Part shown: positions 1-37,176 of the stretch, piece after piece
Layout of the letters: every line of letters begins with the position of its first letter
Position numbering within the stretch: position 1 is the stretch's first letter
Assembly: GCA_017938245.1 (NCBI GenBank)
Contig: JAGBBX010000037.1
Location: 1-37,176 of the forward strand
From: Bacteroidaceae bacterium
GTDB lineage: Bacteria > Bacteroidota > Bacteroidia > Bacteroidales > Bacteroidaceae
Length of the DNA stretch: 37,176 nt
Direction: 5' to 3'
Program-made: the position numbers and the translations under genes
Notes under the pieces: generated by a model
What the model was told of the DNA's origin: nothing
Databases searched by the model: none
Seen by the model: only the letters and a program-made list of their open reading frames with translations

Positions 1-111
1 AGGATTGATGCCGATTTTGCAACACACGAAACAGAAAAACAGCATTTTTTCCCCTTCGAACAGAAATTCATTTTAGATAAAAACAGATATGTTCATATAT
101 ACGAAGAATAG
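1..111 (+). CDS. C-terminal end of an unidentified protein (cut by window edge)
   Basis: The first 36 codons are open in frame 1 and end at a TAG at 109-111. The visible tail is rich in Phe, Lys and Glu and ends in RYVHIYEE. No start is visible because the gene begins before the window. It lies just upstream of the DUF5675-like remnant and the lipoprotein gene on the same strand, so it may be another small member of the accessory cluster. I do not recognise the family. A chance open frame cannot be excluded at this length. Confidence 0.4.
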   Translation, partial: RIDADFATHETEKQHFFPFEQKFILDKNRYVHIYEE

Positions 112-183
112 TATTTTACCGCCAAATATGTATCTCTCAAACACATTGGATTAAATTAGCGATATTGATTATCAACGTATTAA

Positions 184-447
184 AAGAGAAATATAATTCC
201 TAAACAATACAACCGGCAACAATTTGAATGGTATGTTGACAAAGTGCCTGGCAGAACCGGTATAGCGATACACCGAGGTACATCTGGAGAAAATACAGAG
301 GGGTTTTTAATGCCAGGAACAGAGTTTTATTACGACAGAATTATTAATGACTACAAATTAAAAGGGTCTAGAAACAAAGAAAAAGAATTGTTCGATTTCT
401 TTGGCAAATATGGACAAAATGGAATTAGAATAAATATCGGCATATAA
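184..447 (+). pseudogene. 5'-truncated DUF5675-like gene remnant
   Basis: The frame opens right after a TAA at 181-183 and runs to 447. Its conceptual product contains VPGRTGIAIHRG, ENTEGFLMPG and a Lys-rich C-terminal helix. This resembles the C-terminal half of DUF5675 proteins, whose usual pattern is close to VPGRSGILIHxGNTxxDTEGCIL. The N-terminal half is missing: the bases upstream (112-183) hold stops in all useful frames. The Cys usual in the TEGC motif is Phe here. The only candidate start inside is GTG at 244. It ends 5 bases before the lipoprotein gene at 453, the same arrangement as the second remnant at 3334-3426. I read it as a broken toxin-like or phage-like gene; the family call rests on motif memory only. 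Confidence 0.6.
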
Positions 448-452
448 ACATT

Positions 453-1235
453 ATGAACAGTTTTACTTTAAAGGTTATCCTAACCATTGCTATTACCCTT
501 ATTACCACCTCTTGCAGCTTCGTAAACGAGAGACCGTACGTAAATAAAGATGTAACATTATGCGACAAAGAATTTTTAAAAGGAAAAGTGTCTTCAATTA
601 TTTATGATGATGAACAAGGATATGATTCAATCTTGTTTGTGTATAACAGCAAACAACATCTTGTAAAGACTGTTTATTACTCGGATAAAGAGGAAAGGGG
701 TTACTGTAGATATAGCTATAATGGTTTCAACAGAATAGACCAGCATTACTATGACAACAACCAGAAGGAAACTTCGTATAGCATTATTGAATTTGATGAC
801 AATAAGAATGTTACTCTATGCAGAGATTATGGCTATATATATCCCGATACAACCAAGATAATCTTGTTGTATATGATACAGAAATCATACAACGAAAACA
901 ATCAACAAAGCGATGCTTTTGAATACCATTGCGATGGGATACCACCATACAAATACTATTACAGCTACAATAATGATGGGACAGAAACAGAGGAGTGCTT
1001 TCTGGCTGTAACCGGTGACATATACAGTATCACAAAAAGGAAAAAGGATAACAGAGGAAATATTATAGAGGAAATCAAGAACTTTCCGGGTGACACTTAT
1101 GACCGGACAAGTTTAAAAATAGAATACAAGTACGACGATAAAGGCAATTGTATAGAGCGTAGATTTATGGCTGAAGCGCCGGTAAGATACCTTAACAAAT
1201 ACTCAAAAAGAAGAATACACTACTTGGATGAATAG
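453..1235 (+). CDS. Exported lipoprotein with YD/RHS-like strand repeats, possible immunity protein
   Basis: A 260-residue protein. It has a hydrophobic N-terminus ending in ITTSC with Cys at residue 21, so it is probably a lipoprotein. The rest is rich in Tyr, Asp and Asn, with short repeated strand motifs such as SYNGFNRIDQHYY and YKYDDKGNCIERRF that look like the YD repeats of RHS-type proteins or of Bacteroidetes wall-associated lipoproteins. No catalytic motif is visible. It starts 5 bases after the DUF5675-like remnant and was probably cotranscribed with the intact ancestor of that gene. By position and export signal it could be the partner (immunity) of a peptidoglycan-targeting protein. 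That role is inference. Confidence 0.8.
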   Translation: MNSFTLKVILTIAITLITTSCSFVNERPYVNKDVTLCDKEFLKGKVSSIIYDDEQGYDSILFVYNSKQHLVKTVYYSDKEERGYCRYSYNGFNRIDQHYYDNNQKETSYSIIEFDDNKNVTLCRDYGYIYPDTTKIILLYMIQKSYNENNQQSDAFEYHCDGIPPYKYYYSYNNDGTETEECFLAVTGDIYSITKRKKDNRGNIIEEIKNFPGDTYDRTSLKIEYKYDDKGNCIERRFMAEAPVRYLNKYSKRRIHYLDE

Positions 1236-1321
1236 TCTTTCTTGCCCTTTACAGTTAGATTCGTATCTCGCAAATACACTCACAAGCGCTTACACTTTCA
1301 CAATTGAAAAAAGGCTTATTG

Positions 1322-1338
1322 ATAGTAAGAGTTACTAT
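1322..1338 (-). terminator. Weak hairpin after the 311-aa lipoprotein gene
   Basis: ATAGTAA and TTACTAT form a 7-bp stem with a 3-base loop just past the stop of the minus-strand gene ending at 1351. On the minus strand it is followed within about 10 bases by a run of T (CCTTTTTTC). The stem is short and AT-only, so terminator function is uncertain. Confidence 0.3.
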
Positions 1339-1350
1339 ATGAACACTATA

Positions 1351-2286
1351 TTATTTTAAAACAGGACTATCACTGCTTATTCGCACCATCACCGCGCTAT
1401 CGGGCCAGAAGCCAATTTCTTTTGCGGTTTTAAACAAAAGGGTGTTGTCGCTGAAAAGTTCCAATGTAACCCCGCAATCGGCATCCAAAAAGAAACGCCC
1501 TGTGGCAGTATTTCCACGTGTTGGAACAAGCAGATGAGCTTGTGGTAAGTAGTTGCCATCACCGCTAATCTCCGGCATTTGTATTCTTGCACCACCTAAA
1601 AACACACCACCGGCTACAAGCAACAGCGAATCACCCTTTGCGGCTATGCCTATACTAAAATCTTGCCAAGGGCCGTTATTCTCCCACCCCCACTCTCCTA
1701 CAAACGGGGTGGGCACAATGCCCGCAACTTCAAATTTATTTACAGACGAAACATCTGCATCGGGTACAAAGGCATTCTCTTTATATAAATCTACCACCTC
1801 GGTTGAAAAAGAGTAATTCTCGCTGTTTTTACGCACAAGCACCCCGCTGTCGGGCCAATAATTTACATTACCGCTTATTTTAAACGTAAGCGTATCGAGT
1901 GATTTTAACTCAAAGACAAGAGGATGGTACTCATTCTTTGGATATTTCTGGAACACACTAAAATATTGGTTCACAATTGTGCCAACTGCACTGTTACCAC
2001 TTTTTGGAACAGGAATACAAACCTGAGGTATGGCATTGTCCTTGCTATCGCTCAATGGGTTACCCGTCATATAAAAAGGTTCCTGCCTCTCCCAGAAAAA
2101 TGCCACAAGCAACGAATCGCCTCGCTCGCCTATGCGCACCGAGAGATTTTGAATAGTATCATTCGCTCCTACACACTCCCAACAACCCACAAACGGTGAG
2201 GGAGAGATGCCCGCAACATCAACCTGTTTATTGCCACCGCAAGCAATAATAGTTAACACATTAAGAATCACTAATAATCTTTTCAT
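1351..2286 (-). CDS. Two-repeat lipoprotein paired with the GH108 lysozyme, candidate immunity protein
   Basis: A 311-residue protein with a signal ending IIAC (Cys at residue 16), so a likely lipoprotein. It is an internal duplication. One unit begins near residue 22 (VAGISPSPFVGCWECVG) and the second near residue 184 (VAGIVPTPFVGEWGWEN). Both then carry a GDSLLVA strand, a P-x-S/R-GN-x-A-x-G motif and a YWPDS or FWPDS strand near the end. I do not recognise the family. The start codon lies 3 bases after the stop of the upstream lysozyme gene, so the two are surely cotranscribed and probably translationally coupled. A lipid-anchored periplasmic partner next to a peptidoglycan-cutting enzyme suggests an inhibitor or immunity role, which is inference. 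Confidence 0.85.
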   Translation of the reverse strand: MKRLLVILNVLTIIACGGNKQVDVAGISPSPFVGCWECVGANDTIQNLSVRIGERGDSLLVAFFWERQEPFYMTGNPLSDSKDNAIPQVCIPVPKSGNSAVGTIVNQYFSVFQKYPKNEYHPLVFELKSLDTLTFKISGNVNYWPDSGVLVRKNSENYSFSTEVVDLYKENAFVPDADVSSVNKFEVAGIVPTPFVGEWGWENNGPWQDFSIGIAAKGDSLLLVAGGVFLGGARIQMPEISGDGNYLPQAHLLVPTRGNTATGRFFLDADCGVTLELFSDNTLLFKTAKEIGFWPDSAVMVRISSDSPVLK

Positions 2287-2289
2287 AAG

Positions 2290-3099
2290 TTACTTTTTTA
2301 GGTGCCTGCTTTTGAAAATAGTATCACAACCGAACTTATTGCCTATATCATTTATACGATAAAACCAACCTTCTATATAACGTTTCTGTTCAGGATGTTT
2401 GTCTATTATAGCATCACAATGTTCGGCACGAGACTTCAGCAGTTCTTTCTTCAACCATTTTTCATCCACAGAGTTCACCGCTTGATTAGTTTTATCGCCA
2501 ATGTAACCATCTTCCTTTAAATTATACCCTATCTTATTTAAGGCCTTCTGCAAAGAACGAATTGCAGTACTTGGACCTGAATTAACAGAAAAATCATAAA
2601 TAAGTTTCATTACATTCTCATTATCCAATAATCCAAACCCCCTACTATCCCATTCTGCTTTATATAATTTTATAGCATCGCTTTTTGTTAAGTTTTTAAC
2701 ATTATCAATATTAACACCTGCTTTCTTTTTATATGTATCAAGGAATGGTTGTGTTATACCCATATTAGTTTCACCGCCGCGGTCGAACTTATCATTAACG
2801 TAACCCCCTTCATAATTTAGTACCATAGGTATTGTAGCATAAAACAATGAGTCGCTACGATGTTTTTGTGCAGAAAAAGAGTCTTTTTTATTCTCTGCTA
2901 ATTCATCAAGATATTCTGGTGCAATCTCACTCTTGAAAGAATCTCCATTGGGATAATTCTCTACAAGAGAGTACTTTACAGGGAAGGACGATTGCATTAA
3001 AAAACTTTGAATAGCTTTATTCTTTTTCCTTTCACTTACAAGTTCATCCATACTATCCGATTGAAATTCCTCAATCATTTCAAAATCATTGTCATTCAT
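2290..3099 (-). CDS. Glycoside hydrolase family 108 lysozyme-like protein
   Basis: A 269-residue protein. Residues 1-85 are polar and acidic with no signal peptide. Residues 88-180 match the GH108 lysozyme fold: the EGGY motif with the expected catalytic Glu at residue 97, followed by VNDKFDRGGETNMGIT, where the family shows a Gly-Gly-x-Thr-x-x-Gly-Ile-Thr signature. Residues about 185-225 (ALNKIGYNLKEDGYIGDKT) match the small peptidoglycan-binding domain that often follows it. It should cut the glycan strands of peptidoglycan. The lack of a signal peptide fits release by phage-type lysis or by a contractile secretion machine. No phage or secretion genes lie nearby. It is the first gene of a two-gene unit with the two-repeat lipoprotein. 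Confidence 0.88.
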   Translation of the reverse strand: MNDNDFEMIEEFQSDSMDELVSERKKNKAIQSFLMQSSFPVKYSLVENYPNGDSFKSEIAPEYLDELAENKKDSFSAQKHRSDSLFYATIPMVLNYEGGYVNDKFDRGGETNMGITQPFLDTYKKKAGVNIDNVKNLTKSDAIKLYKAEWDSRGFGLLDNENVMKLIYDFSVNSGPSTAIRSLQKALNKIGYNLKEDGYIGDKTNQAVNSVDEKWLKKELLKSRAEHCDAIIDKHPEQKRYIEGWFYRINDIGNKFGCDTIFKSRHLKK

Positions 3100-3143
3100 A
3101 ATACATTAAATTTTAAGTTTATCAATGACACAAAAATATAGCA

Positions 3144-3176
3144 CAAATATAATTATTTGGTTGCGAAATTATCAAA
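3144..3176 (-). promoter_or_regulatory. Promoter of the GH108/lipoprotein operon
   Basis: On the minus strand a perfect -7 box TATATTTG (3151-3144) is preceded by TTTG (3176-3173) with a 21-base spacer, matching the Bacteroidota TTTG/TAnnTTTG pattern. The predicted transcript starts around 3137, leaving a leader of about 40 bases before the ATG at 3099. Confidence 0.7.
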
Positions 3177-3242
3177 ATTTTCACATTATTCTCATAAATT
3201 ACATTTTAATGTTTAGGGAGTTTACTGCATTTTGTTAATAAA

Positions 3243-3305
3243 CCTAAAAAAAGAAGGGTAATTCTGTGCTATCTGTTGACAACGGAGCGTATGCTGCATT
3301 ATATT
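3243..3305 (+). repeat. Direct repeat copy A (about 60 bp)
   Basis: It shares CCTAAAAA, then GAAGGGTAATTCTGT, then TGTTnACAAnGGAG and TATGC with copy B at 4332-4386. Small indels of two bases between the copies break any shared reading frame, so it is probably non-coding. Copies A and B bracket the second DUF5675-like remnant and the 230-aa gene. Confidence 0.75.
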
Positions 3306-3333
3306 CGTAACAAAAAACTAATATATGTAGTAA

Positions 3334-3426
3334 AGAAAAAAAGAATTGTTTGACTTTTTTGAAAAATACGGGCAGGCGGGCATAAAAATAAATGTAGGCC
3401 CTCATTCTGAAGAACTTTATAAATAA
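3334..3426 (+). pseudogene. Second DUF5675-like remnant (last 30 codons)
   Basis: Following a TAA at 3331-3333 the frame reads KKELFDFFEKYGQAGIKINVG and stops at 3424-3426. This matches the end of the first remnant (KELFDFFGKYGQNGIRINIG, encoded just before 447) at nearly every residue. Only the final helix and strand of the domain survive. It ends 8 bases before the start of the 230-aa exported protein, mirroring the 5-base gap after the first remnant. The first is a longer and this a shorter relic of paralogous genes. Confidence 0.75.
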
Positions 3427-3434
3427 CTAATATT

Positions 3435-4127
3435 ATGAAACGACTTTTTTTAGCTCTTATTCTATTGGTTACAACGATACTGACAGCCACGGCGCAGTAT
3501 TTCCCCGTTGACACGGCACGGCTAAATAACGCCTACAGAGCAATCGTCAAAGGGGTTAATACCATTGAGAAGCAACAAGAATTCCTTGAGGCCTTTCCAA
3601 CAACCTATATGGAGTTCTATTACACGTATCAATATTTTGAGGACGATAATTACAATCTTTCAATGGCACAGATGTTATATAGCCATTTAAATATCCTAAG
3701 CGATAGTTTGTACCTTGTAAACGATTCTCTCTATTGCAGTAAATTGGTAAATCTTACAATTGGAATACGCGATACAGATGGAGGAACTGAGCATCTTCAA
3801 GAAATCACACACAAAGCAATGCTAAAGTATGAAAAGTGTATGATACGTGCTATACAGCGCCTATTTAAGGCCTACCAGCTTCAATTTTGGTCATTTTTTT
3901 GGTCAAGTGTCGCTTACAGTGAGGGATGGACAAATCATTTTCTGGAACTTTATGGCCGATATTTCGAGGAATATCCAGACTTTGTACGCACGATGGCTAT
4001 TGCCTTCGAGTATTACAATGGAGGTATTTGTTATTTAGATGAGTTTCCACATTTGCAGGAGAAAAAACTTAAGAAAGATGGCTATAAATACAATTTTGAC
4101 GGTTATCGTTATTACAAAATAGATTAA
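3435..4127 (+). CDS. Exported protein of unknown function, 230 aa
   Basis: A clear type I signal peptide (hydrophobic residues 4-18, then ATAQ with cleavage after about residue 20) leads a mature protein rich in Tyr, Phe and Leu. Predicted helices include one around YTYQYFEDDNYNLSMAQMLYSHL and a stretch ending in YKYNFDGYRYYKID. No known domain is recognised and no Cys lies in the lipobox position, so it is probably soluble in the periplasm. It directly follows the second DUF5675-like remnant, and the pair is bracketed by the direct repeats. An orphan immunity role is possible but is inferred only from position. Confidence 0.8.
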   Translation: MKRLFLALILLVTTILTATAQYFPVDTARLNNAYRAIVKGVNTIEKQQEFLEAFPTTYMEFYYTYQYFEDDNYNLSMAQMLYSHLNILSDSLYLVNDSLYCSKLVNLTIGIRDTDGGTEHLQEITHKAMLKYEKCMIRAIQRLFKAYQLQFWSFFWSSVAYSEGWTNHFLELYGRYFEEYPDFVRTMAIAFEYYNGGICYLDEFPHLQEKKLKKDGYKYNFDGYRYYKID

Positions 4128-4331
4128 AATTTGCGATAAATTCACAACAACGTAATTGCTTCGTGGGTTTACTTTTGTCGAAAAAAACAATGGAACCAAA
4201 ATGATTAAGTATTTTCGACCTTGCAACGATGTTTGAGGGAGACTCTGTGGCTAAGTATCCAAAATCGCGTGTATTAGTTTCGACTAATAGAATATGTTAT
4301 GGCAATAAATCTACTCTCAGCAAATTTGTAG

Positions 4332-4386
4332 CCTAAAAAGAAGGGTAATTCTGTAATTTGTTAACAAGGGAGTATGCCGAGTATTC
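4332..4386 (+). repeat. Direct repeat copy B (about 55 bp)
   Basis: Partner of copy A at 3243-3305, with the same orientation and the identical 15-base core GAAGGGTAATTCTGT. Start-to-start distance is about 1,090 bases, so the A-to-B unit contains exactly one toxin-like relic and one exported-protein gene. Confidence 0.75.
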
Positions 4387-4435
4387 TTGACATTGTGTTT
4401 AATTAATATGAGGGTGACCCAAAAATATTTATGTC

Positions 4436-4554
4436 GGGGGTGAATAAAAAGTAAAGTTCAAAGCTTGTGCAGGCTTAAAAACCGCAGTTTACTTTGCGTA
4501 AATGAGGATTTTGAAGGCAAGCGTAACACGTAAATTTACGTCTTAGTCACCCCC
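4436..4554. repeat. Small inverted-repeat element, possible MITE
   Basis: GGGGGTGA (4436-4443) and TCACCCCC (4547-4554) are perfect 8-base inverted ends of a 119-bp segment. Inside, ACGTAAATTTACGT (4528-4541) is a perfect 14-base palindrome close to the right end. No clear target duplication flanks it and it has no coding capacity. It could instead be a terminator or regulatory structure downstream of the minus-strand lipoprotein gene ending at 4586. Confidence 0.35.
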
Positions 4555-4585
4555 TATGGATATCTCTTTAAACAAGCACAAGGCG

Positions 4586-4969
4586 CTACTCGGAATAGTA
4601 GTTTATGGTACGTGTATCGACAAGCAGACCTTCGGGGCCACCCTCGTGACTCGACATATTATGCAGGCATACGTCGAAACTGAAACTGCTCCAGATGAGT
4701 TTTCCGCGATTATCGTCGAAATACCTCTGCATATCGGCGCAAACGCCTTTAAACTGCGCTATGGCATAATCTTTCTCACAGGGTTTCTTGGATAGCTCTA
4801 CATTGACACTATCTACATTATTCATTATCTCACCCGGAATCTTCAATGGGTTCTCATTTACAACAATTTTGTATATTGCCAAAGGACCGTCAAGTTCGCA
4901 AGAGCTAAACGAAAAGCCAATAACAAGCAATGCCAACAAAATTGTAATTCTACTTATAATATTTTTCAT
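4586..4969 (-). CDS. Small lipoprotein of unknown function, 127 aa
   Basis: The N-terminus MKNIISRITILLALLVIG followed by FSFSSC (Cys at residue 24) is a lipoprotein signal. The remaining ~100 residues contain four further Cys (in KKPCEK, KGVCAD, FDVCLH and the lipidated one aside) and no domain I recognise. It lies downstream of the six-gene surface operon on the same strand but is separated from it by a strong terminator at 5020-5056, so it is probably not part of that operon. The 8-base inverted repeat TCAATTAT/ATAATTGA (4986-5003), just upstream of its start, could be an operator. Confidence 0.75.
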   Translation of the reverse strand: MKNIISRITILLALLVIGFSFSSCELDGPLAIYKIVVNENPLKIPGEIMNNVDSVNVELSKKPCEKDYAIAQFKGVCADMQRYFDDNRGKLIWSSFSFDVCLHNMSSHEGGPEGLLVDTRTINYYSE

Positions 4970-5019
4970 AACATATACTCTTTATTCAATTATCCATAAT
5001 TGAGGAATTAATAGATGCA

Positions 5020-5056
5020 GTATCCTCACAGCATCCTAAAAAAGCTGTGAGGATAC
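5020..5056 (-). terminator. Terminator of the giant surface-protein operon
   Basis: GTATCCTCACAGC (5020-5032) and its perfect complement GCTGTGAGGATAC (5044-5056) form a 13-bp stem with an 11-base loop, 13 bases after the stop of the 1,360-aa gene. The sequence downstream on the minus strand is AT-rich but lacks a long T run, so it is a strong hairpin with a modest tail. Confidence 0.8.
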
Positions 5057-5069
5057 CACCTATTATGCG

Positions 5070-8000
5070 CTATCTTCTCTTCGGTAACTTACGTTTCTCG
5101 AATACTATTATATCATCATTATTCACCTCCTCGGTAGCAGCGTTCATAACAGCCTTAAGCTCGAGCTGACGACGCTTAATCATATCGGGAACAATGAGAC
5201 CTGCATCATAGTCGGCAGTTGTAAACGATACTGTATTACCATATATAAACTTATCCTCGTAATATACGAATGAACGATAGTAATAGGTTGTATTCGGTTT
5301 AAGCTGTAGTGCCTTAGAAAATAGTCCGGTTGACGTATTCAGTGTAACATCTACCTCACGTGTCACATTCTCGGTATCGTTATCGAGGTCAGACTTGCTT
5401 GGTGCATACTCGAATCCGACAAAAATCTTATCGGTTCCCTGGGTATTGATGATATTAAGGACATCGCTGTTCACCTTACCTTTAAGTGTTGTCCACTCGT
5501 CATTGAGCACCGCCTCGAATGTCTGAACATTGAACCCGTTCTCGGGTTTACTACCCACATTCAACTCTTTTACCTCACTACGGTATATCTTCTCGCTTCG
5601 AGCAGGCTGTACCGACAGACGGCAGTAGAACTTAGAATCCCAATTTAGGTCGGGGAGCTCCAATTCCCACTCGTGTTTGTCATTCTTTTTTCCCTCATCG
5701 ACACTCTTGAATATTGTCAAAGGGTCGTTCATCTTCTTATCCTTCGATATTTCAAAGAATACAGTTCGGTTCTTGTCGGCCTCGCTCTTTATTGAGTCGT
5801 TTATGAGTTTCCACAAAAGGTCGTTTACTCGTCCTCGCAATGTTCCGTTATTGCCCTCGACACTTGGTGGGTCAAGTGTTACCTTATATTCGAGTTTCTT
5901 TGTCTTGAATTGGTCTATTTCACTCTTATAAGCAGTCTTGACACCATCGACAGTCTTCTCTACCACATATCTGTAGTAATAGGTTGTAGATGGGTCGAGG
6001 TCTTCCAACAGGAATGCCATCATATAGATATTCTTTTTCTTGTCGAGTTCCCAGGCCGCCTTATTATCGACACGCTCGTCATCGGCAGTTCCCATATAAA
6101 TATCCTCTATTTTCTTGGAATATTCTATTGTAATCTCCGATTTTCCATTGCCATAGGGATAGGTCACATCGGCAGTGAGTGTAGCTTCATCGGCCTCGGG
6201 CACCTCTATGAAATTATCTATAGGTGCAGGAATCTTGAACGATATGGGCTTTGTCTCTATATGCTCCTCGCCATCATCGTAGATAACCTTTGCAAAGTAT
6301 GTGCGACCGGGTTCCCAACCTTTCTCGCTTAATATGCCAATGTCGTAATCGGCTTTTTCGTGGTCGCGGGTAATCTCCGATGCCGGAATCTTAAAGATTC
6401 TCACAATAATCATCTCATCGAGATAGTCGCTGCGGTCGTAGGGTTGGTTGCCATCCAGTTCAACTCCTCCACCATTCTCCCACGTGTCATCATCCTCGCT
6501 CACTACTACCTTATATTTAGACTTATCCGAGATACCTACAAATCCTCGGTCGGTCATAGCTCCCAAGAATACATTATCGTAGTTTACGCTTGCCTTAAAG
6601 TCGTAGAACACAGGTTTACTTTTGAACGTAACCTCTTTACCCAAGTATTTTTTACCTGTTGTATTGTCTATTAAGAAGGCACGATAAGTGTACTCTTTCT
6701 CGGGCTGCAACTTGCCATCGACATCCCAATAGAAGCCTCGGGTTCTAAAGTCGTTGAGCAGAGCAGTAAAGGTAAGATTACCCGGGTTCATTGTAATTCC
6801 GACAGTGAATTTATTGTCCATATGGTTATAACCCTCCTCGTCCAATACCGACTGGTGCACCGAGCCATTTAGCAAAGCACCTACCGATGTAATATCCTCG
6901 GGATTGAGTGTTTCAGGGGCATAGTAGTTTTGGAAGCCTGCATCCCAAGAGTAGCTATACATATATTTGTCGTTCACCGAGTCATAAATATATGCCACAG
7001 CCTTAAATATCTCTTTTGAGTAGTCGCTACGCTTAATAGTAGTCTCCATTGTTGTGTCCTTAGGTACTCCACCCTCGAAGAGTTTAATTCTATCGAACTC
7101 CTCATTTGTCTCTATGTCACGAAGTATGAAACCACCCTCGTTAACATAAGGACTTTGCAGCGCATCCTTTTCGAAAGTAGCCTTTAGCTTACAATTATCG
7201 TAGGTCTTGTCAACCTCACGTATTGTAACCTTATAGGGGATATAAAGCTCATCTAATTTACCTATGATACCATACCCTGTGAAAAATGTATTATAGGCAT
7301 AAGGATAAATAGAGAGTTGACGTCCTTTAAGTTCGGGCCTGTTAAGATTTACGCTGAAACTTACATCATTGGGACTTATCGCCTTGAATTCACCAAGATT
7401 CTCGGCTACATAGTCGGGTTTCTCGTCATATAAAGCGTAAGGCGAGTCATCAACGAATATAAGTCCTGCATCGTACGGGAATATGAGCCTTAACGTATTC
7501 TTTAGCGTTCCCGAATACTTGTAACCGGTAAATGTTCTTTTTGTTATCTCACTGGTATTTGGCGCTGCATCCAATCGGTAAAGTTCCCAGAATACCGTAG
7601 GCTCTATATCGAATTTCTCCAAGAAATCACTTAAAGTGAAAGAGAAGGCATCATTTGCGACATAAAATCCAATATCAACCAAGGCACCCCACTCTACCAC
7701 AAAATTGGTTCCTTCGTTTAGTCCGCTGAATATCTCGGAACGCTCTTTGAACCAATCGGGCTTGTCCGATACCTCTCGGTCTATCTGACCGAATTTATAT
7801 GTCAGCTGTGCCGAGACTTTTGGTCCCGTACCAAATTTAAACTGAAACTCGAGTCCCTCACCGGCAATACCTATTCCCACTTTTACGTGGAAAGCAAGGA
7901 AGAGTTCTCCTTTCAGACTAATCTCGCCCGAAGCATCTTTTTCAAATTGCAAGGGATTCTTTTTATTATCCTCTTTACTGTCGGTCCACCTTACATCCTT

Positions 8001-9152
8001 ATCATCGCCACTTACGATAAAGCCTACCGACCGTTTAATACTGATACCTGCCTCGCCACTTATCTTAGCCTCTAACAGATAGTCCCAAGTGATTCCAAAG
8101 TCGATATTTACACTCACACCCGGGATTACAACTACCGGAATGGGCACTGTGATAAAATCGAACTCTTTTTTATCATCTTCATCGGGTTTAAAATCGACGC
8201 TTGCCTCGAATGTCACCTTTCCCTCGGCCGAGAAATCGACACCGCCCTCTATACGTTTAAAATCGATATGCCTATCTAAGATAAGGGAAAAATATGCAAC
8301 GCTTGTAGCCTTTACATTAGCCGTAAAGGTTATTGGTCCCTCATTCTTTTCATCGTCCAATGAACTGACCTTTATTTTACCCTTATCACTAATGGTAAGT
8401 TTCTTCGCAATGGCAGTAGCCTCGGTAATTGATTCTACTTTATTCACATTATCGGTAAAGTCAGTGCTCATATTATCGTCACCATCACCTGCACGCGTAG
8501 GTAGTCTTTTTAGCACCAACCTCCTTTCGACAATCTCCTGTGGTGTCTCCTCGGAGTCGGGTGATACTCCCGACACGCCACTCACATATATCACATCGTA
8601 CACCTCTTCGAGTCCCAGTGTGCCGCATTTCATCTCGACCCATCCTTTTATGTAGTCGACATTTATCTTCTCGACACGTCCCATAAAGCCATTTGGCAGT
8701 TTGCCACGGAATATATTACAGATAACTTTCTGCCCGACTTTTGGCATTGGAACTCTTGTGAGACAGTCTATTCTGAAATAGACAGTGTGCACCGTATCGC
8801 TCTCGACGATAAACTCGAACAGACGCTCATCAATCTCGAACACACCTGCTGCCAACTGTGTTTCGGGAACCTCGAACATAAGGCTATCAATGTCGTTGAT
8901 GAATATGCCTAATGTATCGGGGTACAGCGCACCGTCGAAAAGCATCTGAACAGGTTTTCTATAACTGTTTCCAAGAGAGTCGGTATTCGAGAAAGTTATT
9001 TTCCAGTTACCGCCCTCGGGAAGCATAAAGTGCTTGCTATCCTTGCGCATCACTCCGAAAGATTGCTGATAATCGACCTGCGCAGCAACCGTTGGAGCAA
9101 GTACGAATGTGGCTATTACTGCCAACAATATGTAATTCAATAACCGTTTCAT
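5070..9152 (-). CDS. Large exported beta-rich protein with C-terminal Fn3-like domains, 1,360 aa
   Basis: A signal peptide (residues 1-24, PTVAAQ) is followed by a beta-rich N-terminal part. Residues about 160-210 include a KGWVEMKCGTLGLEEVYDVIYVSG segment, and residues about 300-520 form a glycine-rich alternating-strand region (for example KVGIGIAGEGLEFQFKFG). From about residue 650 onward there are several fibronectin-III-like or related sandwiches, shown by recurring strand motifs such as STTYYYRYVVE and NTTYYYRSFVYYEDKF. The protein ends with a basic tail (FEKRKLPKRR) and has no T9SS sorting domain. Its ATG overlaps the stop of the 168-aa gene by 4 bases (ATGA), so translation is coupled. 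It is probably a surface or periplasmic structural protein; no enzyme motif was found. Confidence 0.85.
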   Translation of the reverse strand: MKRLLNYILLAVIATFVLAPTVAAQVDYQQSFGVMRKDSKHFMLPEGGNWKITFSNTDSLGNSYRKPVQMLFDGALYPDTLGIFINDIDSLMFEVPETQLAAGVFEIDERLFEFIVESDTVHTVYFRIDCLTRVPMPKVGQKVICNIFRGKLPNGFMGRVEKINVDYIKGWVEMKCGTLGLEEVYDVIYVSGVSGVSPDSEETPQEIVERRLVLKRLPTRAGDGDDNMSTDFTDNVNKVESITEATAIAKKLTISDKGKIKVSSLDDEKNEGPITFTANVKATSVAYFSLILDRHIDFKRIEGGVDFSAEGKVTFEASVDFKPDEDDKKEFDFITVPIPVVVIPGVSVNIDFGITWDYLLEAKISGEAGISIKRSVGFIVSGDDKDVRWTDSKEDNKKNPLQFEKDASGEISLKGELFLAFHVKVGIGIAGEGLEFQFKFGTGPKVSAQLTYKFGQIDREVSDKPDWFKERSEIFSGLNEGTNFVVEWGALVDIGFYVANDAFSFTLSDFLEKFDIEPTVFWELYRLDAAPNTSEITKRTFTGYKYSGTLKNTLRLIFPYDAGLIFVDDSPYALYDEKPDYVAENLGEFKAISPNDVSFSVNLNRPELKGRQLSIYPYAYNTFFTGYGIIGKLDELYIPYKVTIREVDKTYDNCKLKATFEKDALQSPYVNEGGFILRDIETNEEFDRIKLFEGGVPKDTTMETTIKRSDYSKEIFKAVAYIYDSVNDKYMYSYSWDAGFQNYYAPETLNPEDITSVGALLNGSVHQSVLDEEGYNHMDNKFTVGITMNPGNLTFTALLNDFRTRGFYWDVDGKLQPEKEYTYRAFLIDNTTGKKYLGKEVTFKSKPVFYDFKASVNYDNVFLGAMTDRGFVGISDKSKYKVVVSEDDDTWENGGGVELDGNQPYDRSDYLDEMIIVRIFKIPASEITRDHEKADYDIGILSEKGWEPGRTYFAKVIYDDGEEHIETKPISFKIPAPIDNFIEVPEADEATLTADVTYPYGNGKSEITIEYSKKIEDIYMGTADDERVDNKAAWELDKKKNIYMMAFLLEDLDPSTTYYYRYVVEKTVDGVKTAYKSEIDQFKTKKLEYKVTLDPPSVEGNNGTLRGRVNDLLWKLINDSIKSEADKNRTVFFEISKDKKMNDPLTIFKSVDEGKKNDKHEWELELPDLNWDSKFYCRLSVQPARSEKIYRSEVKELNVGSKPENGFNVQTFEAVLNDEWTTLKGKVNSDVLNIINTQGTDKIFVGFEYAPSKSDLDNDTENVTREVDVTLNTSTGLFSKALQLKPNTTYYYRSFVYYEDKFIYGNTVSFTTADYDAGLIVPDMIKRRQLELKAVMNAATEEVNNDDIIVFEKRKLPKRR

Positions 9153-9655
9153 CGTACTATAGCTTTAATGTTAATATCTTTTACCTTGGCCACGTATGTG
9201 CCCGCCGACAGATGTGCAAGAGAAACAATGCCACCCTCGTTTATTGTGGCTGTGAGCATTATCTTGCCGGCAACATCGTAGACATACAGTTTCTCGCCTA
9301 TGAGTGAGCGGTGAAAAGTGAGCACGCCGTCGAAATAGCGCATAGGATTTTTCTCGCTAACATCGGCAACCTCATCTATTTGTGTATCTATGGCTTCGAT
9401 GAACTTCATAGACCTAACCTCGCCACGCTCGAAGATATACTCCTCGCGAGTACCAATGACCTCTATTAACTGCACAGTGCCACCCTCTCTTTCCTCGACA
9501 AAAGAGTAGACATATGATTCGGCATCAATCTCTATATCGAATACACGTCCGTCGGTAAGGGTTATGATAATCTTATCATATTGTTTCAGTTCTCCATCGG
9601 CAAACGCCGAGGTGCTAAGAATCAATCCGAATAAAAATAAAAGTAGCTTTCTCAT
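9149..9655 (-). CDS. Small exported protein with T9SS-type C-terminal sorting tail, 168 aa
   Basis: A signal peptide (MRKLLLFLFGLILSTSAFA) precedes a short beta-rich body (residues 25-110, with TDGRVFDIEIDAESYVYSF). The last ~45 residues read LYVYDVAGKIMLTATINEGG and LSAGTYVAKVKD, ending in basic residues. This is the layout of the type A C-terminal domain that directs proteins through the type IX secretion system. The usual Asn-Pro just before this domain is not evident, so sorting competence is uncertain. It is translationally coupled to the 1,360-aa protein downstream and lies 21 bases after the 231-aa lipoprotein gene. It could serve as a small surface-exposed subunit or adaptor. Confidence 0.85.
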   Translation of the reverse strand: MRKLLLFLFGLILSTSAFADGELKQYDKIIITLTDGRVFDIEIDAESYVYSFVEEREGGTVQLIEVIGTREEYIFERGEVRSMKFIEAIDTQIDEVADVSEKNPMRYFDGVLTFHRSLIGEKLYVYDVAGKIMLTATINEGGIVSLAHLSAGTYVAKVKDINIKAIVR

Positions 9656-9676
9656 ATTCTCTGTTTTTATCGGTTA

Positions 9677-10372
9677 TTACTGTTTACGACCTGCGGTCTT
9701 GTATGTTTTCAACTTAGAGAGCGTACCGTATGTGCCACCGTGCAATGGCAATTTCTCAAAGACAAAGCGTTCGTGCCCCGCCCTATGGTAGCATTGAATC
9801 TGTGCCGACTCACCCGGCCAAGCAGCTGCAATACGCATCTCGAGGTAAGGAATACCGTGTGCCTCACGCATAACAGCCTCACCGCGCACCTCGCCATCGA
9901 CAATGGCGACCAAACGTGTATCGCCCATAGAGTCGTTCATTAGTTCATTGTCTATCGTCAATGAGGCATACACCACTGTCTCGTAAAGATATTCGGCAGG
10001 ATTACACTCTTTCCACTCGAACACATTCACAAAGCAACTGTCGGTAAACAGAACCTTGTTATTCTCGGCGTCATAGCCCGTTGCCTCGACAACGACTTTA
10101 ACACGTCCCGGTTTCTCGGCATATACACGACGACCTATAAGTTCTACGGCATCTACATCGTCATACACCTCCCAATGATATGCTACATCTACAGTATCGG
10201 GGGTTATATAAGCATCCAATATAATGGAGTCACCAACAATAACATCAACCTCGTGGTACGATAGTGTCACCCCCTCGGGTGCAGGTTTTGCCTCCTCGAA
10301 GTTGAATAGCTCGCCACAAGATGTCAATGCTACCAGTGTCAGTGTTATATAAATATTTTTAATCAGTTTCAT
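9677..10372 (-). CDS. Lipoprotein with Ig-like domain and VxAxVDGExRG domain, 231 aa
   Basis: The signal ends in LTSCG with Cys at residue 19. Residues about 35-125 look like a bacterial Ig-like (Big) sandwich: a DVIVGDSIILDA strand, an AYHWEVYDD strand and an AEKPGRVKVVVEATG strand. Residues about 130-225 (YLYETVVYASLTID, then RLVAIVDGEVRGEA) match a domain that appears twice in the 1,123-aa protein of this window. It is a cell-envelope protein, probably anchored in the outer membrane. The gene is the fourth of the six-gene run, 52 bases after the 771-aa gene. Confidence 0.85.
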   Translation of the reverse strand: MKLIKNIYITLTLVALTSCGELFNFEEAKPAPEGVTLSYHEVDVIVGDSIILDAYITPDTVDVAYHWEVYDDVDAVELIGRRVYAEKPGRVKVVVEATGYDAENNKVLFTDSCFVNVFEWKECNPAEYLYETVVYASLTIDNELMNDSMGDTRLVAIVDGEVRGEAVMREAHGIPYLEMRIAAAWPGESAQIQCYHRAGHERFVFEKLPLHGGTYGTLSKLKTYKTAGRKQ

Positions 10373-10424
10373 ATTTTTCTTGCTTTACAATGGTTAAGAA
10401 ACTGTATTCTAAAGGGTTTAATCT

Positions 10425-12740
10425 TTATTTCTTTGGCTCTTCTTTTTTGGGTACGGTAACCCTTACTACGTTCGAATAGGGGCTTAATCGGCCGTCCTTT
10501 GTACGTAGTCGCATACGATACTCGGCGCCATCACCGGGTTCCATGTGGTGGTCTATTGTATACCTTTCTTTTACATTTATCGACTCTATGTGACGGAAGA
10601 TATCATCGTCGTCCCACTTCTTATACAAGCAGAAGTAGACACCTGCGTCAATCATCTCCTGTGTCAGTCCCGCAAGATCCCAAGCAACATATACCTTCTC
10701 TTCGTCGGCACGGTAGCTCACTCCAAGATTAATTTTTACATTCAGTTTCATATCACCCTTGAACAGGAACGATGTCTCGAATGACGGCTCCGATGTTATT
10801 CCCGTCTCGTTCATCGTCTCTATGTGATAGAAGTATCGCTTCGTGCTATTGGGTTGCGGCGAGTCGACCACCCACAGACGACCATTCTTTACCGAGTCCT
10901 TTGTAAGTACATTTATAAGAGAACTTATATTCTCTCCTTCGAAACGACGGTAGACATAGAACTTCTCCACATCGGCCTCGGACGATGGGTACCAGGTCAT
11001 ATACACAGCCTTTGTATCCTGCCACACCGAGTCGACACGGCAAGGACGTGGCGGGTCGTAGTTCTTGCGTTTCACTGTGAGAATATCCGAGAACTCCGAC
11101 TCGTTGCCCGAGAAGTCGTATGCCTTTACGCGATAATAGGTGTAGCGTTGTATGACACCACTCACCGCGAGAGTATCCAAAATGGCAGTTCCTCGGGTGC
11201 TCTTACCTGCTTTCTGCAAGAAAGTGTGTGTCGAATCGTTGGCATAGTAGAGCTGGTAGCCGGCAACATCGGCATCCTTGCTCTTCTGCCACTTAATGAG
11301 CAGACTGCCTGTGGGCGACAATACATATTCGAGGTTGGTAGGTGCAGCCGGTGGAGTAATATCGGCAATGAACATCTCCTGCGGCATAGAGGCCGAAGAG
11401 TTACCCAATGTATCCTTTGCCACCACTGTTACACGTCCCGTGCCAAGATAGGTTACCTCGCAACGGAACACTGTATCCTCACGAGCAACAGTATAATCGT
11501 TAAGTTTCACCCAAGCACTATCTATCTGCGGGTTATAGTAGTAGATATCGTAACCAACAAAGTCGGGTTCGATAATTTTCTTTTCCCACACAATATCGGC
11601 CACTACGGTATTCTCAGTGGGACGGTCGAGGAAGAAATTCTTTATCAGCGGAGCTGTGGGAGGAATCACATCGGGCATCTCAACCTTATGAGGCTTGCTG
11701 TAGTTGCTCTTCTCGCCAAAGGAGTCGTAACCACAGATGCGGAACTCGTAGGTGCCGGGCTGCACTCCTGCATACTCGTATATATTCTGTCCCACGCTCT
11801 CGTCCTCATAGGTCATAAGAGTCATAAAGGGGCGCTCGTTGAGTTTTTTCCACTCGCCACCATTGTAACGGCACTCAATATCGTAAACGGTGTAACCCGG
11901 CTCCATAGGCCAGAAGATACGCATAGAGAGACCGTCGGTGCCCAAAGAGTCGGTTATCAGCGGCTCGAACTTGGCCGGTTTCTCAAGTACATTTTTTACA
12001 TCCACCCCTTGATAGGTCATATTAGCCTCCTCTTTGGGGATATTTGTTGTTACAATATACATATAACGCTCTCCCTTCTCGGCTGTTTTATCGACATACA
12101 TAAGCGCCATAGCCTCGGCAATATCGGGACGAATCTCGGCAAGCAGCATAGCGTATGCGAAGCGTGTCTGCTGCTCCTCGTAGACCTGCATAATACCATC
12201 TGCACCACTGCCGCCAATAGCGTCATTCAGTTTGCTACCCTTTCCATAGAGCATCTGCGCTGCAGCCGCTGCCAACGAGTCGGAAGGTTCGAAACTCAAT
12301 TTCATCTGCTCGAGACTCATCGGGAGCAGATTCTTCTTGATTGTGTCGACAACACCCTCATCAAGATTCATTCGCAAAATGTTGTATCCATATTTGTTGG
12401 CAAGATACCAGGGAGCAAACTCATCGGGAGCCCAACGCAACAGCACCCTGTCTCCTTTAGGACGTGCAAGCACCTTTACCGAAAAAGCCACAGTCACAGA
12501 GTCCTTTATGGTTGTATCCACCGGTGCAGTGCGCAGATACTCCTCATACTCTTTCTGACTCATCTTACTTATATCAACCGTATCATTTACTGCCGTATCG
12601 TTTGCTACAACAATCGGTTGATATGTATGCTTCTTAATTCTCAGAGCATCACTCATATTCCCATTTGCTGCCTGCAACGACACTGCTCCCAACAGCGCCG
12701 CTGCCGCAACAACTCCTTTGAAACTGAATAATCCTTTCAT
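10425..12740 (-). CDS. Exported multi-Fn3 protein, 771 aa
   Basis: A signal peptide (residues 1-25, ending SLQAANG) leads an N-terminal region with the DTTIKDSVTVAFSVKVLARP strand and the WAPDEFAPWYLANKYGYNI segment. Fibronectin type III repeats follow, at about residues 270-360, 365-465, 470-565, 570-665 and 675-765. The third shows the classic opening TPPAAPTNLEYV and the core LLIKWQKSKDADVAGYQLYY, closing with YYRVKAYDFSGNES. There is no sorting tail and no enzyme motif. It sits 42 bases after the giant gene in the same run. Fn3 chains of this kind usually bind proteins or form spacer rods, so a partner role for the giant protein is plausible but inferred. Confidence 0.88.
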   Translation of the reverse strand: MKGLFSFKGVVAAAALLGAVSLQAANGNMSDALRIKKHTYQPIVVANDTAVNDTVDISKMSQKEYEEYLRTAPVDTTIKDSVTVAFSVKVLARPKGDRVLLRWAPDEFAPWYLANKYGYNILRMNLDEGVVDTIKKNLLPMSLEQMKLSFEPSDSLAAAAAQMLYGKGSKLNDAIGGSGADGIMQVYEEQQTRFAYAMLLAEIRPDIAEAMALMYVDKTAEKGERYMYIVTTNIPKEEANMTYQGVDVKNVLEKPAKFEPLITDSLGTDGLSMRIFWPMEPGYTVYDIECRYNGGEWKKLNERPFMTLMTYEDESVGQNIYEYAGVQPGTYEFRICGYDSFGEKSNYSKPHKVEMPDVIPPTAPLIKNFFLDRPTENTVVADIVWEKKIIEPDFVGYDIYYYNPQIDSAWVKLNDYTVAREDTVFRCEVTYLGTGRVTVVAKDTLGNSSASMPQEMFIADITPPAAPTNLEYVLSPTGSLLIKWQKSKDADVAGYQLYYANDSTHTFLQKAGKSTRGTAILDTLAVSGVIQRYTYYRVKAYDFSGNESEFSDILTVKRKNYDPPRPCRVDSVWQDTKAVYMTWYPSSEADVEKFYVYRRFEGENISSLINVLTKDSVKNGRLWVVDSPQPNSTKRYFYHIETMNETGITSEPSFETSFLFKGDMKLNVKINLGVSYRADEEKVYVAWDLAGLTQEMIDAGVYFCLYKKWDDDDIFRHIESINVKERYTIDHHMEPGDGAEYRMRLRTKDGRLSPYSNVVRVTVPKKEEPKK

Positions 12741-12782
12741 ATATTGTTTTTTTTTTACTTATAGGTATATCACTTAAAATAA

Positions 12783-15700
12783 CTACTGCACTGTAACAAC
12801 AGCTCCTGCGTCTTCGAGTATTTTCTTTATTTCAGCAGCCTCGGACGAAGAGAATTTACCTACTACAGAGGGGAGCACATCTACATACTTGCTCTTCACC
12901 TCACTCAAAGATAATCCAAATATCTCTTGCAGAGCCTTAATTACACCAATTTTGCTGCTTATACTCTGTATTGTCACTGTTTTATTACCCGACTGACCTA
13001 TCACCTTAACATAATTGCCATACATACTACCCTGCTTAAGTCCGCACGACGAAACAGCAAATTTAATAACATCGTACAACTGCGTTCTTGTGGTTTCATT
13101 GATTTTTCCCCCACGGCGAAGCGTATTGTTAATGCTTACCAACTTCGCCTTTATCCTTGAGCTGTTAGATGCATTAGAGCCAATCAACTCGATGGTAAAG
13201 GCTGTAGTAGGTGCTTTCTTGCTCCAATACTCAATCCACATAAGTGCGGCATCGGCAGTGTGGAATTCAACATTAATGCTTCCCGAAGGACGATTAATTT
13301 CAAAATCCTTAATCTTACACTTCGAAAGGTCACCGTCAAATATAAGTTCTTGTCCACCGAATGTAAGTTTATTAAGCGTACAACTATTCAGCTGCAAGAT
13401 ACGATTTGTACTCAGCATAGACAAATTATTAGCCGAGACATTATCGAGTGATACTAACTGCACACCACCATTTCCGTTTACAGTCACATTAGAAGTGCTT
13501 GCAACGAGTGCATTCTTCAATATTGTACTATTTACATACGAATACGAAAGGTCGATATTACGTATAGAAGAACTTCGTGCATTGAATGTTCTGAGCGCCG
13601 TATTATCACTTATATCCAAAGTGTTAATTACAATCTTATGTCCACTCACATCAACGTCTTTAATATCGTTGTATCTCAGATATATTGTAGTGAGCTTAGG
13701 CATATACTTAATAGCATTGGTAATGCTCACAAGATCGGTACGCTCGGCATCAAGTGTTGTTATACTCTTAACATCGGAAACGTGCAGATACTTCTTTGTG
13801 CTTGCATACTTGTTCTTGTAGTGGTTATACATCATACTACCCAAAGCGTTCTTCAGTTCTAAATCCTCGGCAGTCTGAATATCGGCAAGACCTATGGAGT
13901 TAAGATAGGTAATCATCCTATCGTAACCGCTACCCTTAGTAACGTATCCGCGATTCACAGCTGTTATAATAGCCTCAACAGCCTTCTTCTTATTCTCGGT
14001 GAGGAATCCGTTACCGGCCTTTGCCTGAGTATTATAACTGTTGAGCAGAGTGCGTGTATTGCTGTTGCTGCCCACCGTCATATTGAACTTAGGCGCATTA
14101 CCGCGAGTCTGGATATTATTCTCCGACCACTCGGCTATGAACTTAAGGGCATTATCGGCAGTGCTGAAGTTGAGCTCGTACTGTGTCTTTGCAGTAAGCC
14201 TAAAGTTCGATACCGAAATTTCGCTCATATCCCTGTAGAAATAGAGATACTTACCAGTGAAGTTCAGACCCTGGAACTTAGCCTTATAGAGGCGTAGAGT
14301 ATTGTTATCGGTTGTAAATGTCTTGACACAAGTTGTCGATGTATTTACACCCATATTTATACCCACTGCACCGTTTATGGTAAGATTGTTCACAGTATTC
14401 TTTATCGCTGCGTCCAGCACACTGCTGTTGATTGTGTTCTTCGAGAGGTCGAGTGAAAGCACCGTATTCTTGAACTTAAGAGTATCGAGCTTATACTTAC
14501 TACCCGAGAGGTCTACCGATGTTAGTCGGCCATTCTCGCCAAGTGTCACACTGCGTAAATTATTGCCACTTGCTTTGACTGTTGTCAACGACGGCATATA
14601 CTTAAGCACATTAGTCAGATTAACAACACCACAATCCTCGCAATCGAGAGTGGTCACCTTCTTAACATCCTCGACGTGCAGATACTCGCGTGTAGGAGCA
14701 TACTGTCTCTTCAATAGCAGATAGAGTTTGCTACCCATAGCGTTCTTCATCATAACGTCGTCATTCGAGAGTTTCTCGTGCAAATCGTAGTCATCAAGAA
14801 CATCCCTGAACAATTCGCCTTTAGGAACCTTCTCTTCCCAAGCATACTTAAGCACATAGCTGTTAGCCATCTGTCGAACATTATCGTCGAGACGAGAAAT
14901 TCCGTTCTTTGTGACATTATTCACCATAGATAACAGAGAGTTCACCGAGTTATTGATTGAGGCATCTCCTGTCTCTATTCTCATTGTGAATTTGCGGTTA
15001 GGATTATCATTTATCCACTTATTCAGCCACAACAATGCCATATCGGCCGATGTAAATATAAGTTCAATAGGCTCGGCACTCTCGGCAAGATAGAGATGCT
15101 CTATGCGGCTATATGCAGTGTATGAACCGGTGCTACCCATAAAGAACTTCAACGACTTTCCACCAACGGTCAGTTTGTCGGCCACGAGGTTGTAAAGAAC
15201 ATAATTACGTCCTTTTGATACAAGCGACATCTCTTTGGTGTTGCAACGGTATTTATACTTTGCCACCTCAAGCACTGTGGGGCCAATATCACCATCGACA
15301 ATAAGTTTCTTGTTCCTTGTAACGTTTATAGCCTCTACCAATCCATACTCGTTGACGTAAGAGTGTGAGAGGTTCAGCTCGTCGAGTTTACCATATTGAT
15401 AGTTGAACGAGAGCGAATCGAGCGCCGCATTGTTAGATAGGTCGAGCTTATCGACACCGTCAAGGTTCTTCAGTATCACGGTCTTCATTTCGTTACCCGT
15501 GGCATTTACGACCTTAGCCTTAGGCATATATTTGAGAATACCATCGAGATCGACAATCTGCATATTTGCACACTGCAACTCGGTAAGGTCCTTTACATTC
15601 TCGACGTGCAAAGCACGATAGCCGAGGCTGTCGGGACGCAGTTTCTCTTTCATATGATTATAGAAAGTCTCACCCATTGCCGCACGCAGTTTCTTATCGT

Positions 15701-18700
15701 CTTCGGTAATAGTCTCTACCCTTGTCGGGCACGATGGGTCGTAGCTCCCGCTATATTTGTAAGGATAAGAGGTTGTATAAAGACGCATATAGGTGGTGTG
15801 ACGATTCTCGGGGTAATCTTTCCACTCATCCCATCTCTTGTACCAGTTATTGCTGAACACCTTTATCTCGACCTTGTAACCCGAGCTTCTTTGCGGCACA
15901 CCTGCACACAAGCGAGTGAGATAGTTGATATTTGTTCCGTGCAGATAGACAGCCAATATATTACATCCTGTGACATCTATCGCGCGAAGTCGCTGGTAAT
16001 TAGCATAGTTGTAAACAACGGTCAAACTCATATTGGGATTATTCGCCACGTTAACCTCCTTCAACCAAGCCATAGTACTCTTAGGCTTATATTGAGAATC
16101 ATAATTAAACAACGAGAAATTATTGCCTCCATTATAGATTTTTGTGAGAGCACAATCGTTTGCTATAAGCTCCTCTAAACGGCTTGTGGTTGCAGCCAAT
16201 TTCAATCGCTTAAGCGACGGGTTATTTGCCACGTTAACAATTCTGATATTAGTAGAAGAGCTCAGGTCAATCTCATCAATATCACCCAATGCGCCCGCTG
16301 CCTCAAAGGTATGTAGGTTAGCGTTTGCCGGTATCTTGAAGTTGCCATTTGTTAACTTATTATAGCTACATTTAAGGGTAGTAATATTAGTCATCTTATC
16401 GAGTACAAGCTCGGTCAGATAGTTGTTCGAACAGTCGAGATAGTTAAGTTCTGTGTTTACATTAGGATAGATAATATCTATGCTATTGTTTGCACACTTA
16501 AGGTGAGAGAGTTTAGGCATTGCATCGATTGGTAACGACGAGAGAGAATTGTTGCTAACCTCTAACCAATAAATCTTATTATTATCGCCACGCACCTTAA
16601 TATCGGCCAATCGGTTATTATTGGCATATACCTGCTTAAGCTCGGCAAAGCCTGTAAGGTCGAGCTCGGTAAGTTCGTTGTCGCTTACATCTATAAGAGT
16701 AAGTTTAGGCATCCAGGCATCCAGATTCTTAAAAGACTTTATCTTGAGTCCGGGCACCCTCAATGTTGTCTGTGCCGAAGCCCAGTCGAATACACTCTTC
16801 TTTGCCTTCTGGGCCTCATCGTACATATAGCTATACAGGTTAGAATCCAATGTTCCTACACCTTTATCCCTGCCGGCCTCTTTTGTGAACCTCGCCTTAT
16901 AGTTAACCGAGGATGAGTTCATATAATCGGCCGAAGAATTTGATAAACCGAATGTCTTAACATCGAGATATCTGATATATGTGCTTATTACTCTGCCTTT
17001 TGCCGTTTTATATGTCTGGAATCCCGCTTTCACAAAATTCTCAGACAGTTTATACGATGCACTTATGTCGAGATGCGATAGACAGTTCATTCTAAGGTCG
17101 AGCACCTCGAGTGTAGCAATGTTGGACAAGTCGAGTTTCTCTATGAAACAGTCGATAACTCTAAGGTCCCACAACTTTGTACACTTGCTTACATCGAGAT
17201 AACTTACACCCTCGGAACTCCTTACAGTACTAACTTTTGGAGGTAGTCTGTTATAGCTACTGCGCATATCGATATTCAGTTTCCTTAGTTCGGTATTATA
17301 TCTCAAATCCAGACTATCTACATACCATTTCTCGAGTGTCAACTCCTGAAGTTTGGGGTTACCGTCCAATCTCAGAGTCTTATTAAGAGTGTGGAACTTA
17401 TTATAAGCCGAATTGGACATATCACCATTCATATTATTAAGCAGCTCTAACTTTTTAAGATTAGGCATCAGTTTAAGAGCATCCAGCGACGCAATGCCCG
17501 GAGCAGGTTGATTAGGACGAGTAACCTCCCCCTTGATTTTCGAGAAGTCGAGTTTCAGCGTTGTTATTGCCGCCATCTCATCAATGTGCAATCGGCCATC
17601 ATCGTTCTTATCGTAATTGGTTAAGAGATATTCGAGCATTACGGGGTCGCCGATGGTAACATACTCTTCGCGATTGATAGAGATATTATTATCGGTAATA
17701 CCGCTTATTCCCTTACCATTTATGTTACAGCTTATTATAGCAGTTCTCTTTGCACTTGTGCTTGGACGTACACCAAACTTGGTTGGTTCAACCCTGCCTT
17801 TACCGCTTGCCTCAGCAATATTATATCCGTCACTGAAACGTATTCTAACCTTTAACTCCTTTATTCTATTTAGGTAATTATCGGCTTTGAATGTGCTCCA
17901 CTGACCTGTAAAATATCTATAAGCCGATGTAGCAGCACGACTATTGTTTGCGTTAAGTCCATACTTACCGGTGTTGTCGGCAGCATACATAAGTGCAATC
18001 TGCCAGCGTGGAATCTGCACCCACGACCTTGAACCGGCAGAATATCCACCGTCACTTACATAGTTGGAATAAACCTGTATCATTGAGCCATTGTCGGCAA
18101 ATCTGTCAACCAGATTTTTAATATCCTTTCTCTTATTTTTTTCTATTCCATATTTCAAGTCACTGCTATAGTACTGCTTCAACCAAGTCTCTAAATTCTG
18201 TGCAAGATAAGCATCATTGTATATTGCATACCATACTATCTTGAATATCTTTTTCTTACCCGAAGCATTGCGTGTGTAGGTCGTCATATCATCGTATTTG
18301 AACCAATCGACCGCAAATTTGGGGTTAAGTCCAACCTCATACTGCGTATCGCTATACTTACTACCCTCGAAAATACCTCTACGCAGATAGGGATAAGTAA
18401 GGTTATACGATAGTGAGGTAGAACCCGAGAAGTTACACTCGTCGAATGGACGGCTGCATAGGTCGTACTTAGGAGCACGCCAGACAGCCGCTGTTGAGTT
18501 CCAATAGTTCAACGCAAAATAGGGGTTATTGCTTCGGTTCTCTGTTGTTCTAAAGCCATATACAGCATTGGGGTCATAGCCACCGCTAATCTTAGCTGCC
18601 TCCTCTTTGGTTACAATATCCACCATCTGGCAATATACAGTAGATGTATTTGTATCGTTTGCATCACCGCCCGAATAGCTCCAATTATCGCTCTTAGTCA

Positions 18701-21700
18701 CATAATCGAGGAAAGAAGCCTGGCCGTTGTATTTGTAATCCTGAGTATAGACAACCTCGGCAAAAGCAGATGTATTTGCCTTGAGTTCCTCTTTGTACTC
18801 CTTCATACGTTGCTCGGCCTCGTTCTCGCCATAAAGGTCGCTCATCTCTTTATAGTAGTTATAGAGGTCGCGTATAGCCTGGTTGGTATTCTTATCGCCC
18901 GCCTTTTTGTCTCCCTCGGCAATTGCAGCATCCATTGCATCGAGCTGCGACTCATACTCTGCCATATCCTCTTTGGTAAGCGCCAAGATATTCTTATAGC
19001 TCTCCTCTACCATATCCATATATGAGTCGAGCTGTGCGCGGTTGATACGTCTTATTTCGAAACGTACCTTGTCCGATACCTTGAAATACTCTCTTGGAAC
19101 AGGATTTTGCAGAGTTACGGTTGCAAACTTAAAGTTATTGTTGCTCTCGTCGATACCCTGCTCCACAACCTCTACAACCTGCAGGTTATCGTATTTTGTA
19201 ATCTGTCCCTTGCGTAATCCGTCGCGAGCATCGGGGAAAACATAAGTATTTGTTTTACTGTCATATACCTTTATGCTTGCTACAAACTCGTGGTCGGGAT
19301 TCAGCCAATAGTCGGGACGCTCGTGCATCTCCATAAATGAAGGTTGTGTAACCTCGTCAAGAGTCTGTGTGAAGGGAGTGAGATTAGGCAGATAATTTGC
19401 CACCTCCTTATTAATATCGTCGCTAAGATTATCGGTGCGGAAATATATGTAACGCTTATCTTCAAATGGACGATGCACTTTCTTACCTGTGATTGTATCC
19501 TTGTAGATAGGATTAACCTCATCACCATCTACAATCTCCTTACAAGTACCGCGCAGCTTAATGCGATAAAGTGTGCGAGGCTGCAAAGCACCAAGCTGTA
19601 TCTCGTAATTCTCCTGGTCATAGGTGGGATTGATATGTGTTACCCAAGTAGTGGTGCACGTACGGTTGTCGTTTGTATTGTCCGACTCATCATATTTACA
19701 AAGTTGGAACTGCTTGTCGAGATAGAACACATATTTACGAAGCACATTATTGCCATCGCCATCCATTCCTGCACGCTCCATTGTCTCACCTTCATCAACA
19801 AGTGTAAGTACCTTACCAATCTTCATATTGGTTGTAAAGGTCGATTTTCCGTAGCACGATACAAGACTCTTGTCGGCCCAACCAATCTCTATATCCTCGT
19901 CACCGGGATTAACATCACCGAATACCTTTATATCGTCGAGCGGGTTACCCATCTCGGGAACACATATCTTACCGGCCTTCATCTCGATTGTTGATGAGAA
20001 CTTAATAAGACCACCGAGTACCGAACCCTTTGCACGCAGACGGCCATATACCCAAGTGGGGTTGGGGAAGCCTCCCTGCAACAGAGCACCCAACGTCATA
20101 TCCACGAGAGGCACTTTACCCTCGAATATCCACAGATTAATCATTAGTCCAAGCTCGCCCTTTAGCATAGCATAGAACTGTCCTGTTGCATAGAAACCGT
20201 TCTTACCGCCGGCACGACGACCATCGGTACATTTTATTCCCTCTTTATACTGTTTTAGGATAAGGTCGAAACCGAGCATACCCTCGACCTCGGCATAGCA
20301 GAATACCGCGTTACAGCCAATCTCGGCACCGATGGCAGCACCAAGCATAATACCACCGTTGATACCGCCTGCGGGACCGCCCTTCATTGTCTGTTCACGG
20401 GCAGCTGCTATCTTACCTTTGAGGCTGTTATCAACCTTACCGTCGGCACCCTTCATACCAAGTGCCTCTGTAACCTTCGCGGGAAGCGGTGGCAACTGGC
20501 CATCGCCCGGTAGTTCGTTACCCAGGCACAGATAGGCATTTGCATAGAGCTTTGCCCAGAGTCCTACGGGTGACTTACGTCCAAACTCGAAGTCGATGAA
20601 TGTGATGCGACAACGCTTGCTCTCGTCGGGCTCTCCAACGTACAAGTGCCAGAAGGTCTTATCCTGCGAAGGATAATGTCTTACCTCGAGTTCAAGGCTT
20701 ATGCTTGCGCTTGCACCAGCCTTTACATAACCCTTGCTCTCGGCTGCTCCTGCCGAAGATTCAGTATTGTTCTTCTCGCCTTGATTCTCGCTATCGGCAT
20801 TCTTCTGGTCGAACTCCTCGAGTCCTACCATAGGATTCTTAATTTGTAGTTCCTCACCTGTAAACTGCTTATATACTCCAGCCATATCGGCATCCACAGT
20901 TATTGTGAGACGGAACAGTTTATGCTCCTCTTTCTTCTTCTCGAGGTTAGCTGCTATATCAGCCTTACTCATTGTCTGCATCTCCTCGTCGGTCAGGTCG
21001 GGAGTTGTAGTATCCTCGTAAAGAATTGTAATCTTGGAGTTTATAAGACCATCGTCCGAGTCGGGTGCACATAACGCGGCTACATTACCCTGGAACAGCA
21101 CTCCAGGACAACGTACACCATCTTTCTGAATATCAATCATCAGCAGCATAGTGGCATTACCCTTTATAAGAGTCTCCTCGCCCACAACAAGGTCGACACC
21201 GAACATACCGCCATAAGATTTATATTTCGGTTTCAGATTCTCTTTAAGCGTGGTGACAAAGTCGTCTGTTCCATCGAGCGACGACATTGGAACCGAGTAG
21301 TTTATGAAGAAACCACCGGATATGCCTTTCAATGATACGGGACCCATTGGGATAGGCGGTAGCTTGGCATCGGCCACAAAGAATCCAGCGTGATAGTATT
21401 TATCCTTCTTCTCATCGGCATCATCGAGCTTAAACTCTTCATCGCCCTTTTGTATCTTATAATATCCGCCTGCAACATCCATCTCGAAGAGGCCTTTTAC
21501 CTTAATCTCGAGTTCGGCATCGAATCCCGATTTTTCCTCTTCATCGGCTACGGTAAGGTCTCCAACCACAGATACCATTCCTGCAAATTGTCCCTCGACG
21601 TGCATTGTATTGAACTCTACACGGTCGTACGAGAGCGCCATCTCTTCCCAATCAATCTTCGACCAGATGGTGAGTCCTGCGGTACATCCAAGTCCGAACT

Positions 21701-24700
21701 TCTTGTTACCCATTACCACAATACCACCTTCTATGTAGAATCCGAGCTCCTCGGCACCATCGCCTACCTCCATTGATATCTTCTCAAGGACAAAAGGCAT
21801 ACCTCCCCAGAAGCTACCCTCGTCCTCGCCCGGGTCGCCTGCCAAAGCCCAGCGTCCTGTGTGGAAGTCGGTATCACCCGACGGGTCTTTTAAAGACTTG
21901 CTCTCGGTTTTTTTATTGCTCTTCTCATCTTTCTTGCCTTTATTCTTATCTAATGCACCTTTCTCGAAGTTAGCTATACGCATATTCTCGAACGGGATAG
22001 CCGGCAGTTTAAAGTCGATACTCTCGGTACAGGTAATCTCGACATCACCATCGAGGCACAGCTCCACAAGAGTCTGTTTCTCTTTGGGCAGAGTGTCGCA
22101 ATAGATAATATTGAAATAGGTGCTGTCTTTGTAGAAGTTGACATTAGCCAGCATAAAGTCGAGACTTATCGAGTCCTCGACCTGCTGCATACCGAAGTTC
22201 ACAGCAAGGCCTTTCTTTGCACCGTGGTCAATAGAAGCTATATCGGCCTTATAACCAATCTTGGCCTTCTCCTTTGTACCTTTCTTATATAGTAGCGGAA
22301 CCTCTATTCGGCCATTGAATCCTGCATCGCCAAAATTGTTCTGCCTAATATTCATATATATCTTGTCGATGGTAATGCGCCAACCTCCCACTTTAGGTGT
22401 TCCACGATTGAGCAGACTATCGACCTCTACTCCCATAGAGAATCCCGACTCGTCGTATATGATATTATTGACAGCAATCTTAACACGCGAGTCGCCCTCG
22501 TCATCAAGCTCTACAAAGTGCGGCAACTTACAGCTTAGCTCCTCGAAATAGAAGCCCTGCCACTCGTTGTAGGCCTGTTCGTTTGTTCCGGGGTCGGCTG
22601 TTAGTCCCAAACCATCCTTGTCGTAGTCGTAGTTTGCGGGGAACTTAATTCCTGCGGGTGTTCGACGCTTCGAGCGGTCGAACACAATACCCACCGAGTC
22701 GCCCACAGCGCTGAAGGTGTAACCCGGAGCACTTGTAATCTGGAAAGGATCCATCTTTACCGTCGCGAACCAGTCCTCGGCATCGGCAATAAAGGCTGTC
22801 AGTGTAACCTCGGGATGCACGTTGGGGTCGATTGGGTCTTTTCCATTATCCTTTACTATCTTGGACGAAGGTATATTCATCGATATACTTGCGCACATCT
22901 CCTTGAACCCACCATTCTCCCAAGAGATGAAACAACCATCGGTTGCCTTGCTGTAATCCTGGTTGGTAGGCGCCTTAAATGTAAAGACAAAGTCGGACGA
23001 TGGGTCCTCTAATCTGAAGTCCTTTACAAGACCCAACGAACCGCTCTTTGGCATAAACTCCTCGGGCGAGGTCGATAGCTTACGTGCTGCAAAGATTAGA
23101 ATATCGCTGTATGCAAGCTTCTCGGGTTCGGGACTTTCGGGAAGAACGAACTCACCGATAAGGTCCATATTGGCATCAACGGGAGTAAACTCCATCTGAG
23201 CAAGCTGAATTGTTGCGGGACACTCGAGTTCCTTATCAAGAGGTACGGTAAGTCCCAACGGGAGTTTTACCACCGCAGCCGAGTCAATCTTGCCAATTGT
23301 CTGCATTGCATTACCTATAACATAGGTGTAGAATGCACCCACATTACTCTCCTTAAGGAATTGGTCTACTTTAGCCTCAGCTCCCTCTTTATCGGTCTTT
23401 TCGAGTTCCTTCACGAACTCCTCTTTAAATATGTCGAGCGGCACGTGTGCACTCTCCTCGGTAATTGAGCGCACATTATTCTTTACTACGCGCTGTAGCT
23501 CATTATCGATATATATACTATCGTACTCTACAGCCACACGAACGGGAATACCCATAATAGTTGTGTGTACGTGTCCCTTACCCTTGAAACAGTCGTTGCC
23601 AGCAGCCTTTTGGTCGGGGTCTTTTCCTGTAATCTTCTCGAAATCGGTAAGTGTGAGACGATATTCGCCAATCCACACATCGCGCAGTGCAGGCTGGAAG
23701 ATGGTATCGCACACCGATACCGAGTCGACCTTAAACTCCTCGGGTTTAAGCTCGTCCTCGATGAGTTTTTTCCACACAAGAGCCGTTACTTTGTTGTCGC
23801 CCTTTGGAATCTCAATATCGGTAGCGCTTGGTTTCTCTTTCTTTACATTGCCAAGAGAGTCGCACTCGAAGAGAGGAGCGCCATAGCTGAAGATATCGTA
23901 TCCACAGATATTGTTCAGACGGGCAGCCGATAATTTTAGTTTCTCCTCGGGTTTTAAAGTTATGACACTGTCGGGTTTATCGATGAAGTACTGATAATTG
24001 TATGTGAGACGGAGATTTACTTTCTGTTCTTCATTGGTTACGTTAAGCAGTGTAACGTCGAACAGGTCGCCCGGCTTCTCGAAATACTTATCGGGTTCGG
24101 GTTGGAAATCGGCATCGGCCTTAGGAACAATTGTTACAACAACCTCTTCGAATTTTATGTTTTTAGCGATGAAATCGGACTTTCCTCCACCGAGCATTGC
24201 ACGTGTCTTGCGGTCTTCCATCTCTTTGGGAAGTGACTTTAGCGAATCGACGCTGTAGGCAATCACCTCGACCTGATTGAAAGCCTCAAGGTTAAGAATC
24301 TCGTTGATATCGGGAATAGGCTTCTCGACAAAGCCATCTAGACGCGCCTCGAAACACTTTATGGTATCGGGGCTGCCACAGAAAGCGTTAAGGTCGGACG
24401 CTGTTATCTGCTTAATCTCGCCAGGAGCAAGGGTAACAAACTTCTCGAGACGTTTATCGTCGTATACCGAACCGTAATACGAACCAAACTCATCGAACAG
24501 ATACATTATGTTGGGAATAACCTTATACTCGTGCAGAGTGTTGTTCTTCAGTTCAATATCGAAAAGTGTTCCGGGACTGTTGAAATAGAGTTCGGCATTG
24601 GCAGGCAGAGGCTGCATTTTGGGCTTCACTGTTACACTGACATCGTCGAGACGCACAGTAGATGAAACCTGAAAACTAAGTTCACCTGTACCCTGATAGA

Positions 24701-27700
24701 AATCTATGAGTGGCGCATCTGTACCTAAAGCATCGAGGTAGGTGGGGTTTAATGCAACAAACTCGACTTTAGTAAATGACTCGGGGTCTAATACAATATC
24801 CTTATCGGCGTTAAAGATATTGTAATCGAGACGTTCGGGGTGACCACTCTCTTGTTCAACCATCTTATAAAACTTCTTCCCGGCAAAGAATTTGTTGACG
24901 TACTCATTATTCATCTGTTTCTTTTCTCCCGCCCCAATGGTTATAATAGGAACATCGGGGTCGTTATATGAGCCTGAAAGATATGTCACATCCTCGTCAC
25001 CGTTGAAATTGAACTTAATAAGAGGAATAATTTCTAGTTCTTTATCGCTCGTATTCGAGAGCCACACCTCGAAGAGTTGCTCGGGTTTGGTAAAGTAGGC
25101 CCTTGTATTATAGGGCATAGGATTCATCTTAGGCTTTATCTCTATGTCAAGGTCGTATAGGACATAGTCGGGATTTGCCCAGAAATCGTGCTGCATAGTA
25201 GCGACAGTAATACGCTCCGAGCGGTTTTCACTACCTTTTGGGATAGCTCTTACACTGTCGGCATTGACAAGCGTAAGCTTCATATGGTTGGCATCCTCGG
25301 TGGTGATAATCTCGTCGAAGTCGGTAAAATCGAACTCATTTTCATCGGTAGAATGAATATGACGCACAGCAGTTTCATCACCACAGAACTGCTTTAGGAA
25401 ATTACGGTCGAGAACTTTCTTCTCCTTGGCACGAAGCACAAATTCGGGTTTCTCGTTAAAGAATTTTGCCGCAGAATAGGAGTAGGTCTCTTCGTCTATC
25501 TCGCGATTCTCGTATGTGATACCGGGAATTAGTTTAAGGTCTTTATCGGTAAGGTTTGTAAGGACTATATTAAACATACGACCCGGGTCTTTTATATACA
25601 CATCACCATTTACGGGATAGTCCTTGACCGGCTCTATTGTAATATCGACATCACCCAACTTTACACTTGAAGATACCTGATGCGACTGCTCATACTGCAT
25701 AAGCAGCGCCGATGATGCCGGCTCCTCTTTAAGGTTGAGCATACTGAGCCTGTCATAATCCAAAAGAACCAGATTGGTATATATCTGTTCCTCGAATTCT
25801 ATTGTAGAGAAGTCAGTGATGACACCATTCTCGCCATCGACTCTGCACTTAACCTCCATAAAACCACCGAAGAAACGGTCGAACTCCTCGTCGGTTAATG
25901 TTTTTGTTTCCCCCGAAGCAAAGGTTAAATAGTTATCGGCCATACGCTTGACATCGCCGAAATAGCTGCCGTTATATATATCCTTCTCATCGCTGATACC
26001 GGTGCTCTTTCCTATCTGAAGTGCAGGGAACACACGTATTGCATTGGGAGCAAGGCTCTTTATCTTTAGCTTAAAGATGCGCGAAGGCTTGGTGAAATAG
26101 TGCTTGGCATCGGCCGGCAGAATGGGCATTTTGGGTTCAAACGATATGTTGAACATCTCGCCATTGAGCACATTGGGATTGGTATTAAACTCGGCCCTAC
26201 CCTTACCAATGATTTTCTCGCGCAATACAGGCTTACCACCGGTGTAACTACATACACGCAAGAAGGCAGTATCGACCTTCTCGCTGAAGTGTTCGCTCGT
26301 TGGCTTACCCATAATAAATCCGGTCTTTGCCTTGAACGCTATGACATCGGTATCGAAGTCGTACCCGCCTGCAAGTTCGTTTATCTGCTCCTCGGAGAGA
26401 ACAATTGTCTCACCAGCCGGAATATCTATGAACTTATTTGTATGCTGACGTGCCGGCGCAGCTGTCACGCCCCAATTTCCTTTGAAATACTGCAGCAACA
26501 TACACACGGGAATATCCTCGCCCGAGGTGTTTTCGAGAGTCACGTTAAATAGTTCGCCCGGAGTCTCGAAATAGCTATACATTGCCGATGGCAGCTCGGT
26601 ATATTTAGGAGCAATCGTTACGTTTATAGGATACTCTCTTGTAGAGTTGTCGACAACAATATCTACATCCTCGCCGTTGCCAAGAGCATCGTCCTCCATA
26701 AGAAGCACAATCATCTCGCTCTTACCCTCATTACCGATGATGGTATAGTTGGGATTTGAAACATCTGTCACAAGAGGACGTGCTGTTACCTGTGCCACAT
26801 ATTTCACATTGGCGTAACGTTTGAGACGAGCAACAACATTATAGGGCACAATGCAATAGGGAGTCATAAGACCCAACTGTTCAAATGCTATGTTACCATT
26901 ATGGAGTGTCGCATCGCTCGGGTCCTGATTCATTGCAAGCTGATAGATTCTGAAATCGTACAGGAACTGTCGGGTAATGCTCAGTCTTGTGTTATTGAAT
27001 GTAGGCTCGCTCCACGAGAAACGTGGGTTACTTGTGGGGAAATAGGCTGTATTATAACCATCCTGATTTAAGAGCCCTGCCTCGGCCGTAACATCGCCAT
27101 TGATATATTTTATATTATTGAAACTCGGCGCCGAGGCATTGTAACATATATCGAAGAAACAGACTGCCTCGCCAAGCACGTCGCCTGCATCGTTGTACTC
27201 GGTATAATTTGTCTTTGCAGTAATCTTCAGTCCATAGTGTCCTTCGGGCAACAGGCCGAAAATACCACCACCGCCACCGCCTTGAAAAATATCATAGAGC
27301 TGACCACCGCCAAACATCTCGGTACCTGCGTCGTACTGGCGGAACATATTGTAAAGGTCGGTCTGTGTCAACACACGTGTATGACCCGGGCTAAGCGGTA
27401 TATACACCGGCATTGTACGCTGGGCGCTCGTTGCAAGATAGGAACCGTTGTCGGGGAGAATATCGAAACCACCCTCGATTGGTCCCTCGATGCGCGCTTC
27501 GAGTCGCACCGGAATAAGTTCTGTTGCCGACGTATTTGTGAGCGAGACATTGAAGTAACGTCCCGGGTCGGTCATATATACTGCACCCTGCGCAGGCAAT
27601 GGGTTCTGACGTGGTACAACCGATACAGTAACCTGTGCAAACAAATCACTTGCACATAGCAATATACCTATTAGAGCTACCAATATAAATAGTCTATGCT

Positions 27701-27707
27701 TTATCAT
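12783..27707 (-). CDS. Giant modular exported protein (4,974 aa) with LRRs, EF-hand loop and L7/L12-like C-terminus
   Basis: One uninterrupted 14.9-kb frame. A type I signal peptide (residues 1-24, ASDLFAQ) leads seven tandem modules at about residues 26-1310. A beta-rich middle follows at about 1600-2700, with glycine-rich strands such as GLGCTAGLTIWSKIDW. Next come a sandwich-like part near 2700-2800, a helical coiled stretch near 2890-2975, an EF-hand loop at 3366-3377 (DKNDDGRLHIDE) and leucine-rich repeats to about 3990. Three ~310-residue LRR-containing modules start near 4005, 4320 and 4620, and the last ~65 residues resemble the ribosomal L7/L12 C-terminal domain. No sorting tail or transmembrane helix is evident. 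It lies between the candidate outer-membrane barrel (26-base gap) and the Fn3 protein (42-base gap). Likely a cell-surface or periplasm-spanning adhesive or structural protein; the function is unknown. Confidence 0.92.
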   Translation of the reverse strand: MIKHRLFILVALIGILLCASDLFAQVTVSVVPRQNPLPAQGAVYMTDPGRYFNVSLTNTSATELIPVRLEARIEGPIEGGFDILPDNGSYLATSAQRTMPVYIPLSPGHTRVLTQTDLYNMFRQYDAGTEMFGGGQLYDIFQGGGGGGIFGLLPEGHYGLKITAKTNYTEYNDAGDVLGEAVCFFDICYNASAPSFNNIKYINGDVTAEAGLLNQDGYNTAYFPTSNPRFSWSEPTFNNTRLSITRQFLYDFRIYQLAMNQDPSDATLHNGNIAFEQLGLMTPYCIVPYNVVARLKRYANVKYVAQVTARPLVTDVSNPNYTIIGNEGKSEMIVLLMEDDALGNGEDVDIVVDNSTREYPINVTIAPKYTELPSAMYSYFETPGELFNVTLENTSGEDIPVCMLLQYFKGNWGVTAAPARQHTNKFIDIPAGETIVLSEEQINELAGGYDFDTDVIAFKAKTGFIMGKPTSEHFSEKVDTAFLRVCSYTGGKPVLREKIIGKGRAEFNTNPNVLNGEMFNISFEPKMPILPADAKHYFTKPSRIFKLKIKSLAPNAIRVFPALQIGKSTGISDEKDIYNGSYFGDVKRMADNYLTFASGETKTLTDEEFDRFFGGFMEVKCRVDGENGVITDFSTIEFEEQIYTNLVLLDYDRLSMLNLKEEPASSALLMQYEQSHQVSSSVKLGDVDITIEPVKDYPVNGDVYIKDPGRMFNIVLTNLTDKDLKLIPGITYENREIDEETYSYSAAKFFNEKPEFVLRAKEKKVLDRNFLKQFCGDETAVRHIHSTDENEFDFTDFDEIITTEDANHMKLTLVNADSVRAIPKGSENRSERITVATMQHDFWANPDYVLYDLDIEIKPKMNPMPYNTRAYFTKPEQLFEVWLSNTSDKELEIIPLIKFNFNGDEDVTYLSGSYNDPDVPIITIGAGEKKQMNNEYVNKFFAGKKFYKMVEQESGHPERLDYNIFNADKDIVLDPESFTKVEFVALNPTYLDALGTDAPLIDFYQGTGELSFQVSSTVRLDDVSVTVKPKMQPLPANAELYFNSPGTLFDIELKNNTLHEYKVIPNIMYLFDEFGSYYGSVYDDKRLEKFVTLAPGEIKQITASDLNAFCGSPDTIKCFEARLDGFVEKPIPDINEILNLEAFNQVEVIAYSVDSLKSLPKEMEDRKTRAMLGGGKSDFIAKNIKFEEVVVTIVPKADADFQPEPDKYFEKPGDLFDVTLLNVTNEEQKVNLRLTYNYQYFIDKPDSVITLKPEEKLKLSAARLNNICGYDIFSYGAPLFECDSLGNVKKEKPSATDIEIPKGDNKVTALVWKKLIEDELKPEEFKVDSVSVCDTIFQPALRDVWIGEYRLTLTDFEKITGKDPDQKAAGNDCFKGKGHVHTTIMGIPVRVAVEYDSIYIDNELQRVVKNNVRSITEESAHVPLDIFKEEFVKELEKTDKEGAEAKVDQFLKESNVGAFYTYVIGNAMQTIGKIDSAAVVKLPLGLTVPLDKELECPATIQLAQMEFTPVDANMDLIGEFVLPESPEPEKLAYSDILIFAARKLSTSPEEFMPKSGSLGLVKDFRLEDPSSDFVFTFKAPTNQDYSKATDGCFISWENGGFKEMCASISMNIPSSKIVKDNGKDPIDPNVHPEVTLTAFIADAEDWFATVKMDPFQITSAPGYTFSAVGDSVGIVFDRSKRRTPAGIKFPANYDYDKDGLGLTADPGTNEQAYNEWQGFYFEELSCKLPHFVELDDEGDSRVKIAVNNIIYDESGFSMGVEVDSLLNRGTPKVGGWRITIDKIYMNIRQNNFGDAGFNGRIEVPLLYKKGTKEKAKIGYKADIASIDHGAKKGLAVNFGMQQVEDSISLDFMLANVNFYKDSTYFNIIYCDTLPKEKQTLVELCLDGDVEITCTESIDFKLPAIPFENMRIANFEKGALDKNKGKKDEKSNKKTESKSLKDPSGDTDFHTGRWALAGDPGEDEGSFWGGMPFVLEKISMEVGDGAEELGFYIEGGIVVMGNKKFGLGCTAGLTIWSKIDWEEMALSYDRVEFNTMHVEGQFAGMVSVVGDLTVADEEEKSGFDAELEIKVKGLFEMDVAGGYYKIQKGDEEFKLDDADEKKDKYYHAGFFVADAKLPPIPMGPVSLKGISGGFFINYSVPMSSLDGTDDFVTTLKENLKPKYKSYGGMFGVDLVVGEETLIKGNATMLLMIDIQKDGVRCPGVLFQGNVAALCAPDSDDGLINSKITILYEDTTTPDLTDEEMQTMSKADIAANLEKKKEEHKLFRLTITVDADMAGVYKQFTGEELQIKNPMVGLEEFDQKNADSENQGEKNNTESSAGAAESKGYVKAGASASISLELEVRHYPSQDKTFWHLYVGEPDESKRCRITFIDFEFGRKSPVGLWAKLYANAYLCLGNELPGDGQLPPLPAKVTEALGMKGADGKVDNSLKGKIAAAREQTMKGGPAGGINGGIMLGAAIGAEIGCNAVFCYAEVEGMLGFDLILKQYKEGIKCTDGRRAGGKNGFYATGQFYAMLKGELGLMINLWIFEGKVPLVDMTLGALLQGGFPNPTWVYGRLRAKGSVLGGLIKFSSTIEMKAGKICVPEMGNPLDDIKVFGDVNPGDEDIEIGWADKSLVSCYGKSTFTTNMKIGKVLTLVDEGETMERAGMDGDGNNVLRKYVFYLDKQFQLCKYDESDNTNDNRTCTTTWVTHINPTYDQENYEIQLGALQPRTLYRIKLRGTCKEIVDGDEVNPIYKDTITGKKVHRPFEDKRYIYFRTDNLSDDINKEVANYLPNLTPFTQTLDEVTQPSFMEMHERPDYWLNPDHEFVASIKVYDSKTNTYVFPDARDGLRKGQITKYDNLQVVEVVEQGIDESNNNFKFATVTLQNPVPREYFKVSDKVRFEIRRINRAQLDSYMDMVEESYKNILALTKEDMAEYESQLDAMDAAIAEGDKKAGDKNTNQAIRDLYNYYKEMSDLYGENEAEQRMKEYKEELKANTSAFAEVVYTQDYKYNGQASFLDYVTKSDNWSYSGGDANDTNTSTVYCQMVDIVTKEEAAKISGGYDPNAVYGFRTTENRSNNPYFALNYWNSTAAVWRAPKYDLCSRPFDECNFSGSTSLSYNLTYPYLRRGIFEGSKYSDTQYEVGLNPKFAVDWFKYDDMTTYTRNASGKKKIFKIVWYAIYNDAYLAQNLETWLKQYYSSDLKYGIEKNKRKDIKNLVDRFADNGSMIQVYSNYVSDGGYSAGSRSWVQIPRWQIALMYAADNTGKYGLNANNSRAATSAYRYFTGQWSTFKADNYLNRIKELKVRIRFSDGYNIAEASGKGRVEPTKFGVRPSTSAKRTAIISCNINGKGISGITDNNISINREEYVTIGDPVMLEYLLTNYDKNDDGRLHIDEMAAITTLKLDFSKIKGEVTRPNQPAPGIASLDALKLMPNLKKLELLNNMNGDMSNSAYNKFHTLNKTLRLDGNPKLQELTLEKWYVDSLDLRYNTELRKLNIDMRSSYNRLPPKVSTVRSSEGVSYLDVSKCTKLWDLRVIDCFIEKLDLSNIATLEVLDLRMNCLSHLDISASYKLSENFVKAGFQTYKTAKGRVISTYIRYLDVKTFGLSNSSADYMNSSSVNYKARFTKEAGRDKGVGTLDSNLYSYMYDEAQKAKKSVFDWASAQTTLRVPGLKIKSFKNLDAWMPKLTLIDVSDNELTELDLTGFAELKQVYANNNRLADIKVRGDNNKIYWLEVSNNSLSSLPIDAMPKLSHLKCANNSIDIIYPNVNTELNYLDCSNNYLTELVLDKMTNITTLKCSYNKLTNGNFKIPANANLHTFEAAGALGDIDEIDLSSSTNIRIVNVANNPSLKRLKLAATTSRLEELIANDCALTKIYNGGNNFSLFNYDSQYKPKSTMAWLKEVNVANNPNMSLTVVYNYANYQRLRAIDVTGCNILAVYLHGTNINYLTRLCAGVPQRSSGYKVEIKVFSNNWYKRWDEWKDYPENRHTTYMRLYTTSYPYKYSGSYDPSCPTRVETITEDDKKLRAAMGETFYNHMKEKLRPDSLGYRALHVENVKDLTELQCANMQIVDLDGILKYMPKAKVVNATGNEMKTVILKNLDGVDKLDLSNNAALDSLSFNYQYGKLDELNLSHSYVNEYGLVEAINVTRNKKLIVDGDIGPTVLEVAKYKYRCNTKEMSLVSKGRNYVLYNLVADKLTVGGKSLKFFMGSTGSYTAYSRIEHLYLAESAEPIELIFTSADMALLWLNKWINDNPNRKFTMRIETGDASINNSVNSLLSMVNNVTKNGISRLDDNVRQMANSYVLKYAWEEKVPKGELFRDVLDDYDLHEKLSNDDVMMKNAMGSKLYLLLKRQYAPTREYLHVEDVKKVTTLDCEDCGVVNLTNVLKYMPSLTTVKASGNNLRSVTLGENGRLTSVDLSGSKYKLDTLKFKNTVLSLDLSKNTINSSVLDAAIKNTVNNLTINGAVGINMGVNTSTTCVKTFTTDNNTLRLYKAKFQGLNFTGKYLYFYRDMSEISVSNFRLTAKTQYELNFSTADNALKFIAEWSENNIQTRGNAPKFNMTVGSNSNTRTLLNSYNTQAKAGNGFLTENKKKAVEAIITAVNRGYVTKGSGYDRMITYLNSIGLADIQTAEDLELKNALGSMMYNHYKNKYASTKKYLHVSDVKSITTLDAERTDLVSITNAIKYMPKLTTIYLRYNDIKDVDVSGHKIVINTLDISDNTALRTFNARSSSIRNIDLSYSYVNSTILKNALVASTSNVTVNGNGGVQLVSLDNVSANNLSMLSTNRILQLNSCTLNKLTFGGQELIFDGDLSKCKIKDFEINRPSGSINVEFHTADAALMWIEYWSKKAPTTAFTIELIGSNASNSSRIKAKLVSINNTLRRGGKINETTRTQLYDVIKFAVSSCGLKQGSMYGNYVKVIGQSGNKTVTIQSISSKIGVIKALQEIFGLSLSEVKSKYVDVLPSVVGKFSSSEAAEIKKILEDAGAVVTVQ
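12786..12980 (-). other. L7/L12 C-terminal-like domain of the giant protein
   Basis: Residues about 4910-4974 read GVIKALQEIFGLSLSEVKSK, then a short VLP segment, then SSEAAEIKKILEDAGAVVTV. They align by eye with the E. coli L7/L12 C-terminal pattern VAVIKAVRxxTGLGLKEAKD, then P, then DAEALKKALEEAGAEVEV. Shared positions include VIKA, GL-x-L-x-E-x-K, the KK-x-LE block, AGA and the final V-x-V. In ribosomes this domain binds elongation factors; at the end of an exported protein that role cannot apply. Confidence 0.75.
12981..15700 (-). repeat. Three tandem ~310-residue LRR-containing modules in the giant protein
   Basis: Three units begin near residues 4005, 4320 and 4620. Each opens with a helical AMGxxxYxxxKxxxx segment (LRAAMGETFYNHMKEK, MKNAMGSKLYLLLKRQ, LKNALGSMMYNHYKNK). 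Each continues with xLHVxxVKxxTTLxC, a KYMPKLTTxxxxxNxxxxV LRR core and SxxDxALxWIxxW (for example TADMALLWLNKW, TADNALKFIAEW, TADAALMWIEYW). The spacing is regular at 300-315 residues, so they are products of tandem duplication. Confidence 0.8.
17577..17612 (-). other. EF-hand calcium-binding loop in the giant protein
   Basis: Residues 3366-3377, DKNDDGRLHIDE, are a canonical 12-residue EF-hand loop: Asp at 1, Asn at 3, Asp at 5, Gly at 6, a hydrophobic residue at 8 and Glu at 12. It sits right at the entrance to the leucine-rich repeats. A single loop could also be a dockerin-like or calcium-stabilised linker. Confidence 0.75.
23770..27632 (-). repeat. Seven tandem ~165-residue beta modules at the N-terminus of the giant protein
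   Basis: Units start near residues 26, 355, 516, 685, 851, 1020 and 1187. Each opens with a strand of the form VxVTIxPKxxPLPxxAxxYF, then a xPGxLFxVxLxNxT strand and a variable receptor-like strand. Copies 2-7 repeat every 161-169 residues. The first copy is followed by an extra ~160 residues before copy 2. A glycine stretch (QGGGGGGIFGLL) lies in the first copy. Confidence 0.85.
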
Positions 27708-27733
27708 AACAGTGTAGTTTTATCATATTGTAA

Positions 27734-29578
27734 TTACATTGCCGATGCCTCGACACTGTTCATTCTTTGTCGGTTCTCGGTGTTCTTCTTCTGCTGATGC
27801 TCGAGCAGTCGGCGTTCACGCACTGCGGCACGTGAGAAGTCGGAGTAATACTCGTACTTTCCGTAACGAGAGTGTTGCTCCTTGGGACGACGCTTTATGC
27901 TGAATGCCGTAAACGAGTAACTATAGCTGAACGAGCAAGAGAAATCGTATCCTCCTTCACGTTGGTAGGACGAAGCCACAAGGTTTGTGTTCGAAAAGCG
28001 GCTGTAGTTGAGGTTCAGGCTGAAGCCGTGTACCTGTGCCAATGTATAAGCCGCCGAGATATTACCACCCAAAGTGACGCTCTTGCTGCCATCCATTCTG
28101 TTATCGACAAGAGATGCCGACGCATTAAGCGAGAGGTTACGCTCCTTCAACAGTGCTTTAGAAGCGCTAAGAGTATAAACTCCTGTGGTATATTTCGAGT
28201 CGTAACCATCGGAACGCTGATAGCTGTAGTTAAGACCAAAGTTGGTTTCAATGGGTACAACGCTAAGCGAGTAGTTGGCACCCAAAGCAGTAGTTGCTAC
28301 GTCACCTGTGCCGGCAGTCGTACGGTTATAATCCTCGTTTAATGAGTAGTTTGCCGACAACGAGACATAATGACCAAGATTCTCGCTACTTGTATTATAA
28401 GACAATGTAGCAGTGTAGCTGTTCATATTACGGTTGATGCGTGTAGTATCGTTCACCTGTGCCGTACCATCGTACTGGCACTGACGATAGCCGTTATAAT
28501 TGGCCGATACCGAGAACTTACTTCCAATGGGCATATTAAGGCTTGCGGCATAAGATAGTCCGCGTGTGGTATAGAGCTGCTCGCCCGAGATATTATCCTC
28601 TTGCAGCGAGAAGTTGCCACCCACATTCAGTTTGCCCAAACGCAAGTTGACAGCCGTTCCTATATTATGATAGTTATTATTCATATAGGATACACCCATA
28701 CTCATATAATCGGGTTGTATAAGTTTGTAGAACAACGACACAGATATTTTCCTGAAATTTGCTGCCAGCGTAACGTCACCAGCCCATCGCATAAGCGAAC
28801 TGTAACGTACACCGAATATATCGTCGTACTTATCGACCTTGTCGAGCGGAACCTCGGGGGCGGTAATATCGGTCGAGAATATCGAGGTTGCTATATTAGC
28901 GGTAATAGAAAGAGGCTTTAGAATCTGCCAGCGTCCTTTTACACCTACAACAATATTCTCTTGTGCATTAACCTCGTCATACCAGATTTCATCAATTGAC
29001 GAACGATGGTCTTGCGAACGGAACAGATAGAGGTCGAAATAGTTGCGACTGTTACCATAACCCAATTTCAAACCCCAACCCGAACGCTTGTAGACGGGAC
29101 GTCCCGAAGGCATCTCGCCCGGAACAAAGTTAACAGCATCGCGCAAGATTCCGTAGAAAAGTCCGAAACGGAATCCTGTTTTCGCACTCTTATATTCGAG
29201 ACCTATACCGTTAAATGGCAGATTATAGACATAAGAAGAGAAAGGCATAGAGCGACGACCAAGATGCAGAGTCCAGCCCTTATATGTAGGACTGAAATTA
29301 AACGCAAACTGCGGATGCGAGAATGAGTAGTTATTACTGCTATAATAAAACGCAAAAGGCATATTATAACCGTAAAGATTCACATTCAGATTGGCATACA
29401 TAGAGTAATTGAGAGGCGAAGCACTGCTGCCGCCCGACGAATAATAAAGTGTACTCTGTGTTCCCAATGCACCGGTAACGATGAGCGGGTCTTTCTTTCG
29501 GGGGTCTTCAATGGCATATATCCCCGAAACCGAGAACAGCATCATCAGGAGCATTAATTTACTGACACTTGTTTTCAT
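27734..29578 (-). CDS. Candidate outer-membrane beta-barrel protein, 614 aa
   Basis: A signal peptide (ending SGIYAIED) is followed by about 530 residues of alternating hydrophobic/polar strands rich in Tyr, Ser, Asn and aromatic girdles (for example NMPFAFYYSSNNYSFS and GFRFGLFYGIL), as in outer-membrane barrels. The last barrel-like strand, FSFSYSYSFTAF, ends near residue 557. It is followed by a ~57-residue strongly basic, helical tail (IKRRPKEQHSRYGKYE and on), which is unusual because barrels normally end at the last strand. There is no TonB-dependent plug domain. It is the first gene of the six-gene run, 26 bases before the giant gene, so it may anchor or export that protein. The exact family is not recognised. 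Confidence 0.8.
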   Translation of the reverse strand: MKTSVSKLMLLMMLFSVSGIYAIEDPRKKDPLIVTGALGTQSTLYYSSGGSSASPLNYSMYANLNVNLYGYNMPFAFYYSSNNYSFSHPQFAFNFSPTYKGWTLHLGRRSMPFSSYVYNLPFNGIGLEYKSAKTGFRFGLFYGILRDAVNFVPGEMPSGRPVYKRSGWGLKLGYGNSRNYFDLYLFRSQDHRSSIDEIWYDEVNAQENIVVGVKGRWQILKPLSITANIATSIFSTDITAPEVPLDKVDKYDDIFGVRYSSLMRWAGDVTLAANFRKISVSLFYKLIQPDYMSMGVSYMNNNYHNIGTAVNLRLGKLNVGGNFSLQEDNISGEQLYTTRGLSYAASLNMPIGSKFSVSANYNGYRQCQYDGTAQVNDTTRINRNMNSYTATLSYNTSSENLGHYVSLSANYSLNEDYNRTTAGTGDVATTALGANYSLSVVPIETNFGLNYSYQRSDGYDSKYTTGVYTLSASKALLKERNLSLNASASLVDNRMDGSKSVTLGGNISAAYTLAQVHGFSLNLNYSRFSNTNLVASSYQREGGYDFSCSFSYSYSFTAFSIKRRPKEQHSRYGKYEYYSDFSRAAVRERRLLEHQQKKNTENRQRMNSVEASAM

Positions 29579-29760
29579 ATCGCTACTGTATTAGGTAGTA
29601 TATATATTGTCTTGTCTCAGTGGACAAGTAATCATATTCAATTCCAAAGTGAAGGTTGTATAGATACCTCCAATAATCTCATTCAAGAGAGTAAGTTTTC
29701 GATATTTTATATTTGTTCAACAGCACCTAATCAACAAAAGCTTTACAAGAAAAAGAGTGG

Positions 29761-29786
29761 CTCCCCTGCCCCTGAAGACAGGGGAG
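29761..29786 (-). terminator. Terminator of the 1,123-aa surface protein gene
   Basis: CTCCCCTG (29761-29768) pairs with CAGGGGAG (29779-29786). An alternative inner stem CCCCTG/CAGGGG closes on an AAGA tetraloop. On the minus strand it is followed by CCACTCTTTTTCTTG, giving a T-rich tail. It lies 16 bases after the stop of the 1,123-aa gene and should separate that gene from the six-gene run downstream. Confidence 0.8.
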
Positions 29787-29802
29787 TACTCCTTAATAAT
29801 AG

Positions 29803-32800
29803 TTATTTACGAACTTTCTTTGTAACAACACGGTCGCCCTCACGAACCTTAAGGATATATATACCCTCGGTCATCTCGCTTACTGCACGGCCAGCTGCAT
29901 CGTAGATAGCTTCGATATTGTCGCTATCAATAGAGTTTATATCAACAATACCTGTTGTACCGTCAAGAACACCCATCAGTACGGGAGCCTTAGCAGTACC
30001 TGCCATATCGGTAAATGTAAGTTCGGTAGTTACATCGATGAATTCGCCTGTCCACTTGTCACAGAGACGGAAGGTTACAACCTCGCCCATCTCTCCGGCT
30101 ACAGAGATATATGCCTTTCCATTGACAAACTCGCCCTTGCCACGACACTCGTCGCCTACAAATGCACCTACAGTGTAAGAGTTGCAATCATCGACATCAA
30201 TCTTTGCAATCACAGCCATAGTATTTGCAAAGCGGCTGTCGTCGTAGTTCCAAACAGAGCGCTCGATAGCAGCAGCTTGTGCTGCACCATTATTGGCAAA
30301 GTATCCTTGCTCAAGAGTGAAGCGACCTGGCATCGACAATGTAAAGCCCTGAGCATTATTGCTGTAAATCATATAACCTTCGTTGGGATTCAAAGAACTT
30401 AAAGTACCCTCCCAGACACCATCTGTCAGAGTTACAAATCCACCGCTCTTCGAGAGGATTACGTCACCCTCGGCAAATTTGCTTGGATCAAAGATTTCAG
30501 TAACAGGATAGCTGTACTCGTATGGATATGATACCCAGTTCCAACCTTTAGCAAATGTCTTATCGGCAATGCTACCATCGTAAGAGAGCATCATATCGCC
30601 TGTCATAAGGATAACATTAGACTCGGCATCTTCAGTCATATTCTGCATATCGATATTTACTTTATAAGCCTCGTTTGTTCCTAATACACTTAACGGGCCG
30701 AAGAGTCCCCAAGCGGGGTCGTTGTAAACAAGTTCACTCTTGCTACGAGCCTCTACAAGAGTCTCTGCCAACGGTGACTGTGGCAAGTTATACTCGCCCG
30801 AGATAAGAGAAATCCAATTCCAGCCATCGGCCAGGGTTATTTTTTCACGAACACAGTGTTCTGCAACAAATCTTAGATTTTCGAGACTCTCTCCTTGTGC
30901 CGATGTATCGTAGGTATAATTAATAACTAAATTGTTGCAAAGTGCACGTGGTACAATTTCAACGGGGATAGCACCATCGACAGCTTCATGCAAGGTTACA
31001 TCCAATACACTCCAGTTAGAGGGGAAGGTCTGGCCATCATATATCTCTATATCATAAGAGAGAAGTTCTGCATCAAAGTCGGCATCTTTGGGATAATAAG
31101 TAAGTGTTCCCATATAGGTCTGTCCGTCGTTATACATTTCGTAATTGAGACCCTCGACATATATTTCATTTACTCGTCTTTTTACAATGATATCACAAGT
31201 TGCCACAGCCTCGGGATTATCTTCGCTTCTGAATGTAAGTGTAGTCTCTCCCTTGCCATTTGCATAGAAATAGTAGCTGGTTGTAGTCTCGGTATCGTCT
31301 GCAGGTACAATGCTTACAACGTCATTGTTAGACGACTCAACGGTATAACGTTTATTAGTTGCATTATCCGGTGTAATCTTAACGTCGATATAGAATTGCA
31401 GCGACTCATCGGCATTAATCCAGAGTCTCTTTTCCGTCTCAGAGAGTGTAATGCTCTCGACCTTCTGAACAACATTCAGTTTAACAAGTCCCGACAGATA
31501 ATCGTGATCAATTACCGCCTGCAGATAATACTCTTCTTGAGGTACTGCATTAAATTGGAACTGGAATGTCAGTACACCATCAACAACTGTAGAGCCAATT
31601 ACCTCGACATACTGCTCGGCACCCTCTATCTCGCCCCAATTTGCATTTACAAACTGCATAGTGAAGTTCTCGTAATCGGCATCGGCGGGATTGTAAACAG
31701 CCTTGGCTGTTACTATCTTACCTACAATTATTTCTACCTCGGGCAATGTTTCCATTCCTCCATCAATAGCCACACCATCAATCTCGGTAATGATTACCTC
31801 ATTAACAGCTTGTTTAACGACCATCTTATATGTGATGCTCTTTGTGGGGTCGTAGACGCTGGTGCAGGTTATATTGGCCGTACCCTTCTTAACAGATATT
31901 ACACGATATTCGGTGCCGGCCTCACCCTCAATCTCGTCAATGCGAACAACACCGGGGTTGTCGCTCACCATTGTAAACTCCTCATTAATTTCGTTACCAA
32001 TGATAGGCAATCCATCCTCGTTACTTACCCAGTTAAATACGGGTCGGGGATAATCTATCTCCTCTTCCTCGGATGAGTTTCTGATATATTCGTAAGTATC
32101 GCCCTCGAGTCCTGTCTCCATTGAAGTAAGCGCCGAGAGGATATTCACATTGAAAGTAGTTGTTACCTCGGGATTATCTTCTGCTACAACTGTGATGGTA
32201 GATGTTCCCATTTTGTGGAATTCAAGGTAATTCTGTACCAGCTCGACAACATCGGGGTTACTGCTCGAAATGATTCTTACACCGGGGTATGTAGGAATGC
32301 TCTCGCCATTGTTGTAAGTCACGTTCTCGTCGGTGAGTGAAAGACGACCGTATCCGGGCCAATAGTAATTATAATCCTCAATAGCAATGCTTGTTACAGG
32401 GATATACTCTTCAAGAACCTGCACGGGAATATTGAAACTGAAAGATCCGACATTATACATTATGGCATATTCGACAAAATCGGGAGTGCCGTCTCCGTCG
32501 TTGTCGGGAGTCTCTTGAATACCTTGAATAATAACAGAACCATCATTGGTAGAAACTTGCTCGACATAGGGAGCATTCGCACCACCGATAGTCCAAACAC
32601 CTGTATTCTCGGGGGTAGTCTCCTTGCCATTGCTATCGTAGAATCTCACATAGTAACCATCGAGAGAAACCCTGTCACCAACGCGCATCGAGATATTAGG
32701 CGACTCAATCTCTTCGCCGTTTTCGTCTTTGGTAAATATCGCTGCTTCTACTGCGGGCGATGCAGTAAGAGTGTAGTAATCAGAAGGATTAGCGGGTGTG

Positions 32801-33174
32801 TTATCACCAGTCCAGGTAACAGTGGGGCCACTTAAGGGATAGATAAGACCGCTTTTGGGGTCGTACAACTTAAAGCTGATGGTCTTTCCATTGTCACTCG
32901 CCTCACCACCCACACGAATGGTGTAGATGCGGCCTTCACCTGCCGGCACTTCAATCTGAGTGTACTCCGAGACAACCGCTCTTAGTTCTCCATTGACAAA
33001 CGCAGCAACCTCGGGCAAGGCATCATTACCGTAAAGCCCATAATCGCCACAGTCGACAGCAGCATAGACAACAGTCTCGAGCTGATAATTACCCGAGGGA
33101 TTTGTCCATCCGCTTTGTGCAAATGCACTCATCCCGAGAAGCATTAGCAACGAACTTAACAAAAACTTTTTCAT
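29803..33174 (-). CDS. Surface protein with Ig-like repeats and T9SS-type sorting tail, 1,123 aa
   Basis: A signal peptide (MKKFLLSSLLMLLGMSAFAQ) is followed by a VxAxVNGExR domain (about residues 27-120, YQLETVVYAAVDCGDYG and PEVAAFVNGELRAV) and several bacterial Ig-like sandwiches (about 255-345, 350-560, 570-670). Two GWNW repeats follow (LADGWNWISLI near 785, FAKGWNWVSYPYEY near 880). A second VxAxVxGExRG domain spans about 985-1075 (TMAVIAKIDVDDCNSYTVGA, then FVGDECRGKGEF). The last ~40 residues (IEAIYDAAGRAVSEMTEGIY and ILKVREGDRVVTKKV) are a type A T9SS sorting domain. It is probably exported and attached to the cell surface, acting in adhesion or structure. The promoter region upstream carries the composite motif shared with the 116-aa AraC gene. 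Confidence 0.9.
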   Translation of the reverse strand: MKKFLLSSLLMLLGMSAFAQSGWTNPSGNYQLETVVYAAVDCGDYGLYGNDALPEVAAFVNGELRAVVSEYTQIEVPAGEGRIYTIRVGGEASDNGKTISFKLYDPKSGLIYPLSGPTVTWTGDNTPANPSDYYTLTASPAVEAAIFTKDENGEEIESPNISMRVGDRVSLDGYYVRFYDSNGKETTPENTGVWTIGGANAPYVEQVSTNDGSVIIQGIQETPDNDGDGTPDFVEYAIMYNVGSFSFNIPVQVLEEYIPVTSIAIEDYNYYWPGYGRLSLTDENVTYNNGESIPTYPGVRIISSSNPDVVELVQNYLEFHKMGTSTITVVAEDNPEVTTTFNVNILSALTSMETGLEGDTYEYIRNSSEEEEIDYPRPVFNWVSNEDGLPIIGNEINEEFTMVSDNPGVVRIDEIEGEAGTEYRVISVKKGTANITCTSVYDPTKSITYKMVVKQAVNEVIITEIDGVAIDGGMETLPEVEIIVGKIVTAKAVYNPADADYENFTMQFVNANWGEIEGAEQYVEVIGSTVVDGVLTFQFQFNAVPQEEYYLQAVIDHDYLSGLVKLNVVQKVESITLSETEKRLWINADESLQFYIDVKITPDNATNKRYTVESSNNDVVSIVPADDTETTTSYYFYANGKGETTLTFRSEDNPEAVATCDIIVKRRVNEIYVEGLNYEMYNDGQTYMGTLTYYPKDADFDAELLSYDIEIYDGQTFPSNWSVLDVTLHEAVDGAIPVEIVPRALCNNLVINYTYDTSAQGESLENLRFVAEHCVREKITLADGWNWISLISGEYNLPQSPLAETLVEARSKSELVYNDPAWGLFGPLSVLGTNEAYKVNIDMQNMTEDAESNVILMTGDMMLSYDGSIADKTFAKGWNWVSYPYEYSYPVTEIFDPSKFAEGDVILSKSGGFVTLTDGVWEGTLSSLNPNEGYMIYSNNAQGFTLSMPGRFTLEQGYFANNGAAQAAAIERSVWNYDDSRFANTMAVIAKIDVDDCNSYTVGAFVGDECRGKGEFVNGKAYISVAGEMGEVVTFRLCDKWTGEFIDVTTELTFTDMAGTAKAPVLMGVLDGTTGIVDINSIDSDNIEAIYDAAGRAVSEMTEGIYILKVREGDRVVTKKVRK

Positions 33175-33235
33175 AACAAAAAAATTAAAATTACCGATTA
33201 TTTACTCGCTTTAAAAAAGTCAATTTCCACTGAAT

Positions 33236-33301
33236 GCAAGATAGAAATAATTGCAGAGCAGTTTTTTCACTCAAAAAAAAAGTTTTTTAACTGTAAAGAC
33301 A
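33236..33301 (-). promoter_or_regulatory. Composite regulatory site and core promoter of the 1,123-aa gene
   Basis: Read on the minus strand, TGTCTTTACAGTTAA (33301-33287) is followed by 15 bases and AGTGAAAAA (33271-33263). A core promoter resembling ATTATT then TATCTTGC (33243-33236) follows. Spacing and sequence match the region before the 116-aa AraC gene. The predicted leader to the ATG at 33174 is about 55 bases. Confidence 0.7.
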
Positions 33302-33380
33302 TTTAAAAGGAAATAAGGAACATTACGTAAAAAAAAGAGGTCGATAATGTTAAAAACCGCATAAAAGAGCAATTTTTGGT

Positions 33381-33388
33381 TACATTTG
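33381..33388 (+). promoter_or_regulatory. -7 box of the membrane regulator gene
   Basis: TACATTTG is a perfect TAnnTTTG box on the plus strand. No good -33 element is visible at the expected distance. A TTG codon at 33386 lies inside this box, so the transcript must begin after it and translation must start at the GTG at 33413. Confidence 0.6.
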
Positions 33389-33412
33389 CATAAAAGAGTT
33401 AATCATCGGATT

Positions 33413-35743
33413 GTGTGTAAGATTTTTTTACGAATAACAATAGTTGTATTGACAGTTATTTTTGTCGGATGCAATAACAAAAGCGACAACAGCCACCACG
33501 AACTACACTGTAGCAAAGCAAAGGCTATTGCCGATAGCTTGTGTAACGTCGACGAACTTAGACGTTACATCGCATATTACGACTCGGTAAACGACAGGCA
33601 TAGCGAACTGCTCATAAGACAGAAATATGGCAACATATTGCGCAACCGCTCGCAGTTCGACGCAGCCATAAGAGAGCACGACATCTGCATACAGCTTGCC
33701 ACAGAACTCAAAGACACTATACAGCTGATTATTGCACTAAACAGTCAAGGTACAAATTTCAGACGCATCGGCGACCTTAAAGAGGCAGCCGACCACCATT
33801 ATGCAGCACTGCATCTCTATGACAAAACTACAAATGATACCTCATATATAGCGCGCAAAAACCAAGTGCGAACACTAAACGGCTTGGGCAACGTGATGCT
33901 ATCATTGGGCAACACAGAGGTAGCCGAAGAGATGTTCCGACGCGCTCTACAGGGCGAAAAAGAACTACACAGCAGTACCGGGCAGGCAATAAACTATGCC
34001 AATATTGGAGCGATAAAAAGAGACAAAAACGAAATAGACTCGGCACGAATATATTACAATATGTCGATGCAGAAGAACCAGGAAGCAAACAACCTCATAG
34101 GAATCAGCATCTGCTACTACAATCTTGGAGAGATAGACGAAACAGAGGGCAATTTTGCAGCAGCACGAGAGAACTACCTTAAAAGTTATGAGATAGGACT
34201 TAAGAGCAAAGACACCTGGCATTGGCTGAACGCCTGCACCGCCCTTGCACAGCTAAGCCTCAAAGAGAAGGACTACAGCGAAGCATTAAGGCGCAATAAC
34301 GAAGCATTGGAGGCCGCAAACAGAATCAAGGCAAAAGGACGATTGGCAAGGCTGTATACCCAGCAAGCCAACATATACGAAGCAATAGGAGCGTGGCAAA
34401 AAGCGCTTGAAAGCACCCACACGGCGCAAGCCTACAAGGACAGCATCAACGTAGAGGAAAACCGCAGTCACACACACAACTTGCGTCTCAACTACGAGAT
34501 AAACAAAAGAAAAGAGGAGATTAAAAAAACACAAGAACTACTGCTTCACGAGAAAAAAATACGGGAAATAACATTATGGGCAGGAATTATCACAATAACG
34601 CTCACCCTCATTGCCATAGCAGCCATATTACGCGCTACCCACGAGCGTAAAAAAAGCAATAAAGTACTGCAAAAGATAAACAAGGAGCGCCAGGACTTCT
34701 ACCGAGGTATAACACATCAGTTGCGCACACCGCTCACCGTACTTCTTGGAATGACGCACGAGCTAAAACGTCATATCCCAGAAAATGACGATATAGCACT
34801 AAAAGAATTCGATGCAATAACACGCAGAAGCAACGACCTGCTGACCTTAGTAGACAAAATGAGCGAGTACAACAGAAACGGCAACTGCGACATAATAGCA
34901 AAAGAGCTTCAAGAGAGCGACGACAGCGCACTACACGATAAACTGCTACAAGATGAAAAACAGCAGAACTATATACTTGTAGCCGAGGACGATAGCGATG
35001 TAGCACTGCTCATAACCCGCATCCTAAAGAACGAAGGCTATAACTACCGTTGGGCAAAGGACGGAAAGGAGGCACTTGAAATTATATCAATAGAACAGCC
35101 CCAATTAGTGATAACCGATATTATGATGCCACAGATGGACGGCCTTGAACTTATAAAAGCAATACGAGCCGACGAAAACACCAACCACATACCCATCATA
35201 GTCGTTTCGGCACGTACCGACACCGCCGACCGACTCATCGGCATCGACATAGGCGCCGAAGCATATCTGGGCAAGCCATTCATCCCCGATGAACTGCTGA
35301 TGATGACACGCCGACTATTGGAGCAACGCGACATCCTAAAGAAGAGATACAGCGCACAGCTGCAAGAAGCCGACCGCCACGACTACAACGAACATACCAA
35401 AGAGATTACAAGCAACGAGCAAGAATTCATAAAACAAATAGACGACTACATACACGAGAACATTATGAACTGCAATCTCAGCGCAGTAATGCTTGCCGAA
35501 CATCTTATAATGAGCACAACCACGCTGAACCGCAAAATAAACAGCATAACAGGAACAAACACTACAAATTACATACGTCAACGAAAATTGGCACGTGCAC
35601 GCTACCTACTGACAAACTCACAAATGTCGATGGGCGAGATACAGGTCGTCTGCGGATTCGAGTCGCCAAGCTACTTCAGCCGAGCTTTCAAAGCCGAGTA
35701 TGGAGAATCGCCCACCGAATACCGCAGGAAACAGACGAGCTGA
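33413..35743 (+). CDS. Membrane TPR/HisKA/receiver/AraC regulator lacking the ATPase domain, 776 aa
   Basis: From the GTG at 33413 (the upstream TTG at 33386 falls in the promoter box) the protein starts with a lipoprotein-like signal ending IFVGC (Cys at residue 20). TPR repeats follow at about 40-360 (NSQGTNFRRIGDLKEAADHH, NALGNVMLSLGNTEVAEEMF and others). One transmembrane segment lies at 386-408 (LWAGIITITLTLIAIAAIL), and a HisKA helix pair at about 420-490 with phospho-acceptor His435 (THQLRTPLT). A receiver domain at about 518-640 has Asp569 (ITDIMMPQMDG) and Lys in LGKPF. An AraC-type DNA-binding domain spans 675-775 (SYFSRAFKAEYGESPTEYR). Only ~30 residues separate HisKA from the receiver, so no HATPase domain is present. 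It probably senses a periplasmic signal and controls the adjacent surface genes. Confidence 0.9.
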   Translation: MCKIFLRITIVVLTVIFVGCNNKSDNSHHELHCSKAKAIADSLCNVDELRRYIAYYDSVNDRHSELLIRQKYGNILRNRSQFDAAIREHDICIQLATELKDTIQLIIALNSQGTNFRRIGDLKEAADHHYAALHLYDKTTNDTSYIARKNQVRTLNGLGNVMLSLGNTEVAEEMFRRALQGEKELHSSTGQAINYANIGAIKRDKNEIDSARIYYNMSMQKNQEANNLIGISICYYNLGEIDETEGNFAAARENYLKSYEIGLKSKDTWHWLNACTALAQLSLKEKDYSEALRRNNEALEAANRIKAKGRLARLYTQQANIYEAIGAWQKALESTHTAQAYKDSINVEENRSHTHNLRLNYEINKRKEEIKKTQELLLHEKKIREITLWAGIITITLTLIAIAAILRATHERKKSNKVLQKINKERQDFYRGITHQLRTPLTVLLGMTHELKRHIPENDDIALKEFDAITRRSNDLLTLVDKMSEYNRNGNCDIIAKELQESDDSALHDKLLQDEKQQNYILVAEDDSDVALLITRILKNEGYNYRWAKDGKEALEIISIEQPQLVITDIMMPQMDGLELIKAIRADENTNHIPIIVVSARTDTADRLIGIDIGAEAYLGKPFIPDELLMMTRRLLEQRDILKKRYSAQLQEADRHDYNEHTKEITSNEQEFIKQIDDYIHENIMNCNLSAVMLAEHLIMSTTTLNRKINSITGTNTTNYIRQRKLARARYLLTNSQMSMGEIQVVCGFESPSYFSRAFKAEYGESPTEYRRKQTS

Positions 35744-35860
35744 CCTCTTGTCATTTTTTTGTGAAACAGTAAGAGCACAATTCAAGAAAAGAGGGCAAAC
35801 AACAAAAAACTCGATAAAAACAAGAAAAATTAGATTTTCCAACGTCCAAAAGACCATTTT

Positions 35861-35926
35861 TGTCTTTACAGTTAAAATCAAATTCGTTTCAGTGAAAAAG
35901 AACACCCCGCATTATTGGCATCTTTG
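35861..35926 (+). promoter_or_regulatory. Composite regulatory site and core promoter of the 116-aa AraC gene
   Basis: TGTCTTTACAGTTAA (35861-35875), 15 bases, then AGTGAAAAA (35891-35899), then GCATTATTGG and CATCTTTG (35919-35926), which is one base off TAnnTTTG at each of the first two positions. The ATG is 24 bases past the -7 box, with GGAG at 35931-35934 as a possible ribosome-binding site. Confidence 0.7.
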
Positions 35927-35949
35927 CAAAGGAGCAAATGCAATAATAT

Positions 35950-36300
35950 ATGGGCAATACAAGCAAAGATATCAAACAGAAATATATGCAACTATTGAGT
36001 GAAAAAGAGCCCTTTTTCCTCGATAAAAACTACTCTATCATTCAGTTTGCGGCCGACCTGGGCACAAACCGCAGCTATGCATCCAGATTTGTAAACGAAG
36101 AGTTAGGAGTAACATTCCCCACCCTGCTCAACAGCCTCAGACTGTCGCATTTCATAAAGTTGAAGAACGAGAGTCCTAAAACCAATATAGGTACCCTGGC
36201 AGCCCATTGCGGATTCAACTGCACACTATCGTTTCGCCGAACATTCGTAAAAGAATTCGGGATAACACCCGGCGCGTACTTCAAGAAAAACAGACATTAA
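35950..36300 (+). CDS. Stand-alone AraC-type DNA-binding protein, 116 aa
   Basis: Nearly the whole protein is an AraC DNA-binding domain. The first helix-turn-helix is at about residues 30-60 (IIQFAADLGTNRSYASRFVN) and the second at about 80-115 (IGTLAAHCGFNCTLSFRRTF, then ITPGAYF). No sensing or receiver domain precedes it. It lies 206 bases after the membrane regulator, and its promoter region shares the composite motif found before the 1,123-aa gene. It may act with or against the larger regulator. The 3' end overlaps the convergent DUF1573 gene by 4 bases. A relic of a longer AraC regulator is possible, but the intact promoter argues for a working gene. Confidence 0.85.
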   Translation: MGNTSKDIKQKYMQLLSEKEPFFLDKNYSIIQFAADLGTNRSYASRFVNEELGVTFPTLLNSLRLSHFIKLKNESPKTNIGTLAAHCGFNCTLSFRRTFVKEFGITPGAYFKKNRH

Positions 36301-36683
36301 TTATCTTTTTTAGGTACAACCTTTGCCTTGATACGCACTACATTCTTGCGCGGAGATGTATTCGTATAAACATATATACTCTTTAAATATCGCCCATCAA
36401 GGTCTTTGGGAAAGAAAGAAACGTATACAGCGCCCTTCTCTCCCGGCGATATAGCCTCGTGACTGTGGGTCACCGATGTGCAACCGCAGCTGACATATAC
36501 CCCCTCGATATGCAACGGCCTGTCACCGGCATTTACAACATCAAAAACACACGACACCGAATCGGCAGCCTCGGAGACCTCACCAAAATCATACACCTTC
36601 TTAGGGAACTGCACAACAGCCTGTGCAACCAACACAGAAGGCAGCACCAACAGACAAAACAATATGCACAGGGGCTTACTCAT
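36297..36683 (-). CDS. DUF1573 periplasmic protein, 128 aa
   Basis: Starting from the ATG at 36683 gives a signal peptide (MSKPLCILFCLLVLPSVLVAQ) and then an ~90-residue DUF1573 domain. It opens with VYDFGEV, continues with FDVVNAGDRPLHIEGV and carries the family's SCGCT motif, with the GYTY-like YIYTN strand near the end. An upstream ATG at 36719 would lengthen the protein by 12 residues, but it lies before the promoter -7 box. Proteins of this family are common in Bacteroidota and lack a settled function. It is convergent with the AraC gene and unrelated to it by product. Confidence 0.9.
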   Translation of the reverse strand: MSKPLCILFCLLVLPSVLVAQAVVQFPKKVYDFGEVSEAADSVSCVFDVVNAGDRPLHIEGVYVSCGCTSVTHSHEAISPGEKGAVYVSFFPKDLDGRYLKSIYVYTNTSPRKNVVRIKAKVVPKKDN

Positions 36684-36700
36684 ATTAATAACATATACCG

Positions 36701-36732
36701 CAAATTTAATGCAAGGCAAAATATAAACAAAA
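36701..36732 (-). promoter_or_regulatory. Promoter of the DUF1573 gene
   Basis: On the minus strand TTTTG (36732-36728) is followed by a 19-base spacer and TAAATTTG (36708-36701), a textbook Bacteroidota promoter. The transcript should start near 36694, which fixes the DUF1573 start at 36683 rather than 36719. Confidence 0.8.
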
Positions 36733-36804
36733 TAAATGAGGCTATTTTTCGCCTTTGCGGTTAGAATGTATAATAGTATAATTGGACTACTTACAGAAAT
36801 AAAG

Positions 36805-36848
36805 AATAAAACGTGACAAACTGTGAAAATAGTTTGTCACGTTTTATT
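36805..36848 (-). terminator. Terminator of tRNA-Pro
   Basis: AATAAAACGTGACAAACT (36805-36822) and its exact complement (36831-36848) form an 18-bp stem with an 8-base loop, 10 bases past the tRNA end. T-rich sequence lies on both sides (TTTATT and TTCTTTATTTC), so it may work in both directions, also stopping reading from the other side. Confidence 0.85.
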
Positions 36849-36858
36849 TTACAAGGTG

Positions 36859-36931
36859 TCGGAATGAGGCGACTCGAACGCCCGACCCCTACGTCCCGAA
36901 CGTAGTGCGCTACCAACTGCGCTACATTCCG
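36859..36931 (-). tRNA. tRNA-Pro (anticodon CGG)
   Basis: On the minus strand the 73-base cloverleaf starts CGGAATG (acceptor), has the D arm GCGC-AGTTGGTA-GCGC, the anticodon arm CTACG-TTCGGGA-CGTAG with anticodon CGG, a variable loop, the T arm GGGCG-TTCGAGT-CGCCT, and the closing acceptor CATTCCG with discriminator A. CCA is not encoded. It reads CCG proline codons. Confidence 0.95.
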
Positions 36932-36938
36932 CCATCAT

Positions 36939-36971
36939 AAATGATGAATTTCATCATTTGCTGCAAATGTA
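36939..36971 (-). promoter_or_regulatory. tRNA-Pro promoter box and palindromic leader
   Basis: On the minus strand TACATTTG (36971-36964) is a perfect -7 box; no matching -33 is clear. Between it and the tRNA lies the near-perfect palindrome AAATGATGAA-T-TTCATCATTT (36939-36959), 10-base arms with a 1-base centre, ending 8 bases before the tRNA. It overlaps the predicted transcript start. Confidence 0.6.
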
Positions 36972-37093
36972 ATAAAAAAGCTGTAAAATATTAGCATTTC
37001 TGCGTAAAAACACACTTTTTCATTATTTACAAGCGCAAAGATAGTGCAAAAAAACATATTCTCGCAAAATATTCGCATTTTTTTTGCAAAATG

Positions 37094-37125
37094 TTTGCGT
37101 ATATAAAATAAAAGCCCTACATTTG
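37094..37125 (+). promoter_or_regulatory. Promoter of the second tRNA
   Basis: TTTG (37094-37097), 20-base spacer, TACATTTG (37118-37125), an exact Bacteroidota promoter. Transcription should begin near 37132, about 15 bases before the tRNA. Confidence 0.85.
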
Positions 37126-37146
37126 CACTCGCAAAAGACAAACAAC

Positions 37147-37176
37147 GGTGCCATAGCTCAGTTGGTAGAGCAAAGG
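37147..37176 (+). tRNA. Partial tRNA (5' end), possibly tRNA-Phe
   Basis: GGTGCCA acceptor, TA, then the D arm GCTC-AGTTGGTA-GAGC and AAAGG of the anticodon stem before the window ends. The anticodon itself is outside. The D-arm and following bases resemble Bacteroidota tRNA-Phe, which is a recollection and not a proof. Confidence 0.85.

Follow-up and report, generated by a model that had tools for sequence, protein, structure and literature searches.

The window analysed here is the whole stretch of 37,176 nt (positions 1-37,176) of contig JAGBBX010000037.1 from the assembly GCA_017938245.1 of a Bacteroidaceae bacterium. A run of six genes occupies its minus strand, for which the ORF list gives products of 614, 4,974, 771, 231, 168 and 1,360 aa. 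In this order, they encode a predicted outer-membrane barrel (27734..29578), a giant protein (12783..27707), an Fn3 protein (10425..12740), a probable lipoprotein (9677..10372), a protein with a T9SS type A sorting tail (9149..9655) and a secreted beta-rich protein (5070..9152). The genes are separated by gaps of 26, 42, 52 and 21 bases, and the last two overlap by four bases, so that both the single-strand run and its spacing agree with a preliminary description of this DNA. The overlap recurs in 9 of 9 relatives measured and is therefore not due to chance.

On the 3′ side of the 1,360-aa gene lies a hairpin (5020..5056, minus strand), formed by a 13-bp perfect inverted repeat with arms at 5020-5032 and 5044-5056 (−31.4 kcal/mol vs. 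−13.9 on average for shuffled sequences; z −5.9). The preliminary description let the gene set end here. The hairpin itself was confirmed, but its role as the end of the set was not: a U-run 3′ of the repeat was looked for and is absent, so that it is not a classical terminator, and in relatives the next gene follows closely. In the window, a 127-aa probable lipoprotein gene (4586..4969, minus strand) lies downstream, as it does at the same place in nine same-genus loci; its counterparts in nine relatives begin −29 to 69 bases after the preceding gene. A terminator-like stem of 11 pairs with a T-rich tail (29761..29786, minus strand; −26.6 kcal/mol, z −4.7) is found in the interval between the barrel gene and the gene upstream of it. 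Promoter scans gave no score further than about 1.3 sd from the shuffle mean.

Thus, the six genes do belong together, but they are not the full extent of the unit, which comprises at least eight genes on the same strand and a divergent regulator. The 127-aa lipoprotein is encoded by its last gene. The product of the first gene (29803..33174, minus strand) is a secreted protein of 1,123 aa, in which Big_2 and TIGR04183 matches, both under the cut-off, point to Big_2-like repeats and a weak T9SS tail. The gene has a counterpart at the same place in nine same-genus loci; in three of these, the counterpart is truncated at the beginning of the extracted sequence. The regulator (33386..35743, plus strand) starts with TTG and combines TPR, HisKA, response regulator and AraC-type HTH modules; relatives occupy the same divergent place in the five same-genus loci whose stretch reached that far. 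Among the accessory proteins of the six-gene run, the sorting tail of the 168-aa protein is supported by TIGR04183 (27.4 bits vs. a cut-off of 23), while the 1,360-aa protein shows a sub-threshold Fn3-like match. PDB searches with the latter and with the 1,123-aa protein returned nothing informative. For the 231-aa protein, an accessory of the taxonomic family, the lipoprotein label is based on a lipobox recognised by eye, and the earlier label 'Ig-like' found no support in profile searches. In the same-genus loci, the lipoproteins next to the giant are conserved and not polymorphic.

The barrel and its Fn3 partner

AlphaFold2 predicts the 614-aa protein as a barrel of about 25 strands beginning at residue 32 (pLDDT 87.7); a plug domain is not seen in the model. 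This confident model supports the assignment of the protein as a putative outer-membrane platform, as had been proposed. Among the matches listed, the model fits best to PDB entry 6r2q_B, MtrB from the Mtr electron conduit; both are wide barrels of comparable size, and the predicted fold of the window barrel is MtrB-like. In contrast to MtrCAB conduits, however, the locus has different partners and no haem-binding proteins recognisable by the c-type cytochrome motif CXXCH, which is absent from all nine locus proteins (with the regulator searched as a shortened ORF). The ushers FimD and PapC, also wide barrels, are among Foldseek ranks 3-12 for the window barrel, and the secreted Ig-like modules could be a possible client, although profile scans of the window's proteins revealed no usher or chaperone family.

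At the sequence level, no specific Pfam or NCBIfam family matched the barrel, and NCBIfam gave no family at E 0.1. Pfam and NCBIfam scans found no POTRA family in it, which sets it apart from two-partner secretion. Likewise, none of 76 barrels matched PorP/SprF at E 0.001. The locus resembles the T9SS with its SprB-type adhesins in that a giant surface protein adjoins a barrel and the genome encodes a T9SS, but it differs in that the giant lacks SprB repeats and the barrel lacks a PorP/SprF match. PDB sequence-profile searches with the barrel and with the centre of the giant were not informative. Wider literature searches, from which most subscription papers were out of reach, found no title or abstract opening that describes the barrel. 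The barrel ORF of a further genome, G169, is intact. The Fn3 identity of the 771-aa protein, the third gene of a core found across the phylum, is backed by PDB matches.

Architecture of the giant

The 4,974-aa ORF has an intact relative of 4,970 aa in the same genus and begins with a signal peptide. Near the N-terminus, residues 25-340 (26688..27635) are homologous to the part of relatives that contains TANFOR, and self-comparison revealed six more tandem copies of the first N-terminal domain, of about 165 aa, at about residues 355-1310 (23778..26645). Residues 1455-2611 (19875..23345) constitute a conserved beta-rich central body that is common to TANFOR giants of other groups. The following region (residues 2612-4905; 12993..19874) is divergent and carries LRRs and repeats of about 300 aa; comparison of relatives shows that the C-terminal half recombines. 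The protein ends in a tail resembling the C-terminal domain of L7/L12 (residues 4909-4974; 12786..12983), and all these segments lie on the minus strand. The structure model of the central body is of low confidence (pLDDT 55.5) and predicts long antiparallel strands. This body is common to only 15 of the 73 giants compared, these 15 being the source of the profile, while the rest have other bodies.

The tail matches PF00542 with an E-value of 2.9e-10 (40.7 bits, above the cut-off of 25.9). Giants in the genus end in one to five such domains, which form the extreme C-terminus in 13 of the 14 same-genus giants examined. This recurrence, with up to five copies, rules out an assembly fusion. The tails are 28-48% identical to bL12 of the same taxonomic family; they are alike in sequence to the bL12 C-terminal domain, but end a signal-peptide protein and stand one to five in tandem. 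Nor is the domain unique in the genome, since it also occurs in three cytosolic-looking ORFs on contig C33. No such tail was found in the same-genus giant of G573, in five complete giants of other genera of the family (G400, G419, G521, G584, G604) or in the tail of the G741 giant. K84 and K70, which we take to be factor-binding positions of the L7/L12 domain, are kept in 13 of 34 tail copies and as K or R in 22 of 34, respectively.

Conservation of the core and its relation to TANFOR giants

In 9 of the 10 same-genus loci free of contig-end cuts, the unit is whole, with order and strand kept; these nine were chosen for having the giant. The tenth (G573) is a variant with the upstream gene, the barrel, a shorter giant, the Fn3 protein and a lipoprotein, followed by another gene. 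Scattering of the six genes in relatives, which would have spoken against the preliminary description, was looked for and not seen: nine of ten same-genus loci are collinear, and the core stays together throughout the phylum. Chance collinearity is ruled out by the conserved same-genus loci, the linkage of the core across the phylum and the recurring overlap. Our data thus support that the six genes form one conserved unit.

One genome scan identified 299 stretches that encode a barrel relative. Among the best 80 of these 299, the giant adjoins the barrel in 79 of the 80 named loci, the remaining one lying at a contig edge, and the Fn3 gene is present in all 65 loci with room for it, counted only behind complete giants of >1,300 aa with >1,500 bases remaining; because only the best 80 were available, close relatives of the query are favoured in this count. 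One neighbour count did not take proteins of 800 aa or less as giants, and of 68 barrel places from another scan, 18 were left aside. The triad is present, for instance, in Chryseolinea serpens (L164) and Flavobacterium terrae (L195). The barrel-giant-Fn3 core travels as a unit across Bacteroidota, and the lipoproteins, the T9SS-tailed proteins and the regulator are gains of the core in this taxonomic family.

The core is not without precedent, as had been thought, but is the gene set around TANFOR-type giants. As presented in a 2020 paper by Jana, Salomon and Bosis, TANFOR is a domain found in polymorphic toxins of Bacteroidetes. This class carries C-terminal toxins, and the authors proposed that it is exported by the T9SS; the word 'barrel' does not occur in their text (PMC7073777). 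Literature found by the TANFOR name or accession otherwise contained passing mentions. TIGR02542 is matched by 24 of 39 barrel-linked giants. In two loci whose giants have the central body in common with the window giant (L121, L164), the N-termini match TIGR02542 at 7e-16 and 1.5e-9, both under the 67-bit cut-off. A profile grown from the N-terminus of the window giant matches 23 of the 23 loci found with TIGR02542, ten of which belong to the order sample used to grow it. TIGR02542 itself has no match in the window's genome at E up to 10 and none in the giant's N-terminal 700 aa, so that the giant is a homologue and not a model-defined member of the class. It resembles the TANFOR toxins in its signal peptide, its N-terminal and central-body homology, its Fn3 and T9SS-tailed neighbours and the T9SS in the genome, but differs in lacking a TIGR02542 match and a recognised toxin or immunity gene, and in having a barrel partner, LRRs and an L12-like tail.

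Possible modes of display

In our view, the locus is best explained as an outer-membrane assembly dedicated to a giant surface protein with an exchangeable tip, a reading towards which we lean slightly. All proteins would reach the periplasm via Sec. The barrel, which is similar to pilus ushers and to MtrB, a sheath barrel, might hold or pass the giant's N-terminal TANFOR-type chain and display the giant on the surface, with the Fn3 protein assisting. The conserved centre would serve as a stalk or scaffold and the C-terminal half as the exchangeable tip that meets the outside. In the window, this tip would consist of the LRRs and L7/L12-like domains and would probably attach to other cells or surfaces; in a plasmid copy from Emticicia, it would be a nuclease accompanied by its immunity gene.

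A T9SS surface complex, in which the type IX system exports the giant and the barrel is merely a surface anchor or adaptor, appears rather unlikely to us. The genome encodes SprA (2,729 bits), GldM and six T9SS tails above the cut-off, and a tailed protein lies within the operon itself. Moreover, SprA or GldM occurs in 39 of 40 barrel genomes compared to 33 of 40 without the barrel (Fisher one-sided p 0.03; SprA was tested in all 80, GldM in 20). However, this association is not significant within the family (p 0.12), and no T9SS tail was found on the giant, whose last domain is L12-like. Moreover, G398 (99% complete) has no SprA or GldM match, while its module is intact, comprising a barrel of 557 aa, a giant of 1,522 aa that has the central body, and the Fn3 gene. 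G400, a second candidate for a T9SS-free genome, was rejected, as SprA was not found but GldM is present.

The giant could instead be an antibacterial polymorphic toxin whose L7/L12-like domains act as a C-terminal warhead binding a rival's translation factors. The C-terminal toxins described for the TANFOR class, a barrel-linked giant equipped with a WHH nuclease and accompanied by SUKH immunity, the position of the tail at the extreme C-terminus and a sub-threshold PT-VENN pre-toxin match (13.7 bits vs. a cut-off of 20.3, E 0.07) are in line with this. It is nevertheless very improbable, judging from the incomplete conservation of the two presumed factor-binding lysines, the conserved rather than polymorphic neighbouring lipoproteins and the Pfam and NCBIfam scans. 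In the latter, which unrecognised toxin families would escape, the window giant showed no toxin family above the cut-off, and neither did 96 partly overlapping C-terminal stretches, the window's among them, at E 0.01; no immunity gene was recognised among the giant's neighbours. About as improbable, finally, is a periplasm-spanning bridge, in which the beta-rich giant joins the inner side to the barrel, e.g. for moving lipids or glycans. The predicted long strands of the central body and its weak matches, LptD and ApoB among others, would suit such a bridge, but these matches reach a TM (query) of at most 0.14 with a low-confidence model, and a giant with a signal peptide, LRRs and a recombining C-terminus is more readily understood as exposed to the outside.

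Going beyond the dedicated assembly favoured above, we tentatively suggest that the barrel and the TANFOR-type N-terminus may constitute a Bacteroidota export and assembly route that crosses the outer membrane independently of the T9SS and displays giant adhesins and toxins with exchangeable tips. The reading as a separate route is strengthened by the intact module of G398, which lacks SprA and GldM matches. In this genus, the tip would have recruited the L7/L12 domain, perhaps for binding an elongation factor exposed on other cells. The tail would represent a ribosomal domain that has taken on a different role, repeated in tandem on a protein with a signal peptide. One system would join a toxin-bearing giant and adhesin-like giants. 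The exit of TANFOR giants from the cell has so far only been hypothesised, and the barrel offers a concrete candidate for their crossing of, or anchoring in, the outer membrane.

Layout of the locus and its conservation in the family

The six collinear minus-strand open reading frames of the preliminary description lie where it had placed them; four junctions leave gaps of 26, 42, 52 and 21 bases, and at the fifth the genes overlap by 4 bases. They encode a 614-aa predicted outer-membrane barrel (27734-29578), the 4,974-aa giant protein (12783-27707), an Fn3 protein (10425-12740), a probable lipoprotein (9677-10372), a protein with a type IX secretion system (T9SS) tail (9149-9655) and a 1,360-aa protein (5070-9152). 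The 13-bp hairpin that had been taken as the end of this run is real and strong, but lacks a U-run and thus need not stop transcription; a 127-aa probable lipoprotein follows downstream of the six genes (4586-4969, minus strand). Upstream of the barrel lies a 1,123-aa protein (29803-33174, minus strand) with sub-threshold Big_2 and T9SS-tail matches, and beyond it a divergent TPR-HisKA-REC-AraC regulator (33386-35743, plus strand). Although HisKA and receiver domains are present in this regulator, it gave no Pfam match to HATPase_c and may therefore not be an active kinase. The window also encodes a phage endolysin-type muramidase of glycoside hydrolase family 108, which has a peptidoglycan-binding domain (2290-3099), and, close to the contig end, a tRNA-Pro (cgg; 36858-36931).

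Searching with the C-terminus of the window giant located further same-genus genomes. Nine of them hold the full gene set on one strand and all nine share one order: upstream gene, barrel, giant (4,667-4,970 aa), Fn3, lipoprotein, tailed protein, a 1,319-1,374-aa protein and small lipoprotein. The 4-base overlap is conserved in the window and these nine relatives. In a tenth same-genus locus (G573), the upstream gene and barrel are followed by a giant of 2,469 aa, then Fn3, lipoprotein and an 801-aa protein; three more loci (G721, G788, G795) are interrupted by contig ends. Comparison of the window with the relative genome G454 yielded dN/dS values of 0.03-0.16 across the eight genes, indicating purifying selection. 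Other genera of the family also have the upstream gene, the barrel-giant-Fn3 core and the lipoprotein, while the last genes vary: in G521 the tailed and 1,360-aa genes both have relatives, and four genomes (G400, G419, G584, G604) have an 801-842-aa protein instead. The distribution of the barrel is patchy (24 of 251 family genomes sampled; 56 of 393 in the order).

A phylum-wide core of barrel, giant and Fn3 gene

Among 50 neighbourhoods of the order, taken from 68 barrel places, the giant was close to the barrel in 39 and an Fn3 relative was present in 33, several misses being contig ends. Scanning named genomes with a barrel alignment gave 299 relatives. The best 80 were analysed and include Tannerella forsythia, Sphingobacterium, Chryseolinea, Flavobacterium, Dyadobacter and Pedobacter. 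In these best 80 of 299, the giant directly follows the barrel on the same strand in 79 loci, the remaining one being a contig edge, and the Fn3 gene lies at most three genes further on in all 65 loci with room; intergenic gaps are ≤100 bases in 77/79 and 58/59 cases. Their giants have a median length of 2,012 aa and a maximum of 3,078 aa, cut ones counted in, which makes the window giant extreme. The locus is real and shows more order than the preliminary description could discern: it is a family-specific elaboration of a phylum-wide module of barrel, TANFOR-type giant and Fn3 gene. On the Runella plasmid pSP2_2 (L269), the barrel occurs together with a hypothetical giant of 2,151 aa and a T9SS-tailed protein ~4,200 aa long, with CRISPR genes ~11 kb away.

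The giant class is already known, as toxins. The TANFOR domain (TIGR02542) matched 24 of the 39 barrel-linked giants of the order at E 0.001, with four copies in the Tannerella giant. TIGR02542 gave no match in the window giant. Homologues of its central body (aa 1455-2611) occur in L121, L164 and ten further named giants; the N-termini of L121 and L164 match TANFOR, under the curated cut-off. A profile grown from the N-terminus of the window giant recovers all 23 loci found with TIGR02542, ten from the order sample used to grow it and thirteen from outside. The first domain of the window giant is repeated six more times, and the Tannerella giant likewise repeats TANFOR.

The reverse test, from TANFOR to barrel, was mixed. 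In the order, all 13 TANFOR genomes (of 198) also carry the barrel, located directly upstream of the TANFOR gene in 10/10 fetched loci. In the phylum sample, TANFOR occurred in 10/345 genomes at 13 places; the barrel lies upstream in three and two genes downstream in one, two more are near a short barrel-like ORF, and at seven it was not found in the fetched stretch. Three barrel-less TANFOR proteins (L256-L258; 1,013-1,644 aa) are preceded by a gene with a T9SS-like end, as judged by eye, and followed by smaller ORFs. This is the arrangement described for TANFOR toxins in a paper whose main text does not contain the word 'barrel' (PMC7073777), and the literature searched yielded no description of the barrel partner. 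One genome (L259) has two nearby TANFOR-type genes, the second with an HNH-like end (by eye) and followed by a 293-aa barrel-like ORF.

The barrel also adjoins a toxin-bearing giant, as seen on the Emticicia plasmid pEMTOL03 (L267). There the barrel gene lies between a SprB-repeat gene and the gene of a 2,719-aa giant, which is followed in turn by a SUKH-1 immunity gene. This giant has a TANFOR-type N-terminus (E 3e-62), a sub-threshold HINT match and a clear WHH nuclease match. No toxin family was detected at E 0.01 in 96 stretches taken from the C-termini of other barrel-linked giants, some of them from the same proteins.

The C-terminal half of the giant

Between the window and G454, synonymous divergence is ~1 over aa 1-2400 of the giant, falls mostly to 0.1-0.35 over aa 2550-4650 and is back at 0.9 in the following gene. 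Low divergence flanked by high indicates that the C-terminal half was exchanged. In eight of nine other close pairs (e.g., G545/G777, G503/G777 and G587/G614), synonymous differences are less frequent in the region of ~aa 2400-3200 than in the first 1,200 aa; the profile of the ninth, G545/G503, is flat. Across distant lineages the C-terminal half is the most divergent, with amino acid identities of 0.33-0.70 past ~aa 2800 versus ~0.67-0.90 in the centre. Judged from these sequence profiles, the C-terminal half behaves like an exposed, exchangeable tip.

The giant ends in an L7/L12-like domain, present once in the window and G454 and three to five times in nine others. The 34 copies in all are 28-48% identical to a bL12 of the family. 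Of the residues that we take to be factor-binding positions, K65 is K/R in 30/34 copies, I69 is I/V in 32/34, K70 is K/R in 22/34, R73 is K/R in 23/34, L80 is L in 30/34 and K84 is K in 13/34; given this partial conservation, the tails may or may not bind translation factors. On contig C33 of the window's genome (L225), three more non-ribosomal ORFs contain an L7/L12-like domain; their starts look zinc-ribbon-like and, in two of them, the ends look Sel1/TPR-like by eye.

Export and function of the module

T9SS usually accompanies the barrel module. The window's genome encodes SprA, GldM and six T9SS tails above cut-off, and SprA was found in 38/40 barrel genomes (37 above cut-off; G521 through a contig-edge piece) versus 33/40 non-barrel genomes. 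Of the two barrel genomes without SprA, G400 has GldM and G398 lacks it too; GldM was also not found in the seven non-barrel genomes without SprA. Either marker thus occurs in 39/40 versus 33/40 genomes (p 0.03), and in 9/10 versus 9/15 within the family (p 0.12). This association would fit export of the giant by the type IX system, but G398, a 3-contig genome of 99% stated completeness searched for SprA and GldM, carries an intact module (L271). Its 557-aa barrel is followed, in order, by a gene of 498 aa, a giant of 1,522 aa (central body match, E 6e-156), the Fn3 gene (E 7e-114) and a gene of 1,054 aa; next comes a second giant, which has a TANFOR-type N-terminus and is truncated where the fetched stretch stops. 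Upstream in the same stretch, an incomplete ORF has an end similar, by eye, to that of the barrel-less TANFOR protein L258 and is followed by a 160-aa ORF.

This one genome suggests that T9SS is not required for the module. It renders type IX export of the giant, which we consider improbable, less likely and raises the likelihood of the two other readings. That the barrel module is itself a separate, T9SS-independent export route is a tentative proposal, and we lean, by a little, towards an outer-membrane platform that displays the giant. The most likely function of the module would be surface display of a giant protein with an exchangeable recognition tip.
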